From Alkalibacillus almallahensis (GTDB taxonomy: Bacteria > Bacillota > Bacilli > Bacillales > Alkalibacillaceae), in NCBI RefSeq assembly GCF_011761495.1, contig NZ_JAASRU010000001.1:186001-250000 (forward strand): DNA of 64,000 nucleotides, read 5' to 3'. A program made the position numbers and the translations under genes. The notes under the pieces are model-generated. The model was not told where the DNA came from, searched no databases, and worked only from the letters and a program-made list of their open reading frames with translations. Positions 1 through 64,000 of this stretch are shown in pieces. Within the stretch, counting starts at the first letter, position 1. Each line of letters starts with the position of its first letter.

Positions 1-798
1 TTCGGTCGAATTGCTGCTCAAGCAGCTAAGCAAGTTGTGACACAGCGTGTTCGTGAAGCGGAACGTGGTGTGATTTACAATGACTTTGTTGACCGTTTAG
101 ATGATATTATAATTGGCACTGTACAACGAATGGATAATCGCTATTTATACATCCACTTAGGAAAAGTTGAAGGTAAATTACCAACGAATGAAGTCATGCC
201 AGGCGAATCGTATCAAGTGCATGACCGCATAAAAGTTTATGTAACAAAGGTTGAAAATACGAGCAAAGGGCCTCAGGTATATGTTTCTCGTACACATCCA
301 GGGTTACTTAAACGTTTGTTTGAAATCGAAGTGCCTGAGATCTATGAAGGTATTGTAGATATTATGTCCGTATCTCGTGAAGCGGGAGACCGTTCTAAAA
401 TCAGCGTACATGCCGATGATCCAGAGATCGATCCTGTTGGTTCTTGTGTTGGTCAACGCGGACAGCGTGTCCAGACAGTCGTTGATGAGTTAAATGGAGA
501 AAAGATTGATATCGTCCATTATTCAGAGGATCCTGTTGTTTATATTTCGAATGCATTAAGTCCTTCCAAAGTGATTGATGTATTAGTTGATGAAGCAGAA
601 CATGCAACAACAGTTATTGTTCCGGATGACCAGCTTTCATTAGCAATCGGTAAAAAAGGACAGAATGCTAGGTTGGCTGCCCGTTTGACTGGTTGGAAAA
701 TTGATATCAAGAGTGAATCTGAAGCAAATGAAGAAGATGCTTCTGATCATGCAGCTTCTGAAGTAGCTGATCAAGTCGAAGAAGACGAGGAAGTGTAA
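1..798 (+). CDS. nusA: Transcription termination/antitermination factor NusA (3' part)
   Basis: NusA binds RNA polymerase and nascent RNA and modulates pausing, termination and antitermination. The gene is cut by the window start, so the N-terminal RNAP-binding domain is missing. The reading frame is open from base 1 (FGRIAAQAAKQ...), so the true start lies upstream. Visible in order are an S1 domain, a KH1 domain with the GQRGQRV loop and a KH2 domain with the IGKKGQNARLA loop, followed by a short acidic tail. It heads the conserved nusA-ylxR-ylxQ-infB-ylxP-rbfA cluster, with 12 bp to ylxR, so one transcript is likely. Confidence 0.97.
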   Translation, partial: FGRIAAQAAKQVVTQRVREAERGVIYNDFVDRLDDIIIGTVQRMDNRYLYIHLGKVEGKLPTNEVMPGESYQVHDRIKVYVTKVENTSKGPQVYVSRTHPGLLKRLFEIEVPEIYEGIVDIMSVSREAGDRSKISVHADDPEIDPVGSCVGQRGQRVQTVVDELNGEKIDIVHYSEDPVVYISNALSPSKVIDVLVDEAEHATTVIVPDDQLSLAIGKKGQNARLAARLTGWKIDIKSESEANEEDASDHAASEVADQVEEDEEV

Positions 799-810
799 AA
801 GGGGGAGAGA

Positions 811-1086
811 GTGTTGGCTAAACAAAAGAAACAACCATTGCGTAAATGTGTCATAACTCAAGAAATGTTTCCCAAAAAGGAATTAATTCGTGTTGTGCGA
901 AATAAAGAGGGTGACGTATTCATTGACGAAACGGGTAAACAAAATGGTCGAGGTGCATATTTAAGTAGGGATGTTTCCACGATTAAAAAAGCGAAACAAA
1001 CAAAAGCGTTAAACCGCCATTTAAATGCTGATGTTGATGAAACGTTATATGATGAATTACTGCAACATGTGAGTGAATCATCATGA
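811..1086 (+). CDS. ylxR: YlxR family RNA-binding protein
   Basis: A small basic protein of the YlxR (DUF448) family, always found between nusA and the L7Ae-like gene. The family signature RKCVITQEMFPKKELIRVV and the later GRGAYL motif are present. In B. subtilis and relatives it is linked to RNA binding and RNase P, but the role is not settled. The start is GTG at 811 or TTG at 814, just after a GGGGGAGA ribosome-binding site; TTG has the better spacing. The stop overlaps the ylxQ start by four bases, which suggests translational coupling. Confidence 0.93.
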   Translation: MLAKQKKQPLRKCVITQEMFPKKELIRVVRNKEGDVFIDETGKQNGRGAYLSRDVSTIKKAKQTKALNRHLNADVDETLYDELLQHVSESS

Positions 1087-1385
1087 ATCAATCTTACTTA
1101 AACATGCTCGGTTTAGCCAATCGCGCTCGGAAGTTGATTTTAGGAGAAGAAAATATTGTTGAAAGTATTCGTCATAATGAAGCTCAACTTGTTTTAATTG
1201 CAAATGATGCCTCGGACAATACGACGAAGAAATTAACAGATAAGTGTAAAAGTTATCACGTTCAATACGTTATTGTGAGCGATCGGAAAACATTATCGCA
1301 ATCAATCGGAAAAGATGGACGTGTTGCCGTTGCGGTAACAGATCAAGGGTTTGCGAACAAACTCCGAGAAAAGTTATCGGAATAA
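1083..1385 (+). CDS. ylxQ: L7Ae-family ribosomal-type protein YlxQ
   Basis: A 100-residue protein of the L7Ae/L30e/S12e/Gadd45 fold, which binds kink-turn RNA. The N-terminal [16 protein letters not shown] stretch and the later [14 protein letters not shown] loop are typical. It overlaps ylxR by 4 bp (ATGA) and is followed by infB after 17 bp, so it belongs to the nusA-infB operon. The family is linked to K-turn RNAs in Firmicutes ribosome or RNase P assembly; its precise role in this organism is inference. Confidence 0.93.
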
Positions 1386-1402
1386 TATTCGGGGGTGAAT
1401 GT

Positions 1403-3628
1403 ATGAAAAAAATGCGCGTATACGAATATGCCAAACAACAAAACGTATCAAGTAAAGAAGTTATTAATAAATTAAAAGAACTTGATGTTGAGATTTCAAA
1501 TCATATGTCGACAATAACTGATAATACAATTCGTCAATTAGATGAAATCTATCAACCAGAGCAAGCACAAACAACATCTAAAGATTCTCAAAAAGAAGAA
1601 CCAAAACAACAAACTCAGCAACAAAGCCAGCAACCAAAACAAGATAACAAATCTTCTAATAAACAGAATCAAAACAGCAATCAACAACAAAACCAAAATC
1701 AAAGTCAAAATCAAAACAGTAAACAACAAAACCAGAATCAATCACAGAATAAACAACAGAATAAGCAGCAAAATAAATCTAACCAATCTCAAAACCAGAA
1801 TAAACAGAACAACAAGAAGAATAATGCTAAGAAACAGAAGGGCAATCAAAAACAACAGAAACAAAATCAATCAGAGCAAATTGATAAGATCACCTATCAA
1901 GGCTCATTAACAGTTGGAGAATTAGCTGACAAATTAAATAAAGACTCTTCAGAAATTATTAAGAAGTTAATGATGCTCGGTGTTATGGCGACGATTAATC
2001 AACAATTAGATTCCGAGACAATAGAACTGATTTGTGATGATTATGGAGTTGAAGTTGAAGAAGAAGTTGTCGTTGATCAAACAGACATCAATAACTATAT
2101 CATTGAAGATGCTGAAGAAGATTTAAGTGTACGCCCAGCTATTGTCACGATTATGGGACACGTTGACCATGGTAAAACAACACTACTTGACTCCATTCGT
2201 GAAACGAAAGTGACAGAAGGTGAAGCTGGCGGGATTACACAGCATATTGGTGCCTATCAAATTGAACAAGATGATAAAAAGATCACGTTCTTAGATACAC
2301 CTGGACACGCAGCATTTACTAGCATGCGTTCTCGAGGTGCGCAAATTACTGATATCGCCATTTTAGTTGTTGCTGCTGATGATGGCGTTATGCCGCAAAC
2401 AATTGAGGCTATAAACCACGCTAAAGCAGCTGAAGTTCCAATTATTGTTGCGGTTAACAAAGTGGATAAAGAAGGTTCAGACCCTAACCGAGTTATGCAA
2501 GAACTAATGGCTTATGACCTTGTACCTGAAGACTGGGGCGGTAACACAATTTATGTTCCACTATCTGCTCTTCAAGGCGAAGGTATTGATGACTTAGTCG
2601 AAATGATTAACCTTGTCGCTGAAGTTGAAGAGTTAAAAGCTAACCCAGCTAAAGTAGCAAACGGTACCGTTATTGAAGCACAACTAGAAAAAGGTCGAGG
2701 AAGTGTCGCAACATTACTTGTCCAAAACGGAACCTTGAATAAAGGTGATTCGCTTGTTGTAGGTAATCATTACGGAAAAGTACGTGCGATGAGTAACCAT
2801 CTCGGAAAGTCCGCATCTAAAGCTGGACCATCTATGCCAGTAGAAGTGATCGGTTTGAATGGTGTTCCTCAAGCAGGCGACCAGTTCTTAGTCTTTAAAG
2901 ATGATAAGCAAGCGAAACAAGTTGCTCAAATGCGTGAACAAAAACAAATTCAAGAGCAGCGTGAATCAACAGGTAAGTTAAACCTTGATGAATTATTTGA
3001 TCAAATCAAACAAGGTGACCTAAAAGAAATTAATGCGATTGTCAAAGCTGATGTGCAAGGTTCAGCGGAAGCTGTAGCATCTTCATTACGTAAGATTGAA
3101 GTTGAAGGTGCAAAAATTAACATTATTCATACTGGTGTTGGTGCAATCACCGAATCAGATATCATTTTAGCTTCAGCTTCAAACGGTCTTGTTATTGGAT
3201 TCAATGTTCGACCAGATAATAATGCTAAACGGGCGGCTGAAAATGAAGGCGTAGAAATTCGTTTACACCGTATTATTTATAAAGTAATCGAAGAAATGGA
3301 AGCAGCCATGAAAGGTATGCTAGATCCAGTTTACGAAGAGAAAATTATCGGTCAAGCTGAAGTTCGAGAAACATTTAAAGTATCGAAAATTGGTACGATT
3401 GCAGGTTCTTACGTAACGGATGGTAAGATCACTCGTAATTCTGGAGTTCGTGTTATTCGTGATAGCGTTGTGCAATTTGAAGGAGAAATTGATTCACTAA
3501 AACGTTTCAAAGACGACGTCAAAGAAGTACAACAAAATTACGAGTGTGGTATCACGGTTAAGAATTATAATGATATTAGAGAAGGCGATATAATCGAAGC
3601 CTTTATCATGGAGGAAGTTGAGCGCTAA
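1403..3628 (+). CDS. infB: Translation initiation factor IF-2
   Basis: IF-2 is the GTPase that brings fMet-tRNA to the 30S subunit and promotes subunit joining. A first IF2_N helical domain covers about residues 1-52. A strikingly Gln/Asn/Lys-rich linker runs from about 53 to 160, followed by a second IF2_N domain (165-215). The G domain begins near 245 and shows [17 protein letters not shown] and NKVD motifs; IF-2 domains II, III and C-terminal fMet-tRNA-binding regions follow. The length of 741 residues is normal for the family. The ATG at 1403 has a GGGGGTGA ribosome-binding site. The low-complexity linker is the only odd part. Confidence 0.98.
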
Positions 3629-3907
3629 ATGATTGGTTATGCTTATGTTGAATGCTTAATTTATGATGTCCAGTCATTAAAGGCAAAACGTTCAATTATC
3701 AAGCAAACAATGCATCAAGCGAGTAAGAATTTAAATGTTAGTATTGCTGAAATCGATTATCACGATCTGTGGCAACGGACTGCATTTGAGATAGCTTGTG
3801 TAGCAAAAAATCAAGTCATTGCGGAACAGATTCTGCAAAACGCAGTCAACCGAATTGACGAACGTGCAGATCTAGAAATTACAGTTATTCAATATGAATG
3901 GCTGTAA
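3629..3907 (+). CDS. ylxP: YlxP, DUF503 family protein
   Basis: A 92-residue DUF503 (YlxP-like) protein, conserved between infB and rbfA in Bacillaceae. The N-terminal pattern AYVECLIYDVQSLKAKRSIIK is diagnostic. The ATG abuts the infB stop directly, so it is probably translated by coupling. Its function is not established; the conserved location suggests a role in ribosome maturation or translation, which is inference. Confidence 0.93.
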   Translation: MIGYAYVECLIYDVQSLKAKRSIIKQTMHQASKNLNVSIAEIDYHDLWQRTAFEIACVAKNQVIAEQILQNAVNRIDERADLEITVIQYEWL

Positions 3908-3932
3908 ATGGAATAGTAAGAGGTGAATGAAA

Positions 3933-4277
3933 ATGAGTGATTTAAGAGCTAATCGTGTCGCCGAACAAATGAAAAAAGAAATGGGCGATATCTTATCACG
4001 TAAGATAAAAGATCCTCGTGTAGGTTTTGTAACAGTCACTGATGTCCAAGTGACTGGTGACCTACAACAGGCAAAAGTGTTTATTTCTATATATGGTGAT
4101 GATGCTCAACAAGAAGAAACACTCGTTGGTTTAACAAAATCAAAAGGTTTCATTCGGTCCGAGATTGGTCAACGAATTCGTTTACGAAAGACACCAGAAA
4201 TATCGTTTGAGATCGATGAAGCGATTGAATATGGTAATCGTATTGAACGAATTTTAAAGGATTTGAATGATGAATAA
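3933..4277 (+). CDS. rbfA: Ribosome-binding factor A
   Basis: RbfA is a KH-like protein that binds the 30S precursor and aids 16S rRNA 5'-end maturation and cold adaptation. The 114-residue product ([17 protein letters not shown]...) has the usual length and the conserved [19 protein letters not shown] segment. I place the start at ATG 3933, because the AGAGGTGA ribosome-binding site would touch the earlier in-frame ATG at 3927. It ends the nusA operon core and is followed by a hairpin. Confidence 0.96.
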
Positions 4278-4290
4278 AGAGTCAATGATT

Positions 4291-4320
4291 AAAGGATAGA
4301 CACTAGGTCTATCCTTTAGT
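4291..4320 (+). terminator. Hairpin between rbfA and truB
   Basis: A perfect 11-bp stem (AAAGGATAGAC, 4291-4301, with GTCTATCCTTT, 4307-4317) and a 5-base loop. Only a weak T-rich stretch follows, so it may be a partial terminator or an mRNA processing/stabilising hairpin rather than a full stop. Confidence 0.6.
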
Positions 4321-4348
4321 CTGTTTGATTGTAAAATGAGGTGTTATC

Positions 4349-5260
4349 ATGAATGGAATCATCCCTTTATGGAAACCAAAAGGTATGACATCGCATGATT
4401 GTGTTAATAAATTGCGGGGAATACTGCAAACCAAAAAAATTGGTCACACAGGCACATTGGATCCGAATGTTGAAGGTGTATTACCAATGACAGTTGGAAA
4501 AGCGACTAAATTAACTAGCTTTATTACCGATCATACCAAAACCTATGTAGCCGAGGTTTCTTTAGGGCAGCAAACGACAACAGAAGATAATACGGGTGAC
4601 ACTGTAACTTCTAAGATAGTGGACCCATCTCTGACTTTAGAAGACTGCAAGCATGCAATAGAAAAGTTTAAAGGTGAAATTAGGCAAATCCCACCGATGT
4701 ATTCTGCAGTTAAAGTCAATGGAATGAAACTGTATGAATATGCTCGAGAAGGGTTAGAAGTTGAAAGGCCTGTACGAGATGTTACGATCCATTCTATTGA
4801 GCTAGCTACTGACCAATTCGAACAGTATTCAAATAAAGATGTTCGTTTTTCATTTCGGATTTATTGCTCAAGTGGAACATATGTCAGAACTTTATGTGTT
4901 GATATCGGAGCCGAGATTGGTTACCCAGCTCATATGACGCATTTAATTCGCGAAGAAGCTGGAACTTTTCATCGAGATGAGACGGTAACATTTACTGAAC
5001 TTGAAGAAGCAAAAGGAACTGCATTGTTAGAATCTTTTATACAAGATTCGGGACGAGCTTTGACAAAAATACCAGTTTATGTTGTTGGGGATGATGAAAT
5101 AATTCGCTTTAAGCATGGACAAGTCCTACCAATCCCCGATAAACTGAAAGAAAATGATTTGTTTCGAGTGGAATCGGAATATGGTGAATTAATCGCTTTA
5201 TATCAACCCCACCCGACGAAGTCAGATTTAATGAAACCATATAAAGTTTTGCAAACGTAA
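4349..5260 (+). CDS. truB: tRNA pseudouridine(55) synthase TruB
   Basis: TruB makes pseudouridine 55 in the T-loop of tRNAs. The product opens with GIIPLWKPKGMTSHDCVNKLR and carries the catalytic motif HTGTLDPNVEGVLP, with the nucleophilic Asp near residue 39. The SGTYVRTL motif and a C-terminal PUA-like end are present. The length of 303 residues is typical. A ribosome-binding site GAGGTG precedes ATG 4349. ribC follows after 14 bp, as in other Bacillaceae. Confidence 0.97.
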   Translation: MNGIIPLWKPKGMTSHDCVNKLRGILQTKKIGHTGTLDPNVEGVLPMTVGKATKLTSFITDHTKTYVAEVSLGQQTTTEDNTGDTVTSKIVDPSLTLEDCKHAIEKFKGEIRQIPPMYSAVKVNGMKLYEYAREGLEVERPVRDVTIHSIELATDQFEQYSNKDVRFSFRIYCSSGTYVRTLCVDIGAEIGYPAHMTHLIREEAGTFHRDETVTFTELEEAKGTALLESFIQDSGRALTKIPVYVVGDDEIIRFKHGQVLPIPDKLKENDLFRVESEYGELIALYQPHPTKSDLMKPYKVLQT

Positions 5261-5274
5261 AGAAGGTGACAGAC

Positions 5275-6222
5275 ATGGAAGTAATTGAATTAAGTCTAAA
5301 GCAAACTGAACCAATGCCGGTACTTGATGATGTTAGTCTTGCAGTAGGATATTTTGATGGTGTGCATACTGGGCATCAGCGGGTTATTCAAAAGGCTATA
5401 GATGAGGCAGAAAGACAAGGAATAAAATCAGGGGTCATGACGTTTAGTCCTCATCCATTAACTGTTATTAAAAATCAACCACTATTAGATTATTTGATTA
5501 CCACACATAATGAAAAGATGAAGGAATTTAGAAAATTTAATTTAGATTACGTTGTGGTTGTAACATTTAATCATGATTTAGCTCAACTATCACCTCAAGC
5601 GTTTGTTGATCAATTTTTTATTGCGCTAAATGTGAAGCACGTAGTCGGTGGGTTTGACTTTTCTTTTGGCCATAAAGGCGCAGGTAAAATACAACAAATG
5701 AATGAATACGCTAAAAATGCATTAACTTATTCAGTTGTCGATGAAGTCTCTTCTAATGGTGAAAAAATTAGTTCATCGAGAATTCGTGATCTAATAAAAG
5801 AAGGTGACATGGCTGAATCTAAACGGTTATTAGGTCGGTCATTTTCAATTGAAGCGAATGTCGTGTATGGCTATCAGAGAGGACGAGAAATTGGTTACCC
5901 GACAGCCAATTTAGATGTTAATCCGGAACATATTATTCCACGTGTTGGCGTTTATGCAATTCAAGTCTATGTGAATGGCACATGTTATGATGGCATGGCA
6001 AGTGTTGGTTTTAATCCTACATTTGATCAAGAACATGACCAACCAATTATTGAAGCCCATCTTTTCGATTTTGATGACAATCTATATGCGGTCAATATAG
6101 AAGTCTTGTTTTTACATTACATACGTGATGAAGAAGCATTTTCAGAAGTGACAGAACTTATAAAACGCATTGAACAAGATGAAATAGAAGCGAAAAATTT
6201 TATTCGTTCTTATTCTAGCTAA
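5275..6222 (+). CDS. ribC: Bifunctional riboflavin kinase / FAD synthetase
   Basis: This enzyme (RibF in enterobacteria) phosphorylates riboflavin to FMN and adenylates FMN to FAD. The N-terminal nucleotidyltransferase domain shows VGYFDGVHTGHQRV and later SSSRIRDLI. The C-terminal riboflavin kinase domain shows GREIGYPTANLDV and MASVGFNPTF. I choose ATG 5275 (315 residues), because AGAAGGTG at 5261-5268 is its ribosome-binding site; a GTG at 5266 lies inside that site. In B. subtilis the same protein lowers free flavin for the FMN riboswitch; no riboswitch is seen here. Confidence 0.96.
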   Translation: MEVIELSLKQTEPMPVLDDVSLAVGYFDGVHTGHQRVIQKAIDEAERQGIKSGVMTFSPHPLTVIKNQPLLDYLITTHNEKMKEFRKFNLDYVVVVTFNHDLAQLSPQAFVDQFFIALNVKHVVGGFDFSFGHKGAGKIQQMNEYAKNALTYSVVDEVSSNGEKISSSRIRDLIKEGDMAESKRLLGRSFSIEANVVYGYQRGREIGYPTANLDVNPEHIIPRVGVYAIQVYVNGTCYDGMASVGFNPTFDQEHDQPIIEAHLFDFDDNLYAVNIEVLFLHYIRDEEAFSEVTELIKRIEQDEIEAKNFIRSYSS

Positions 6223-6349
6223 CACTTGCATTATCGCTTTATAACATGTATTGTAATTAATGTACGAATTATAACCTTTTTCTTGGCATTACGTCACTCC
6301 GCCGAATGCGAGGAAGAAGGGGATTAAACTAATTTAGGAGGTGGATAGG

Positions 6350-6619
6350 ATGTCCCTATCACAAGAACGCAAAAGCGAATTAATCAACGAATTTAAAACA
6401 CACGAGAACGATACTGGTTCTCCAGAAGTGCAAGTTGCGATTTTAACTGAACAAATCACAACACTAAACACGCACTTACGTGAGCACAAGAATGATCACC
6501 ATTCTCGTCGTGGCTTAATGAAAATGGTTGGTCGTCGTCGTCATTTGTTAAATTATCTACGTAACAAAGATATCCAACGTTATCGTGATCTAATTAACAA
6601 ATTAGGTTTACGTCGATAA
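6350..6619 (+). CDS. rpsO: 30S ribosomal protein S15
   Basis: S15 is a primary 16S rRNA-binding protein of the 30S platform. The product has the standard 89 residues, with [19 protein letters not shown] and [22 protein letters not shown] motifs. A strong AGGAGGTGG site precedes ATG 6350; an in-frame GTG at 6341 falls inside that site and is rejected. The 127-bp leader before the gene is long enough for the autoregulatory structure known for some rpsO mRNAs, but I could not resolve a fold. Confidence 0.98.
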
Positions 6620-6631
6620 GCTATAGGTTAG

Positions 6632-6662
6632 AAAAAGCGGGGTAGTACCCGCTTTTTCTTTT
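6632..6662 (+). terminator. Rho-independent terminator after rpsO
   Basis: Stem AAAAAGCGGG paired with CCCGCTTTTT around a short loop, ending in a T-rich run. It separates rpsO from pnpA. Confidence 0.9.
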
Positions 6663-6776
6663 ATTCTTAAAACACTTTTCGTATTTTGTCATGTTAAAAT
6701 GATTATAATAAAATAGAATGAAAAACGTGTTTCTTGTGACTACATAAGCAACAGTTTGGAAGGAGTCGTAAATATT

Positions 6777-8891
6777 ATGACGAATGAAATGAAGTCATAT
6801 TCAATTGATGTCGCTGGGCGCCAACTGACTTTTGAAGTAGGCGAAGTTGCGAAACAAGCTAATGGTGCAGCGATGGTACGCTACGGAGATACTTCCGTTT
6901 TAGTCGCAGCAACAGCATCAAATGAACCGAAAGATTTACCATTTTTCCCACTCACTATTAATTATGAAGAAAAATTATATGCGGTGGGTAAAATTCCAGG
7001 AGGTTTTATTAAACGTGAAGGTAGACCTAGTGATAAAGCCGTTCTAACATCACGTTTAATTGATCGTCCTATTCGACCATTATTTGCTGATGGTTTTCGT
7101 AATGAAGTACAAGTTATGAGTACTGTTATGAGTCTTGATCAAGACTGTTCTTCAGAAATCGCTGCCATGATTGGTTCCTCGCTGGCATTATGCATTTCAG
7201 ACATTCCGTTCGACGGCCCAATTGCAGGTGTTCACGTAGGTCGTGTTAACGGTGAATTTGTTATTAACCCAACCGTTGAACAATCAAAAGAAAGTGACAT
7301 TGAATTAACGGTAGCAGGTACTAAAGATGCGATTAACATGGTTGAAGCTGGTGCACAAGAAGTACCAGAAGATATTATGTTAGAAGCGATTATGTTTGGT
7401 CATGAAGAAATTAAGCGATTGGTAGCATTTCAAGAAGAAATCATGGCTGAAGTTGGTAAAGAAAATATGGAAGTTGAGTTATTCCAACCTGAAGCAGATT
7501 TAAAAACAGAAGTCATTAATTTAGCTAAAGATAAAATTGTCCAAGCGATCCAAACGGAAGAGAAGCAGGCTCGCGAAGAAGCAATTGATGCTGCTAAGGC
7601 TGACATTGTCGCTCAATATGAAGAAGCAGAAGTGGAAAGCAACGTTTTGTCTCAAGTGAAATCAGTGTTAGATTCCATTGTTAAAGAGGAAGTACGTCGT
7701 TTAATTACGGTCGATAAAGTTCGTCCTGATGGGCGTGGGTTGGATGAAATTCGTCCACTATCATCCCGCACTGATGTATTACCACGTACACATGGTTCAG
7801 CTATGTTCACACGTGGTCAAACACAGGCATTAAGTGTAGCTACATTAGGTCCATTAGGTGATGTGCAAGTTTTAGATGGATTAGATTTAGAAGAAGAGAA
7901 ACGTTTCATGCATCATTATAACTTCCCGCAGTACAGCGTGGGTGAAACAGGTCCCGTACGTGGTCCAGGACGTCGTGAAATTGGCCATGGTGCATTAGGT
8001 GAGCGTGCATTAGAAGCTGTTATTCCTGATTCAGAAACATTCCCATACACGATTCGTGTTGTATCAGAGATATTAGAGTCAAATGGTTCTACGTCACAAG
8101 CAAGTATTTGTGCAGGAACTATGGCTATGATGCAAGCTGGTGTGCCACTTAAACAGCCAGTTGCGGGTATCGCAATGGGGCTTGTGAAATCTGGAGATAA
8201 TTATTCAGTTCTAACTGATATTCAAGGCATGGAAGATGCGTTAGGTGACATGGACTTTAAAGTAGCTGGTACTACAGAGGGTGTAACGGCTCTTCAAATG
8301 GATATCAAAGTCGATGGTTTATCACGTGACATTCTAGAAGAAGCATTGACACAAGCTAAAAACGGCCGCATGGATATTCTAGCGCATATGAATGATACGA
8401 TTTCTGAACCTCGCCAAGAGCTTTCTGAATATGCACCTAAGATTGAATCGTTATCAATCAATCCTGATAAGATTCGTGATGTGATTGGTCCGAGTGGTAA
8501 ACAAATCAATAAGATCATTGAAGAAACAGATGTGAAAATCGATATTGAACAAGATGGACGTATCTTTATTTCATCACCAGATCGCGATAAGATTAATCAC
8601 GCAAAACAGATTGTTGAAGACTTAGTTCGTGAAGTAGAAGTCGGTCAAATCTACCTTGGTAAAGTAAAACGCGTTGAAAAATTCGGTGCGTTTGTTGAAT
8701 TGTTCAGTGGTAAAGACGGCTTAGTGCATATTAGTGAACTAGACGAAGCTCATGTGAAAAATGTAACTGACATTGCTGATGTTGGCGATGAAATGCTTGT
8801 TAAAGTTAAAGAAATCGATCAACAAGGGCGCGTTAATTTATCACGTAAGGCAGCGCTTAAAGAAGAAGAGACAGAACAATCAACATCATAA
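6777..8891 (+). CDS. pnpA: Polyribonucleotide nucleotidyltransferase (PNPase)
   Basis: PNPase is a trimeric 3'-5' phosphorolytic exoribonuclease of the degradosome-like network. Two RNase PH domains flank an alpha-helical linker. A KH domain ([19 protein letters not shown]) and a C-terminal S1 domain ([15 protein letters not shown]... [11 protein letters not shown]) follow. With the start at ATG 6777 the protein has 704 residues, as expected. The ribosome-binding site AAGGAG lies at 6760-6764. A TATAAT at 6704-6709 could be a -10 box, but I see no good -35. It lies downstream of rpsO, the usual arrangement. Confidence 0.98.
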
Positions 8892-8898
8892 ATTGAAC

Positions 8899-8929
8899 CA
8901 AAGAGCTGGTTTTAACCAGTTCTTTTTTT
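8899..8929 (+). terminator. Terminator after pnpA
   Basis: An 11-bp stem (AAAGAGCTGGT / ACCAGTTCTTT, one G-U pair) followed by a run of T. Confidence 0.88.
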
Positions 8930-8948
8930 ACATATAGGAGCGATCAGT

Positions 8949-10169
8949 ATGTTAGAACGATACCAATTAAGTAATGGACTAAGAATTGTTGAAGAACGAA
9001 TCGAACATGTTCGTTCTGTTACAATAGGAATTTGGATTCTTTCTGGAACTCGAAATGAATCAACTGAAGAAAATGGAATGGCCCATTTAATTGAACATAT
9101 GTTATTTAAAGGGACCAATCGAAGAACAGCTAAACAGATTGCGGAAGCCTTTGATCGAATTGGTGGACATGTAAATGCTTTTACATCTAAAGAGTATACA
9201 TGCTTCTACGCCAAGGTGATGGATGAACATGTTGAAGAAGCTCTTGATCTCTTGTCAGATATGGTTTTACATTCTTCAATTGATAAAGATGAACTTGAAC
9301 GAGAAAAGGACGTAATCTTTGAAGAAATTGCTATGACAGAAGATACACCAGATGATGTCATTCATGATTACTTACAAGAAACTAGTTATCAAGGTCATCC
9401 TTTAGGGCAGTCTATTTTAGGAACACGTGATTCGTTGTCGTCGTTATCGCGTGAAGATGTCATCAAGTTCAAAGAGCGTTTTTTCACTGGAGAGCGAATC
9501 GTCTTATCAGTGGCTGGACAGGTACCAGATCAATTTCATAAGTTAGTAGAAAAGTATTTTAGTGAACTATCAACTGGTGATGCTAAACAAGACTCTCTAT
9601 CTCATACGTTTAATCATAGAAAATTAGAGTTAACAGAAGATATTAGTCAGGCTCACGTCTGCTTGGGATTTGATGGCTATCCAATTGGTGATCAGACGAT
9701 GTATCCTTTAACCATTTTGAATAATGTACTAGGAGGAGCGATGAGTTCCCGACTGTTTCAACAAGTTAGGGAAGACCGTGGACTAGCGTATGATATCTTC
9801 TCTTATCATAATCCATTTAGAGATAATGGTATTTTAACGATTTATAGTGCAACTTCATATGAACGGTTAGACGATGTAGAAGCGATTATGTTTGATATTA
9901 TCTCTGACATTCGCCAAAACGGTATTAAAGAACAAGAACGGCTAGATACGATACAACAACTAAAAGGGCAACTTGTATTAGGTTTGGAACACACAAGTAG
10001 TCGTATGCAGCGGAATGGTCGAAATGAGTTATTAAATGAACCCCATATGCCTGTTGATGATGTCATAACTAATTTAGAGAGTGTTACACACCAAGATATT
10101 CAATCAGTAGCGAAAGACTTATTCTCTAAAGAACCTGCCCGTGCATGGATTGTACCTAAGAGCATATAA
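8949..10169 (+). CDS. mlpA: M16-family processing peptidase MlpA (YmxG)
   Basis: A zinc metallopeptidase of the pitrilysin/mitochondrial processing peptidase family (M16). The inverted zinc motif HLIEH lies near residues 46-50, and the distal Glu is in the conserved EREKDVIFEEIAM segment. The R/Y-containing C-terminal half (SSRLFQQVREDRGLAYDIFSY) is intact, so the enzyme should be active. In B. subtilis mlpA lies at the same place after pnpA and has been reported to influence aprE expression and processing. The length of 406 residues is typical. Confidence 0.95.
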   Translation: MLERYQLSNGLRIVEERIEHVRSVTIGIWILSGTRNESTEENGMAHLIEHMLFKGTNRRTAKQIAEAFDRIGGHVNAFTSKEYTCFYAKVMDEHVEEALDLLSDMVLHSSIDKDELEREKDVIFEEIAMTEDTPDDVIHDYLQETSYQGHPLGQSILGTRDSLSSLSREDVIKFKERFFTGERIVLSVAGQVPDQFHKLVEKYFSELSTGDAKQDSLSHTFNHRKLELTEDISQAHVCLGFDGYPIGDQTMYPLTILNNVLGGAMSSRLFQQVREDRGLAYDIFSYHNPFRDNGILTIYSATSYERLDDVEAIMFDIISDIRQNGIKEQERLDTIQQLKGQLVLGLEHTSSRMQRNGRNELLNEPHMPVDDVITNLESVTHQDIQSVAKDLFSKEPARAWIVPKSI

Positions 10170-10202
10170 TAGTTTAACAGCTATTTAGCGAGGTGATTAT
10201 AG

Positions 10203-10436
10203 GTGCGGTATCATGACTTAACTGGAAAAGAATTAATTGATGCAGACAAGGGTGAACGATTGGGTGTCCTGGGGCATACAGACCTTACGATCAATGGTGA
10301 GACTGGACAAATTGAAGAAATTGTTATTCAGGATTATGCCATGCTTGGATTAAAAAAAGGTGAAGCATCTACATCGATTCAATGGAAAGATATCGAAGTC
10401 ATTGGAGAAGACATGATTGTAATCAAAAGAGATTGA
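10203..10436 (+). CDS. ymxH: YlmC/YmxH family PRC-barrel sporulation protein
   Basis: A 77-residue protein with a PRC-barrel-like fold (RYHDLTGKELIDADKGERLGVLG...). The YlmC/YmxH family is restricted to spore formers. The start is GTG 10203, with GAGGTGAT 6-7 bases upstream. It sits after mlpA and is followed by a terminator, then the dipicolinate operon. Its molecular function is not known; a sporulation link comes from the family. Confidence 0.9.
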   Translation: MRYHDLTGKELIDADKGERLGVLGHTDLTINGETGQIEEIVIQDYAMLGLKKGEASTSIQWKDIEVIGEDMIVIKRD

Positions 10437-10454
10437 TAACATATTTATCATGCT

Positions 10455-10488
10455 AAGCTGGTTTCTTTTAATAAGGAACCAGCTTTTT
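10455..10488 (+). terminator. Terminator after ymxH
   Basis: Stem AAGCTGGTTTC with GGAACCAGCTT and a T run. It abuts the putative sigma-K promoter of spoVFA. Confidence 0.88.
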
Positions 10489-10516
10489 CACGTTTTGACT
10501 GTTTATACATAGGATA
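10489..10516 (+). promoter_or_regulatory. Putative sigma-K promoter of spoVFA-spoVFB
   Basis: CATAGGATA (10508-10516) matches the sigma-K -10 consensus CATAnnnTA exactly. An AC pair at 10490-10491 sits 16 bases upstream, as expected for the -35 region. Dipicolinate synthase genes are sigma-K-dependent in B. subtilis, so context agrees. Confidence 0.6.
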
Positions 10517-10549
10517 ATATGGACTGAATGAACATGGGCAGGTGATGAG

Positions 10550-11425
10550 ATGTTAACAGGCAAAACAGCTTTAATTGTTGGTGGTGACGCCCGATATATT
10601 GAATTAATGAAGCAACTATTATTATATGATGCTAGTGTTTATGCTATTGGTTTTGATGATGCTGAAGATGAATTGACGGGTGTCATTTCCATAACAGAAC
10701 AACAGGTTGATCATACGACAATTGATTTTGTAGTTTTACCGATTTCAGGCGTTGATGAAGAAGGGTTTGTTGACACCCACTTCAGACGACCATCGATTCA
10801 GTTATCAGATGAGTGGTTTACTTCTTTTTCGGATGATTGCACGGTCTTCACTGGGATTATGACGCCATATTTAAATCAACTGAGCGAATCGTCTATTGCT
10901 ATTACTGCATTAATGAATCGAGATGATTTAGCTATTTACAATTCAATACCAACTGCAGAAGGAGCAATTATGTTAGGGATTCAACATACTGATGTCACTT
11001 TACATGATGCAAATGTCGTTGTTTTAGGGTATGGGCGTGTCGGTAAAACAATCGCAAAGTCTTTCCAAGGTTTAGGTTCTCGCGTATCGGTTTATGCGAG
11101 AAGTGATGCTGATTTAGCTCGTATTTATGAAACACACGCTACTCCAATAACTTATGATCAATTACTAAACGCCGCATCAACAGCACATCTAATGATTAAT
11201 ACCATTCCAAAATTGGTTGTAACACCAGAAGTTATTCAAAAGTTGCCAACGTCTTGTTTTATACTTGATTTAGCGTCAAAACCAGGTGGTGTTGATTTTA
11301 GATTTGCAAAGAAGAGAGGAATTGAAACAATGCTGGCTCCGAGTTTGCCAGGATTAGTTGCTCCAAAAACGGCAGGTAAAATGCTTGCTCATGTTATTCA
11401 AATGATTATTCAAGATCATGAGTAA
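10550..11425 (+). CDS. spoVFA: Dipicolinate synthase subunit A
   Basis: Subunit A (DpaA) of dipicolinate synthase. It acts in the mother cell to oxidise a dihydrodipicolinate-derived intermediate to dipicolinic acid, which loads the spore core with calcium. The Rossmann motif VLGYGRVGKT is near residue 160. The N-terminal GKTALIVGGDARYIELMKQL and the C-terminal LAPSLPGLVAPKTAGKML are family signatures. The length of 291 residues is typical. It is followed after 15 bp by subunit B and then asd, dapG and dapA, which supply the precursor. Confidence 0.96.
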   Translation: MLTGKTALIVGGDARYIELMKQLLLYDASVYAIGFDDAEDELTGVISITEQQVDHTTIDFVVLPISGVDEEGFVDTHFRRPSIQLSDEWFTSFSDDCTVFTGIMTPYLNQLSESSIAITALMNRDDLAIYNSIPTAEGAIMLGIQHTDVTLHDANVVVLGYGRVGKTIAKSFQGLGSRVSVYARSDADLARIYETHATPITYDQLLNAASTAHLMINTIPKLVVTPEVIQKLPTSCFILDLASKPGGVDFRFAKKRGIETMLAPSLPGLVAPKTAGKMLAHVIQMIIQDHE

Positions 11426-11440
11426 AGGAGAGTTTTTACT

Positions 11441-12031
11441 GTGGAATTAAAAGGAAAAAGAATAGGGTTTGGTTTGACTGGATCACATTGCACTTATGAT
11501 GAAACATTTCCAGTTATAGAAGAGTTGGTTAACTTAGGAGCAGATGTTGTTCCGATAATATCTAGTACGGTTAAAACGACGGATACGAAATTTGGTGAAG
11601 CGAAGCAACATCTTGAGACAATCCAATCGATTACCGAACGACCAATTATCGATTCGATTCCTGGAGCAGAGCCTTTAGGTCCCCAAGAACCACTTGATTG
11701 TATGGTAGTGGCACCTATGACAGGTGCATCGATTAGTCGATTTGCGAATGCGATCACTGATAGTCCTGTTTTAATGGCGGCTAAAGCGACATTGCGTAAT
11801 AGAAGTCCAGTTGTCTTAGCTATTTCAACAAATGATGCACTTGGATTTAACGCGCAAAATCTAGCAAAGTTACTACCAGCAAAGCATATTTATTTTGTAC
11901 CGTATGGTCAGGATAACCCCATTAAGAAGCCAACTTCTTTAGTCGCTCACATGTCTCTATTACCTCAAACAGTTGAGAAAGCGTTAGATGGTGAGCAATT
12001 ACAGCCGTTATTACAGCCTTTTGACCAATAG
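11441..12031 (+). CDS. spoVFB: Dipicolinate synthase subunit B (flavoprotein)
   Basis: Subunit B (DpaB) of dipicolinate synthase, a flavoprotein of the HFCD family. The N-terminal GKRIGFGLTGSHCTYDETFP and the central PMTGASISRFANAITDSPVLMAAKATLRN motif are diagnostic. The start is GTG 11441 with AAAGGAG upstream. The length of 196 residues is normal. It is co-transcribed with spoVFA; asd follows after about 70 bp. Confidence 0.95.
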   Translation: MELKGKRIGFGLTGSHCTYDETFPVIEELVNLGADVVPIISSTVKTTDTKFGEAKQHLETIQSITERPIIDSIPGAEPLGPQEPLDCMVVAPMTGASISRFANAITDSPVLMAAKATLRNRSPVVLAISTNDALGFNAQNLAKLLPAKHIYFVPYGQDNPIKKPTSLVAHMSLLPQTVEKALDGEQLQPLLQPFDQ

Positions 12032-12103
12032 TGTTAATTCTCATAAAATATGATAAACTGTGAGTTAGAAAATAAAAACGTTATTATGGAGGTTATTAGA
12101 ATC

Positions 12104-13153
12104 ATGGAAGCTAAAAGCAGATACAATGTAGCAATAGTCGGAGCAACAGGAGCAGTAGGTCAAAAGATGATCGAAATGCTAGAAATGGTTGAATTTCCTA
12201 TTGAAGAATTGAGACCCTTAGCATCGAAACGATCAGTCGGTAAACTTATTGAATACAGTGGAAGAAATATTACGATTCAAGAAGCTACGCCTGAAGCATT
12301 TGAAGGGATAGATATTGCATTATTTTCTGCTGGCGGATCAATTTCAAAACAACTAGCAAATGAAGCGGTTGAACGTGGTGCTGTTGTCGTTGATAACACG
12401 AGTGCATTTCGTATGCATGATGATGTACCACTTGTGGTTCCAGAAGTTAATCGTGAAGCACTTAAAAACCACAAAGGAATTATTGCAAATCCAAACTGTT
12501 CGACAATCCAAATGGTGGGTGCTTTAGAGCCTGTTCGTCAAAAATATGGGCTTAATCGAGTGATTGTTTCCACATATCAATCTGTCTCAGGTTCAGGATT
12601 GGATGCTGTTGAAGAGTTAAAAGACCAATCGCAAGCTATGTTAGACGGAACTACAGTTAATACAGAAATTATGCCAGTAAAATCAGAACCTAAACATTTT
12701 CCAATCGCATTTAACGCATTACCTCAAATTGATACGTTTGAAGATAACCATTACACATTTGAAGAAATGAAAATGATTAACGAAACGAAAAAAATCATGG
12801 AAGCTCCTGATTTAAGTGTGGCTGCAACATGTGTTCGTTTACCTTTCTTCTATTCTCATGCAGAAAGTGTTTATATCGAAATTGATGATGATCAAGTTAC
12901 GGTTCCACAAATGCAAGGAGCTATTAAGGAAGGGCAAGGCGTTGTACTAGAAGATGACATTATGAATCAAGGTTATCCGACACCATTGTCCGCTGAAGGT
13001 AAGCTAGAAATCTTTGTTGGGCGTGTTCGTAAAGATTTAGATGTGCAAAACGGCTTTCACCTCTGGGTTGTTTCAGATAATTTACTAAAGGGCGCAGCCT
13101 GGAATTCAGTACAGATTGCGCAAACATTAATTGAAATGACAACAGAACAATAA
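12104..13153 (+). CDS. asd: Aspartate-semialdehyde dehydrogenase
   Basis: Asd reduces aspartyl phosphate to aspartate semialdehyde, the branch point to lysine/DAP, threonine and methionine. The NADP-binding motif [11 protein letters not shown] is at the N-terminus. The active-site Cys is in NPNCSTIQ, and a His lies in the KSEPKHFP region. The start is ATG 12104 (349 residues) with GGAGG upstream; an in-frame upstream ATG at 12050 would add an atypical extension. The neighbours dapG and dapA complete the DAP/dipicolinate branch. Confidence 0.97.
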
Positions 13154-13167
13154 GTTGAGGTGCAAAG

Positions 13168-14382
13168 ATGAAGACATTAGTACAAAAATTTGGTGGTACG
13201 TCGGTAAGAGATTCTGAATCGCGGGAGCGTGCCATCCAACATGTTAAAGATGCTTTAGCAGAAGGTTATCAAGTGGTGATAGTCGTTTCTGCAATGGGTC
13301 GTGAAGGGGATCCTTATGCGACTGACTCGCTTTTAGGTTTAATTGATTATCCTGAAACTCATATTACGAAACGTGAAACAGATTTATTAATGTCATGTGG
13401 TGAAACGATCTCTTCAGTTGTTATGACGCATGAATTACAACAACAAGGCGTTACCGCTACATCATTAACAGGAGCAAGAGCTGGGTTTTTAACAACAAAT
13501 GACTTCTCGGATGCTCGTATTAATAAAGTCGATCCAACTGATATCGTCAAATATTTAAAAACAAACGATGTTGTAGTAGTAGCAGGTTTCCAAGGGCAAG
13601 ATGAAGACGGCAATGTGACGACACTAGGTCGTGGCGGTTCTGATACATCTGCTGTTGCTTTAGGTGGTGCGTTACAATCTGATTATGTTGACATTTTCAC
13701 CGATGTTGATGGTATTAAAACAGCTGACCCACGCATTGTCGAAAATGCGCGTACATTGCAAGTTATGACCTATAATGAAATTGTCCATTTAGCGTATCAG
13801 GGTTCGAAAGTGATCCATCCACGCGCTGTTGAAATTGCGATGCAGGAGAAAATTCCAATTCGGGTGAGATCAACGTACTCACAAGATGCTGGCACACTTG
13901 TTACAGCGAAAAAAGATCATACCGTTGACCAAGGGTTTAAAGACCGTCTTGTAACGGGAATAGCACATGTATCTGGTATTACTCAAATTAAAGTATTATC
14001 AGAGGATGATCCGGTGACACTACACAATGATGTGTTAACAGCATTAGCAGATGCTCAAATATCGGTAGATTTCTTTAACATATCAATGGATGGCATCACA
14101 TTTACGGTACCGACCGATCGACTCACTCAAACGACAACGATTATCGAAGCATTTCAATACCGTTATCAAATTGTAGAGAAGTGTGCTAAAGTGTCGACTG
14201 TAGGTGCTGGAATACAAGGTGTCCCTGGTGTAGCATCGAAAGTTGTGAAAGCTTTAACGCGTTATAATATTCCGATTTTACAATCGGCTGACAGTCATAC
14301 GACGATTTGGGTGTTAGTGAAAGAGCAAGATTTAGAAAATGCGGTTAATGCTTTACACCAAGTGTTCTTAGAAGAGCGTTAA
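13168..14382 (+). CDS. dapG: Aspartokinase I (DAP-sensitive type)
   Basis: Aspartokinase phosphorylates aspartate in the first step of the lysine/DAP pathway. The N-terminus shows LVQKFGGTSVRDSESR, with GRGGSDTSAVALGGAL for substrate binding. Two C-terminal ACT regions (about 265-400) carry allosteric control. By synteny with B. subtilis (asd-dapG-dapA) this is the isozyme used for DAP and dipicolinate. The length of 404 residues is normal. It starts 14 bp after asd and is part of the same unit. Confidence 0.95.
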   Translation: MKTLVQKFGGTSVRDSESRERAIQHVKDALAEGYQVVIVVSAMGREGDPYATDSLLGLIDYPETHITKRETDLLMSCGETISSVVMTHELQQQGVTATSLTGARAGFLTTNDFSDARINKVDPTDIVKYLKTNDVVVVAGFQGQDEDGNVTTLGRGGSDTSAVALGGALQSDYVDIFTDVDGIKTADPRIVENARTLQVMTYNEIVHLAYQGSKVIHPRAVEIAMQEKIPIRVRSTYSQDAGTLVTAKKDHTVDQGFKDRLVTGIAHVSGITQIKVLSEDDPVTLHNDVLTALADAQISVDFFNISMDGITFTVPTDRLTQTTTIIEAFQYRYQIVEKCAKVSTVGAGIQGVPGVASKVVKALTRYNIPILQSADSHTTIWVLVKEQDLENAVNALHQVFLEER

Positions 14383-14400
14383 CATAGGAGGGGTGTGCTG

Positions 14401-15267
14401 ATGGATTTTGGCCGTGTCTTAACTGCAATGGTAACACCGTTTGATTCAATGGGGCGTCTTGATCTGAAGAAAACAGAGAAATTAGTGACTCATTTGATTG
14501 ATAACGGTTCAGAAGGGTTAGTTTTAGGAGGAACAACAGGAGAGTCTCCAACACTTACTCATGATGAGAAATTGCAACTTTTTGAATATGTTGTCGGTTT
14601 AGTTGACCAAGAAATCAGTGTGATAGGTGGTGCAGGATATAATGATACCTCTGCTTCGGCTGAATTCACCAAAGCAGCTTCAAGTACAGGATTAGATGGT
14701 ATTATGCTTGTGACACCATACTATAATAAACCAAACCCTGCTGGTTTATATCATCACTTTTCTACAATCGCCCAGGAAACAACATTGCCAATTATGCTTT
14801 ATAATATACCAGGGCGGTCTGTGATTAATATGCCAGTTGAAACGACCGTGGAATTATCTAAAATCGATAACATTGTTTCGATTAAGGATGCTAGTGGCGA
14901 TTTAAATATGATGAGTGACATTATTGAGCAAACAAGTGATGATTTCTCTTTATATTCAGGAGAAGATCACCTGACACTACCTTCACTTGCTATTGGTAGT
15001 CATGGTGTTGTATCTGTTGCCTCTCATATAATTGGTAATCAAATGCAGGAATTAACGCAAGCGTACCTCGAAGGTGAGGTTACAAAGGCTGCCTCACTAC
15101 ATCGTCAATGGTTGCCAACTATGCGTGCATGTTTTATGGCTCCTTCACCAGCACCAGTGAAAGCAGCATTAAATTATCAAGGGATAGATGTTGGCTCTGT
15201 ACGTGGGCCGTTAGTCGATCTATCACTTGAAGAATTTAATCAATTAAAATCGATATTAGATACTTAA
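14401..15267 (+). CDS. dapA: 4-hydroxy-tetrahydrodipicolinate synthase
   Basis: DapA condenses pyruvate with aspartate semialdehyde. The Schiff-base Lys is in VSIKDASGDL, the catalytic Tyr in MLYNIPGRSV, and GGTTGESPTLTHDEK is the N-terminal signature. The start is ATG 14401 (288 residues), 7-8 bases after AGGAGGGG; a GTG at 14395 is too close to that site. It ends the spoVFA-dapA unit and is followed by a strong terminator. Confidence 0.97.
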   Translation: MDFGRVLTAMVTPFDSMGRLDLKKTEKLVTHLIDNGSEGLVLGGTTGESPTLTHDEKLQLFEYVVGLVDQEISVIGGAGYNDTSASAEFTKAASSTGLDGIMLVTPYYNKPNPAGLYHHFSTIAQETTLPIMLYNIPGRSVINMPVETTVELSKIDNIVSIKDASGDLNMMSDIIEQTSDDFSLYSGEDHLTLPSLAIGSHGVVSVASHIIGNQMQELTQAYLEGEVTKAASLHRQWLPTMRACFMAPSPAPVKAALNYQGIDVGSVRGPLVDLSLEEFNQLKSILDT

Positions 15268-15280
15268 TAACAGTATGAAG

Positions 15281-15317
15281 AAAACTCCGGACGTATCCCC
15301 AATTCGTCCGGAGTTTT
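15281..15317 (+). terminator. Strong terminator after dapA
   Basis: A perfect 13-bp stem (AAAACTCCGGACG with CGTCCGGAGTTTT) around an 11-base loop. In both orientations the stem ends in a T run, so it could stop transcription from either side. Confidence 0.92.
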
Positions 15318-15320
15318 ATA

Positions 15321-15875
15321 TTTAGACTCTAAAATATGGCTCTAAAATATTTGTTGGGGTTGATACACAATTTAGCGTGAAGGTTTGATGGTGGCCGTTG
15401 GCATCATGTGATCCGCTTACGGTGGATGCTTGCACCCATAGGGCACAAGTGCAACATCTGCTCAATCTCACTACGTTCGTTTTTTTCGCAGTGTTTTCTA
15501 TGCAGGGGCACGGCTCGAGCCTCCTCGGCCGAAAAGCATGGCCTGTGGGGTCTCGAGACGCGTGCTATTCCCGTGACGGCCCGGACGGCCTAATGTCGGC
15601 GTTGGTCACAGGACGTGACCGCTTTTAGTCGACCAGGCGTCACCACCTACGCTCCTCACCTGACGCCAACTTAGCGATTTGATTAGTAAAAGCACGCTAA
15701 CTCCTTGTTTGTTATCCTTGTTTTATACCACCGATGTTCTGGCATCATAAACGGCGCTATCAATACCATCATATAATTTGCTGCAAAACGATATGAAGAA
15801 ACCAATAATCTTGCAAAAGTGATGAATGATAATATCAAAACCGTTAACACTACTTGCTAGAAGGTGGTGTTTACG
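15321..15875 (+). repeat. Intergenic region with composite GC-rich repeat (rnjB slot)
   Basis: About 555 bp with no supportable gene between dapA and tepA. From about 15,375 to 15,690 the DNA is much more GC-rich than its surroundings and full of inverted segments, e.g. GGTCAC/GTGACC near 15,604-15,620. A core at about 15,508-15,572 (GGGCACGGCTCGAGCCTCCTC ... GGGGTCTCGAGACGCGTGCT) is shared with 34,189-34,255. This resembles the long hairpin-forming intergenic repeats I recall from Bacillaceae genomes, which is knowledge from memory. The ends are uncertain. In B. subtilis this slot holds rnjB. Confidence 0.7.
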
Positions 15876-16586
15876 TTGAGTGATAACCAAGAAGATCAAA
15901 ATCAACAAAAAGACAATCTAATGGAAAAAATCAAACAGTTAGGTACGACAAATGTTCCACAAACTTCAGATTCTAACATCCACGTGTTACCGATTATTGG
16001 CCAAATAGAGGGTCATTTACAGCTACCAGCTAAAAATAAGACAACCAAATATGAACATTTGATTCCCCAAATTGTCGCGATTGAGCAAAACCCTAAAATA
16101 GAAGGGGTTATTATTTTACTTAACACAGTTGGTGGTGATGTTGAAGCAGGTTTAGCCATTTCTGAAATGATTTCATCGTTATCTAAACCAACTGTATCGA
16201 TTGTTCTAGGTGGTGGTCATTCGATCGGTGTTCCGATTGCAACTGCAGCTACAAAATCATTCATTACTGAAACAGCAACTATGACCATTCACCCGATTCG
16301 GATGACTGGTTTGGTTGTAGGGGTTCCTCAAACTTTTGAGTATTTAGATAAAATGCAGGATCGCGTCATTAATTTTGTGACACATCATGCTAAAATTGAT
16401 GAAGACACATTCAAAGAATTGATGTTTGCTAGAGGAAATTTAACACGTGATATTGGTACCAATGTGGTTGGGCAAGATGCGGTTGACCATGGTTTAATTG
16501 ACTCGATTGGTGGCGTTCAAGAAGCGATGAGTACTTTGAACTCATTAATAGAAGAACGAAATCCTCAAGGAGAATCAGAATCATGA
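15876..16586 (+). CDS. tepA: ClpP-like protease TepA
   Basis: TepA (YmfB) is a ClpP/SppA-fold serine peptidase, named in B. subtilis as a translocation-enhancing protein. The GGGHSIG motif near residue 115 provides the Ser and MTIHPIRM supplies the His. The N-terminal 30 residues are polar and Gln-rich with no signal peptide, so it is cytosolic. I choose TTG 15876, 8-9 bases after AGAAGGTGGT, giving 236 residues; earlier GTG codons fall inside the ribosome-binding site. ylzJ and spoIIIE follow as in B. subtilis. Confidence 0.92.
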
Positions 16587-16798
16587 TTATTTATACACCT
16601 TTACGTGAAGACGAAATATTTGATATGGAAGAAGAACAGGAACATGAAGCCTTTCAATGGGTTAATGTTAATCACGCAACGCTTAAATTAAAACGAGACC
16701 CTAGTTCACATGGTTATGAGATTGTGCACATGACTTCGACAAACCCCCAAGACTATCTCAACAAACGACTGGAACCTGGTTCAATTTATTATTTATAA
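16583..16798 (+). CDS. ylzJ: YlzJ-like protein
   Basis: A 71-residue acidic YlzJ-like protein ([13 protein letters not shown]... [25 protein letters not shown]). It is found between tepA and spoIIIE in Bacillaceae and overlaps tepA by 4 bp (ATGA). Its function is unknown. Confidence 0.88.
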
Positions 16799-16822
16799 CT
16801 ATCCCAAAAAGCGTCATGTCTA

Positions 16823-16877
16823 TGATATAATTAAGTTGATGAAAGCAGCCTATTTCTAAGGCTGCTTTACGCTTTTT
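16823..16877 (+). promoter_or_regulatory. Extended -10 promoter and nested hairpin before spoIIIE
   Basis: TGATATAAT at 16823-16831 is a perfect extended -10 element with no clear -35. Transcripts from it would start near 16,838 and begin with a 9-bp hairpin (AAAGCAGCC 16842-16850 / GGCTGCTTT 16860-16868). A second exact pair, AAAAAGCGT 16806-16814 with ACGCTTTTT 16869-16877, can form only in read-through RNA from ylzJ. Confidence 0.55.
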
Positions 16878-16889
16878 GAGGTGATAGAC

Positions 16890-19184
16890 ATGGCAAAAAA
16901 GAAACGAAAAACAAAACGCAATAAACGTCCGCCGTTTTTGAAATTTGAATTAATTGGATTATTATTGATTTTAATCGCAATCTTTTCAAGTGGTATTGAG
17001 CCTATTCATGAAGGGGTCATACCGAATCTTCTTACAAGTGTTTTACAATGGCTATTTGGTTTTTGGTATGCAATTGCAAGTATTTTTATGCTTGGATTAG
17101 GTTTTTATATCGTATTTAAACGCTCATGGCCATCATTTACGACTAATCGTTGGATCGGATTTTATGTCTTTATGACATCGCTTATCTTATTCACGCATTT
17201 ACAAGCTTTTGATGATGTCATTACACAAACAAATTCATCAATTTTCACCGTGACATGGGATTATTTTGATGCTTATCAAAATGGCTCTATAGCTTATGCC
17301 AATATTGGTTCTGGTATGTCCGGAGCAACTTTGTTCTTACTAACTTTTTATTTATTATCAGGTCCAGGGGCAAAGGTGTTAGCATTTTTCGGACTTGTCA
17401 TTGGCATTATGTTTTTATTAGAAAAGTCCTTGTCAGATGTGCTGGCAAACATGTTATCGTCATTTCAATCATTTTGGGAAAACATAAAAGCGAAACGTCA
17501 AACTAAGAAGGACGAAAAAGCAGAGCGAGTTAAAAATGAAACAGCTTCTGAAGAACCAGAAGTTGATGTGACGTTTGCTGAGAATCAAGAACATACTGAA
17601 CAACAACCAGTTATAGAAAGTTTTGAGTCAGATGTGGATCCACCAGCTGAACAAAATGCAAGTACTAATGAAATCGAAACAAGTGAGTGGACAGAACGAG
17701 TGGATCAGGAAAGCGAACAAGTCGATGAATCATTACCGTTAACAGAATTAGAAAACGAAGATTATTCTTTACCACCTTTGAACTTGTTATCAAATCCTGT
17801 AGCTCATTCTCAACAACAGGAGAAATCGCAAATACAGTCCACAGTTAAAAAACTTGAACAGACTTTTCATAGTTTTGGTGTAAAAGCAAAAGTAACAAAA
17901 GTTCATGTTGGACCAGCAGTTACGAAGTATGAAGTCTATCCGGATGTGGGTGTAAAGGTTAGCAAGATTGTTAACTTACATGATGATTTAGCCCTTGCTT
18001 TAGCTGCAAGAGATATTCGAATTGAGGCACCAATCCCAGGTAAATCAGCTATTGGTATTGAAGTGCCTAATAACGAAGTGGCTCAAGTCTCTATGAAAGA
18101 AGTTATGCAACCTATTCAACAAAATCCTGCTAAGTTACTGTTTGGACTAGGTCGAGACATTGCTGGAGAGGCGATCACAGCAGAACTGAATAAAATGCCG
18201 CACATGCTTATTGCTGGTGCTACAGGTAGTGGTAAAAGTGTTTGTGTTAACGGCATTATTACGAGTATTTTACTAAGAGCTAAGCCACATGAAGTTAAGA
18301 TGATGATGATTGACCCGAAAAAAGTCGAACTTAATGCTTATAATGGGATCCCTCATTTATTAGCACCAGTTGTAACTGATCCGAAAAAGGCTTCGCAAGC
18401 GCTTAAGAAAATCGTTTCAGAGATGGAGCGCCGTTATGAGTTGTTTTCTGAAACAGGTACTCGTAACATCGAAGGTTATAATGAGTATATTAAGCGTGTT
18501 AATGAAGAAGAGGATGAAAACCACCCAACGTTACCATACATCGTTGTTCTTATTGATGAATTAGCTGACTTGATGATGGTGGCATCGAATGAAGTGGAAG
18601 ATGCCATTACCCGTTTGGCACAAATGGCTCGTGCTGCAGGTATTCACTTAATCATTGCTACTCAGCGACCATCTGTAGATGTCATCACAGGAGTGATTAA
18701 AGCTAACATTCCATCACGTATTGCGTTCAGTGTTTCTTCTCAAACAGATTCACGAACAATTTTAGATAGTGGTGGTGCCGAGAAGTTACTCGGTAAAGGG
18801 GACATGCTTTTCTTACCTGTTGGTGCTTCAAAACCAACACGTATTCAAGGCGCTTTTCTTGATGATTCTGAAGTAGAATCGATTGCAGATTATTGCGTCG
18901 AACAACAAAAGGCGCAGTATCAAGATGATATGATTCCGTCAGAGACACCTGAACAACATGAAGAAGTAGATGATGAACTTTATGATCAAGCGGTTCAATT
19001 GATTGTTGATATGCAAAGTGCTAGTGTATCAATGTTACAACGAAAATTCAGAATCGGCTACACGCGTGCAGCGCGGTTAATTGATGCAATGGAAGAACGT
19101 GGCGTTGTAGGACCTTATGAAGGTAGTAAACCAAGAAAAGTCTTACAAACATCGACACAGCCTGAAGAACAATCACCGTCTTAA
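16890..19184 (+). CDS. spoIIIE: DNA translocase SpoIIIE (FtsK family)
   Basis: SpoIIIE is a septal hexameric motor that pumps the chromosome into the forespore. Four to five hydrophobic segments lie in residues 20-180, followed by an acidic linker to about 300. A DUF87/FtsK motor then shows Walker A GATGSGKS (near 444) and Walker [16 protein letters not shown]-terminal winged-helix gamma domain ([27 protein letters not shown]) reads SRS/KOPS-like DNA signals. The start is ATG 16890 with GAGGTGAT upstream; length is 764 residues. It could also serve vegetative DNA clearance. Confidence 0.96.
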
Positions 19185-19250
19185 TTGAAGTTCGTATGAT
19201 TTCAATCAGTACGGAAATGCTACAGTAAAGAATATGTTAGGAGGACAAAC

Positions 19251-20540
19251 ATGAATACACTCGTTGACAATCAAATTGACCATCAAGATTATCAATTGCA
19301 TATGATCCCAACGACTAAATTCAAAACTAATACGATTGCATTAAAATTTGCACGACCAATTGAACGTGACACCATTACGAGTCGTGCATTGTTACCTTTC
19401 GTATTACAGAAAGGGACAAAGAAATTCCCGTCTGAACGCGAACTACGTTTAGAATTAGATCGCTTATATGGGGCTAAGTTTTCCATCAATGGAGCTAAAA
19501 AAGGCGAAAATCATATTATTACGTTAACTTTAGATTTACCAAACGAAAAATTCATTGATGCAGAAAATGATTTGCTTAAACAAGGAGTTCAATTTCTCCA
19601 TGAAGTAGTCGCTAATCCGAAATTAATCGATCAAGCATTTGATCCGGATTTAGTGGCAAAAGAGAAAGAAACATTAGAGAACAAAATTAACTCAATTGTA
19701 GATGAAAAGATGCAATATGCGAATATGCGGTTAGTTGATGAAATGTGCCAAGACGAATCATTTGGCATTCGTTCACACGGCTATATTGATGACTTAGATT
19801 CCATAGATGGAACGACTTTATATGACACATATCAAGATATGATTCAACATGATCGTATGGATATTTATGTAGTAGGCGACGTTGAAGATGAAGCGGTTCA
19901 GCAATTATTTGAATCAGAATTTCAATTAGAACGCCAAAATCCTGTCGAGATTAAAGAAGCTGATCAAGTTGAAGCGGGACAAATGAACACTATTTCAGAA
20001 GCTCAAAAACTTCAACAAGCTAAATTGCATTTCGGTTATCGTACACAGATCACTTATCGTGATGAGAATTATCCAGCACTTCAAGTGTTCAATGGAATCT
20101 TCGGTGGATTTCCACATTCTAAATTATTCTTGAATGTGCGAGAAAAACATTCACTTGCTTATTATGCAGCTTCACGTTTCGAGAGTCATAAAGGCTTATT
20201 ATTTGTTTTCAGTGGTATTGCCCCTGAAAAGTATGAAGAAGCAAAAGATATTATTATGAAACAACATGAAAGCATCCAAGAAGGCAATATTTCAGATGAT
20301 GAATTAGAACAAACAAAAAAAGCAATCATCCACAGTCTTAAAGAAACGCTTGATCAATCACGAGGGATTATTGACTGGCATTATCAGCAAGTGGTTGGTG
20401 GAAAACAACAAACAAACCAAGATGTTATTGATGCTATTCAAGAAGTAACGAAAGACGACGTAAAAAAAGTGGCTAACCTTGTTGCACTTGATACAATTTA
20501 CTTGTTAACGAGCGAAGATGGAGGTGCTCAAGATGCATGA
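19251..20540 (+). CDS. ymfF: Inactive M16-like protein YmfF (EF-P modification-associated)
   Basis: A 429-residue M16 peptidase-fold protein without the zinc motif: where HxxEH is expected the sequence reads SRALLPFVLQKGTKKFPS. It is therefore the non-catalytic partner of YmfH, encoded next door with an 8-bp overlap, like the alpha/beta pairs of other M16 peptidases. In current databases YmfF and YmfH are called EF-P 5-aminopentanol modification-associated proteins; that role is family knowledge, not seen here. Confidence 0.9.
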   Translation: MNTLVDNQIDHQDYQLHMIPTTKFKTNTIALKFARPIERDTITSRALLPFVLQKGTKKFPSERELRLELDRLYGAKFSINGAKKGENHIITLTLDLPNEKFIDAENDLLKQGVQFLHEVVANPKLIDQAFDPDLVAKEKETLENKINSIVDEKMQYANMRLVDEMCQDESFGIRSHGYIDDLDSIDGTTLYDTYQDMIQHDRMDIYVVGDVEDEAVQQLFESEFQLERQNPVEIKEADQVEAGQMNTISEAQKLQQAKLHFGYRTQITYRDENYPALQVFNGIFGGFPHSKLFLNVREKHSLAYYAASRFESHKGLLFVFSGIAPEKYEEAKDIIMKQHESIQEGNISDDELEQTKKAIIHSLKETLDQSRGIIDWHYQQVVGGKQQTNQDVIDAIQEVTKDDVKKVANLVALDTIYLLTSEDGGAQDA

Positions 20541-21822
20541 GATTGATATACCTAAAGTTCAAGAAACTGTCTATCATAAACAATTAGATAATGGATTAGA
20601 TGTTTATTTATATCCTAAGCAAGATATGGAAAAGACATTTGCAATCTTTTCAACCAATTATGGTTCCATTGATCAATCATTTAGTCCGATTAATCAAAAA
20701 GAAATGGTAACAGTACCTGATGGAATCGCTCATTTTCTAGAACATAAAATGTTTGAAAAGGAAGATGGTGATGTCTTCCAACAATTTTCTGAACGAGGTG
20801 CTTCAGCTAACGCTTTTACTTCATTCACTGAGACGGCTTATTTATTTTCGAGTACAACAGAAATTGAAGCGAACGTGGAAACGTTGTTAGATTTTGTCCA
20901 AAACCCTTATTTCACTGAAGAAAGCGTCGAAAAAGAAAAAGGCATTATCGAGCAAGAAATTCGAATGTACGATGACCAACCTGACTGGCGTTTGTTTTTC
21001 GGCACAATTGGCTCGATGTACCGTCATCATCCTGTAAGAATTGATATTGCAGGAACGGTTGATTCCATTAATGACATCACTGCTGATGATTTATATACGT
21101 GTTACAACACCTTTTATCATCCAGGCAATATGCAATTAGTGATTGCAGGCCAATTTGATGCTCAACAAATGATGCACCTAGTAGAAGAAAATCAAAGTGC
21201 AAAAACGTTTGATCATTCGCCTGAAATTAATCGTGATTACGGAGATGAACCGATTGGTGTTGACCAGAACGAGAAGACAATTAAAATGCCAATTAACACA
21301 CCAAAATGTATGGTTGGTATAAAAGAAAAACCAGATGCACTAGAGCCAGATGTTCTTTTAGAGAACGATTTAATTCGCGATTTAGCTCTGGATATCTATT
21401 TTTCAAAAAGTGGTTTGCATTATGAATCATTATATCAAGAAGGATTAATCATTGATTCATTACGCTTAGAATACATGTTGGAGAAATCATTTGGATTCAC
21501 TGCCATTGGGGCTAGCACAATGGAACCCGAAAAATTCGGTGAACGCGTGAAAGAAATGCTTCATTCAATCAAAACAGATCAAATTAACCAAGATGCATTC
21601 GAACGAGTGAAGAAGAAGAAATATGGTGAATTGCTACGTGAATACAACAATTTAGAAACTGTCGCTAATAACGTCATCCAATACCATCAACTTGGTCTTG
21701 ATTTTCGCGATGTATTCCCGACATTAGAACAATTAACGGTTGATCGTTTTCAAGAGAAGATCCAATCTTGGATTGATGATGATCAAATAACCGTTTGCTC
21801 GATTGTTCCAGAAGGTGAATAG
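20533..21822 (+). CDS. ymfH: M16 metallopeptidase YmfH
   Basis: An M16 peptidase with an intact zinc motif HFLEH near residues 67-71 and the downstream EKEKGIIEQEIRMYDDQPDWR segment that supplies the distal Glu. It is the likely catalytic partner of YmfF. The start is ATG 20533, six bases after GGAGGTG; an upstream in-frame ATG at 20518 is inside ymfF with no site of its own. Length is 429 residues. ymfI follows immediately, so the three genes form a unit. Confidence 0.92.
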   Translation: MHEIDIPKVQETVYHKQLDNGLDVYLYPKQDMEKTFAIFSTNYGSIDQSFSPINQKEMVTVPDGIAHFLEHKMFEKEDGDVFQQFSERGASANAFTSFTETAYLFSSTTEIEANVETLLDFVQNPYFTEESVEKEKGIIEQEIRMYDDQPDWRLFFGTIGSMYRHHPVRIDIAGTVDSINDITADDLYTCYNTFYHPGNMQLVIAGQFDAQQMMHLVEENQSAKTFDHSPEINRDYGDEPIGVDQNEKTIKMPINTPKCMVGIKEKPDALEPDVLLENDLIRDLALDIYFSKSGLHYESLYQEGLIIDSLRLEYMLEKSFGFTAIGASTMEPEKFGERVKEMLHSIKTDQINQDAFERVKKKKYGELLREYNNLETVANNVIQYHQLGLDFRDVFPTLEQLTVDRFQEKIQSWIDDDQITVCSIVPEGE

Positions 21823-21823
21823 T

Positions 21824-22552
21824 GTGCAAACAGAAACTATATTGATTATCGGAGCGAGTAGTGATATTGGAAGAGCTGTTGTTAGTAAATTAGCTTCAGC
21901 TAACCCGAATAGACAATTCATTTTGCATTACTATAAAAATGATGACGTGATTAATCATATTGAACAGGAATTAAGTCACGACACTGTTTTATTAACCGTA
22001 CAGGCTGATTTACGATCAGACCAGGAAACGGATCAGTTATTAGCGTCAATTCCTTTTGACATTGATACCATTGTTTTTGCACAAGGACAGAGTTATTCCG
22101 GTTTAATCACTGATACTTCTGATCAGGTAATGGATGATTTGTATCATGTGCATGTTAAGTCAATGACACGAATCGCAAAACACTTCTTGCCATCAATGAA
22201 TCGAAACCAACATGGGACCATTGTTGTGATTTCTTCCATATGGGGTGAGATCGGAGTTAGCAATGAAGTATGGTACTCCATGATGAAAAGTGCTCAACAT
22301 CAGTTTGTGAAATCATTAGCAAAAGAAGTTGGTCCATCTAATATACGAGTGAATGGTGTTGCACCAGGTCTAATAGCAACGAAAATGAATCAACATTTAT
22401 CTGATGAAGAAGTAGAGGATTGGTTACAAGATGTTCCTTTACAACGGATGGGTCAACCAGAGGAAGTTGCTGATGCCGTACAGTTCTTATGCTCTTCTCA
22501 ATCCAGTTATTTTAATGGTCAGTTATTGCGTTTGAATGGTGGCATAAACTAA
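21824..22552 (+). CDS. ymfI: SDR reductase YmfI (EF-P 5-aminopentanone reductase)
   Basis: A short-chain dehydrogenase with the nucleotide motif IIGASSDIGRAV at the N-terminus. The catalytic Ser is in VVISSIWGE and the Tyr-Lys pair in YSMMK. In B. subtilis YmfI reduces the 5-aminopentanone group on elongation factor P Lys32 to 5-aminopentanol. Given its place beside ymfF and ymfH the same role is likely. The start is GTG 21824, directly after the ymfH stop, with GAAGGTG upstream; length is 242 residues. A generic 3-oxoacyl-ACP reductase is the alternative. Confidence 0.88.
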   Translation: MQTETILIIGASSDIGRAVVSKLASANPNRQFILHYYKNDDVINHIEQELSHDTVLLTVQADLRSDQETDQLLASIPFDIDTIVFAQGQSYSGLITDTSDQVMDDLYHVHVKSMTRIAKHFLPSMNRNQHGTIVVISSIWGEIGVSNEVWYSMMKSAQHQFVKSLAKEVGPSNIRVNGVAPGLIATKMNQHLSDEEVEDWLQDVPLQRMGQPEEVADAVQFLCSSQSSYFNGQLLRLNGGIN

Positions 22553-22622
22553 ACACAGCCTCATGTATAAATGTCTCTATTTCGTTCACACTACTAGTGA
22601 ATAAAATAAAGGAGGCTTTGCG

Positions 22623-22883
22623 ATGTCCGTCTTAGATAATTTTGACCAATGGAAAGATTTCCTAGGTGATCGACTTCACCAAGCACAAGATCAAGGTGTT
22701 AATCAAGAAACCATTAATGAAATGGCTTATCAAGTCGGAGAACACTTAGCAACGAAAGTTGATGCGAAGAATAATGAAGAAGCGATGCTACGCGACTTAT
22801 GGAATGTTGCTTCAGATGAAGAGCGACATACAATCGCTAATATGATGGTCAAAGTAGTCCAAAATGAGGGAACTCATGAATAA
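22623..22883 (+). CDS. ymfJ: YmfJ, DUF3243 protein
   Basis: An 86-residue helical acidic protein of the DUF3243 (YmfJ) family (MSVLDNFDQWKDFLGDRLHQAQ...). It is preceded by AAAGGAGG and followed by a strong terminator. Its function is unknown. Synteny with B. subtilis (ymfI-ymfJ-ymfK) supports the name. Confidence 0.88.
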   Translation: MSVLDNFDQWKDFLGDRLHQAQDQGVNQETINEMAYQVGEHLATKVDAKNNEEAMLRDLWNVASDEERHTIANMMVKVVQNEGTHE

Positions 22884-22897
22884 CGTTAGGATCAATT

Positions 22898-22937
22898 AAA
22901 AAACTGGGTCGGGTGATACAACTCGATCCAGTTTTTT
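22898..22937 (+). terminator. Terminator after ymfJ
   Basis: A stem of about 15 bp, AAAAACTGG... paired with ...CCAGTTTTT, with a T run at the 3' side. Confidence 0.9.
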
Positions 22938-23072
22938 GTGTGATGATTTCCAAAGAAAGGATTTTATTTATAATTTATTGCATTCTATCTTTTCATTGTT
23001 ACGAAAATAATTTATGATAGACTTAGCATGTATGAATATTATGTTAACAATTACTATAGAAAGGCTGATTAG

Positions 23073-23867
23073 ATGGATGATCGAAAAGATTGGTACTTAG
23101 AGTATGAAATTAAACATAATCGGCCTGGTTTACTTGGGGATATATCCTCTTTACTCGGCATGCTTTCTATTAATATTATTATGATTAATGGTGTCGAAAA
23201 TCAACGAAGAGGAATGCTCTTGTTAAGCAAAGATGATCGTCAAATCGATCGTTTAATCAGCATTTTAAATACAATGGATACTATTCGTGTGACGAAAATT
23301 AGACGACCTAAACTCCGTGATCGTCTTGCTGTGATGCATGGTCGATATATTAAAAGTGACTCAGATGATAAGAAAACATTTCGTTTCGTTCGAGATGAAC
23401 TCGGTTTACTTGTTGATTTTATGGCAGAGCTATTTAAAAAGGAAGGTCACTTATTAATCGGTATTCGAGGTATGCCACGAGTTGGTAAAACTGAATCCAT
23501 TGTGGCAGCAAGTGTTTGTGCAAATAAGCGATGGTTGTTCTTATCGAGCACCTTATTAAAACAAACGGTTCGTAGCCAATTAATTAAAGATGAGTATGCG
23601 AAAGATAATTTATTTATAATTGATGGAATGGTCTCAGTGAAACGCTCAACAGAAAGCCATTGGCGACTTATTCGGGAAGTAATGGGAATCCCAGCTATTA
23701 AAGTTGTTGAACATCCAGAAGCATTTGTGCAGAACTCAGAGTACACTTTAGATGACTTCGATTACTTTATTGAATTACGTAATAATGTAGATGAAGAAAT
23801 TCAATATGAGCATATTCAAAAACCAGAATTCGAAGAACAAGATGGATTTTCCATGTTTGATTTTTAA
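23073..23867 (+). CDS. ymfK: YmfK, DUF3388 protein
   Basis: A 264-residue protein with an N-terminal ACT-like region (YEIKHNRPGLLGDISSLLGMLSINIIMING) and a P-loop-like motif GMPRVGKTES near residue 132. The family is DUF3388 and it sits before rodZ as in B. subtilis. The P-loop suggests nucleotide binding, but no substrate is known. A regulatory ligand-binding role for the ACT part is inference. Confidence 0.87.
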   Translation: MDDRKDWYLEYEIKHNRPGLLGDISSLLGMLSINIIMINGVENQRRGMLLLSKDDRQIDRLISILNTMDTIRVTKIRRPKLRDRLAVMHGRYIKSDSDDKKTFRFVRDELGLLVDFMAELFKKEGHLLIGIRGMPRVGKTESIVAASVCANKRWLFLSSTLLKQTVRSQLIKDEYAKDNLFIIDGMVSVKRSTESHWRLIREVMGIPAIKVVEHPEAFVQNSEYTLDDFDYFIELRNNVDEEIQYEHIQKPEFEEQDGFSMFDF

Positions 23868-23884
23868 TTGGACGGTGTTAATAA

Positions 23885-24844
23885 ATGGAAGTAGGAGAAA
23901 GACTAAAAGAAGCAAGAGAAGCTAAAGGACTTACGATTGAACAATTAGCTCAAGAAACAAAAATTCAAAAGCGCTATTTATCCGCAATTGAAGAGCATGA
24001 TTGGTCAACTTTACCTGGTAATTTTTATATACGAGCTTTTGTTCGAGAATACGCGAATGCTGTAGGTTTAAATGGTGAAGAGCTATTAGATGAACATGCT
24101 AATGAATTACCTACTGTAAGCGAACCGACAAGTCAGCAATATATGACCCCATCGCGTTCTGCAGGTAAATCAGGTAAAAAGAATAAACAGATGTTTTCAA
24201 TGATTCCGAAATTACTTGTTTTTATCTTATTAATTGGAGTCGGCTTTGCGATATGGTATTCAGTGGTCAACTTTATTCAGCCTGCCATGACTGATGATTC
24301 GAATAACAATGATTCAGAAGAAATTATTAGTGCTCCTGAAGAAGATGAGAATAATCAAGAAGAGAACACTAATGAAAATAGTAATCAAGAAGATAACTCA
24401 TCTAATGAAGAAGGCAATAATGATTCATCTCAAGATAATAATAGTAACAATGGAGATGAGGCATCAGAAGAAGAATCAGAAGAAAATAGCGAACCCGAAA
24501 TTAGTGTGGCAAATGTTGATGAGAGTGGGACACCAACCACGACTTATGAAGTTGCACACAATGGTCCTATTGAAATTACTCTAAATTCTGATGATGAGAC
24601 GTGGTTACAAGTTAATATTTCTGAAAATGGCAGTACGTCTCAACCTATATCAGGTATGTTCAACACTGAAAATGCACCTGAAACGTTCACTTATGAAAAT
24701 ACTTCAGGTGAAATGGAGCTAGTTATTGGACGTGCAAGTGCATTTACTGTTGAAGTGAACGGTCAGCCGATTGAATATGAAATTAATCCAAATGACACGG
24801 TTCGTCAAAACGTAATCATTCAATGGCAGAATGAAGAATCATAA
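23885..24844 (+). CDS. rodZ: Cell-shape protein RodZ (YmfM)
   Basis: RodZ links the MreB cytoskeleton to the membrane. The N-terminal HTH_25 domain spans about residues 1-70 (GERLKEAREAKGLTIEQLAQETKI). A single membrane helix lies at about 107-129. A long acidic Asn/Glu/Ser linker (137-205) and an extracellular beta domain (DUF4115) complete the protein. The linker is unusually acidic. It is followed by a terminator and pgsA, as in other Bacillaceae. Confidence 0.93.
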   Translation: MEVGERLKEAREAKGLTIEQLAQETKIQKRYLSAIEEHDWSTLPGNFYIRAFVREYANAVGLNGEELLDEHANELPTVSEPTSQQYMTPSRSAGKSGKKNKQMFSMIPKLLVFILLIGVGFAIWYSVVNFIQPAMTDDSNNNDSEEIISAPEEDENNQEENTNENSNQEDNSSNEEGNNDSSQDNNSNNGDEASEEESEENSEPEISVANVDESGTPTTTYEVAHNGPIEITLNSDDETWLQVNISENGSTSQPISGMFNTENAPETFTYENTSGEMELVIGRASAFTVEVNGQPIEYEINPNDTVRQNVIIQWQNEES

Positions 24845-24875
24845 ATCCTTTGCAGTTCGCAAAGGATTATTTTTT
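24844..24875 (+). terminator. Terminator between rodZ and pgsA
   Basis: A 10-bp stem (AATCCTTTGC / GCAAAGGATT) followed by ATTTTTT. Confidence 0.85.
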
Positions 24876-24903
24876 GAAACACTATAGCTTTGGAGGTTTA
24901 TGT

Positions 24904-25482
24904 ATGAATGTACCAAATAAAATTACACTTTCTAGATTGTTTTTAATTCCTATTTTTATAATCCTTCTCGTTGCGCCTTTGAATTGGGGAGAGTTTGATA
25001 TTGGGGCTTATGATCTACCCATCGCTCACTTATTAGCTGGAATATTATTCATTATAGCGTCCTTAACAGATTGGTTAGACGGTTATTATGCACGTAAATA
25101 TAATTTGGTGACTAATTTAGGTAAGTTTCTTGATCCTTTGGCAGATAAATTGCTAGTTTCAGGAGCCCTTATATGCCTAGTTGAATTACAAATGGCTCCT
25201 GCATGGATTGTGATCATTATCGTAAGTCGTGAATTTGCTGTAACTGGATTACGTTTAGTAGCTGCTGGAGAAGGGATTGTTCTTGCAGCAAGTCAAATGG
25301 GCAAACTGAAAACAACTTTACAAATCGGTTCAGCTGCATTTCTCATCTTGCATCATTTCCCGTTTTCCTATTTAGGATTACCAATCGGGTCAATCTTGTT
25401 ATACCTTGCTGCTTTAGTAACAGTCATTTCTGGCGTAGAGTACTTTAAGAAGAACTGGCATGTTATGAGGGGTTCAAAATGA
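24904..25482 (+). CDS. pgsA: CDP-diacylglycerol-glycerol-3-phosphate phosphatidyltransferase
   Basis: PgsA makes phosphatidylglycerol phosphate, the committed step to phosphatidylglycerol and cardiolipin. The CDP-alcohol phosphotransferase signature is complete (DWLDGYYARKYN...GKFLDPLADK). Several membrane helices are visible across 192 residues. The start is ATG 24904 (MNVPNKITLSRLF) with TGGAGG upstream; a longer upstream frame would cover the rodZ terminator and is rejected. cinA overlaps its stop by four bases. Confidence 0.96.
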   Translation: MNVPNKITLSRLFLIPIFIILLVAPLNWGEFDIGAYDLPIAHLLAGILFIIASLTDWLDGYYARKYNLVTNLGKFLDPLADKLLVSGALICLVELQMAPAWIVIIIVSREFAVTGLRLVAAGEGIVLAASQMGKLKTTLQIGSAAFLILHHFPFSYLGLPIGSILLYLAALVTVISGVEYFKKNWHVMRGSK

Positions 25483-26720
25483 CTTTACGATGCGAAGTAA
25501 TCTCAGTTGGAACAGAGCTTTTACTCGGTCAAATTGTTGATACAAATGCGAGCTGGTTATCAGAAAAATTAAATGATGTCGGATTAAATGTGCTTCATCA
25601 TCAAACGGTTGGAGATAATGCTAACCGAATGAAAGCTGTATTCGAGCAAGCTCAACACCGTTCTGATCTTGTGATTGTAACTGGAGGTCTTGGACCAACA
25701 GAAGATGATTTAACACGGGAAGTGGCGGCTGAGTTATTTGATACGTCTTTACTGATTGATGAACAAGTTATGAACCAAATTGTACAATTTTTTGACGACC
25801 GTAACATCTCAATGACTGAGAACAATCGTAAGCAAGCTTTACATTTTAAAGGTGGTCACACTTTTGAAAATTTTGTCGGCATGGCACCAGGCTTAGCATT
25901 TAACCATCAAGGTGTTAACTGGTTTTTCTTACCAGGAGTCCCAAAAGAAATGAAAGATATCATGTCCAATGGCATTGTGCCTTACCTACATCAGCTTGGT
26001 TTAACAGATGGTAAACTATATTATCGTACTTTATATTTTCAAGGGATAGGTGAATCTATTTTAGAAACTGAACTATTAGACTTAATTCAGGCACAGACCA
26101 ATCCAACAATTGCCCCTTTAGCCGGAGATGGATATGTGGTGGTTCGATTAGCAGCGAAAACTAATCGACAAGATGACGCAGAAGATATGTTTGATGAATT
26201 AGAAGAACTTATTCGTTTTCGCGTCGGCAAATACATGGTTAATCAACCTCGATCTAAAACGGAGCAAGTTATTGAACATTTTAAAGCTCAAAACATTTCA
26301 TTAGCTTCATGTGAAAGCTTAACTGGTGGACTATTTTCATCTACGATTGTAGATCATGCCGGGGTATCATCGTTTTATTATGGAAGTTTGATTACATATA
26401 ATAATCAATCTAAGCAAGAATTAGCTAATGTACCAGCTACTATATTAAATGGTGAAGGGCCGGTGAGTCCCGCGTGTGCAAAAGCTATGGCTGCAGGAAC
26501 TGCACATAAATTAAATACTGACGTTGCGATAAGCTTTACTGGAGTGGCAGGACCTAATGATGAGAATGGCATTTCAGCGGGGACAGTTTATATTGGCCTA
26601 TCAGTTTATGGAAATGTTCATTCTAAGTTATTCCAATTCACAGGATCCCGACAGGATGTGAGGCAAGCAGCAACAGATGCCGGTATGAAATATTTATATG
26701 ATCAGATTGTACGACAATAA
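25479..26720 (+). CDS. cinA: Competence/damage-inducible protein CinA
   Basis: CinA has an N-terminal MoCF/MogA-like domain (EVISVGTELLLGQIVDTNASWLSEKL, GGLGPTEDDLTREV) linked in some species to ADP-ribose pyrophosphatase activity. The C-terminal half is an NMN deamidase domain (ASCESLTGGLFSSTIVDHAGVSS). Length is 413 residues. The pgsA-cinA overlap suggests coupling, and recA follows. In streptococci cinA and recA are co-expressed in competence; here recA has its own promoter. Confidence 0.94.
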   Translation: MTLRCEVISVGTELLLGQIVDTNASWLSEKLNDVGLNVLHHQTVGDNANRMKAVFEQAQHRSDLVIVTGGLGPTEDDLTREVAAELFDTSLLIDEQVMNQIVQFFDDRNISMTENNRKQALHFKGGHTFENFVGMAPGLAFNHQGVNWFFLPGVPKEMKDIMSNGIVPYLHQLGLTDGKLYYRTLYFQGIGESILETELLDLIQAQTNPTIAPLAGDGYVVVRLAAKTNRQDDAEDMFDELEELIRFRVGKYMVNQPRSKTEQVIEHFKAQNISLASCESLTGGLFSSTIVDHAGVSSFYYGSLITYNNQSKQELANVPATILNGEGPVSPACAKAMAAGTAHKLNTDVAISFTGVAGPNDENGISAGTVYIGLSVYGNVHSKLFQFTGSRQDVRQAATDAGMKYLYDQIVRQ

Positions 26721-26725
26721 AAAAC

Positions 26726-26776
26726 AGAACAAATATTCGCTTTTTTCTTGGCAAAACATTAAAATCGTAGTATGAT
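26726..26776 (+). promoter_or_regulatory. recA promoter with candidate LexA (SOS) box
   Basis: A -35 TTGGCA (26748-26753), 17-base spacer and -10 TATGAT (26771-26776) make a good sigma-A promoter. Just upstream, AGAACAAATATTCG (26726-26739) matches the Bacillus LexA box CGAACN4GTTCG at 8 of 10 fixed positions. Confidence 0.7.
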
Positions 26777-26807
26777 AGATATAGTGATAAGAAAGGGGAA
26801 TAAGAAA

Positions 26808-27848
26808 ATGAGTGATCGTCAACAAGCGTTAGATATGGCATTAAAGCAGATAGAGAAACAATTCGGTAAAGGATCCATTATGAAATTGGGTGAACAAGAA
26901 GGTCAAGAAATTTCAACTGTTTCAAGTGGTTCACTTGGTTTAGATGTTGCCTTAGGTGTTGGAGGCTATCCAAGAGGACGAATTGTTGAAATTTACGGCC
27001 CTGAATCATCTGGTAAAACAACTGTTGCGTTACACGCAATCGCTGAAGCACAACGCGCAGGTGGCCAAGCAGCATTTATTGATGCTGAACATGCGTTAGA
27101 CCCTGTGTATGCACGTAAATTAGGGGTTAACATAGACGAATTATTGCTTTCACAACCTGATACAGGTGAACAAGCGTTAGAAATTGCAGAGGCACTTGTA
27201 CGTAGTGGTGCAGTCGATATCATTATCGTTGACTCTGTAGCTGCGCTAGTTCCAAAAGCTGAGATTGAAGGCGAAATGGGAGATGCACACGTTGGTTTGC
27301 AAGCACGTTTAATGTCTCAAGCTCTTCGTAAGCTTTCTGGTGCTATTAACAAATCAAATACGACAGCTGTTTTCATTAACCAAATTCGTGAAAAAGTTGG
27401 CGTTATGTTTGGTAATCCTGAAACAACTACAGGTGGTCGTGCGTTGAAATTCTATTCTTCTGTTCGTTTAGAAGTTCGTCGTGCAGAGACGTTAAAGCAA
27501 GGTAATGAAATGATCGGAAATAAGACCCGACTTAAAGTTGTAAAAAACAAAGTGGCTCCACCGTTCAGACAGGCTGAAGTTGATATTATGTACGGTGAAG
27601 GAATTTCAAGAGAAGGCGAATTAGTCGATATCGGAGCCAACCTTGATATTGTCCAAAAGAGCGGTGCATGGTTCTCTTACAACGGTGATAAGTTAGGTCA
27701 AGGTCGAGAGAACGCGAAACAATATTTAAAAGATAATCCAGCGGTATATGACCAAATTTATAATGAAATTCGAGCTCATTACAGCATAGATGAAAACGAA
27801 ACAGCGGAAGAAGAAGCCGAAGATCAAGAAAAATTAGACTTAGAGTAG
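26808..27848 (+). CDS. recA: Recombinase RecA
   Basis: RecA forms filaments on ssDNA, carries out strand exchange and activates LexA cleavage. The N-terminal [21 protein letters not shown], Walker [10 protein letters not shown] (residues 64-72) and Walker [11 protein letters not shown] are intact. Length is 346 residues with an acidic C-terminus. The start is ATG 26808, after an AAAGGGG site; an ATG at 26772 would lie in the -10 box. It should control the SOS response, and thus induction of the neighbouring prophage. Confidence 0.98.
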
Positions 27849-27856
27849 GTTATATG

Positions 27857-27905
27857 AATAAGCTGTTCAACAATCATTAAAGATGGTGTTGAGCAGCTTT
27901 ATTTA
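27857..27905 (+). terminator. Hairpin after recA
   Basis: A stem of about 13 bp (AAGCTGTTCAACA / TGTTGAGCAGCTT) extended by AATA/TATT, with a short T-rich tail. It probably terminates recA transcription. Confidence 0.75.
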
Positions 27906-27949
27906 TGGGTGACAGCAATAGACAAATTTATAAATTGTTTGACAATTCC

Positions 27950-27978
27950 TTGACATGAGTGCTAGACAGGCTTAAAAT
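27950..27978 (+). promoter_or_regulatory. rny promoter
   Basis: A perfect -35 TTGACA (27950-27955), 17-base spacer and -10 TAAAAT (27973-27978). The predicted start leaves a leader of about 105 bases before rny. Confidence 0.75.
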
Positions 27979-28091
27979 TAATATGTATAATTTTCATTTT
28001 ATACTTTAATGCTTATGATGAATGATTGTACATTACCGACTGAAATGAAATGAAAGAGTGAAACAATTTTATAGCAAGAGGAGGTGAAAGT

Positions 28092-29657
28092 ATGGATAGT
28101 ATGGTAACGTTAATCATCTCCATTTTGCTAGCTTTGGTTGTCGGTACTGTTGTTGGTTATTTTATTCGTCGTTCAATAGCTGAAGCGAAGATTTCGAGTG
28201 CTGAAGAATTTGCTCGAAAACTTGAAGATGAAGGTCGTCGGAATGCTGAAGCAGCGAAGAAAGAAGCACTGTTAGAGGCGCAAGATGAAACAAATCGCTT
28301 AAGGCAAGAACAAGAACAAGAGCTACGCGAACGTCGTAATGAAGTGCAAAAACAAGAGAATCGGCTGATGCAAAAGGAGGAAACCCTCGATCGTAAGAGT
28401 GAAACGTTAGATAAACGTGAGCTTACGTTAGAAAACAAAGAGAATTCATTAAATGAAAAGCAACAACAACTTAATGAAGCTGAAAGCAAAGTGGAAGAAA
28501 TGATGACTACACAACAGGCTGAACTTGAACGTATTTCTGGATTAACAGAAGAACAAGCTAAGCAAGTGATTATAGACCGTGTGGAAAATGACATGTCTCA
28601 TGAAACAGCTATGATCATTAAACGTGAGGAAACTAAGGCGAAAGAAGAAGCAGATAAGAAAGCGAAAAATATTCTATCTCTTGCTATTCAACGTCTTGCA
28701 GCAGAACACGTTTCTGAAACGACAGTCTCTGTTGTGAATTTACCGAACGATGAGATGAAAGGACGGATTATCGGTCGTGAGGGTCGTAATATCCGTACAC
28801 TTGAAACATTAACAGGTATTGATTTAATTATTGATGATACACCTGAAGCCGTTATTTTATCTGGTTTTGACCCAATTCGACGTGAAATTGCTCGAATTGC
28901 ATTAGAAAATCTAGTACAAGATGGTCGTATCCACCCAGCTCGAATAGAAGAGATGGTTGAGAAATCTCGTCGTGAAGTAGATGAATACATTCGCGAAGTG
29001 GGTGAAGAAGCAACCTTCGATATTGGTGCTCATGGTATTCATCCTGATCTGGTTAAGATTCTTGGTCGTTTGAAATATCGTACAAGCTATGGCCAAAACG
29101 TCTTGAAACACTCATTAGAAGTAGCCTATCTATCAGGTCTTCTAGCAGCTGAGTTAGGTGAAGACGAACAACTAGCTCGACGTGCCGGTTTATTACACGA
29201 TATTGGTAAAGCCGTAGACCACGAAGTCGAAGGAAGTCACGTTGAAATTGGTAAAGAACTAGCACAGAAATACAAGGAAAATGAAACAGTTATTAATTCT
29301 GTTGCCTCACACCATGGTGATGAGGAAGCAACAAGCGTTATTTCTGTTATTGTAGCTGCGGCTGACGCATTATCAGCTGCACGACCTGGAGCTAGAAGTG
29401 AGTCATTAGAAAATTATATTAAACGACTTGAAAAACTAGAAGAAATTGCGGACTCATATGAAGGTGTTGAGAAATCATTTGCGATTCAAGCTGGACGTGA
29501 AGTACGAATTATGGTTCGTCCGGATGCTATTGATGATGCAACAGCTGTTACGTTAGCGCGTGACATTCGTCATAAGATCGAAGAAGGTTTAGATTATCCT
29601 GGTCACATTAAAGTAACAGTCGTTCGCGAAACGCGAGCAGTTGACTATGCGAAGTAA
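28092..29657 (+). CDS. rny: Ribonuclease Y
   Basis: RNase Y is the membrane-anchored endoribonuclease that initiates mRNA decay in Bacillus. An N-terminal membrane helix (residues 1-25), a long charged coiled coil (30-190), a KH domain with [15 protein letters not shown] and an HD domain (HSLEV near 340, [12 protein letters not shown] near 367) are all present. Length is 521 residues. ymdB follows, and the RNase Y accessory gene ymcA lies 4 kb downstream. Confidence 0.97.
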
Positions 29658-29686
29658 AAAGACGGCTTAACAGCCGTCTTTTTTAT
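29655..29686 (+). terminator. Terminator after rny
   Basis: Stem AAAAAGACGGCT / AGCCGTCTTTTT with a 4-base loop and a T run. Confidence 0.92.
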
Positions 29687-29747
29687 TTTGACTACGGAGA
29701 GAAAGTATGTAACGATTTACTAGAGAAGATAAGGAAAGGATAAAATT

Positions 29748-30545
29748 ATGAAAATTTTATTTATTGGAGATATTGTTGGGAAACCTGGTCGCGACGCATT
29801 ACAACAACAAATCACACAACTTAAAAAACAACACCGTGCTGATTTTACAATAGTGAATGGTGAAAACGCTGCACATGGAAAAGGGATCACGAAAAAGATT
29901 TACCATCAGATTCTTGAGTGGGGTGCTGATATGGTCACCTTGGGTAATCACGCTTGGGATAAAAAAGAAGTATTTGATTTCATAGATGACACTGATCAGT
30001 TAGTTAGGCCTGCAAATTTTCCTGAAGGAACACCTGGAAAAGGAATGCAATACGCTAAAATTGGGAAAACTAAAATAGCCATCATTAATGCACAAGGTCG
30101 TACGTTTATGAATCCGATTGATGATCCATTTACAGTCGTTGATGGGTTAATTGAACAGGCTAAACGGAATGCACATATTATCTTTGTGGATTTTCATGCT
30201 GAAGCAACTAGTGAAAAACAGGCCATGGGTTGGTATCTAGATGGTCGTGCGAGTGCTGTCGTTGGGACACACACACATATTCAAACGTCAGATAATCGCA
30301 TTCTACCTAATCGAACAGCTTATATTACAGATGTCGGAATGACAGGCCCGTATAATAGTATCCTAGGTGTAGATAAAGATGCTGTTATTCGTAAGTTTAA
30401 AACAGGACTTCCCGTTAAGTTTGATGTACCAGAAACAGATCAAACTGTTTTAAGTGGCGTTGTGATTGATGTTGATCAAAACACAGGTGAAGCTAAAAAG
30501 ATTGAACGAATCCTAGTGAATGACGATCATTTAAATTTTGAATGA
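29748..30545 (+). CDS. ymdB: YmdB-type metallophosphoesterase
   Basis: A binuclear metal phosphodiesterase. In B. subtilis YmdB hydrolyses 2',3'-cyclic nucleotides and cAMP and controls the motility/biofilm switch. The metal ligands are visible in GDIVGKPGRD (Asp), VNGENAAHG (Glu/Asn), LGNHAWDKK (Asn, His), DFHAEATSEK (His) and GTHTHIQT (His). Length is 265 residues. It lies directly after rny, as in most Firmicutes. Confidence 0.95.
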   Translation: MKILFIGDIVGKPGRDALQQQITQLKKQHRADFTIVNGENAAHGKGITKKIYHQILEWGADMVTLGNHAWDKKEVFDFIDDTDQLVRPANFPEGTPGKGMQYAKIGKTKIAIINAQGRTFMNPIDDPFTVVDGLIEQAKRNAHIIFVDFHAEATSEKQAMGWYLDGRASAVVGTHTHIQTSDNRILPNRTAYITDVGMTGPYNSILGVDKDAVIRKFKTGLPVKFDVPETDQTVLSGVVIDVDQNTGEAKKIERILVNDDHLNFE

Positions 30546-30584
30546 GTGGATTATTTGAATTTTTCCGACAATTCATTCATAATA

Positions 30585-30614
30585 AAAGGAATAGGTCGTA
30601 AAAATGCTGAATAG
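30585..30614 (+). promoter_or_regulatory. Putative sigma-H promoter of spoVS
   Basis: AAAGGAATA (30585-30593) matches the sigma-H -35 consensus RnAGGAWWW. After exactly 12 bases, GCTGAATAG (30606-30614) matches the -10 RnnGAATWW with one miss. spoVS is sigma-H-dependent in B. subtilis. Confidence 0.65.
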
Positions 30615-30657
30615 ATTAATGATGAGATCATTATAGTAATTGAAGGAGGAACTAGGA

Positions 30658-30918
30658 ATGGAAATACTCAAAGTATCATCAAAGTCAAATCCGAACTCAG
30701 TTGCAGGTGCTTTAGCAAATGTGTTACGTGAAAGAGGTTCTGCAGAAATTCAAGCTATAGGAGCTGGTGCTCTTAACCAAGCAGTGAAAGCTGTCGCCAT
30801 CGCACGAGGATTTGTTGCTCCTAGTGGTGTAGACTTAATTTGTATTCCAGCATTTACAGACATTACGATCGAACAGGAAGAACGCACAGCAATTAAATTA
30901 ATTGTTGAACCAAGATAA
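30658..30918 (+). CDS. spoVS: Stage V sporulation protein S
   Basis: SpoVS is a small Alba-like protein needed for late sporulation. In B. subtilis it affects septation and coat assembly. The 86-residue sequence (EILKVSSKSNPNSVAGALANVLRERGSAEIQAIGAGALNQAVKA) is among the most conserved in spore formers. The start is ATG 30658 with GAAGGAGGA upstream; an in-frame TTG at 30640 lies before that site. It is monocistronic, with its own promoter and terminator. Confidence 0.97.
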   Translation: MEILKVSSKSNPNSVAGALANVLRERGSAEIQAIGAGALNQAVKAVAIARGFVAPSGVDLICIPAFTDITIEQEERTAIKLIVEPR

Positions 30919-30928
30919 GGGACTCAAC

Positions 30929-30968
30929 AAAAAGTACAAGGCTTTCAAAGCTTTGTACTTTTATTTTT
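30929..30968 (+). terminator. Terminator after spoVS
   Basis: A 16-bp stem (AAAAGTACAAGGCTTT / AAAGCTTTGTACTTTT, one G-U pair) followed by ATTTTTG. Confidence 0.9.
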
Positions 30969-31048
30969 GTCCAAATATTGTTAGTGCATAGTGATAGCGA
31001 TATCATGTATGCTTGCGCGTATAGACCATATATAAGGAGATGAATAAT

Positions 31049-31951
31049 ATGATTGATATGCACTGCGATGTTTTAATGAAACTCTGGGAGGAACCACATA
31101 AATCTTTCAATAATGATGACTTACATATCTCATATAACAAATGGCTTAACAGCCCAGTTCAAGTACAATACTTTGCGATCTTTGTTCCACCTGAGACGAA
31201 TCAAGATTATTTTCAGAGTGCACTTGAGATGATTGATCTTTTTCATGAAAAAATTATTAAACCTTATCCTGAAGTTAAATGGGTCCAAACTAAAGAAGAC
31301 GTTGAGGCTTTAAGCCCACATGAAAAAGGGGCTGTTTTAACGTTAGAAGGATGCCATGTTATTGGTGAAGATTTAATGAGGTTAAGAACATTACTACGGC
31401 TCGGCGTACGGGCTGTTGGTCTCACTTGGAATAACGTTAATGCCCTTTCAGGAACTTGTGTGGATCATGAAGAATTAGGATTAACTACTTTAGGTAAAGA
31501 GGCAGTTCAGATTATTAATGAATATGATGCCTTTGTGGATTGTTCTCATCTATCACCAGCAGGTATTGATGATGTTTTAGAGCTAGCTGATCGCCCTATG
31601 ATTTCTCATTCGAATGCAAAAGCCATCTATCAACATGAGCGAAACATTTCGGATCAGCAATTAAAGCAATTTTTTAAACTAAAAGCCCCTGTCGGAATAA
31701 CATTCGTACCCTATTTCACGGCAAATGAAGGCGTAACTATTGAAGAATTACTGCATCATATCAATCATATGTATGAGTTAGGTGGACGGGATTCCATCAG
31801 TTTCGGTTCTGATTTCGATGGTATGTCTGAAACGATCCAAGGATTAGAAGATATCGAAGCTGTGCGTAATCTTTATCATAAACTAGCTCAACATTATCCT
31901 AGTGATGATGTATATCGCATGCGTTATGATAATGCTGTTCGATTTTTATAA
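31049..31951 (+). CDS. Membrane dipeptidase (peptidase M19) family protein
   Basis: A renal-dipeptidase-type zinc hydrolase of family M19. Metal-ligand motifs are visible: MHCD at the N-terminus, TLEGCHVIG (bridging Glu), CSHLS and MISHSNAK (His residues), and FGSDFDG near the end. There is no signal peptide, so it is probably cytosolic. The length of 300 residues is typical. The start is ATG 31049, about five bases after the AAGGAGATG site. Related dipeptidase genes often follow spoVS in Bacillaceae; B. subtilis carries tdh-kbl here instead. The substrate is unknown. Confidence 0.9.
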   Translation: MIDMHCDVLMKLWEEPHKSFNNDDLHISYNKWLNSPVQVQYFAIFVPPETNQDYFQSALEMIDLFHEKIIKPYPEVKWVQTKEDVEALSPHEKGAVLTLEGCHVIGEDLMRLRTLLRLGVRAVGLTWNNVNALSGTCVDHEELGLTTLGKEAVQIINEYDAFVDCSHLSPAGIDDVLELADRPMISHSNAKAIYQHERNISDQQLKQFFKLKAPVGITFVPYFTANEGVTIEELLHHINHMYELGGRDSISFGSDFDGMSETIQGLEDIEAVRNLYHKLAQHYPSDDVYRMRYDNAVRFL

Positions 31952-32013
31952 TAGAATTTATGAATGATTCATGACATCTTTAATCTTTTTAGGTTGTATT
32001 TACCGGCTAATTA

Positions 32014-32042
32014 TTGTTAAAATCCGTTTGAGCACTTATACT
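32014..32042 (+). promoter_or_regulatory. Candidate promoter of miaB-ymcA
   Basis: -35 TTGTTA (32014-32019), 17-base spacer and -10 TATACT (32037-32042) upstream of miaB. Confidence 0.5.
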
Positions 32043-32092
32043 GAATATAGGTATGGAACTGGTTTTCGGTATTAGAGGAAAGGAGTCTTGTC

Positions 32093-33664
32093 ATGAACGA
32101 AAAACAACGACATGAACAGAATCAAATTAAACAAAGTCATGCGTCAAATCAGGCAAGCGAGGAGAAAAATTTAAACCGTCTGAAGGAAAAAACTTCAGAT
32201 GATTTTGTTAAATATTTTGAAGCGACGTACGAACCACCTAACTTACGTAAAGCACAAAAACGCGGTAAACAAGATATTCAATATCATGATGATTTTGAAA
32301 TTGAAGAGCAATTCCGCGACTTAGGAGTTGGCAAGAAATACTTAATTCGTACTTATGGCTGTCAGATGAACGAACATGATACAGAGGTTATGTCCGGAAT
32401 CTTAGAAGAGATGGGGTATGAAGCAACAACCGATCAAAAAGAAGCCGACATGATTTTACTTAATACTTGTGCCATTCGTGAAAATGCGGAAAACAAAGTG
32501 TTTGGTGAACTTGGCCACTTAAAATCATTGAAGGTCGAAAACCCTGACTTAATTGTTGGTGTTTGTGGTTGTATGTCACAGGAAGAATCAGTTGTTAATC
32601 GCATTTTAGCAAAACACCATCATGTTGATTTAATTTTTGGTACACATAATATCCACCGTCTACCTCAACTGGTGCAAAATGCTTATCTAAGTAAAGAGCG
32701 TGTTGTTGAAGTTTGGTCTAAAGAAGGTGACGTGATTGAAAACCTTCCTAAACGTCGTAAAGGTCAAATTAAAGCATGGGTTAATATCATGTATGGTTGC
32801 GATAAATTCTGTACTTACTGCATTGTTCCATATACGCGTGGTAAAGAACGTAGTCGCCGTCCAGAAGACATTATCCAAGAGGTACGTCATTTAGCTGCCC
32901 AAGGGTATAAAGAAGTAACATTCCTTGGTCAGAACGTGAATGCTTATGGTAAAGACTTAGATATTGATTTCGGTTTAGGCGATTTAATGGATGAAGTTCG
33001 TAAAATCGATATCCCACGGGTTCGTTTCACGACATCACACCCGCGTGATTTTGACGATCGTTTAATTGAAGTTTTAGGCAAGGGCGATAATTTAATGCCG
33101 CATATTCATCTACCTGTTCAATCAGGTAATTCTGATGTGTTAAAACTTATGGGACGTAAATATACACGCGAACAATATTTAGAACTCGTCGGTAAAATAA
33201 AAGAAGCTATTCCGCATGCGACGTTCTCAACAGATATCATCGTTGGCTTCCCAAATGAAACGGAAGAGCAGTTTGAAGATACCATGACATTATATGATGA
33301 AGTTGGTTTTGAACATGCTTATACATTCATCTTCTCACCACGTGATGGTACACCAGCTGATAAGTTTAAAGATGAGGTTACCGAAGATGAGAAGAAACAA
33401 CGTCTTTATCGTTTGAATGATAAAGTAAATGCTTATGCGAAAGAAGCAATGAAGAAATATGAAGGTCAGACAGTTAACGTCCTTGTTGAAGGTGAAAGTA
33501 AAAACAACCCTGACGTTTTAGCTGGTTATACGGAGCATAGTAAGTTAGTAAACTTCACAGCTCCTAAGTCATCAATTGGTGACATTGTTGAAGTTGAAAT
33601 TACTCAAGCTAAAACGTGGTCATTAGACGGCGTTATGGTTAAAGAAGCTGTAGAGGTGAATTAA
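32093..33664 (+). CDS. miaB: tRNA-2-methylthio-N6-isopentenyladenosine synthase MiaB
   Basis: A radical-SAM methylthiotransferase that converts i6A37 to ms2i6A37 in tRNAs. The N-terminal cluster Cys residues are in YGCQMNEHD (about 88), NTCAIREN (about 124) and CGCMSQEE (about 158). The radical-SAM triad is in GCDKFCTYC (about 235-242). A C-terminal TRAM domain follows. The protein has a charged N-terminal extension of about 75 residues, as in other bacilli. Its partner miaA, which makes i6A37, lies at 39,570. Length is 523 residues. Confidence 0.96.
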
Positions 33665-34075
33665 ATGGCACAATATACAAGAGAAGAAGTCGTTCAAGAA
33701 GCGAAAGATTTAGCTGTAAAGTTATCACAAATAGAAGAGATTGAACGCTTTAAGCAACTCGAAGTAAAATTGAATCAAAACAATAAAGTCCAAGCTTATA
33801 TTAAAAAGATTAAAGCCTTACAAAAACAAGCGGTTAATTTACAGCATTATGAAAAGTCTGAAGCTCAAAAACGAGTGGAAGAAGAACTGGACCGTCTTCA
33901 AGAAGAACTTGATGAAATTCCTGTTGTCCAGGAATTTAAAGAAACACAAGTTGTTGTGAATGATATTCTACAACGCGTATCCAAAACGATCGCTGAAGAA
34001 GTCACGAATGAAATTATTCGTGCAACAGGCGGTAATGTTTTAAAAGGTGAAACAGGAAAAGAACTAAAATATTAA
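33665..34075 (+). CDS. ymcA: RicA (YmcA), RNase Y specificity factor
   Basis: YmcA (RicA) forms the Y-complex with YlbF and YaaT. The complex directs RNase Y maturation of operon mRNAs and affects competence, biofilm and sporulation. The 136-residue helical protein (YTREEVVQEAKDLAVKLSQIEEI... QAYIKKIKALQKQAVNLQHYEK) fits the Com_YlbF family. The ATG directly abuts the miaB stop. RNase Y itself is encoded 4 kb upstream. Confidence 0.94.
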   Translation: MAQYTREEVVQEAKDLAVKLSQIEEIERFKQLEVKLNQNNKVQAYIKKIKALQKQAVNLQHYEKSEAQKRVEEELDRLQEELDEIPVVQEFKETQVVVNDILQRVSKTIAEEVTNEIIRATGGNVLKGETGKELKY

Positions 34076-34111
34076 ACACAGTGTTTGAGACAAAATTTAA
34101 TAATGCAAAAT

Positions 34112-34149
34112 AAAACGCGAACGATTTTTATAAAAATCGTTCGCGTTTT
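34112..34149 (+). terminator. 38-bp perfect palindrome after ymcA
   Basis: AAAACGCGAACGATTTTTA is followed directly by its exact reverse complement. The inverted repeat is perfect, with no spacer, and both arms end in T runs, so it should terminate in both directions. Confidence 0.88.
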
Positions 34150-34154
34150 CTGCT

Positions 34155-34290
34155 TGAATGACGCTCCATCAAAACACTTCGCTTGCCGCGGGCACGGCTC
34201 GAGCCTCCTCAGCCCAAAGGCGGGGCTTGCGGGGTCTCGAGACACGTGCTGTTCCCGCAGGCGTCTACGCGTTTTGATTCCGCTTTATTA
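34155..34290 (+). repeat. GC-rich hairpin repeat (copy 2)
   Basis: A non-coding inverted structure with outer arms ATCAAAAC (34168-34175) and GTTTTGAT (34270-34277). Inside are CGCGGGCACGGCTCGAG on the left and GTCTCGAGACACGTGCTGTTCCC on the right. The core matches that at 15,508-15,572. The reverse strand reads like the GAGACCCCGC...GAGGAGGCTCG intergenic repeats I recall from Bacillaceae. It is an intergenic repeat of unknown function; the remaining bases to cotE hold no gene. Confidence 0.7.
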
Positions 34291-34463
34291 CTGCTTACTT
34301 ATAACTATTTCAAACAATCGTCCTTTGTATAACTGACTATTATTTGTGCAATCTCTTTAATTCTGGTCAATTATTATTAACACTCAACTAGGCAACTGCA
34401 TATGAATGACACTATAACGTTTCTAATCGTCACAAGATGATTCACATCAAACGCCCAATTAAC

Positions 34464-34503
34464 ATAAGAATATAGTGGCGAAATGAAAAAGGAGGAACGT
34501 GAT
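34464..34503 (+). promoter_or_regulatory. Leader of cotE with sigma-K-like -10
   Basis: CATAAGAATA at 34463-34472 resembles the sigma-K -10 (CATAnnnTA) but is one base too long. An AC lies 17 bases upstream. This is weak evidence; a strong AAAGGAGGA ribosome-binding site precedes cotE. Confidence 0.3.
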
Positions 34504-35034
34504 ATGTCAGGTCGAGACTATCGAGAGATTATTACGAAAGCAGTTTGTGGAAAGGGGAAAAAGTATACAGAGGACCATCACCATGTTTCACCCAACTACA
34601 AACCATCTAGTATATTAGGTTGTTGGGTGATCAATCATCAGTATGAAGCGAAAAAACGCGGTCATGTCGTTGATATCACTGGTACTTATGATATTAATAT
34701 TTGGTACTCTTATTCCGATAATACTAAAACAGAAGTTATCACAGAGCGCAAACAGTATAGTGATCAAGTACCAATTTCCATGAAAGACCAAAAAAGTTTA
34801 ACCAATCAATTTGATGTTGTGGCACGCGCAACGCAACAACCTAACACGCTTGAATGCGAAATTGATGAGAAGCAAAAGCAAATACGCGTTGATTTAGAAC
34901 GTGAGTTTGTTGTGGATCTGATTGGTGAAACTAAAGTATGGGCTAAAATTGAACCAAATGGCTTTGATGAAGATGAAGTTGATATTAGTGGATTGGACTC
35001 AGAGTTAGCAGATATCGAAGTTGACCGCGAATAA
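34504..35034 (+). CDS. cotE: Outer spore coat morphogenetic protein CotE
   Basis: CotE is needed for assembly of the outer spore coat around the mother-cell face of the forespore. The sequence SGRDYREIITKAVCGKGKKYTEDHHHVSPNYKPSSILGCWVINHQYEAK is a strong family match. A C-terminal acidic tail (DEDEVDISGLDSELADIEVD) is also typical. The start is ATG 34504 (176 residues) after AAAGGAGGAA; the ATG at 34483 lies before that site. It has its own terminator. Confidence 0.96.
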   Translation: MSGRDYREIITKAVCGKGKKYTEDHHHVSPNYKPSSILGCWVINHQYEAKKRGHVVDITGTYDINIWYSYSDNTKTEVITERKQYSDQVPISMKDQKSLTNQFDVVARATQQPNTLECEIDEKQKQIRVDLEREFVVDLIGETKVWAKIEPNGFDEDEVDISGLDSELADIEVDRE

Positions 35035-35040
35035 ACTTGA

Positions 35041-35074
35041 ACCATACAGTTGTTTTCCCAACTGTATGGTTTTT
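35041..35074 (+). terminator. Terminator after cotE
   Basis: A 12-bp stem ACCATACAGTTG / CAACTGTATGGT, 6-base loop, then TTTT. Confidence 0.9.
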
Positions 35075-35092
35075 AATTTTAGTTATTATTTG

Positions 35093-35101
35093 TGCTATAA
35101 T
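35093..35101 (+). promoter_or_regulatory. Extended -10 of mutS
   Basis: TGCTATAAT is a perfect extended -10 element 34 bases before the mutS start. No good -35 is visible. Confidence 0.5.
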
Positions 35102-35134
35102 GTCGGATAGAGCATGACAATTGGAGGAACCAAC

Positions 35135-37684
35135 ATGGCAAGATATACGCCGATGATTGAACAATATATGAAAGTAAAAGATGAAAATAAAGATGCCTTT
35201 TTATTTTTTCGTTTAGGTGACTTTTACGAGTTATTTTTTGATGATGCTTTAAAAGCTGCAAAGGAACTTGAAATCACCTTAACACAGCGGGATGGAGGCG
35301 ATGAAAAAATCCCAATGTGCGGGGTTCCTTTTCACTCTGCAGAAAGTTATATTAAAACACTGATTGATAAAGGTTATAAAGTTGCAATATGTGAGCAAGT
35401 AGAAGATCCGCAAACAGCGAAGGGTGTTGTTAAGCGAGAGGTCGTACAAATCGTAACACCAGGTACTGTTATGGAAGGGAATATGTTAGATGAATCAGAA
35501 AACAACTACATAACTTCAATTGATCATCAACCTGATGGTTATATCGTAGCGTATGCGGACCTAACAACTGGTGAAACGTTTATTAGTAAAATGCAAGCCA
35601 CATTAAAAGATGTTCTTAGTGAACTTTATAATCGGCCTGTTAAGGAAATTGTGCTTCCGACGAGTTTTCCGGAAGAAGAACAATCCTCCTTAAGCGCCTA
35701 TTTAAATGTAACCCTATCTTACCAAGATGAAACATCTATTCCGGATGATTTCGATTATCTAGTTGAAGGATTAGAAAGCAAAGAGCTTATTAATGGGTTT
35801 GGCCGCTTATTTCAGTACATTCATCATTCTCAGAAGCGTTTTCTAAGTCATCTTCAAGCTGTAGAATACGTTCCAGTTGAACAATATATGAAATTAGATC
35901 TTTATTCTAAACGCAATTTAGAACTCATGGAATCCATTCGAGATAAGAGCCAAAAAGGAACACTTTTGTCTGTATTAGACCGAACTTCTACAGCGATGGG
36001 TGCAAGACGATTAAAGAAATGGATTGATCGCCCGCTATTATCAAAAGAAACGATTGAAAAAAGACACGCTCAAGTGGAGTCCCTTATGACCATGTTTTTT
36101 GAAAGAGAAGCATTACGCGATCAACTTAAACATGTCTATGATCTTGAACGGTTGGCTGGACGAGTCTCATATGGAAATGTCAATGCACGTGATTTACTTC
36201 AACTGAAAAAATCATTAGCAAAAGTGCCGGATATAAAAGCGACGCTTAATCAATTTGATGATGATTTAATTACTGATTTATTAGGTGATATTTCACCATA
36301 TGACGCGATGTATCAGCTATTAGACTCTAGCATACATGAAGAACCACCCATTCTTATTACAGAAGGTGACATTATAAAGGATGGCTATCACGGTCAATTA
36401 GATGAATATCGAGAGGCATCCCGTAATGGTCGACAATGGGTAGCGGAATTAGAAGCTGCAGAACGTGAACGAACAGGCGTTAAGTCACTCAAAGTAGGTT
36501 ACAACAAAGTGTTCGGCTATTACATTGAAGTAACGAAAGCCAACTTACATTCTATTGATGATGAACGATACGAGCGAAAGCAAACACTTGCTAATGCTGA
36601 GCGCTTTATTACGCCAGAATTAAAAGAAAAAGAGAAATTAATATTAGAAGCAAAGGACAAGAGTGTTGCTTTAGAATACGATCTCTTTGTTGAGATTCGT
36701 GAGGAAATGAAACAGTATATTCCTTTATTACAACGTCTTGCTGAACAAATTAGCGAAATCGATGTATTAGTGAGCTTTGCATTTGTCAGTGAAGAGAATA
36801 ATTACTTAAAGCCTGTCATGAATGATACGCAGGTCTTAGCTGTCCAAGGTGCTCGTCACCCTGTTGTTGAACATGTGATGCAAGAAGAGTTCGTGCCTAA
36901 TGACTTTTTCATGGAAGAAGATACGGATATTCTGTTAATTACAGGGCCTAATATGGCCGGTAAAAGTACTTATATGCGGCAACTTGGTTTACTAGCCATA
37001 ATGGCGCAAATTGGTTGCTTTGTACCCGCAAGCCGGGCGGACTTACCGATTTTTGATCAAATTTTCACGCGTATTGGTGCGGCGGATGACCTTGTCTCTG
37101 GTCAAAGTACATTTATGGTCGAGATGTTAGAAGCTCAAAATGCTGTTTCGAACGCGTCTGATCATAGTTTGATATTATTTGATGAAATTGGTCGAGGGAC
37201 AAGCACATACGACGGCATGGCTTTAGCTCAATCTATTGTTGAGTATTTACATGATCATGTTGGCGCTAAAACGTTATTTGCTACGCATTATCATGAGCTT
37301 ACGACACTTGAGGAACACTTAACGCATTTACAAAATGTACACGTTGAAGTGGATGAACAAGATGGAGAAGTCGTCTTTTTACACCATATTAAACCTGGAA
37401 AAGCAGACAAAAGCTATGGTGTTCATGTGGCTAAATTAGCGGATCTACCTGATGAGATTATTGACCGAGCTAACTATCTGTTACAGACATTTGAAAGTAC
37501 TCAATCAATTAAAGATGATTTAGTACAAGAGCAGCAATTAACTCTATTTGAAGAAACAGCTAGTGAATCAACACATCAGGAGTTAGAAGTCTATAAAGAT
37601 ATTCAAAACTTGAACTTGATGGAAATGACGCCAATGGAAGCCATGAATACACTTCATTCACTCCAAAAGCGTTTGAAGGAATAA
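35135..37684 (+). CDS. mutS: DNA mismatch repair protein MutS
   Basis: MutS recognises mismatches. The N-terminal mismatch-binding motif FFRLGDFYELF carries the Phe-x-Glu. A connector, lever and clamp region follows. The C-terminal ABC ATPase shows Walker A GPNMAGKSTYM (from about 604), Walker B SLILFDEIGRGTSTYDG and a His switch in FATHYHEL. Length is 849 residues. The start is ATG 35135 with GGAGGA upstream. mutL follows after 23 bp. Confidence 0.98.
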   Translation: MARYTPMIEQYMKVKDENKDAFLFFRLGDFYELFFDDALKAAKELEITLTQRDGGDEKIPMCGVPFHSAESYIKTLIDKGYKVAICEQVEDPQTAKGVVKREVVQIVTPGTVMEGNMLDESENNYITSIDHQPDGYIVAYADLTTGETFISKMQATLKDVLSELYNRPVKEIVLPTSFPEEEQSSLSAYLNVTLSYQDETSIPDDFDYLVEGLESKELINGFGRLFQYIHHSQKRFLSHLQAVEYVPVEQYMKLDLYSKRNLELMESIRDKSQKGTLLSVLDRTSTAMGARRLKKWIDRPLLSKETIEKRHAQVESLMTMFFEREALRDQLKHVYDLERLAGRVSYGNVNARDLLQLKKSLAKVPDIKATLNQFDDDLITDLLGDISPYDAMYQLLDSSIHEEPPILITEGDIIKDGYHGQLDEYREASRNGRQWVAELEAAERERTGVKSLKVGYNKVFGYYIEVTKANLHSIDDERYERKQTLANAERFITPELKEKEKLILEAKDKSVALEYDLFVEIREEMKQYIPLLQRLAEQISEIDVLVSFAFVSEENNYLKPVMNDTQVLAVQGARHPVVEHVMQEEFVPNDFFMEEDTDILLITGPNMAGKSTYMRQLGLLAIMAQIGCFVPASRADLPIFDQIFTRIGAADDLVSGQSTFMVEMLEAQNAVSNASDHSLILFDEIGRGTSTYDGMALAQSIVEYLHDHVGAKTLFATHYHELTTLEEHLTHLQNVHVEVDEQDGEVVFLHHIKPGKADKSYGVHVAKLADLPDEIIDRANYLLQTFESTQSIKDDLVQEQQLTLFEETASESTHQELEVYKDIQNLNLMEMTPMEAMNTLHSLQKRLKE

Positions 37685-37707
37685 TAGTGAGAGGAGGGAC
37701 GGTATAA

Positions 37708-39552
37708 ATGAACTCAATCATCGAACTACCGAGCACCCTTTCAAATAAAATAGCAGCGGGTGAAGTCGTCGAACGTCCCGCTTCTGTCATTAAAGAATTA
37801 TTAGAGAATAGTATAGATGCAGGAAGTACGTGGATCAAAATAGAACTTGAAGAAGCTGGTCTTCGCTCGATTAAAGTTATTGATAATGGGCGTGGTATGA
37901 CACAAACTGATGCACCCAAAGCATTTGGTCGTCATGCCACGAGCAAAATCGCTCATGAAAAAGATTTGTTTCGCGTTGAAACTTTAGGATTTCGCGGTGA
38001 AGCATTGGCTAGTATCGCAGCGGTTAGCCAATTGACATTAAGAACGTCTACAGGTGAAGAAACAGGAACAGAGCTTGTGGTTCACGGGGGAAAAGTAGAA
38101 GAACATCAAAAACATACGAAACGACAAGGTACTGAAATCATTGTTGAACATCTGTTTTATAATACGCCTGCACGGTTAAAATATTTGAAAACAGTCCACA
38201 CTGAACTTGGGCATTTAACCGATGTCATTAACCGTATGGCATTATCACACCCTGATATTCGATTTGAATGTGAGCATAATGGAAAAAAACTATTTTTCAC
38301 ACCTGGGAATGGCCAATTATTACAAACGATTCAACAAATCTACGGTTCAAATATCGCGAAAAATATGCTCAAAGTGGAAAATCATTCTCTAGACTATAAT
38401 TTAACGGGTTATATTGGAAAACCTGAAATCACCCGTGCTAATCGGCATTATATTTCGTTAATCGTAAATGGTCGCTATATTAAAAATCCTAAAATTAATA
38501 AGGCAATATTAGAGGGTTACCATACATTCTTGCCGATCGGTCGTTATCCTGTGGTGGTCTTGCAAATTGAAATGGATCCTTATTTAGTTGATGTAAACGT
38601 TCATCCAGCTAAAACGGAAGTGCGTTTCAGTAAGGAAAATGCTTTATTTGAATTGGTTAAAGATACAATCTACGACGTCTTACATGAACAAAAGTTGATA
38701 CCTGAAGGGAAACAACGAAAGCAAGAACCATCTGAACAGACAACATTAGATTTCACTCAAACAAACAGGAATGAAAAGACGAAACAAGAAGTAATGGTTG
38801 GTCAAGGTTCCCAAACTAATAACCACCACATTGCTGAATCGTTAACTTCTTTTCAATCTGAAACAAACCAACCAGCCGATCAGCCCGTTTCAACAACTGA
38901 GACACAACCGCGATCAGAACAAGAGGAACCAGAAGTGTCACCAATTGGTTCGACTGAAGCGGGAAGTGAACGGATTCCCTTTTTAAGTCCGATTGGGCAA
39001 TTACATGGCACTTATATTCTTGCTCAAAATGAACAAGGCTTATATCTAATGGATCAACATGCTGCTCAAGAACGGATTAAATATGAGTACTTTAAAAAGA
39101 AATTAGGTAAACCTGATCATGAATTGCAGACTTTATCCGTTCCATTGACGTTCGATTTCACAGCACAAGAAGCGATCACGATAGAAGAAAATCGTTCACA
39201 GCTGGAATCAATTGGCTTATACTTAGAACCATTCGGTGATCAGAGTTATCTGGTAAGAGCTTATCCTACTTGGTTCCCTGAAGGAGCTGAAGAATTAACC
39301 ATTCGCGATATGGTGGATGACTTAGCGCAAGAAAAAGGCATCAGTATTGAGAAAATACGAGAAGAAGCAGCGATTTTAATGTCTTGTAAACGCTCGATTA
39401 AAGCTAATCATTACTTGAGCCAACAAGAAATGAACTATTTGATTGATGAATTACGGTCGTGCCAAGACCCTTATACTTGCCCACATGGTCGACCAATCAT
39501 TGTACACTTTAGTGATTATGAAATTCAACGGATGTTCAAACGAATTATGTAA
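37708..39552 (+). CDS. mutL: DNA mismatch repair protein MutL (endonuclease type)
   Basis: MutL couples mismatch recognition to nicking. The GHKL ATPase motifs are present ([32 protein letters not shown]). A Gln/Glu/Thr-rich linker (about 335-425) leads to the C-terminal domain. That domain carries the endonuclease motif [12 protein letters not shown] (about 449-460) and CPHGRP zinc motif, so it is the nicking type of organisms without MutH. Length is 614 residues. Confidence 0.97.
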
Positions 39553-39569
39553 TAGAAATGAGGGGCAGT

Positions 39570-40523
39570 ATGAAACCGATTGTTGTCAGCGTTATCGGTC
39601 CAACAGCTGTTGGTAAAAGTAAATTAGGCATAGAAATTAGTAAGCGATTTGATGGAGAAGTCATTAATGGCGACTCCATGCAGTTTTATCGGGGGTTTAA
39701 TATAGGGACAGCTAAAGTAACGACAGAAGAAGCGGATGGTGTTGATCATCACTTAATTGATTTCTTACCAGAAGATGGTCAATATTCTGCTGCTCATTTT
39801 CAATCGGATTTGAAGTCATTAGTAGATGAAATGACTTCAAGAGATCGATTACCTGTTGTCGTTGGTGGTACAGGTTTTTATATTCATTCTGCGCTTTATG
39901 ATTTTAATTTCTCAGAGGTTGACCGTAACCAAGATTATGTAGACTCGATGATGCAAGGAATCGAACAGAATGGCATTGATCCTTATTACGAGAAATTAAA
40001 GCAGGTTGATCCTGAACAAGCAAACAGGATCCATCCTCATAATATTAGAAGAGTGGTTCGAGCATTAGAAGTTTATGAGCGGACGGGGAAAACGATGTCG
40101 CAGCTGGAGCAAGTACAGTCTAATGCATCCCCTTATCAACCTTATATGATTGGATTAGATATGCCACGGGAACAGCTGTATGATCGCATAAATCGTCGCG
40201 TTGATGAGATGATTGAAGAAGGACTATACGATGAAGTATCTGCGTTATACCAGGCATATGGGGCAGCTATTCAAGCGATGCAAGGCATTGGTTACAAAGA
40301 ATGGCTTCCCTATTTTCGAAATGAAGTGACGTATGATGACGTCATTAGTCAAATTAAGCAAAATACCAGACGGTTTGCGAAGCGTCAACTAACCTATTAT
40401 CGCAATAAACTCCCTGACGTTCATTGGTACACCATTGATCCTAATCGTTACGAAAAAACTTTTGAGACAATTTTTTCAGATTTAGCAGGATTTTTAAATC
40501 ACAAGCAGAATAATAATAATTAA
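39570..40523 (+). CDS. miaA: tRNA dimethylallyltransferase MiaA
   Basis: MiaA transfers the dimethylallyl group to A37 of tRNAs, the substrate of MiaB encoded upstream. The P-loop GPTAVGKSK, the NGDSMQFYRG motif and the DFLPEDGQYSAAHF segment are diagnostic. Length is 317 residues. The start is ATG 39570; the ATG at 39558 precedes the GAGGGG site and is less likely. hfq follows, the conserved pair. Confidence 0.97.
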   Translation: MKPIVVSVIGPTAVGKSKLGIEISKRFDGEVINGDSMQFYRGFNIGTAKVTTEEADGVDHHLIDFLPEDGQYSAAHFQSDLKSLVDEMTSRDRLPVVVGGTGFYIHSALYDFNFSEVDRNQDYVDSMMQGIEQNGIDPYYEKLKQVDPEQANRIHPHNIRRVVRALEVYERTGKTMSQLEQVQSNASPYQPYMIGLDMPREQLYDRINRRVDEMIEEGLYDEVSALYQAYGAAIQAMQGIGYKEWLPYFRNEVTYDDVISQIKQNTRRFAKRQLTYYRNKLPDVHWYTIDPNRYEKTFETIFSDLAGFLNHKQNNNN

Positions 40524-40547
40524 GAGATAGATAGAGGAGGAAGAATT

Positions 40548-40769
40548 ATGGCGAATTCAGCGAACATTCAAGATGCTTTTTTAAACAAATTACGTAAGGA
40601 AAAGGTTCAGTTAACGGTATTTTTAACGAATGGTTTCCAACTAAGAGGAATCATTCAATCTTTCGACAATTTCACCGTTTTAATTGAAACAGAAGGGCGC
40701 CAACAGTTAATTTTTAAACATGCCATTTCAACGTTTGCACCGGTTAAAAATATTGATTTGGACTCATAA
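40548..40769 (+). CDS. hfq: RNA chaperone Hfq
   Basis: Hfq is a hexameric Sm-like protein that binds A-rich and U-rich RNA. The Sm1 motif [26 protein letters not shown]-type stretch and the Sm2 KHAISTFAP are clear, here with QLTVFL at the start. Length is 73 residues. A strong GAGGAGGA precedes the ATG and a terminator follows. Confidence 0.97.
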
Positions 40770-40785
40770 TAATAATGTTAATCAT

Positions 40786-40820
40786 TAAGCCTATCACAAA
40801 ATAAGTGGTAGGCTTATTTC
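40786..40820 (+). terminator. Terminator after hfq
   Basis: A 12-bp stem (TAAGCCTATCAC / GTGGTAGGCTTA, one G-U pair) followed by TTTC. Confidence 0.8.
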
Positions 40821-40827
40821 ATGTTGT

Positions 40828-40856
40828 TTGACTGCGAACAAGTTTTCGTTAACAAT
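40828..40856 (+). promoter_or_regulatory. hflX promoter with LexA-box-like site
   Basis: -35 TTGACT (40828-40833), 17-base spacer, -10 AACAAT (40851-40856). Within the spacer CGAACAAGTTTTCG (40835-40848) matches the Bacillus LexA box CGAACN4GTTCG at 9 of 10 fixed positions. Confidence 0.5.
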
Positions 40857-40886
40857 AAACTTATATGAAGATAAAGGAGTCCATTT

Positions 40887-42122
40887 ATGAAAGAGCAAGC
40901 CATTATAGTCGGATGTCATACACCTGATACACCAGAACATTTATTCGAGTCATCTATAGAAGAATTAGAAGCCTTAGCTTATACAGTCGATGTCGATGTG
41001 AATGAAACCTTCATTCAAAATCGGGATAAAGTGCATTCAGCTTTATATATTGGGACAGGAAAAGTAGAAGAAATTAAGCAATACATTGATCATTATGAGA
41101 TTGATGTCGTGATCATCAATCAAGAGTTAACGCCATCACAGTCTAGAAATTTAGAAGATAAATGGGAAATTAAAATTCTTGACCGCACTCAGTTGATTTT
41201 AGATATATTCGCGATGCGTGCACGAACGAAAGAAGGTAAACTACAAGTCGAATTAGCTCAACTTCAATATTTATTACCGCGTTTACACGGCCAAGGTACA
41301 TCACTTTCTCGACTTGGTGGTGGAATCGGAACGCGAGGACCTGGTGAAACCAAATTAGAAACCGATCAGCGCCATATTCGTCGACGGATTACAGAAGTTA
41401 AGCGCGCTTTAGAACAAGTGGCTAAACAGCGAGATCAGTATCGTCAGCGTCGCAAGAAAAATTCAGCCTTTCAAATGGCTGTTGTTGGCTATACAAACGC
41501 GGGCAAATCAACTATTTTCAATCGGTTAAGTGAAACAGGTTCATTGGAAGAAGATAAACTGTTCGCAACCTTAGACCCTTTAACACGACAAATCACTCTA
41601 CCAAGTGGTTTTGAATTCTTAATATCTGATACGGTCGGATTTATTCAAGATCTACCCACAACATTGATTGCAGCATTTCGTTCCACACTTGAAGAAGTTG
41701 TAGAAGCTGATTTTATTTTGCATGTGGTTGATGCATCTAATGAGGAATCAGTTGAGCAGGAAAAGACCGTCTATAACATTCTTGATGAATTAGGTGCTGG
41801 TGATATACCTATGTTGACGGTTTATAACAAAGTGGATTTAATTACTGACGAAGTCATCCCTTATTCGACACCAAGCGTTAAAATGTCTGCGCTAGAACCA
41901 TCTGATTATGATGATTTAAAACAAGAAATTGAACAAGCACTACTTAACAACTGGACGCATTATCGTGTTTCTCTTTCAAGTAGTGAGGGGAAACTACTGA
42001 ATCAATTAAAACGAGAAACAATCGTCAAACACGAACAGTTCAATGAAGATCAAGAACAATTTGAATTAGAGGGATATGTTCCAGAAGGTTCCCCTATTCA
42101 TACAACATTAACAAAAAGGTGA
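40887..42122 (+). CDS. hflX: Ribosome-dissociating GTPase HflX
   Basis: HflX binds the 50S E-site and splits stalled ribosomes after stress. An N-terminal HflX domain with a glycine-rich RLHGQGTSLSRLGGGIGTRGPGE-type linker precedes the G domain. The G1 motif GYTNAGKST lies at about 202-210, with DTVGFI and NKVD following. Length is 411 residues. Its distance of only 6 bp to ynbB suggests co-transcription. Confidence 0.95.
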   Translation: MKEQAIIVGCHTPDTPEHLFESSIEELEALAYTVDVDVNETFIQNRDKVHSALYIGTGKVEEIKQYIDHYEIDVVIINQELTPSQSRNLEDKWEIKILDRTQLILDIFAMRARTKEGKLQVELAQLQYLLPRLHGQGTSLSRLGGGIGTRGPGETKLETDQRHIRRRITEVKRALEQVAKQRDQYRQRRKKNSAFQMAVVGYTNAGKSTIFNRLSETGSLEEDKLFATLDPLTRQITLPSGFEFLISDTVGFIQDLPTTLIAAFRSTLEEVVEADFILHVVDASNEESVEQEKTVYNILDELGAGDIPMLTVYNKVDLITDEVIPYSTPSVKMSALEPSDYDDLKQEIEQALLNNWTHYRVSLSSSEGKLLNQLKRETIVKHEQFNEDQEQFELEGYVPEGSPIHTTLTKR

Positions 42123-42128
42123 GGACAT

Positions 42129-43364
42129 ATGAACGAACAAGATTGGCAAACGATACATGAAGTTGAAACGAAATTAGCAGATCAATTTAATCAAATAGGA
42201 CAATCTGTGACACTCAATCAGACCAAAGTGCTTCAAGCCTTTCAAGAGCAGCACATTGCTGATATTCATTTTAACCCAACTACAGGGTATGGGTATGATG
42301 ATCTGGGGCGCGAGAAACTTGAAGCACTTTATGCCTCAGTATTTCAAACGGAAGATGCTTTAGTACGTCCTCAAATCGTATCGGGTACACACGCTATTTC
42401 GACGACGTTATTCGGCATATTACGCCCAGACGATGAATTATTAAGTATTACAGGAGCGCCTTATGACACACTACAAGGTGTGATTGGTGCATCAGGTGAA
42501 GCGGATGGTTCTTTAACGGACTTTGGCATTCATTATAAAGAAGTGGAACTGACTGAAAGTGGGGGCGTAGACTTTGAATTGATAAGTCAATCTCTGAATG
42601 AACGGACTAAAATGGTTATGATTCAACGCTCAAAGGGGTACGCAGATAGGCCATCGTTTATGATTGAAGATATCAAAAAAATGATTGAGTTTGTAAAATC
42701 AATTGACCCGAATGTGATTGTCTTTGTCGATAATTGCTACGGAGAATTTGTTGAAACTGCAGAACCAACAGAAGTGGGTGCAGATCTAATAGCTGGTTCA
42801 TTGATTAAAAACCCTGGAGCGGGCATTGTACGAACTGGAGGATACATAGCTGGACGGCAACATTTAATTGAAAAGTGCGCCAATCGTTTAACAGCGCCTG
42901 GATTAGGTAAGGAAACAGGCGCATCATTAAATAGTTTGCAAGAAATGTTCCAAGGATTATTTTTAGCTCCCCATACAGTAGGTGAAGCACTGAAAGGTTC
43001 TTACTTTACCGCAACATTATTATGTAAACTTGGGTTCACAACAAATCCTAATCAAGATGAACCACGTACTGATTTAATTCAATCCATTACCTTTCAATCT
43101 AAAGATGATATGGTTGAATTCGCGCAAATTATTCAACAGCAATCGCCAGTTAATGCCTATGTAACACCGCAACCAAGTGCTATGCCTGGGTATGATCATG
43201 AAGTTATTATGGCAGCAGGGACGTTTATTCAAGGAGCTAGTTTAGAGTTAACAGCTGACGGACCTATCCGCGCGCCTTATACGTTGTATGTTCAAGGTGG
43301 TTTAACATATGAACATGTTAAACTAGCTATTATTTCAGCTTTAAAACAACTTAACTATTTGTAA
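42129..43364 (+). CDS. ynbB: PLP-dependent YnbB (methionine gamma-lyase/aluminium-resistance family)
   Basis: A 411-residue PLP enzyme of the Cys/Met-metabolism fold. The cofactor Lys is in AGSLIKNPGAG and the phosphate-binding segment in GTHAISTTLFG. In B. subtilis ynbB precedes glnR at the same place. The reaction is not known for this branch; methionine gamma-lyase or cystathionine-type lyase are database names only. Confidence 0.9.
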   Translation: MNEQDWQTIHEVETKLADQFNQIGQSVTLNQTKVLQAFQEQHIADIHFNPTTGYGYDDLGREKLEALYASVFQTEDALVRPQIVSGTHAISTTLFGILRPDDELLSITGAPYDTLQGVIGASGEADGSLTDFGIHYKEVELTESGGVDFELISQSLNERTKMVMIQRSKGYADRPSFMIEDIKKMIEFVKSIDPNVIVFVDNCYGEFVETAEPTEVGADLIAGSLIKNPGAGIVRTGGYIAGRQHLIEKCANRLTAPGLGKETGASLNSLQEMFQGLFLAPHTVGEALKGSYFTATLLCKLGFTTNPNQDEPRTDLIQSITFQSKDDMVEFAQIIQQQSPVNAYVTPQPSAMPGYDHEVIMAAGTFIQGASLELTADGPIRAPYTLYVQGGLTYEHVKLAIISALKQLNYL

Positions 43365-43395
43365 GGAGTACGAATTTTGTACTTCTTATTTTTTA

Positions 43396-43445
43396 TGTTA
43401 ACTTTCTTAACATCTGTTGACATATCTTATAACTTTGCATATAAT
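43396..43445 (+). promoter_or_regulatory. glnRA promoter with GlnR/TnrA operator
   Basis: TGTTAACTTTCTTAACA (43396-43412) matches the GlnR/TnrA site TGTNAN7TNACA perfectly. It lies immediately upstream of -35 TTGACA (43417-43422), 17-base spacer and -10 TATAAT (43440-43445), a perfect sigma-A promoter. A second, degenerate site at 43415-43431 covers the -35. Confidence 0.85.
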
Positions 43446-43470
43446 ATTATCTATATTGGAGGTGTTGGTG

Positions 43471-43875
43471 ATGGCTGATCAAGATCGTAAGGCACTCCCA
43501 CTATTCTCGATGAGCGTTGTAACGGATTTAACTGAGCTAAGCGCTCGTCAAGTTAGGTATTACGAGGATAAAGAGTTAGTTTTGCCTGTTCGTTCACAGG
43601 GAAATAGACGTTTGTTTTCCTTTTACGATGTCGATCGTTTACTCGAAATTAAAGAATTGATCGATCAAGGCGTCAATCTTGCCGGCATCAAACAAGTCTT
43701 GAAAGTTAAAACAGAACAACACGAACAACATAACCAGAAAGAACCGGCTTCAGAAGAGACTGAGAAAATGTCAGAAAAAGACTTACACAAAATGTTACGA
43801 CGTGAGTTGATGGAGTCTGGTTATATGAATCAATCATCACTTGTTAAGGGAGAGCTTTCGCGGTTCTACCATTAA
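43471..43875 (+). CDS. glnR: MerR-family nitrogen regulator GlnR
   Basis: GlnR represses glnRA when glutamine is high, through feedback-inhibited glutamine synthetase. The 134-residue protein has a MerR-type winged helix (ELSARQVRYYEDKELVLPVRS). The C-terminal tail (LRRELMESGYMNQSSLVKGELSRFYH) is the autoinhibitory and GS-sensing part. The start is ATG 43471 with TGGAGGTG upstream; an upstream in-frame start would overlap the promoter. glnA follows after 27 bp. Confidence 0.95.
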   Translation: MADQDRKALPLFSMSVVTDLTELSARQVRYYEDKELVLPVRSQGNRRLFSFYDVDRLLEIKELIDQGVNLAGIKQVLKVKTEQHEQHNQKEPASEETEKMSEKDLHKMLRRELMESGYMNQSSLVKGELSRFYH

Positions 43876-43902
43876 CTGAATAAATTTGAGGAGGCGTTTA
43901 TT

Positions 43903-45237
43903 TTGGTTAAATTTACAAAAGAAGAGATTTACAAACGTATAGAGGAGGAAAACGTTCGATTTATTCGTTTACAATTCACGGATTTATTAGGCACCATCAA
44001 GAACGTTGAAATCCCACTCAGTCAGCTAGATAAAGCACTTGATAATCAAATGATGTTTGATGGTTCTTCAATTGAAGGCTTTGTACGTATTGAAGAATCA
44101 GATATGTTACTACATCCAGATTTAGATTCATTCGTTGTCTTTCCATGGACATCTGAAAAAGGTAAAGTAGCACGTTTTATTTGTGACATTTATAATCCAG
44201 ATGGCACACCATTTGAAGGTTGCCCACGTTATAACTTAAAGCGTAATTTAGAGCGCATGGAAAAACTCGGGTATACAGCATTTAATATTGGTACAGAGCC
44301 AGAGTTCTTCTTATTCAAATTAGATGAACGCGGTGAGCCGACAATGGAACTAAACGATAAAGGTGGCTATTTTGACTTAGCTCCAACAGACTTAGGTGAA
44401 AACTGCCGTCGCGATATCGTATTAGAACTAGAGGAAATGGGCTTTGAAATCGAAGCTTCACACCACGAGGTTGCGCCAGGACAACACGAAATTGACTTTA
44501 AATATTCTGATGCGGTTAAGCACTGTGACGATATCCAAACGTTCAAGCTCGTCGTTAAGACGATCGCTCGTAAACACGGATTACATGCGACATTCATGCC
44601 TAAGCCATTATTCGGCGTGAACGGTTCAGGAATGCACGCAAACATGTCATTATTTGCTGGCAAAGAAAATGCCTTTTATGATGAAAATGCGGATGAACAA
44701 TTAAGTGAAGTTGCACATCAATTTACAGCAGGTATCATCAAACATGCGGTTAACTTCACAGCTGTGACAAACCCAACTGTTAACTCGTATAAGCGTTTAG
44801 TGCCAGGTTACGAAGCACCTTGTTATGTAGCATGGTCTGGTCAAAACCGTAGTCCATTAGTGCGTGTTCCTTCATCTCGAGGTTTAAGTACACGTATTGA
44901 AGTACGAAGTGTTGACCCAGCAGCCAATCCATACATGGCTATGTCTGTTATGTTAGCAGCAGGTTTAGATGGTGTTGAAAACAAACTAACAGCTCCAGAA
45001 CCAGTCGACCGTAACATTTATGTGATGGATAAAGCAGAACGTGAAGCAAATGGTGTTCAAGATTTGCCAGCAACACTTTATGATGCGTTACAATACTTAA
45101 ATTCAGACGATGTGATTAAAGAAGCTCTTGGTGAGCACTTAACTGAGCACTTCTTAGAAGCAAAAGAAATCGAATGGGATATGTTTAGAACACAAGTTCA
45201 CCCATGGGAGAGAGAACAATATTTAAGCACTTACTAA
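43903..45237 (+). CDS. glnA: Glutamine synthetase, type I
   Basis: GlnA makes glutamine from glutamate and ammonia and acts as a co-regulator of GlnR and TnrA. The N-terminal [32 protein letters not shown] and [10 protein letters not shown] motifs are complete. The length of 444 residues equals the B. subtilis enzyme. There is no Tyr adenylylation segment, as expected for the Bacillus type. The start is TTG 43903, eight bases after GAGGAGG. It is the last chromosomal gene before the prophage. Confidence 0.97.
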
Positions 45238-45244
45238 TTTCCGA

Positions 45245-45284
45245 ATTCCCTTGCCATGAAAATGGTTAAGGGGATTTTTTTATT
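45245..45284 (+). terminator. Terminator after glnA
   Basis: A hairpin (CCCTTGCCAT / ATGGTTAAGGG, one bulge) with a run of seven T. The prophage begins at or just after this point. Confidence 0.85.
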
Positions 45285-45340
45285 GTGGGAAGTTTTTGAG
45301 AGGGTAGTGGATTGAGGTGTATTCCCACAGATTTCCCACA
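45284..45340 (+). repeat. Probable attL region with integrase arm-type repeats
   Basis: TGTGGGAA (45284-45291) is the inverted copy of TTCCCACA, which occurs twice in tandem at 45322-45329 and 45333-45340, right before the integrase stop. Such short repeats beside a tyrosine integrase are typical arm-binding sites. The crossover core itself cannot be defined without the right end. Confidence 0.55.
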
Positions 45341-45344
45341 AAAA

Positions 45345-46496
45345 TTATTCTTTTAGGATTGTTTTCATATAATCATCATATTTCTGCATACCTTCTTGAT
45401 TTATTCGGTCAGAAATATGAGCATAAACATCTGCTGTGATTTGGTAACTACCATGTCCTAAACGTTCTTGAATCTGTTTGTAGTCATTCCAACCAGATTC
45501 CATTAAAATAACAACATGAGTATGACGCAAAGAGTGAATAGGTAGTTTGGGTAATCCAGCTCTTTTTAATATGCGTTCAAAAGAATTGAATAGTGAGCTT
45601 TTAGGCATGTAGTTACCGTCATCACGACATAAGACCAAATTGAAATCATGATGATACAAGTCACCAAACGTCTTTTTATTTTCATTTTGCCATTTCAGAT
45701 GGAACTTTAATTTATCGATTAATGGATCTCTTAATGTGATAGTCCTGGTTGATCGATATGTTTTGGTATCGCCAAACAGCTGATCATTAGTGGACGCTTG
45801 AAAGTCTAATGATTTGTTGATTCGAACTGTCTTCTCTTTGAAATTAATATCGGACCATTGAATAGCTGCAGCTTCACCTTTGCGCATACCTGTTTCGATC
45901 AAGAAGTAATAGAACATCCAATAAATATAACCGTACTGACGAGCTTCTGTTAGAAAGTTTGATATATCTGATGAATCAATAAATTTAATGGTTTGTTTTT
46001 TACTCTTACCTTTTATCGTAGCCCCTTCAGCAGGATTTCGATCAATAATATTTAATTGCTTTGCTTTCTCTAAACCATTTCGCAGTGTACCGTGAATGAT
46101 CTCTACAGTTCGTTTTGCGTATCCTTCATTATATAAATGGTTCAGAAACTTTTGATACATCGTCGGTTTAAGATTCTTAATTTTTATATTTTGAAAGTAA
46201 GGTATAATGTGTTTATTGATATTAGTTTGATGTAGTTTGTAAGTGTTTTTACGAACTACATCCTTTTTGTATTCGGTTAACCAATGTTCCATATATTCTT
46301 TAAGCAACATGTTATGATTAGCTGTGTCAAAATTATTCAGTAACTGGTCTTCTAATCGTTGAGCTTCAATTCTTGCATCTTTTTTGCGTTTAAATCCTCT
46401 TTTAGATCTCTCTTTTCGTTGGTCAGTTATAGGGTCATAATAGGTTAATCTGAATTCCCACAGGCCCTCTTTGTACTCATTTAGTGATATACCCAT
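45345..46496 (-). CDS. Phage tyrosine integrase
   Basis: A 383-residue site-specific recombinase that inserts and excises the prophage. The N-terminus has an AP2-like arm-binding region (WEFRLTYYDPITDQRKERSKRGFKRK) and a core-binding SAM-like domain. The catalytic residues are Arg near 205 (RKGEAAAIQW), HSLRH (H321, R324), His in LGHGS and Tyr near 358 (DVYAHI). The ATG at 46496 has AGGAGG eight bases upstream on this strand. It is transcribed away from the phage genes, toward glnA. Confidence 0.95.
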   Translation of the reverse strand: MGISLNEYKEGLWEFRLTYYDPITDQRKERSKRGFKRKKDARIEAQRLEDQLLNNFDTANHNMLLKEYMEHWLTEYKKDVVRKNTYKLHQTNINKHIIPYFQNIKIKNLKPTMYQKFLNHLYNEGYAKRTVEIIHGTLRNGLEKAKQLNIIDRNPAEGATIKGKSKKQTIKFIDSSDISNFLTEARQYGYIYWMFYYFLIETGMRKGEAAAIQWSDINFKEKTVRINKSLDFQASTNDQLFGDTKTYRSTRTITLRDPLIDKLKFHLKWQNENKKTFGDLYHHDFNLVLCRDDGNYMPKSSLFNSFERILKRAGLPKLPIHSLRHTHVVILMESGWNDYKQIQERLGHGSYQITADVYAHISDRINQEGMQKYDDYMKTILKE

Positions 46497-46508
46497 TCAT
46501 CAAACCTC

Positions 46509-47135
46509 CTAAAGATTTTGAGTAAATTTAACAGCTTTACCGATAATTTTAGCTGGATACTCTTCGTTAACAATGATTGGATCGTGATCCGAATTATCTG
46601 GAATCAATACTATATTATTTTTCTGTTTCTTTACTCGCTTTAAAGTTGCTTCCAAATCACCATTTAATAAAACTGCTGCAATTTCACCACTTTCTACATC
46701 AGGTTGCTTTCTAATAATTACATTAGAACCTTCTGGTATCGTTGGGTGCATTGAATCTCCAACTGTTTCTAAACATATAAATTCACCTACAGGCAACGTA
46801 TCTGGAAGTTCGTAAGTATAACCTTTTATATTTTCCTCAGCATCTATTGGATCTCCGCAGGCTACTTTACCCAGAATAGGAATTGGCGTTATTTTAGTTA
46901 TATTTTTAATATTTGATATCTCTTTTGTTAAATCTTCATTCATTAGATCTTCTAAATTAACATTGAAAATTTTTGCTATATCAGATAAAACTCCTGATTT
47001 TGGTGTGTAGGTTCCTTTTTCCCATTCACTAATAGAAGAAGAGCTTTTTCTTCCTAAAAGCTTTGCTAGTTCATCTTGATCCATATCTTTCTTGTTTCTA
47101 AGGTACCTAAGATTTTTGCTGAATACATTACTCAT
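46509..47135 (-). CDS. LexA-like phage repressor (XRE HTH + S24 peptidase)
   Basis: The prophage CI-type repressor. The N-terminal XRE helix-turn-helix (NLRYLRNKKDMDQDELAKLLGRKSSSSISEWEKG-type region) binds operators. The C-terminal S24 domain has the Ser in VGDSMHP (S128) and the Lys in TLKRV (K166). The likely self-cleavage site is ACGDP near residues 92-94. RecA-dependent cleavage would make induction SOS-controlled. The start is taken at 47135, eight bases after GGAGGAA; the ATG at 47150 lies before that site. Length is 208 residues. Confidence 0.93.
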   Translation of the reverse strand: MSNVFSKNLRYLRNKKDMDQDELAKLLGRKSSSSISEWEKGTYTPKSGVLSDIAKIFNVNLEDLMNEDLTKEISNIKNITKITPIPILGKVACGDPIDAEENIKGYTYELPDTLPVGEFICLETVGDSMHPTIPEGSNVIIRKQPDVESGEIAAVLLNGDLEATLKRVKKQKNNIVLIPDNSDHDPIIVNEEYPAKIIGKAVKFTQNL

Positions 47136-47167
47136 TAATACTTCCTCCATGAATTTATTTTAATTGA

Positions 47168-47196
47168 ATTATACAACTAATTTCATAAAATGTGAA
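47168..47196 (-). promoter_or_regulatory. Leftward repressor promoter
   Basis: On the minus strand, -35 TTCACA (47191-47196), 17-base spacer and -10 TATAAT (47168-47173) drive the repressor and integrase. An operator-like site covers its -35. Confidence 0.7.
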
Positions 47197-47258
47197 GTGA
47201 GTTTGATAATTTATTTCAGATTTTCTGAAAATATTACTTGACTTCAGAAAAACCGAAG
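47181..47258. promoter_or_regulatory. Repressor operators O1-O3 in the divergent switch
   Basis: Three related 17-bp dyads: TTTCATAAAATGTGAAG (47181-47197), the perfect palindrome TTTCAGATTTTCTGAAA (47214-47230) and CTTCAGAAAAACCGAAG (47242-47258). Half-site about TTTCRGW with a 3-base centre. The first covers the leftward -35, and the third lies between the rightward -35 and -10. Confidence 0.75.
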
Positions 47259-47266
47259 TGTAAGAT
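47238..47266 (+). promoter_or_regulatory. Rightward early promoter
   Basis: -35 TTGACT (47238-47243), 17-base spacer, -10 TAAGAT (47261-47266). Operator O3 fills the spacer, so repressor binding should block it. Confidence 0.7.
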
Positions 47267-47300
47267 TGGGGTATAAATTGTTGAACGGAGGTGTTTTTTG

Positions 47301-47510
47301 GTGACAACAAAGACTAGAGAAAAGTTAAAAGTGTTACGAGTTAAAGCAGAAATGACGCAAGAACAGCTTGCAAGCGAGTCCGGCGTATCAGCCAGAAGTA
47401 TCATTCTATATGAAATGAACGTAAATAACTTACGAAAAGCACATTACTCAACTCTTGAAAAAATAGCCAACGCTTTAGGTGTTAAAGTTGATGATATTTT
47501 TTTAGGGTGA
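47301..47510 (+). CDS. Cro-like XRE regulator
   Basis: A 69-residue single-domain helix-turn-helix protein (REKLKVLRVKAEMTQEQLASESGVSARSIILYE). It is the first gene of the rightward transcript and so has the position of Cro. GTG 47301 is about seven bases after GGAGGTG; a TTG at 47298 is closer and less likely. It probably competes for the same operators as the repressor. Confidence 0.85.
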   Translation: MTTKTREKLKVLRVKAEMTQEQLASESGVSARSIILYEMNVNNLRKAHYSTLEKIANALGVKVDDIFLG

Positions 47511-47511
47511 A

Positions 47512-47528
47512 TTTCAGAAAAACCGAAA
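47512..47528. promoter_or_regulatory. Fourth operator-like site
   Basis: TTTCAGAAAAACCGAAA shares 15 identical central bases with O3 (47243-47257). It sits between the Cro-like gene and the DUF771 gene, about 270 bp from the main switch. Confidence 0.65.
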
Positions 47529-47543
47529 AAGAGGTGGTAATGA

Positions 47544-47813
47544 ATGATTGAAGTTAATGTTGATCAAGACACTGTCGAGAAGTTGACAAAAGACGAAATA
47601 CAGAAGCGGCTCAATGAAGCCGACTTCGATTTGGTCTTATGGGATAAACATGAATTGACCCGTCGTACTTGCATGAGTTGGTCTACCATTCAAAAGACGT
47701 TCTTTTATCATCCAGACTGCCCGAAAGTGAAGCTTGGCGGTAAATGGTACTTCAAAGCTGAGGAAATGAAAGATTTTCTATTGAAGTGGGTTGAAGAGCA
47801 AAAGGAGGATTAA
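47544..47813 (+). CDS. DUF771-like phage DNA-binding protein
   Basis: An 89-residue protein with a C-terminal helix-turn-helix and beta-wing pattern (WSTIQKTFFYHPDCPKVKLGGKWYFKAEEMKDFLLKWVEEQ). This resembles DUF771/excisionase-type phage proteins. It follows the Cro-like gene and the fourth operator. It could be an excisionase or an early regulator; the sequence does not decide. Confidence 0.75.
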   Translation: MIEVNVDQDTVEKLTKDEIQKRLNEADFDLVLWDKHELTRRTCMSWSTIQKTFFYHPDCPKVKLGGKWYFKAEEMKDFLLKWVEEQKED

Positions 47814-47815
47814 AC

Positions 47816-48031
47816 ATGATCACAACTTTTTTAGGTGGTGCACAAAAGGTTGACATAGAAGCGGAACAAAATCGCATTCTATTCAAAGTAATGGATAACA
47901 AAACAAACACGGTGATGTTTTCTGTACCGATTGAGAAAGCAGAGCATTTCATGAAAGCTTTTAATGCTGAGTATCAGATGGCAGTTGGACCTAGTGAAAA
48001 GGAAGGTGAGTTAAATGAAGAAGACATCTAA
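47816..48031 (+). CDS. Hypothetical phage protein
   Basis: A 71-residue protein (MITTFLGGAQKVDIEAEQNRILFKV...). It begins two bases after the preceding stop, with AAAGGAGG in the previous gene as its site. Not recognised. The acidic end overlaps the next start by 17 bp, which suggests a coupled early cassette. Confidence 0.65.
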   Translation: MITTFLGGAQKVDIEAEQNRILFKVMDNKTNTVMFSVPIEKAEHFMKAFNAEYQMAVGPSEKEGELNEEDI

Positions 48032-48203
48032 TCAATCTGATGAAGAGAAGCTATATTGCGATCAATGTGGTCATGAATTGCACTTAGGAAAGTCATTCAA
48101 ACATCAAAACCACAAAATGATTAAGACACGATGCGCTAACGATGACTGCCATGTCATTGGAAGCACTATTTACACAAGGGAGGATGAATATGTACAAGAC
48201 TAA
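48015..48203 (+). CDS. Small zinc-ribbon-like phage protein
   Basis: A 62-residue protein with two Cys pairs (YCDQCGHEL ... RCANDDCHVIG), consistent with a zinc ribbon. It overlaps both neighbours. No homologue is recognised; single-ribbon proteins of this kind are common in early phage regions. Confidence 0.65.
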   Translation: MKKTSNQSDEEKLYCDQCGHELHLGKSFKHQNHKMIKTRCANDDCHVIGSTIYTREDEYVQD

Positions 48204-48273
48204 AAGCTTATGGCCAGATGCGGTAGCTTGTACGATTGCGATTTCAACATTTTTATATTTTATAAGCCTATAA
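48190..48273 (+). CDS. 27-residue hydrophobic micro-ORF
   Basis: ATG 48190 opens a 27-codon frame (MYKTKSLWPDAVACTIAIST...) with a membrane-spanning hydrophobic C-terminal half. GGGAGGA lies six bases upstream and the frame overlaps the zinc-ribbon gene. It could be a real small membrane peptide; there is no other support. Confidence 0.45.
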   Translation: MYKTKSLWPDAVACTIAISTFLYFISL

Positions 48274-48288
48274 AGGAGTGTAATCACA

Positions 48289-48399
48289 TTGGCACCTGAA
48301 TTTATTTACAAACGTAATGAAAGCAAGCGTCAAGCGTTTCAACAGTTTAAGAATAATCAAGCTGAATTAGATCGGTTACGAAAGGAAGGTCGATTATGA
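48289..48399 (+). CDS. 36-residue charged micro-ORF
   Basis: TTG 48289 opens a 36-codon frame (MAPEFIYKRNESKRQAFQQF...) with a helical, charged sequence. AAAGGAGTG lies at 48273-48281, about ten bases upstream. Its TGA overlaps the next ATG (ATGA). Not recognised. Confidence 0.45.
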   Translation: MAPEFIYKRNESKRQAFQQFKNNQAELDRLRKEGRL

Positions 48400-48470
48400 A
48401 TTACAGATTACAAGGTATAACAAGCGCTCTAGCATTAGCGTTACTGGTTTTGATTGTGAGTTATTTTTAG
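48396..48470 (+). CDS. 24-residue hydrophobic micro-ORF
   Basis: ATG 48396 opens a 24-codon frame (MNYRLQGITSALALALLVLI...), one membrane helix. It overlaps the previous frame by four bases (ATGA), and GGAAGG lies upstream. It looks like a coupled small membrane peptide. Confidence 0.45.
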   Translation: MNYRLQGITSALALALLVLIVSYF

Positions 48471-48484
48471 GAGGGTGAAACGAA

Positions 48485-49090
48485 ATGAGTAAAGTGACAT
48501 TGACACATGAGCAGTCGACAGCAATCGAAATATTAAAAGAAACAGGCATTTCGTTTAATGGTTATTTAGAGCAAAAAGTTAGGAATGGTTTTGAAGAGAA
48601 TAAGAACAACTGTTTAAACAAATTAAGACACGAAGAATTTGCAAGGGCATGGATTGAAGGTTATGAGGTTGAATCGCAGTTTGAAGTTGGTGACGTAGTA
48701 TCGAAAATAAGTGGTGCAGAATTTATTTCGGGCGACATAATAGGTGAAGTTGACAAAATAAGCAGCGGAGAGGCTAAGTACCATATAAAACGTGGTGCAT
48801 TTGTTCGCGGGAAGGACATCAGACACGCAACCGAACTCGAAAAACAGTTCTATGCGTTAGGACGGAAAAAGCCGAAGTTGGAAGTAAATGATTTGTTCAT
48901 TGATGAAGACGACACACCCTTTAAAATTGCAACATTCAATACTCTTTACAGTGGAAACCAGTTGAACAAAATGAGTAAAGGAACAGCCATACAGTTATTG
49001 AAGTGCAATAAAATTAAATACATCTACCCAATCGAGCATCGCATTGAAGTAGGTGATAATCAAGAACTACTAGATCGTTTGAAACAATAA
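48485..49090 (+). CDS. Hypothetical early phage protein
   Basis: A 201-residue soluble protein (MSKVTLTHEQSTAIEILKETG...). A central EFARAWIEGYEVE segment recalls DUF1642-type phage proteins, but I would not assign it. It is preceded by TAGGAGGGTGA. The role is unknown. Confidence 0.7.
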   Translation: MSKVTLTHEQSTAIEILKETGISFNGYLEQKVRNGFEENKNNCLNKLRHEEFARAWIEGYEVESQFEVGDVVSKISGAEFISGDIIGEVDKISSGEAKYHIKRGAFVRGKDIRHATELEKQFYALGRKKPKLEVNDLFIDEDDTPFKIATFNTLYSGNQLNKMSKGTAIQLLKCNKIKYIYPIEHRIEVGDNQELLDRLKQ

Positions 49091-49098
49091 GAAAAACT

Positions 49099-49119
49099 AT
49101 GAATCTATTAATGATTCAT
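49099..49119. repeat. ATGAATC/GATTCAT dyad (copy 1)
   Basis: ATGAATC (49099-49105) and GATTCAT (49113-49119) around a 7-base centre, just upstream of the next gene. A near-identical dyad is at 50,831-50,852. Confidence 0.5.
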
Positions 49120-49136
49120 GAAGAGGAGGTGTCAAA

Positions 49137-49403
49137 ATGAGCAGTGCTAAAAAGCAAGAATTGAGTTGGACGATTGAAGTCGAAGAACGTTGTGTGAATG
49201 ACTCACTCAAATTACTAAATCAGTACACTCGCATAAAGCAATATGAACAAGCGCTTAGAGTCAATCAAGATATTGAGCGTTCATTAAAGCGGATCCAAAA
49301 GCTAAAGGATGAAGCTGGGTATGTTGATTACTTGGAAGGCATAGTAACAAAGATGGAACAAGACGGAATCGAATCTGATGTCACTTATAGCACAAAAAAA
49401 TAA
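49137..49403 (+). CDS. Hypothetical helical phage protein
   Basis: An 88-residue helical protein (MSSAKKQELSWTIEVEERCVND...) with heptad-like spacing (YEQALRVNQDIERSLKRIQKL). GAGGAGGTG precedes the ATG. Not recognised. A small hairpin follows. Confidence 0.65.
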   Translation: MSSAKKQELSWTIEVEERCVNDSLKLLNQYTRIKQYEQALRVNQDIERSLKRIQKLKDEAGYVDYLEGIVTKMEQDGIESDVTYSTKK

Positions 49404-49428
49404 CCGCTCGGCAAAGCGGTTAAATTTG
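49401..49428 (+). terminator. Hairpin after the 49,137 gene
   Basis: Stem TAACCGCT (49401-49408) / AGCGGTTA (49415-49422), followed by AATTTG. A weak terminator. Confidence 0.5.
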
Positions 49429-49527
49429 AAAGACTGGTATATTCCAATGTTCGCATAACACGGAGTACCTATATTAAACCATGTGATGATTAAGAAAATC
49501 AAGTGGTGAATGAAAGGAGTGAACAGA

Positions 49528-49698
49528 ATGCCATTGTTCGACCCGAATCATGAAAAAAGACAAGAGCAGCAGCTGACTGATTTCATTTGTCGTTTTGCTA
49601 GAGATGAAAAGTTATCTCAAGAACAATTAAACGAATTGCTTTCCAGAGCGGAGAGTCACGTTTATGATCTTTATCATTCAGACGCTGTAATAAAATAA
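49528..49698 (+). CDS. Hypothetical small phage protein
   Basis: A 56-residue helical protein (MPLFDPNHEKRQEQQLTDFI...). ATG 49528 follows GAAAGGAGTG; an upstream ATG at 49510 precedes that site. Not recognised. Its stop is followed at once by a bidirectional terminator. Confidence 0.6.
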   Translation: MPLFDPNHEKRQEQQLTDFICRFARDEKLSQEQLNELLSRAESHVYDLYHSDAVIK

Positions 49699-49722
49699 CC
49701 CGCCTATTTAAAGGCGGGATCG
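49699..49722. terminator. Bidirectional terminator between convergent phage genes
   Basis: CCCGCC (49699-49704) pairs with GGCGGG (49713-49718). On the minus strand the stem is followed by TTATTTTATT, so it mainly serves the convergent minus-strand gene. Confidence 0.7.
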
Positions 49723-49724
49723 CA

Positions 49725-49940
49725 TTAATCAGAACTGCAATTAGGTGAACAATATCTACAACCGTCAAACGGCTTAAGAGGGTGATCTCTTTTAGCGGAC
49801 CTAATAGCTTCGTGACAGTCGTTCTTGAAACCGATGTAGGTTCGGTTATCCCGATCAGCACCTTGTCCACAGTCTCTTTCGTGCACTTCGTGATTTCCGT
49901 TCTTGTCAATGTTGTTATTAAAGTAGTAATGTTTTGCCAT
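49725..49940 (-). CDS. Small Cys-rich protein of a conserved phage/bacterial family
   Basis: A 71-residue minus-strand gene among plus-strand genes. The sequence NGNHEVHERDC... FKNDCHEAIRSAKR... DGCRYCSPNC resembles a widespread short family (YYVNKNAQxNGDHEVH..C...CxWCxPxCH) of unknown function. GGGAGGTG lies eight bases before the ATG and a hairpin follows the stop. Independent transcription and reverse orientation suggest a moron-type gene. Confidence 0.75.
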   Translation of the reverse strand: MAKHYYFNNNIDKNGNHEVHERDCGQGADRDNRTYIGFKNDCHEAIRSAKRDHPLKPFDGCRYCSPNCSSD

Positions 49941-49951
49941 TTTTACACCTC

Positions 49952-49981
49952 CCTTCCTGTTAAGGTATTTCGACAGGAAGG
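49952..49981. repeat. Inverted repeat over two divergent ribosome-binding sites
   Basis: CCTTCCTGT (49952-49960) and ACAGGAAGG (49973-49981), 12 bases apart, between the minus-strand Cys-rich gene and the antirepressor. The left arm overlaps the minus-strand gene's ribosome-binding site. Confidence 0.55.
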
Positions 49982-50012
49982 AGGAAAATCCTACAAAGGA
50001 GTGTCAATTTCT

Positions 50013-50747
50013 ATGAATCAATTAACAAAGATTTTTGAAGGACAAGAGTTAAGAATTATTGAGAAGGATAATGAACCTTGGTTTGTTGCTAAAGATGTTT
50101 GCGAGATTTTAGATCTAAGCAATCCAACTAAAGTCGTTAGCCGATTAGATGAAGATGAACGGTCTAACTTCAAGTTAGGTCGTCAAGGTAGCGTAAATGT
50201 AGTTAATGAATTCGGTCTATACAATCTAGTTCTAGGTAGTAGAAAACCGGAAGCAAAGAATTTTAAACGTTGGATCACACATGACGTTATTCCAGCAATC
50301 AGAAAAACAGGTTCTTATAACCAACCACAGTCTCAATTAGAAATACTGCAACAATCTGTTAATCAGATGGTCGAACAGGAGAAGCGGTTAACAGCAGTTG
50401 AAGAGAAACAGGATAACATTAACGAATTACTTAGTCTTCACCCGAATGAGTGGCGTAAAAAGGTTAATAAAATTATTAATCAGATTGCGCAAGAACGTGG
50501 CGGATTTGGCGCTTATAAAGATGTGCGAAAAGAGAGCTACGAGATTTTAGAAGAAAGAGGGAAGTGCCAGTTGTCCATTAGGCTCACTAATCGTAAACGT
50601 AAAATGGCGTTTGAAGGGGCTTCTAAATCCAAAATAGATAAAACGACCAAGATGGATGTTATTGCTGATGATGCTAGATTGACTGAGATTTATTTATCTG
50701 TAGTTAAGGAAATGGCAATAAAAAATAACGTTGATATGGCGGTGTAA
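50013..50747 (+). CDS. BRO-family antirepressor with ORF6C domain
   Basis: A 244-residue phage antirepressor. The N-terminal BRO-N domain reads QELRIIEKDNEPWFVAKDVCEILDLSNPTKVVSRLDEDE and FGLYNLVLGSRKPEAKNFKRWITHDVIPAIRKTG. The C-terminal part after about 125 resembles ORF6C. The start is ATG 50013 after AAAGGAG; a longer upstream frame would run antisense through the Cys-rich gene and is rejected. It probably opposes the lysogeny repressor or regulates early genes. Confidence 0.88.
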   Translation: MNQLTKIFEGQELRIIEKDNEPWFVAKDVCEILDLSNPTKVVSRLDEDERSNFKLGRQGSVNVVNEFGLYNLVLGSRKPEAKNFKRWITHDVIPAIRKTGSYNQPQSQLEILQQSVNQMVEQEKRLTAVEEKQDNINELLSLHPNEWRKKVNKIINQIAQERGGFGAYKDVRKESYEILEERGKCQLSIRLTNRKRKMAFEGASKSKIDKTTKMDVIADDARLTEIYLSVVKEMAIKNNVDMAV

Positions 50748-50765
50748 CAATGATTTATCACAAAT

Positions 50766-50816
50766 AAAAAGCGACGGCACTTATAACTGATAGGACAAGT
50801 GCACATCGCTTTTAAA
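50766..50816 (+). terminator. Hairpin after the antirepressor
   Basis: Interrupted stem AAAAGCGA..GCACTT / AAGTGC...TCGCTTTT, followed by AAAATTATT. It separates the antirepressor from the replication gene. Confidence 0.65.
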
Positions 50817-50830
50817 ATTATTAGAAACCT

Positions 50831-50868
50831 ATGAATCTTTTAAATGATTCATCACGATAGATCGTGAT
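50831..50868. promoter_or_regulatory. Tandem dyads upstream of the DnaD-like gene
   Basis: ATGAATC/GATTCAT (50831-50852) overlaps by two bases a perfect palindrome ATCACGAT-AG-ATCGTGAT (50851-50868). Together they look like a protein-binding region. The rest of the stretch to 50,947 holds no gene. Confidence 0.5.
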
Positions 50869-50950
50869 CAAACCAAGCTCAACAATTATATTGTACAACA
50901 ACGAGCAACGTTTGTCACGTCTATCCCCTATTAAAAAGGAGGTGCAAATG

Positions 50951-51880
50951 ATGAAGGGCTTCATCAAAGATTATCGTCAAGAATTAGACAGTCTGATATG
51001 GTCCATGCCGCCTATGTACCATCGTGTTTGGCAATACCTGAAATATATGGTTAACCACGAAGAACGAAAGGTCCCATTTAAAGACGGTAGCGTTATAACG
51101 GTTAGGCCAGGGCAACATCTTACTTCCGTTCGCAATATTGCTAAAGGGGTCGGTTATTACGAAGGTGTCACGTGGAAAGAGCCTAATCCTAAAACAGTCC
51201 GAACCATTCTCCAATGGTTAGAAAAACAGTCTATGATATCAGTAGAACGTGGTAAGGGTAACAGACAATACACACTTATAACCTTGTTAAATTGGGAAAC
51301 GTACCAATCCCAATCTGTTTCAAGTAACACAAAAGAAACAGAACGTAACCCAGAAGTGAAACAGGTCGCGGACATAAACAAGAATGTAAAGAATGAGAAG
51401 AATGAAGAAGAATTATCTAATAATAATAACACGCGTGATCGAGAAGCGTTTGCAGAAATTATTGAATTCTACAAAAACAACTGCCAACAAGGTATAACGG
51501 AATCGCCTTTTAACTTCGAAGTCATAGAAAAGCTATTTGACGAATGGGGCTACGAACTCCTAATGGCATCTATGCAAGTGGCTGCACAAAAAGAAGCTAA
51601 AGGCACGCGGTTTATTGAAAGCGTCTTAGACAACTGGAAAGGTGCAGGTGTTCAGTCAATTGACGATGCTAGACGTTACCAACAGCAGTTCCGTGAAAAT
51701 AAGCAAAAAACGAAGCAGTCACGATCGTCTCCTAAACAAACGTCAGACGTTATACCAAAGTGGTTTGCTAAGCATAAAGAACAAAGACAACAAGAGCAGC
51801 AAGAATCAACGCAATCGAATGAAGCGGAAGAACCAGCCAACGTGACGGACTTAAAGGCATTCTTCCATGGCACTCAATAG
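50951..51880 (+). CDS. DnaD-like replication initiation protein
   Basis: A replication protein of the phage DnaD/DnaB_2 type. The N-terminal half (DYRQELDSLIWSMPPMYHRVWQYLKYMVNHEER... KTVRTILQWLEKQSMI) is a winged helix. The DnaD C-terminal domain has the signature ESVLDNWKGAGV near residues 232-246. A Gln-rich tail follows. The ATG at 50951 (or 50948) follows AAGGAGGTG. Length is about 309 residues. No DnaC-type helicase loader is seen after it. Confidence 0.85.
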   Translation: MKGFIKDYRQELDSLIWSMPPMYHRVWQYLKYMVNHEERKVPFKDGSVITVRPGQHLTSVRNIAKGVGYYEGVTWKEPNPKTVRTILQWLEKQSMISVERGKGNRQYTLITLLNWETYQSQSVSSNTKETERNPEVKQVADINKNVKNEKNEEELSNNNNTRDREAFAEIIEFYKNNCQQGITESPFNFEVIEKLFDEWGYELLMASMQVAAQKEAKGTRFIESVLDNWKGAGVQSIDDARRYQQQFRENKQKTKQSRSSPKQTSDVIPKWFAKHKEQRQQEQQESTQSNEAEEPANVTDLKAFFHGTQ

Positions 51881-51901
51881 ATTAAAAGAAAGGGTGAACA
51901 T

Positions 51902-52186
51902 ATGACACGCCACAAAGGTGAATTCAGAACAGACACCAAAGGCACCTATCACACACTGGATCCAGAAGAAGATTGGGTCATCATTTTAGAAAATAAAGAG
52001 TTTGCTTTCAGAAAGCAAGATTTAAAATACATTGAGCAACAGTACAACGAAGGACACGAACCGGAAGTTATTGCTAAGGGATTAAAACGAGACGAATGGG
52101 AAGTGCTATTTGCCCTTTGCCACTTGGCTATTAAGGGACGTGATATTCGTGTATTTGCGGAACGAAAGAGGGTAATGAACGCATGA
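51902..52186 (+). CDS. Hypothetical phage protein between DnaD-like gene and RusA
   Basis: A 94-residue protein (MTRHKGEFRTDTKGTYHTLDPEEDWVI...) with a helix-turn-helix-like second half (IAKGLKRDEWEVLFALCHLAIKGRDIRVFA). The ATG follows AAAGGGTGA, and the stop overlaps rusA by four bases. Not recognised; it may assist DNA replication or recombination given the neighbours. Confidence 0.7.
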   Translation: MTRHKGEFRTDTKGTYHTLDPEEDWVIILENKEFAFRKQDLKYIEQQYNEGHEPEVIAKGLKRDEWEVLFALCHLAIKGRDIRVFAERKRVMNA

Positions 52187-52611
52187 TTGCATTCACGATA
52201 CACGGACAACCTGTTGCGCAAGGACGAGCAAGAGCAACCACATTTAAAGGTCAAGCGCGCATGTACGATCCAGCTAAATCAAAACACTATAAACATTACG
52301 TGCAACTAAGTGCTGCACAACATAAACCTAGCAATCTATTTAAAGGGCCTATTGATCTAACGGTTAGGGTTTATCGACCCATTCCTAAATCCATGCCGAA
52401 ATACAAACGCAAGCTGATTGATGAGGGTCAACTAAGACCAACAACCAAACCTGATGTCGATAATTACCTGAAAGCAATCAAAGACGGATTGAACGGCATT
52501 ATATGGCACGACGATAGCCAAGTCGTTAACGTCCACATTGAAAAATACTACGACGATCAACCTCGTGTTGAAGTTGAAATTCGTGAATGGGAGGCAGACA
52601 CATGCACTTAA
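52183..52611 (+). CDS. rusA: RusA-family Holliday junction resolvase
   Basis: RusA resolves Holliday junctions during phage recombination and packaging. The family pattern is clear: FTIHGQPVAQGRAR, KPDVDNYLKAIKDGLNGIIWHDDSQVV with the catalytic Asp residues, and the C-terminal VHIEKYY. Length is 142 residues. The start overlaps the preceding gene by four bases. GAAGCGG-rich genes follow. Confidence 0.92.
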   Translation: MIAFTIHGQPVAQGRARATTFKGQARMYDPAKSKHYKHYVQLSAAQHKPSNLFKGPIDLTVRVYRPIPKSMPKYKRKLIDEGQLRPTTKPDVDNYLKAIKDGLNGIIWHDDSQVVNVHIEKYYDDQPRVEVEIREWEADTCT

Positions 52612-52853
52612 CCATGATGCAAAAAGCGGTCTTAACCTATATCGAACGGTTCCAGGATAAACACGGATATGCCCCGTCGCAACGCGAAATCACATCAGGT
52701 ATTAACCTTAAATCCGCTTCAACGGTTCATGGCCACTTAGAAAGATTAGAAGAAAAAGGTTTTATTAAGCGCAAACAGTTTAGCCCAAGAGCATTAACCA
52801 TCTTAGTTAGGAGTGATGAAGCGGATGAGAGAACCATCAACGTTAACACGTGA
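52602..52853 (+). CDS. Stand-alone LexA-type DNA-binding domain
   Basis: An 83-residue winged helix closely resembling the N-terminal domain of LexA (MQKAVLTYIERFQDKHGYAPSQREI... SASTVHGHLERLEEKGFIKR). The S24 protease and dimerisation domain is absent, and the frame ends in a normal stop. ATG 52602 follows GGGAGG, overlapping rusA by ten bases. It could bind host SOS boxes without being cleavable, or act as a phage regulator; both are inference. Confidence 0.8.
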   Translation: MHLTMMQKAVLTYIERFQDKHGYAPSQREITSGINLKSASTVHGHLERLEEKGFIKRKQFSPRALTILVRSDEADERTINVNT

Positions 52854-52983
52854 GGATATGATTGAAGAACTCGTCTCTTATGGTCATGATGCTTCAATTT
52901 TGGAGCACTTAAGCTATAACAGATTAGCAAGCAAATTAAGTGTTGAACGTGCAAAAGATATTCGAGAACATCCTTGGTTCTAG
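52825..52983 (+). CDS. Hypothetical 52-residue phage protein
   Basis: ATG 52825 opens MREPSTLTREDMIEELVSYG... with TAGGAGTG about ten bases upstream; ATG 52816 is an alternative start. It overlaps the LexA-like gene in another frame. A GAAGCGG heptamer directly precedes the start. Helical, acidic, not recognised. Confidence 0.6.
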   Translation: MREPSTLTREDMIEELVSYGHDASILEHLSYNRLASKLSVERAKDIREHPWF

Positions 52984-52995
52984 TAGGTGAAGCGG

Positions 52996-53193
52996 ATGGA
53001 CAGACAAAAGCAAATATTAGGTGTTAAACAAGCATTGATCGAGTGCTATCTCCATCATGAATCCAAGCAAAAAGTTAGCTACCATCACGAAGTACGCACC
53101 AAAGAAGTTAAGCAGCTATACGACAGCATGTTTTCTGATTTTCAAACAAAACTTGAACAAGTTAGGCGGTGGCAAGATGAGCTCGGAAGTTAA
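52996..53193 (+). CDS. Hypothetical small phage protein
   Basis: A 65-residue basic, helical protein (MDRQKQILGVKQALIECYLHHE...). ATG 52996 follows TAGGTGAAGCGG, a copy of the heptamer. The stop overlaps the next gene by 17 bp. Not recognised. Confidence 0.6.
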   Translation: MDRQKQILGVKQALIECYLHHESKQKVSYHHEVRTKEVKQLYDSMFSDFQTKLEQVRRWQDELGS

Positions 53194-53329
53194 AACCTAT
53201 CGATTGTCGGATGACGAATTAGCAGAGCTGCATAGAACGAACCCACCAAAGCACAAACCCTATCACGTTAAAGACTGGCGCTGGCATAAGCCGAAAGACG
53301 AAAAAGCCCAAAACCATAAATCGAACTAG
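53177..53329 (+). CDS. Hypothetical small phage protein with SEVKTYRL start
   Basis: A 50-residue protein (MSSEVKTYRLSDDELAELHR...) with many Lys, His and Trp residues. The first 15 residues resemble the N-terminus of the coiled-coil gene at 57,319 (SDVKTYQLDEAEHAKI). The longer frame from 53,057 is shadow of the preceding gene. Not recognised. Confidence 0.55.
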   Translation: MSSEVKTYRLSDDELAELHRTNPPKHKPYHVKDWRWHKPKDEKAQNHKSN

Positions 53330-53373
53330 GAACCGCTTCATGCGGAAACATTGAGCATAAAGGTGGCGGTAAC

Positions 53374-53502
53374 ATGGCGAAATCAACAAATAAGCGATAT
53401 GTGAAAGAAGATAAGAACCGAAACCAGGACGGAGAACTCCTAACGACCGTCAACGTGTATAAGAGTAAACCTAAAGATTTTGACTATATTGTGTTTGTTT
53501 AA
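53374..53502 (+). CDS. Hypothetical 42-residue phage protein
   Basis: ATG 53374 opens MAKSTNKRYVKEDKNRNQDG..., with an AAAGGTGGCGG site eight bases upstream. Basic N-terminus and a short beta-like end. Not recognised. It begins after a minus-strand copy of the heptamer (CCGCTTC at 53,333). Confidence 0.55.
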   Translation: MAKSTNKRYVKEDKNRNQDGELLTTVNVYKSKPKDFDYIVFV

Positions 53503-53516
53503 ATGAGGTGTGTTTA

Positions 53517-53738
53517 TTGGAGAAGATATTGCTTCGGTGTGCTGTATGCAATCGAAAGTTAAAAGATAACGAATCTATTGATCGTGGTGTTGGTCCAATC
53601 TGTCAAAAACACTTAGATCATAAAACGCTAACGATCGTAAAAGAATCAGTATTACTAGGTTTTCAGCCCGTTATGATTCATGAGGGAGCGATAGAGTTAT
53701 CGATTCCGGAAAGTGAAGCAGAAAACATAAAGCAGTAA
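53517..53738 (+). CDS. DUF6011-like zinc protein
   Basis: A 73-residue protein with RCAVCNRKLKDNESIDRGVGPICQKH, the Cys-rich signature of DUF6011-type phage proteins (CxxCxxxL...G+GPxC). TTG 53517 lies about six bases after GAGGTGTG; a GTG at 53508 is inside that site. Function unknown, probably metal-binding. Confidence 0.7.
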   Translation: MEKILLRCAVCNRKLKDNESIDRGVGPICQKHLDHKTLTIVKESVLLGFQPVMIHEGAIELSIPESEAENIKQ

Positions 53739-53750
53739 GGAGGAACCAAT

Positions 53751-53975
53751 ATGCCAAAAGAATATGCCGTTTATCAAGGTGATGATCTATTGGTTATGGG
53801 GACGAAGGAAGAGTGTGCTGAAGAATTAGGCATCACACCTGACAGTGTTAAATGGTTAGCAACTGCTTATAACGTGAGACGTGTCGAAAAATTAACCAGA
53901 CCAAAATTAGCTAAAGTCGCTGTATCTATAGATTTAAAAGAATTAGAAGAAGATGATCTCGCAAGCTATCAATAA
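53751..53975 (+). CDS. Conserved small phage protein
   Basis: A 74-residue protein (MPKEYAVYQGDDLLVMGTKEECAEELGI...). The YAVYxGD-xxxxGTxEECAxxLGI pattern is recurrent in siphophages of Firmicutes. A helix-turn-helix-like middle (GITPDSVKWLATAYNVRRV) suggests nucleic-acid binding. AAGGAGGA precedes the ATG. Confidence 0.7.
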   Translation: MPKEYAVYQGDDLLVMGTKEECAEELGITPDSVKWLATAYNVRRVEKLTRPKLAKVAVSIDLKELEEDDLASYQ

Positions 53976-54024
53976 CCAAGTCACATGTTAACTTCTGTGG
54001 CTTATGATGCGAAGGAGTGAAACT

Positions 54025-54123
54025 ATGAACCAATGTGTTGAGTGCAAAAAACGTGCTGCAAGGTACTGGGGAAGTTATTTGTGTGAGACGTGCTTTCGGA
54101 AGTTCTTAATCGAAAAAACATAA
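54025..54123 (+). CDS. 32-residue zinc-ribbon peptide
   Basis: ATG 54025 opens MNQCVECKKRAARYWGSYLC..., with CxxC...CxxC spacing of a tiny zinc ribbon. GAAGGAGTGA lies about seven bases upstream. Short, but the spaced Cys pairs and the site support it. Confidence 0.55.
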   Translation: MNQCVECKKRAARYWGSYLCETCFRKFLIEKT

Positions 54124-54139
54124 TTGGGAGGCTTTATAA

Positions 54140-54505
54140 ATGAAGACGGTAACTGAAACGGGTTGGAAGGTAGTTCAGGTTAATGAGAGTGAAATATTGG
54201 CTTGCAATGGAGCCGTGACTTTCGAGCGAATCGAAAATTGGTATAACGAAAACGTAACAGACACCAGGGTAGAAAGCATGGAATTAAAGGATGTGGAAAA
54301 GGACGGGTTAGTGACACCCATTAACGAGTTCGGTGAAAAAGACAGCGAGGAAGTGTTTAAGCTACTTAAAGATGTTGAAAGTCCTGATCAATTAGAGAAA
54401 AACAATGGTAGTTGGGTGATCTTTGATAAATATAAAGACGTCGTAGAAAGACTTGAACATAACTCCGATGAAACAATCGTCGTTATTGGTTACTCAAACG
54501 TTTAA
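54140..54505 (+). CDS. Hypothetical acidic phage protein
   Basis: A 121-residue acidic protein (MKTVTETGWKVVQVNESEILACNGAV...). GGGAGG precedes the ATG by nine bases. No motif recognised. Small acidic phage proteins can be DNA mimics, but nothing here proves it. Confidence 0.65.
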   Translation: MKTVTETGWKVVQVNESEILACNGAVTFERIENWYNENVTDTRVESMELKDVEKDGLVTPINEFGEKDSEEVFKLLKDVESPDQLEKNNGSWVIFDKYKDVVERLEHNSDETIVVIGYSNV

Positions 54506-54545
54506 CAGGATTGCATGACATGAAGCGGAAAGTGGTGATTAAACG

Positions 54546-54767
54546 GTGTTAGGAAAGAATGAATTTTACGTTATTAGGTTTTTAGACGGCACTTTTTATA
54601 CGGGTCATTTAAGAGACTTTAAAACTGATGATCTAGCAGACGCTGTAAAGTACATTTTTGATTGGCAACATATGAAAGATGAAACACTTGGTATGATTAG
54701 AGCTACCGAAGAACTAGATTATGAAATAGTTAGAGTAAAGGCTGAGTACATGATAATTGGAGAATAA
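54546..54767 (+). CDS. Hypothetical small phage protein
   Basis: A 73-residue acidic protein (MLGKNEFYVIRFLDGTFYTGHLR...), GTG start at 54546. The ribosome-binding site is weak (AAAGTGGTGA). Not recognised. It is followed by about 370 bp without a plus-strand gene. Confidence 0.6.
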   Translation: MLGKNEFYVIRFLDGTFYTGHLRDFKTDDLADAVKYIFDWQHMKDETLGMIRATEELDYEIVRVKAEYMIIGE

Positions 54768-54825
54768 TTTAGTGCTAATAAGACTGATTAAGTGCAATAA
54801 AGAAGAGACAAAGACATGGAATTAA

Positions 54826-55041
54826 TCATTCATTTTCTGTAAATTTTTCCTTGTAATATAGATAATTAACCTTTTGTTTAGTGGCCATTAGTTGAGAAGC
54901 TAAAACCGCTGTGTAAACAGTTGTTAACAATATTCCTGATACAGCTAAACCAAATAGAGAATAATTTTTATTGTTAAGTAACGCCTCTTGATCAGTATTA
55001 TTGTTGTTTGGGTTTTCGTTAATCAAATTTATCCACTCCAT
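54826..55041 (-). CDS. Possible small membrane protein (minus strand)
   Basis: A 71-residue frame on the minus strand (MEWINLINENPNNNNTDQEALL...) with one hydrophobic segment (SLFGLAVSGILLTTVYTAVLA) and a charged C-terminus. There is no clear ribosome-binding site. A candidate minus-strand promoter, TTCAAT-17-TATAAT, lies upstream. It is the only coding candidate in 54,768-55,138. Confidence 0.4.
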   Translation of the reverse strand: MEWINLINENPNNNNTDQEALLNNKNYSLFGLAVSGILLTTVYTAVLASQLMATKQKVNYLYYKEKFTENE

Positions 55042-55138
55042 TATTATTTATTATAAAAGTAGTATTCCGAAAGATTATAAAAATATACAGGATTTATTGA
55101 ACTTACCGACCAGGTTGTGCGGTAGAAAGGAGCATATT

Positions 55139-55324
55139 ATGAACGTATTTATTGTTCTTTATGAAGATCACGAAAAGAAAGAAGTGGACGTATTAGATGT
55201 CTATACAAACGAGGAAAGAGCAAATAGACGAGTTGGTTATGAACGAGACTTGATTCCAGAAGCGGATCCTCACGATAACTGTTGGTACCAGGAAAGAGAA
55301 GTCATTACTGAAGCGGGGGAATGA
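55139..55324 (+). CDS. Hypothetical small phage protein
   Basis: A 61-residue protein (MNVFIVLYEDHEKKEVDVLDVYTNEERANRR...) with a GAAAGGAGC site. The ERANRRV segment suggests the 'YTNEExA' type of small phage proteins. The longer upstream frame overlaps the minus-strand candidate and is rejected. It ends in GAAGCGG and overlaps the next frame. Confidence 0.65.
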   Translation: MNVFIVLYEDHEKKEVDVLDVYTNEERANRRVGYERDLIPEADPHDNCWYQEREVITEAGE

Positions 55325-55329
55325 AATAC

Positions 55330-55521
55330 ATGTCGGTATTTATAGTTAGAACAAAATTTGAAGTTCTCTATATACAAGGTGATAAAGTTCTTCTAGTTGA
55401 TGATTTTATCGGAATTGTTAAAGGCAATAAATATGAGGCACTATTTTCAAAAGATACTGTTCGTTGTGTTCATCCAATGATTAACGAGCAAGAATTTAAA
55501 GAAATGTTGGTTGGGCGGTGA
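55330..55521 (+). CDS. Hypothetical small phage protein
   Basis: A 63-residue beta-rich protein (MSVFIVRTKFEVLYIQGDKV...). The ATG at 55330 is about ten bases after GCGGGGGA; ATG 55321 touches that site. Not recognised. Confidence 0.6.
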   Translation: MSVFIVRTKFEVLYIQGDKVLLVDDFIGIVKGNKYEALFSKDTVRCVHPMINEQEFKEMLVGR

Positions 55522-55525
55522 TTAA

Positions 55526-55669
55526 ATGCACGTAGCAACGGCTTACGCTTTGATATGGCTATCATGTTCGATAGCTGTATCAACTGGAATTATTGTGACG
55601 GGTAGTTTAATGCCTTTATGGACACTCGTTATACCTGCATTAATATCAGTGGATGTTAAGGGCGATTGA
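55526..55669 (+). CDS. 47-residue phage membrane protein
   Basis: ATG 55526 opens MHVATAYALIWLSCSIAVSTG..., with two hydrophobic segments separated by a Gly/Pro turn. It starts four bases after the previous stop. Small two-helix membrane proteins of this sort are frequent in Firmicutes phages; role unknown. Confidence 0.6.
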   Translation: MHVATAYALIWLSCSIAVSTGIIVTGSLMPLWTLVIPALISVDVKGD

Positions 55670-55681
55670 GGGAGTGATTGA

Positions 55682-55864
55682 ATGAAGTCAACCAAATACA
55701 AACTTTTGAAAGCTGATTTTGACTTTGCACAAAAAGAACTAAAGCAATATAGAGAAACAATTATGCGGCTTAGAAGAGAAAAGGAGCAAGCGTATTGGAA
55801 TGGCTATAAACAAGGTCGGTTTGATGAGAAGGCGAAACAATTACATTTGAAAGGGAGTGATTGA
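55682..55864 (+). CDS. Hypothetical coiled-coil phage protein
   Basis: A 60-residue, Lys/Arg/Glu-rich helical protein (MKSTKYKLLKADFDFAQKELKQYRET...) preceded by GGGAGTGA. Not recognised. The stop is next to the following ATG. Confidence 0.6.
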   Translation: MKSTKYKLLKADFDFAQKELKQYRETIMRLRREKEQAYWNGYKQGRFDEKAKQLHLKGSD

Positions 55865-56038
55865 ATGAGTGATGTATTTAACGCCAAAGGTTTAGCTGGA
55901 GAGTCAGTCAAATTCATGGAAAGCAAAGGGTATATATTTATTTCCGCTTCAACTGAAGATGAAGAACCTTCAGTTATCATAGTGCCGAAAGAATCGTTAA
56001 TCGAATATGTAGATGAGCATTTGAAGGAGGATGGTTGA
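55865..56038 (+). CDS. Hypothetical 57-residue phage protein
   Basis: ATG 55865 (MSDVFNAKGLAGESVKFMES...) directly follows the previous stop; AAAGGGAGTGA is the site. It ends next to the following start. Acidic, not recognised; the tight packing supports a coupled operon. Confidence 0.6.
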   Translation: MSDVFNAKGLAGESVKFMESKGYIFISASTEDEEPSVIIVPKESLIEYVDEHLKEDG

Positions 56039-56347
56039 ATGACAGCTCGATCAAAAATGAGAGGCCACGACATTGAGTACACTAACGGTCAATGGGTTTA
56101 TTCGGATACGAAAGAACCAACTTGTGAAGTAGGAAAACAGAATCAAAATAGAGAGTGCGGGTATTGCGGATCATGGGCTACACCAGAAGGTCATGACGCA
56201 TGTCTGGGTACATTAATAGGAACTATGAATGCTTGTTGTGGTCATGGTCGAACGAATGAAGCTTATGTTCAATTATTAGATGGTACATGCATAAGAGGTC
56301 AAAACGCTTTAGAATTAGCTGAAATTTTAAGGAAGCGGAGTGATTAA
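56039..56347 (+). CDS. Conserved Cys-rich phage protein
   Basis: A 102-residue protein with ECGYCGSWATPEGHDACLGTLIGTMNACCGHG, a Cys/His set likely to bind zinc, and the DGTCIRGQNALELAEIL end. This pattern is common in Bacillales phages. AAGGAGGA precedes the ATG. Function unknown. Confidence 0.7.
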   Translation: MTARSKMRGHDIEYTNGQWVYSDTKEPTCEVGKQNQNRECGYCGSWATPEGHDACLGTLIGTMNACCGHGRTNEAYVQLLDGTCIRGQNALELAEILRKRSD

Positions 56348-56632
56348 ATGAGTGAAGAGTTAGAAGAAGTAAAGCAGAGGCTTTCTGCTACTGTACTGAG
56401 AGTAGCTAGAAGTAACGGAAAAACTCATTTTTCTAACGATATTCGATGGCTTATAAAACAAGCTGAACGTGTTGAGGAATTGGAACAAGAGAATAAGCGG
56501 TTACGTGAAGCGTTAAAATTTTATGCAAACGGAGAACACTTGATTTTTGCGTGGAGTACAGGCGAATTTGAAGGGGAAGAAGGGGAAACAGCAAGACAAG
56601 CGTTAGAGGAGGATAACAATGAATCTAATTAA
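56348..56632 (+). CDS. Hypothetical coiled-coil phage protein
   Basis: A 94-residue protein with a helical heptad region (LIKQAERVEELEQENKRLREALKFYANGEH), similar in character to Ead/Ea22-like phage proteins. It overlaps the dUTPase gene by 14 bp. GAAGCGGAGTG lies before its ATG. Confidence 0.65.
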   Translation: MSEELEEVKQRLSATVLRVARSNGKTHFSNDIRWLIKQAERVEELEQENKRLREALKFYANGEHLIFAWSTGEFEGEEGETARQALEEDNNESN

Positions 56633-57191
56633 ACTATTTGAAGCGCAGCGTGAGCTTGATCAACACATAATATACAGCAAACCTCATTTAAAAGAAGAGG
56701 ATGTATTACCCAGAAAAATACTAGCATTGCAAGTTGAGTTGGGTGAATTAGCAAATGAATGGCGAGGCTTTAAATTTTGGAGCGAGGACCAGGATCCGAG
56801 AAGGGTCAAAAGATCTATTGCTTTTTCTGATCCGGGAGGCCCGTTCGAGCAATTCACTTATCCTCTCTTAGAAGAATACGTTGATTGCTTACATTTTTTA
56901 ATTAGCATCGGGATTGAATTAGCCGTTAACGAAAAACAGATTAATCGAGAAGCAATCCTAGCAAGAGATATCTCAATAACCAACCAATTCTTATACTTAA
57001 ACAAAGCCGTATCAGGATTATACTGGAACGCAACGCAAGAATACGCAAACAACGCTCAAAACGTTTGGGAAAAGGTTTATAGGAACTTCTTGCTTTTAGG
57101 ATCTTATCTCGAATTTAACAGTGAACAAGTTGAACAAGCCTACTTCGATAAAAACCAAGTCAATCACGATCGACAAGAGAGTGGTTACTAA
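56619..57191 (+). CDS. Dimeric dUTPase
   Basis: An all-alpha dUTP diphosphatase (dUTPase_2 / MazG-like) of 190 residues. Metal-binding ExxE and ExxD motifs appear in ALQVELGELANEWRGFKFW and LEEYVDCLHFLISIGIEL. The enzyme keeps dUTP low during phage replication. A GGAGGA site precedes ATG 56619. The stop overlaps the next micro-ORF by one base. Confidence 0.88.
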   Translation: MNLIKLFEAQRELDQHIIYSKPHLKEEDVLPRKILALQVELGELANEWRGFKFWSEDQDPRRVKRSIAFSDPGGPFEQFTYPLLEEYVDCLHFLISIGIELAVNEKQINREAILARDISITNQFLYLNKAVSGLYWNATQEYANNAQNVWEKVYRNFLLLGSYLEFNSEQVEQAYFDKNQVNHDRQESGY

Positions 57192-57313
57192 TGCGTGAAA
57201 AGGGCGACAAGTATAGACCAGTCGTAAAAGTTGCTAAAGTCAAGAAAGCCATACCAACTGTCGTTTATATTAGTGGCAGAAGGTATGTGTACGATCCTAA
57301 AAATGAGGAGTGA
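57191..57313 (+). CDS. 40-residue basic micro-ORF
   Basis: ATG 57191 opens MREKGDKYRPVVKVAKVKKA..., very basic, and ends MYDP-like in VYDPKNEE. It overlaps the dUTPase stop and ends six bases before the next start. Not recognised. Confidence 0.5.
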   Translation: MREKGDKYRPVVKVAKVKKAIPTVVYISGRRYVYDPKNEE

Positions 57314-57318
57314 ATCAT

Positions 57319-58074
57319 ATGGCCAATACATCACCACATAGTGACGTTAAAACATATCAATTAGATGAAGCGGAACATGCGAAGATTAAAAAGCAGACTC
57401 CTGACTTCTACGTTAAGAAGCGGGAAGAGGGTTATAAGGATAAGGACATAGCTGAGTTCATGGGAATTCCACAATCAAAACTAAGCACACTTAAGAATGG
57501 ATGGGGCTTTGTTGGTTTAACATTCGACGAAATTAAAAAGCAGCATAATAAAATGAAGCGCAAATCGAATAACACGAAACCTACTCCTGAACCCGCTTCA
57601 GATGCTAAGGACAATGAGAACGACATTGAAGAATCAGCAGACGATCAAGAGAATATTAACGAGGAAACAGCGGAAACCGAACATTCATTCGAAACCCTTA
57701 AAAACGACCTCAAACAGAAGATAGAGGCTAAAGATAACGAGATTGAGAGATTACAGGGTGAAGTTGACCGTTTAACGACCGATTTAAAACAGACTCAAAA
57801 AACACTTAACGGATGCAATGAACACGTCAAGTTCATGGAACACCAACAGGAAGAAGCGGAAAATGAGGACCAGTCAAATCAGGAAAACATTATAAATGAC
57901 TTACGAGTACAGATCGATAAGCTCAAAACAGACATCAAAGAACTAGAGGCTGATAGAGAATGGTATCAACATGAAGCGGACAATGCGTATGAAAGATACA
58001 AGACACTATCTAAACAACAGAGACAAGCAGAGTCTAAAGCCTATCATGCTATTGAATTAATTAAGTTGATGTAG
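57319..58074 (+). CDS. Coiled-coil phage protein with HTH-like N-terminus
   Basis: A 251-residue protein. The first 75 residues include a helix-turn-helix-like stretch (GYKDKDIAEFMGIPQSKLSTLKNGWGFVG). Residues about 110-240 are a long charged coiled coil (AKDNEIERLQGEVDRLTTDL...). The start SDVKTYQL resembles the small gene at 53,177. ATG 57319 follows GAGGAGTGA. It probably binds DNA or scaffolds; not assigned. Confidence 0.7.
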   Translation: MANTSPHSDVKTYQLDEAEHAKIKKQTPDFYVKKREEGYKDKDIAEFMGIPQSKLSTLKNGWGFVGLTFDEIKKQHNKMKRKSNNTKPTPEPASDAKDNENDIEESADDQENINEETAETEHSFETLKNDLKQKIEAKDNEIERLQGEVDRLTTDLKQTQKTLNGCNEHVKFMEHQQEEAENEDQSNQENIINDLRVQIDKLKTDIKELEADREWYQHEADNAYERYKTLSKQQRQAESKAYHAIELIKLM

Positions 58075-58086
58075 GGTGGTGAAGCG

Positions 58087-58431
58087 GTGTACACGAAAGA
58101 ACAACAGCTGGGTAAACGTAAAAGCAGGAAACAAAAAGATAAAACACGTATTACAGCTAAAGTGAGAAAAGAAGTGAAACGTCGTTCAGGTGGAAAGTGC
58201 GAACGATGCGGAATTACAAATCCTTGGATGTTTCAAATGGCTCATTTAGAACAAGCGAGCCATGTTGGACCAGGTGATGATCCAACTAATATTGTTCTAT
58301 TATGTGGGCCATCTGTTAACACGGGAACATGCCATGATTTCGCAGACTCCACCAAAGAAGGACGAGAATGGCGCAAGCGGAAACGTCAAGAGCTTATAGA
58401 GTTTTACCAGCATGAAGCGGGTAATAGTTGA
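58087..58431 (+). CDS. HNH-like zinc protein
   Basis: A 114-residue protein with CERCGITNPWMFQMAHLEQASH and later LCGPSVNTGTCHDF. Paired Cys, an Ala-His and a CH end resemble a HNH/zinc-binding nuclease core. A highly basic N-terminus supports nucleic-acid binding. GTG 58087 follows GGTGAAGCGG. The catalytic layout is not classical, so nuclease activity is inference. Confidence 0.65.
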   Translation: MYTKEQQLGKRKSRKQKDKTRITAKVRKEVKRRSGGKCERCGITNPWMFQMAHLEQASHVGPGDDPTNIVLLCGPSVNTGTCHDFADSTKEGREWRKRKRQELIEFYQHEAGNS

Positions 58432-58465
58432 GATTAAATGCATTGAGCAATAAAAGGGTGGTTAA

Positions 58466-58909
58466 ATGGCACAAGCGATCAAACTATCAAAACAAACATT
58501 TAAGAAAATAGAGGCTGAGTGGTTTAACTATCACCAGACATTGAAAGAAATTGCTATGCTGCGTGAAGAGATTCATAACCCACATATTGAACAAACGGAT
58601 GATGAACGGCTTGTGATTGAAGGAAATAAATCAACATTCGAACCCAGTAGTCCAACAGAAAAAATCGCAACGCGTCTTACGACAAACAAACAACTTAATT
58701 ACTTATGCGAAGTGACAGATGCCATTGAACAGGTTTATCAAGCATTACCACATCATCATCAGAAATTGGTACGTGTGCGCTTTTGGAGTAAAAACCGTAA
58801 TCTTACGTGGGATGGCATAGCGGAAGAGTTGAACGTAAGCAGACGACAAGCGATAAGATGGCGTGATGAGATCATACATTTAACGAATGAGGTGTTAGGG
58901 TGGAGGTAG
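58466..58909 (+). CDS. RinA/ArpU-family late transcription regulator
   Basis: A 147-residue protein with the C-terminal helix-turn-helix NLTWDGIAEELNVSRRQAIRWRDEI. This and its place before the packaging genes fit the RinA/ArpU activators, which turn on late (packaging and structural) genes. AAAGGGTGG precedes the ATG. It probably activates the terminase and head operon. Confidence 0.8.
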   Translation: MAQAIKLSKQTFKKIEAEWFNYHQTLKEIAMLREEIHNPHIEQTDDERLVIEGNKSTFEPSSPTEKIATRLTTNKQLNYLCEVTDAIEQVYQALPHHHQKLVRVRFWSKNRNLTWDGIAEELNVSRRQAIRWRDEIIHLTNEVLGWR

Positions 58910-59130
58910 AAAAAGTTATTGTAACGAATATCAATAGAGATTTTAGCACATTGAAGGCTGATGGTGAAACGTTAGTGTATTTTGCTGACGAAGAAGCAGA
59001 AGTTGATTTCATCTATTTAATCAATGGTCATGGGTTTCATTCAAAAACTAGAATGTCTGTTCATTACTTAATGTCGTTTGCGGATATTGAGGATGAAATC
59101 AAAGACATGATGAACGGAAATAGAAATTAG
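58900..59130 (+). CDS. Hypothetical phage protein
   Basis: A 76-residue acidic protein (MEVEKVIVTNINRDFSTLKADG...). GTG 58900 overlaps the RinA-like stop by ten bases. Not recognised. Confidence 0.6.
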   Translation: MEVEKVIVTNINRDFSTLKADGETLVYFADEEAEVDFIYLINGHGFHSKTRMSVHYLMSFADIEDEIKDMMNGNRN

Positions 59131-59154
59131 TATAATAAAGTTTGAGGTGATAAC

Positions 59155-59415
59155 GTGACATGTGATTATTTACTTGACATGATTTTTGAATATGAGCAGA
59201 AAAACAAGGCGAAACCTTTTTTGATCGAAATTAATAAAGAATGTTTACGTGAACTGCAAGCAGACGAAGAAGCAGAACGGTTTTTCGGATTGAGAAGAAT
59301 CACTAAAAGAGATTTCTTTAACACATTTGTGGACGTACCATTAGCAATTACAAACAACACAGATAAAGTGACTTTTCACACCAGAGAAAGTATAGAACGA
59401 AGATTGTCACTATGA
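59155..59415 (+). CDS. Hypothetical phage protein
   Basis: An 86-residue protein (MTCDYLLDMIFEYEQKNKAKPF...). GTG 59155 follows GAGGTGAT. Not recognised. About 200 bp with hairpins and no gene follow. Confidence 0.6.
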   Translation: MTCDYLLDMIFEYEQKNKAKPFLIEINKECLRELQADEEAERFFGLRRITKRDFFNTFVDVPLAITNNTDKVTFHTRESIERRLSL

Positions 59416-59536
59416 TGGCACTTTTAAGCCGCTGGAATCGTTTATTATGATACTATAGCGGATAAACCAAAATATACAAATCGTAAAATCAAATCATCCG
59501 CTATTACGTCTTTTGTTTCGTTATTCTCCTACTTCT

Positions 59537-59568
59537 AAGGTATCACTCATTTGAGTGGTGTCTTTAAA
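59537..59568 (+). terminator. Terminator T1 before the cargo island
   Basis: A hairpin from TATCACTCA / TGAGTGGTG with a GTGTCTTTAAATT end. Similar hairpins follow at 59,890 and 60,781. Confidence 0.65.
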
Positions 59569-59631
59569 TTATTTGCAGGAAAGTATCTCCTTTTGTCGAA
59601 ATGGTTAGTATGATGAGAGGAGGTGTTTACA

Positions 59632-59889
59632 TTGGGACGTTTTACAAAAGTGATTGTAGATGGTTCTAGCATAGAAGGAACAGGTGAAGTGATTAAAGAA
59701 GATAAAACACTATACATTAATAGTGATCATGACGAAATAATCAATTGGTTTATAAGTTTGCTTCGTAATAAAACCGTTCTCAGCAGTTTAGATTTTATAG
59801 ATGAGCCAAATGAAAATGATTATTCATTTGAAGGTGAGTTTTATATCAGAAGCGTCAAAGGTCCAGAAATAGTCATTGAAGAAAAATAG
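59632..59889 (+). CDS. Hypothetical protein between twin terminators
   Basis: An 85-residue acidic protein (MGRFTKVIVDGSSIEGTGEV...). TTG 59632 follows GAGAGGAGGTG; a GTG at 59623 is inside that site. It is flanked by terminators T1 and T2, so it is probably expressed on its own. Not recognised. Confidence 0.65.
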   Translation: MGRFTKVIVDGSSIEGTGEVIKEDKTLYINSDHDEIINWFISLLRNKTVLSSLDFIDEPNENDYSFEGEFYIRSVKGPEIVIEEK

Positions 59890-59918
59890 AACATCTCAAC
59901 ATGAGGTGTCTTTAATTT
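59890..59918 (+). terminator. Terminator T2
   Basis: Stem ACATCTCA / TGAGGTGT (one G-U pair) followed by CTTTAATTT. Confidence 0.65.
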
Positions 59919-59985
59919 ATAATAGAAAAATCATCCAATTAGTGATAAAATCCTATGTAATACATACTTGGGAGGATAATGAACT

Positions 59986-60747
59986 ATGAAAAAAATATTA
60001 TTGATTTTGACGTTAACTGCGATAGTTGCTGGTTGCGGTGATAATGGAGAAACTGAAACTACTGACGGGTCAGGGGAGAGTCAAACAGAATCAGCTAACA
60101 ACACCGAAACAGACAACAGTGAAGATGAAACAACTGATGCTGATACAGAAACAGACTCTGAAACTAGCAATGAAACAGATACTAGCACAGAGGAAGTAGA
60201 ACCTGTCGAGCTGACAGAGGCAGAAAAAACAACAAGAGATTTAGTTTCATTGATGGAAGAAGAAAATGTTTATGACGCTGGATCATATGTAGAAGGTGAC
60301 ATTCCGAAAGGGGAATATGCTTTTGTTAGATTTTCTGGAAGCGGGCAGTATTATGGAGAAGAAGACACAAATGGAAATATAATCGGTAATCATAATTTTG
60401 ATAGCTTCGGTTATGTTCATGTACACAATGCTGGTAATATTACAGCTAGTGCTATACTTGTTGGGATTGATGAATTAGAAGAATTAGGGGTTTCAGGAGC
60501 GAAAGAGCTTTATGAGAAATTAAATAATGAGTCTGATTATAAACAATCAGGATTTTATAAGGTCGGCACAGACATCGAGCCTGGTGAGTATACAATCGAA
60601 AGTGTTGGCCAAGCTTATGTATCTGTTTTGAGTGGTCCTGTTAGCAACAATGAAATAGTTCAAAACAATAATTTTAATGGTAAGTATTCTGTCAATGTAA
60701 AAGAAGGCCAGTACTTAAATATATCTGGTGGAAAAATAATTGAGTAA
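59986..60747 (+). CDS. Prophage-encoded lipoprotein with two repeated domains
   Basis: A 253-residue protein with a signal peptide and lipobox ending VAGC, so lipidated and anchored outside the membrane. A Thr/Glu/Asp/Ser-rich spacer (about 25-80) leads to two related modules: VEGDIPKGEYAFVRF... and VGTDIEPGEYTIES..., each with a D-I-x-(K/P)-G-E-Y turn. GGGAGG precedes ATG 59986, and T2/T3 terminators bound it. It is a good candidate for a lysogenic-conversion or superinfection-exclusion protein; that is inference. Confidence 0.8.
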   Translation: MKKILLILTLTAIVAGCGDNGETETTDGSGESQTESANNTETDNSEDETTDADTETDSETSNETDTSTEEVEPVELTEAEKTTRDLVSLMEEENVYDAGSYVEGDIPKGEYAFVRFSGSGQYYGEEDTNGNIIGNHNFDSFGYVHVHNAGNITASAILVGIDELEELGVSGAKELYEKLNNESDYKQSGFYKVGTDIEPGEYTIESVGQAYVSVLSGPVSNNEIVQNNNFNGKYSVNVKEGQYLNISGGKIIE

Positions 60748-60780
60748 GAAAGACAGGTTAAACAGAATAGATAGGATATT

Positions 60781-60812
60781 AAGACATCTACTCATGTAGG
60801 TGTCTTTTTTAT
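60781..60812 (+). terminator. Terminator T3 after the lipoprotein
   Basis: AAGACATCTAC (60781-60791) pairs with GTAGGTGTCTT (60796-60806), followed by TTTTA. Confidence 0.85.
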
Positions 60813-60842
60813 ATACAAATTTAATTAAAGGAGATGGTGAAC

Positions 60843-61436
60843 ATGGCGGACAATAAGTCGCGCGAAGTAATCGAGTACATCAGACAGAGGGATTTGAGGT
60901 ATAACTTACACACTGTAACAGATCAAACGATTGCAGATGTTATCGAACTGTACGAGGAGTTCAATGGGTTAGAACAAAAGGATAGCAAGAGTGTAGGGAA
61001 ATTCACATTGGATATGGACTGCTCAGAAGCACTTAAAGGATTGAAAGCTGTGCAGCGTGAAGCGAGAAATGCAACGCAATCACTTGCTGAATTTGAACGG
61101 AAAGCAGATCAAGTGCTTAACAAGGAAATCACAATAAGCATGAATGGAACAGACGTTGGGAAAGCGGTAGAAAATAATGTGTCTGAGCTTCATCAATCAA
61201 CGAGCAAAGACAAATTACTAGTTATTGAATTAGATAATGAGGAAAGTGCGCCAAAGGTATTCCATGAAGGGAAAGAGATAACCGAAAAAGTTAGTGTTAG
61301 TTTTGATTGGAGAACAAAAACAGACAGACCTGGCAAGTTATTATTTAATGTTGAGTATTATGAGTTAGATGATAAAGGGTTCCCTAATTTAACAGATGTG
61401 GAGATAGATAGGTTAACTGGTGGTGATCAATCATGA
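60843..61436 (+). CDS. Hypothetical phage protein upstream of packaging genes
   Basis: A 197-residue protein with DCSEALKGLKAVQREARNATQSLAEFERKA, a helical stretch recurring in phage proteins near the terminase. ATG 60843 follows AAAGGAGATGG; ATG 60834 is inside that site. Overlaps the next gene by four bases. The role is unknown. Confidence 0.7.
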   Translation: MADNKSREVIEYIRQRDLRYNLHTVTDQTIADVIELYEEFNGLEQKDSKSVGKFTLDMDCSEALKGLKAVQREARNATQSLAEFERKADQVLNKEITISMNGTDVGKAVENNVSELHQSTSKDKLLVIELDNEESAPKVFHEGKEITEKVSVSFDWRTKTDRPGKLLFNVEYYELDDKGFPNLTDVEIDRLTGGDQS

Positions 61437-61729
61437 AAATACAATGTGAATTAGGTTGCTCAAAAATATTTGAATTAAATGATGTCGCTGCGAAATTTCA
61501 ATACTTACCAAAGAAAGTTGAACGTCACTATATTGAATGTCCTCATTGTCAGAAGCAATATACATCCTATTATTTGAACGAGCCTATGAAAGTGCTCCAA
61601 AGAAAAATTCGTACGTTATCAGAAAAAGGGATGCATACAACCAAGCAGAAAAACAAGTTCACACAAATGAAGGGTCAATTAGGAATCATGATGGATCAAC
61701 TTAAAAAAGATCATGAGGGAAATGATTGA
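61433..61729 (+). CDS. Small zinc-binding phage protein
   Basis: A 98-residue protein with CELGC ... ECPHCQKQY Cys pairs and a basic helical C-terminal half. It overlaps the previous gene (ATGA) and sits three bases before the HNH gene. Proteins of this type often precede the HNH-terminase block; function unknown. Confidence 0.65.
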   Translation: MKIQCELGCSKIFELNDVAAKFQYLPKKVERHYIECPHCQKQYTSYYLNEPMKVLQRKIRTLSEKGMHTTKQKNKFTQMKGQLGIMMDQLKKDHEGND

Positions 61730-61732
61730 GAT

Positions 61733-62101
61733 ATGCCTCAGAAAGCTAAGAAGCCTTGCAAGGAAGTGGGTTGTAATAATTTAACGAGGGAAACCTACTG
61801 CAAAAACCACGAGAAAAACGCACAGGAAATCCACCAAGATTATAATCGATACAAAAGAAATCCAAAATTAAATGCGTTTTATCAATCGAAGGAATGGAAG
61901 CAACTAAGACGGTTAGCTTATGATCGTGACAATGGTTTATGTCAATCGTGCAAACGTTCTGGTATCTTAAAGCAAGCAAACGTTGTGCATCACATTGTCG
62001 AGATCGCAGTCGACTATTCGCTTCGATTGACGCTCGGCAACCTCGAATCATTGTGTCATGCCTGTCACAACAGGTTTCACAAAGGGTCCCCCGACCATTA
62101 A
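61733..62101 (+). CDS. HNH endonuclease of the packaging module
   Basis: A 122-residue HNH nuclease with SKEWKQLRRLAYDRDNGLCQSCKRSG, VVHHIVEI and NLESLCHACHNRFH motifs. HNH genes immediately before terS/terL are a hallmark of cos-packaging HK97-like phages, where HNH aids terminase cleavage. ATG 61733. A 79-bp gap with a GGGTCCCCCGACC tract follows. Confidence 0.9.
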   Translation: MPQKAKKPCKEVGCNNLTRETYCKNHEKNAQEIHQDYNRYKRNPKLNAFYQSKEWKQLRRLAYDRDNGLCQSCKRSGILKQANVVHHIVEIAVDYSLRLTLGNLESLCHACHNRFHKGSPDH

Positions 62102-62180
62102 TTTTTTAGAAAACGAAATCTCTAAAGCGACTCGCCCTCAACATTTTACAAAAATCCGTTTTTGAAAGGAGGTGTGGTGG

Positions 62181-62699
62181 ATGCCAGGGCGTAAACAATT
62201 ACCATTATCTGTTATTGAAGGTAAAGGACGATCCAATCATATAACTAAGGAAGAGGCACGCGAGCGAAAGCAACAAGAAGAACGGATGAAAGCTGACACT
62301 GATAAAGTCGAGCCGCCTAGCTATCTAACCAAAAAGCAGAAGGAAGAGTTTGAAGATATTGCGCAAGATTTAATTGCGTTAGAGATCTTTTCGAATTTAG
62401 ATGTGGATGGCTTAGCGCGTTATCTTGATTCCAGGACAGAATATATACGTGTCGCCAAAGAATTAAAAAAGATAAATCCGGCTGAGCTCGTTGAAACAGA
62501 AGAAGGTCATAAAAAGCGTGTGGCCAACGATCAATATGAAATCCTGCTTCGAGTAAAAAACAAGTTATTCAATGAATGCAAGTCAGCAGCAAGCGAGCTT
62601 GGTTTATCTATCACATCACGACTTAAACTGGTTATTCCGAAACAGGAAGATAAAAAACCACAGTCCGAAGCGGAACGTCGGTTTGGTGATTCTGTATGA
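62181..62699 (+). CDS. terS: Terminase small subunit (P27 family)
   Basis: A 172-residue P27-family small terminase (MPGRKQLPLSVIEGKGRSNHITKEE... GLARYLDSRTEYIRVAKEL... SAASELGLSITSRLKLVIP). It recognises phage DNA and loads the large subunit. ATG 62181 follows AAAGGAGGTG; a GTG at 62172 falls inside the site. It overlaps terL by four bases. Confidence 0.9.
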   Translation: MPGRKQLPLSVIEGKGRSNHITKEEARERKQQEERMKADTDKVEPPSYLTKKQKEEFEDIAQDLIALEIFSNLDVDGLARYLDSRTEYIRVAKELKKINPAELVETEEGHKKRVANDQYEILLRVKNKLFNECKSAASELGLSITSRLKLVIPKQEDKKPQSEAERRFGDSV

Positions 62700-64000
62700 C
62701 GTTGATTGAGCGATTATTTGATTATATTGACAAAATACAGACTGGCAAAATTAAGACTGGTCGTAAACATAGATGGGCGGTTGAACGTTTTTCCAACGAT
62801 ATCGATAAGTTGGAGAATGATTCATCGCCTTTTTATTTTGATAAAGATGAACTTGAAAACTTCTATGAATGGGCTAAGATGTTCAAGCACAAGGAAGGCA
62901 TTTTAGCCAATCAACCAATTGAATTAACGGACTTTCAGTTGTTCGTTGCAGCTAACATTTTATGTTGGAAACGAAACAGTGATGGCAAGCGACGTTTCAG
63001 AAAAGCGTTCATACAGCTGGCACGTAAAAATGCTAAAACACAATTCTTAGCGTTGTTATCAACCTATATCAGTTTCCTAAGCAATGAAAAAGAACAGTGT
63101 TACATTGCGGGTTGGAGCCGTGAACAATCTAGTATTTGCTATGATGAGATTCTGACACAGCTGAATGATTGTGACTTATTAGAAGGTAAGTTCTCGGACA
63201 GCTACGGTAAAGTGAAGCATCATAAAACGGGGTCCATTATTCAACCATTATCACGTGAAGCGCGTAAAACAGGTGATGGCAAGAACCCAAGTGTTGCCAT
63301 TATTGACGAATATCATGCACACGAGACTAGTGAGATTTATGATGTGATGGTCTCTGGTATGGCAGCAAGAACCAATCCGTTAATTACGGTTATTACAACA
63401 GCAGGCTTTGATTTAACAAGCCCGTGTTACACCGAGTATGAATACGTTTCGAAAGTGATTGATCCTGATCAAGATGAAGAGAACGACGAATACTTTGTTT
63501 TAATTTGTGAGTTGGATCCGGAAGATGACATTAATGATGAATCGAATTGGATTAAAGCGAATCCGATCGTTGCGACATATGAATCTGGGTTAGAATATCT
63601 CAGAAGTGAATTGAAAGTTGCATTAGCTGTTCCCGAAAAAATGCGATCTTTCTTAACGAAGAACATGAATCGTTGGGTGGATCAAAAAGAAAATGGCTAC
63701 ATGGCTTTAAAGAAATGGGATGCTTTGAAAGAGGCTTTTGGTGATTTAAGCGGTAGTCGTGTTTATCTAGGTGTTGACTTGTCAGCAACTGAAGACTTAA
63801 CGAGTATTGCAGCTGTCATACCTAAAGATGGCAAGTATTACGTAAAAGGGCGATCATTTATTCCATCTGATCGCTTGAAAGAAAAGATGATGACGGATAA
63901 GCAACCATACGATACGTGGATTGACCAAGGTTATTTAATACCTACTGATGGTGAGATTATCAATTATCACGATGTTGAAAATTCGATTTTAGATTTAATT
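62696..64000 (+). CDS. terL: Terminase large subunit (5' part)
   Basis: The large terminase subunit, cut by the window end after 435 codons. ATG 62696 overlaps terS (ATGA). The ATPase shows a Walker A variant ARKNAKTQ near residue 105 and Walker B VAIIDEYHAHE near 205. The nuclease half begins with VYLGVDLSATEDLT. It belongs to the phage terminase_1/YmfN type that pairs with P27 small subunits. Structural genes should follow beyond the window. Confidence 0.93.
   Translation, partial: MTLIERLFDYIDKIQTGKIKTGRKHRWAVERFSNDIDKLENDSSPFYFDKDELENFYEWAKMFKHKEGILANQPIELTDFQLFVAANILCWKRNSDGKRRFRKAFIQLARKNAKTQFLALLSTYISFLSNEKEQCYIAGWSREQSSICYDEILTQLNDCDLLEGKFSDSYGKVKHHKTGSIIQPLSREARKTGDGKNPSVAIIDEYHAHETSEIYDVMVSGMAARTNPLITVITTAGFDLTSPCYTEYEYVSKVIDPDQDEENDEYFVLICELDPEDDINDESNWIKANPIVATYESGLEYLRSELKVALAVPEKMRSFLTKNMNRWVDQKENGYMALKKWDALKEAFGDLSGSRVYLGVDLSATEDLTSIAAVIPKDGKYYVKGRSFIPSDRLKEKMMTDKQPYDTWIDQGYLIPTDGEIINYHDVENSILDLI

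Follow-up and report, generated by a model that had tools for sequence, protein, structure and literature searches.

Why should the early region of a prophage in Alkalibacillus almallahensis carry the same seven-base word, GAAGCGG, over and over again, and what might read it? The window, a stretch of 64,000 nucleotides, enters the prophage at attL, a direct repeat, 30 bases or longer, within the 3' end of glnA (45183..45212, repeat match); its partner, attR, falls beyond the window, near what would be position 84199 (270199 on the contig). Every one of the 17 plus-strand positions listed in a preliminary description of this DNA was correct on recount, and one further copy at 60338 brings the plus-strand total of the prophage to 18; the minus strand holds four, as had been estimated, and the count of eight plus and one minus for the chromosome (bases 1-45000) was likewise borne out. 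Within the 18.7 kb of prophage that the window covers, 1.6 plus-strand and 0.15 minus-strand copies are predicted by an order-2 Markov model. GAAGCGG ranks first of 16,384 heptamers for over-representation there, and its plus-minus difference is the joint largest. It accounts for 22 of the 39 NNAGCGG words of the prophage, which marks all seven bases as the unit of enrichment; words with one mismatch reach at most five copies against its 22, and none is comparably enriched.

The description was right to place the copies in the prophage, but they are not spread over the whole of it; the cluster is confined to the early region, with most copies at 47.6-58.4 kb. Its bounds are the repressor gene and the small terminase gene (47150-62171), between which there are 17 plus copies (1.42 expected) and four minus copies (0.10 expected), 21 in 15 kb or about 1.4 per kb, giving first rank and an observed-to-expected ratio (O/E) of 13.9. 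The late region has five plus copies (1.80 expected) and no minus copies (0.33 expected), near host background. Reading inward from attL, the minus strand encodes a tyrosine recombinase integrase (45345..46496; Pfam PF00589) and a CI-like repressor with HTH and peptidase S24 domains (46509..47150; profile match), and the plus strand encodes a DnaD-like helicase loader (50864..51880; PF07261; phrog_2514, E 7.7e-41), a RusA Holliday-junction resolvase (52183..52611; PF05866, E 3.9e-41) and the small terminase subunit (62172..62699; phrog_83; PF05119). The phage origin is likely to lie in or near the DnaD-like gene, and the packaging site is likely to lie near the small terminase gene.

Three sites fall in early genes upstream of the DnaD-like gene, all on the plus strand: 47603..47609, which is kept in a sister prophage of another genome (G005), 47858..47864, which is missing from it, and 50381..50387, inside an antirepressor gene. 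Eighteen of the 22 lie in the stretch that begins with the DnaD-like gene and ends at the terminase. Those kept in the G005 prophage are 52818..52824, 52989..52995, 55259..55265, 55310..55316, 57367..57373, 57417..57423, 57853..57859, 58081..58087 and 58414..58420 on the plus strand and 52714..52720 and 53333..53339 on the minus strand; the word count adds 51821..51827 (inside the DnaD-like gene), 54522..54528, 56332..56338, 57973..57979 and 60338..60344 on the plus strand and 55944..55950 and 57593..57599 on the minus strand. The last site, 62667..62673 (plus), lies inside the small terminase gene.

The preliminary description had recognized GAAGCGG as the Chi of Staphylococcus aureus, with the Bacillus subtilis Chi, AGCGG, inside it, and this is upheld: the S. 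aureus heptamer is read by RexAB/AddAB (PMC11442139). The heptamer is identical and the enzyme family is the same here, with the difference that Chi in Alkalibacillus is deduced from word statistics only. In 473 kb of host DNA with the prophage excluded, a Markov model of maximal order puts GAAGCGG first among the 16,384 heptamers, with 94 copies against 58 expected; codon shuffling gives z values of 4.0 (sense) and 3.7 (antisense), at a rank of only 132. The whole genome of 2.7 Mb has 655 copies against 242 of the reversed word, a ratio that is raised almost everywhere in the genus and the order and is therefore unspecific by itself. On one contig of the related genome G005 the favored strand switches between 311 and 339 kb; a switch is also seen in G001, and in both cases gene direction and composition may change as well. 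The host AddB is a true AddB by profile match (1423.7 bits), and in an alignment to 3u44_B it keeps F68, F210 and E129 of B. subtilis AddB, residues with roles in Chi binding (PMC4824097). By these signs, Alkalibacillus AddAB would read GAAGCGG.

A Pfam or PHROGs scan found no RecT, Erf, Rad52/Sak or Sak4 among early ORFs of at least about 100 aa; the RecT profile has no match in the prophage, and ERF has none in the whole genome. The prophage thus appears to lack any detectable recombinase of its own, a very divergent one being conceivable. Megablast against phage records gave no match. Among eight prophages of the host family, all three that lack RecT are enriched (O/E 13.9, 11.7 and 27.1) and none of the five that carry it is (O/E 0-4.0; Fisher P 0.018), and both kinds coexist in the genome under study and in G005. 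The enriched three include two sisters, 91% identical in alignable early DNA and hence not independent, so that the contrast is one of about two lineages against five. The G005 sister keeps 12 of 17 sites, and other heptamers are kept at 54-59%; selective conservation of single sites is not clearly above that background. The GAAGCGG cluster does recur in a second, distant phage lineage: the prophage of G020, from another genus, carries 20 copies within 13 kb, with an O/E of 27, a z of 10.8 under codon shuffling and first rank, its DnaD is 38% identical to that of the prophage studied here, and the two share one DNA-similar stretch of 297 bases in 18 kb. The host genome of G020 itself shows only a modest excess of the word, 2.5-fold at order 2 and rank 1023 at maximal order.

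Wider surveys yielded no further cases. Some 85 IMG/VR loci whose DnaD, TerL or RecT genes are related gave no outliers other than the enriched prophages already known, and the O/E of RecT carriers among them is at most 2.4. No region among 30 DnaD-bearing regions of the order exceeds 3.9, with or without RecT, and hence RecT absence alone is no predictor of enrichment outside the host family, in a survey confounded by other recombinases and by hosts whose Chi may be a different word. One such region (G369) has an Erf recombinase; in another locus (L081), an AAA_24 protein adjoining DUF669 may be read as Sak4-like. A relative with no visible recombinase (L090) has no GAAGCGG site, and prophage regions of the wider order with no detected RecT are not enriched, in both cases in hosts that may use another Chi. 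In all, only two enriched lineages occur among about 120 loci, and relatives with the shared DnaD-like gene have no cluster.

We consider it likely that these copies are Chi sites for host AddAB, dense in the region from replication to packaging, and that the word probably switches the DNA-repair enzyme of the host from degradation to recombination. The Chi reading is favored by the identity of the word, by the AddB residues of the host, and by a site load that tracks the absence of RecT. The argument from strand bias, which had been taken as suiting AddAB protection, does not hold: both strands are enriched, the minus copies at least as strongly as the plus copies, and the bias is therefore no stronger than base composition predicts. 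The density of the cluster is most likely due to the prophage having no recombinase of its own, unlike most prophages of the family that were checked. Lacking a detectable single-strand annealing recombinase, the phage would need host AddAB and RecA to form packageable concatemers and to repair broken forks. AddAB would load at a broken end or at a cos or pac end and degrade the DNA up to Chi, where degradation would halt, leaving a 3' tail and allowing recombination by RecA; with a cluster beside the origin and the packaging site, the switch would come within about a kilobase. Selection would then have favored the cluster for forming concatemers and not simply for shielding ends.

This arrangement resembles that of Escherichia coli lambdoid phages without recombinases, whose Chi clusters lie between origin and packaging site, as the present cluster lies between replication genes and terminase; E. 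coli phages with a recombinase and an inhibitor show no Chi excess (Bobay 2013, PMC3784561). The systems differ in enzyme and word, AddAB and GAAGCGG here against RecBCD and GCTGGTGG there. They also differ in load: about 1.4 sites per kb and an O/E of 12-27 in the early region here, against 0.2 per kb and a median of 3.1 over whole lambdoid genomes (PMC3784561). The S. aureus phages 80alpha, phi11, 85 and 187, with 5-8 copies and none in the early region, have the opposite layout. B. subtilis Chi is the shorter AGCGG, contained in the full heptamer that is enriched here, and the AddB residues that bind it are kept in Alkalibacillus. We also note a 74-aa protein (53751..53975, plus; phrog_803, with relatives in Streptococcus phages) annotated as a predicted host nuclease inhibitor, a label which, if apt, would by the E. 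coli scheme be expected of a phage that avoids Chi and so speak against a Chi reading.

Could the word simply be a product of coding? Most copies are on the sense strand, nine of the 14 in-ORF copies read GAA-GCG, and shuffled codons are enough to explain the count in the 45 kb of chromosome (8 against 6.6). The early region refutes Glu-Ala codon pairs as the sole cause, since shuffling predicts 3.3 copies in its ORFs against 14, none of 1000 shuffles reached the observed plus count, and GAAGCGG remains first in rank after shuffling. Copies occupy all three frames and both strands, with the antisense strand and other frames enriched, and late genes of the same direction stay near background, and an artefact of codon pairs or purine-rich coding strands is therefore exceedingly improbable. 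Scarcely more credible is the idea that the phage inherited mosaic DNA from some source rich in Chi, or adapted to the word use of its host, and that no selection acted on the phage itself: the host chromosome is enriched too, but 21 copies in 15 kb far exceed its 655 in 2.7 Mb, and both the late region and the second prophage of the same genome are far lower.

Alternatively, some phage protein might use the heptamer as a binding site or RNA signal, in regulation, translation, antitermination or packaging, the match to Chi being fortuitous. Copies directly before start codons had been pointed out, and four of the 17 early plus copies are indeed near start codons, a slight excess (P 0.026), as are three of 13 in the sister prophage; the restriction to two phage lineages also fits. 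Yet only one of 18 copies is so placed in the independent G020 prophage, leaving a regulatory or translational role as a weak alternative, and irregular spacing (50 to 2500 bases), sites on both strands, an excess in the host chromosome and relatives that have the DnaD-like gene but no cluster all make such a signal improbable. A more serious contender, although we think it unlikely to be the main explanation, overlaps with our own: Chi sites kept chiefly for passive protection of ends against AddAB, on entry or after packaging cuts. In the window, all but one of the 22 sites precede the terminase genes, adjoining the likely packaging end, 17 of these 21 are readable by an enzyme coming from the terminase side, and such use has been argued for phages with a recombinase but no inhibitor (Bobay 2013, PMC3784561). 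Against this, composition by itself would give the orientation bias, which is therefore no evidence of a selected direction, and RecT-carrying prophages have ends as well, yet no cluster.

These results suggest GAAGCGG as Chi in a group of halophilic Bacillaceae, and the genome with two prophages, one on contig 2 with RecT and little Chi and one Chi-rich without RecT, offers a natural test pair for the dependence of phage growth on Chi. It is an evenly balanced proposition that temperate phages of AddAB hosts carry either a RecT-type recombinase or a dense Chi cluster, and that two halophile lineages built their clusters independently. If this is true, the trade-off between having a recombinase and relying on the host, known from RecBCD phages of E. 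coli, would hold for AddAB phages as well, with cluster densities in both lineages well above the E. coli phage figures.

The window prophage, about 39 kb long and extending beyond the window, lies within the 3' end of glnA, flanked by direct repeats at least 30 bases long (45183 and about 84199, the latter at 270199 of contig C1); the element regenerates the gene's end. Its genes run in the order integrase, CI-like repressor, antirepressor, DnaD-like helicase loader, RusA, dUTPase, HNH proteins and terminase small subunit (terS, 62172). Across the whole window GAAGCGG occurs 26 times on the plus strand and 5 times on the minus, divided between the prophage (18 and 4) and bases 1-45000 (8 and 1), and a recount confirmed every position listed in the preliminary description. 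An order-2 model expects only 1.6 plus and 0.15 minus copies in the 18.7 kb prophage part, where the word ranks first among 16,384 heptamers and its plus-minus difference is tied for the largest. Most of the cluster falls within 47.6-58.4 kb: the 15.0 kb from repressor to terS hold 17 plus and 4 minus copies (1.42 and 0.10 expected), and the stretch from terS to attR holds 5 and 0 (1.80 and 0.33 expected). No word one mismatch away exceeds 5 copies, against 22 for GAAGCGG. Of the 39 NNAGCGG words that the prophage contains, these make up 22, which marks the full heptamer, rather than the pentamer of B. subtilis, as what is enriched.

It had been considered that Glu-Ala codon pairs alone might produce this excess. 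When synonymous codons were permuted, preserving proteins and codon usage, 3.3 copies were expected in the early ORFs against 14 seen (rank 1 of all heptamers), and when the entire region was left in position none of 1000 shuffles reached the observed plus count. The copies also occupy all three reading frames (9, 4 and 1), and this spread, together with the shuffle excess, rules out Glu-Ala pairs as the sole source. The strand bias, however, matches that expected of a purine-rich coding strand; minus copies are enriched over expectation at least as much as plus copies.

The Chi reported for S. aureus is this same heptamer (PMC11442139). The host is an Alkalibacillus, with an AddB 98% identical to that of A. 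salilacus DSM 16460, and it encodes AddAB; in alignment its AddB keeps the B. subtilis Chi-binding residues F68 and F210 and the latch partner E129 (roles from PMC4824097). With all hexamer counts taken into account, GAAGCGG and its complement form the most over-represented heptamer in 473 kb of host genome outside the prophage (94 against 58.2 expected), an excess that is smaller under codon shuffling (66 against 40, z 4.0, rank 132). GAAGCGG exceeds its reversed word in all six Alkalibacillus genomes, but this ratio tells little by itself, because most genomes of the order show the same excess. In relatives its strand switches along contigs, which fits leading-strand polarity, but gene direction may switch too; an abrupt switch at 311-339 kb of contig C1 in G005, another Alkalibacillus, suggests a replication origin or terminus. 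We infer that Alkalibacillus AddAB responds to GAAGCGG. The sampled host chromosome also carries several copies of an interspersed repeat, built around GGCTCGAGCC with arms GCGGAAAGCGTCCACCGAAAGCGG and CTTATTCGATG, that looks like a small repeat family (window 15512 and 34196; loci L017, L020-L022, L030-L032 and L036).

Two other prophages are rich in the word. A sister in G005, 91% identical in early DNA across 8.9 kb alignable, has 13 plus and 2 minus copies; 12 site positions are common to both, 5 are window-only and 3 G005-only. The large terminases of the window prophage and the G005 prophage on contig C3 (L065-L067) are only 27% identical despite related early modules, a clear case of early and packaging genes being exchanged as modules. 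The prophage of G020, from another genus of the host family, is distant (DnaD 38% identical, DNA similarity confined to a single 297-base stretch within 18 kb) and holds 12 sense and 8 antisense copies in 13.2 kb (observed/expected 27; codon-shuffle z 10.8), which we read as an independent gain of the cluster.

Searches of these three prophages turned up no RecT, Erf, Sak, Sak4 or SSB; the window prophage encodes the resolvase RusA, and that of G020 RecU. RecT is encoded by five other prophages of the host family, including ones on contig C2 of this genome and in G005, with YqaJ exonuclease adjoining it in two; their observed/expected ratios are 3.5, 4.0, 0.9, 0 and 0. Enrichment was thus seen in 3/3 RecT-lacking and 0/5 RecT prophages (P 0.018), a contrast of two lineages against five once the sisters are counted as one. 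GAAGCGG is not enriched in G369, a DnaD relative from another family with Erf and SSB, nor in locus L039, which has RecT. Among about 85 IMG/VR loci every RecT carrier had a ratio of at most 2.4; most loci without detected RecT were not enriched either. The same held for most regions without detected RecT among 30 DnaD-bearing ones across the order. In both surveys GAAGCGG may not be the hosts' Chi, and further recombinases may be present. Locus L090, whose DnaD is 73% identical to that of G020 over the first 135 residues, has zero copies and no visible recombinase.

The S. aureus phages 80alpha, phi11, 85 and 187 (L169, L170, L171 and L173) carry 5-8 copies, none early, a layout opposite to that of the window prophage; these copies lie on the late-gene sense strand, and S. 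aureus phage 37 has one in total. In CRISPR spacer acquisition work in S. aureus, Chi sites near the phage cos end reportedly served as AddAB stops. A 74-aa early protein (53751-53975) matches phrog_803, labelled host nuclease inhibitor; it has homologues in phages of Streptococcus, a few of which bear the annotation e12 or host nuclease inhibitor. If the label means AddAB inhibition it would conflict with the Chi model, since one would not expect a phage rich in Chi to encode such an inhibitor.

In the literature searched we found no report of such Chi clusters for AddAB phages, and one may still exist; E. coli lambdoid phages provide a parallel, matching in both Chi position and dependence on recombinase content (Bobay and colleagues, PMC3784561). 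We suggest that the best explanation for the GAAGCGG copies is that they are Chi sites for the host AddAB, maintained at high density close to the origin and packaging site by a phage that lacks a recombinase itself.
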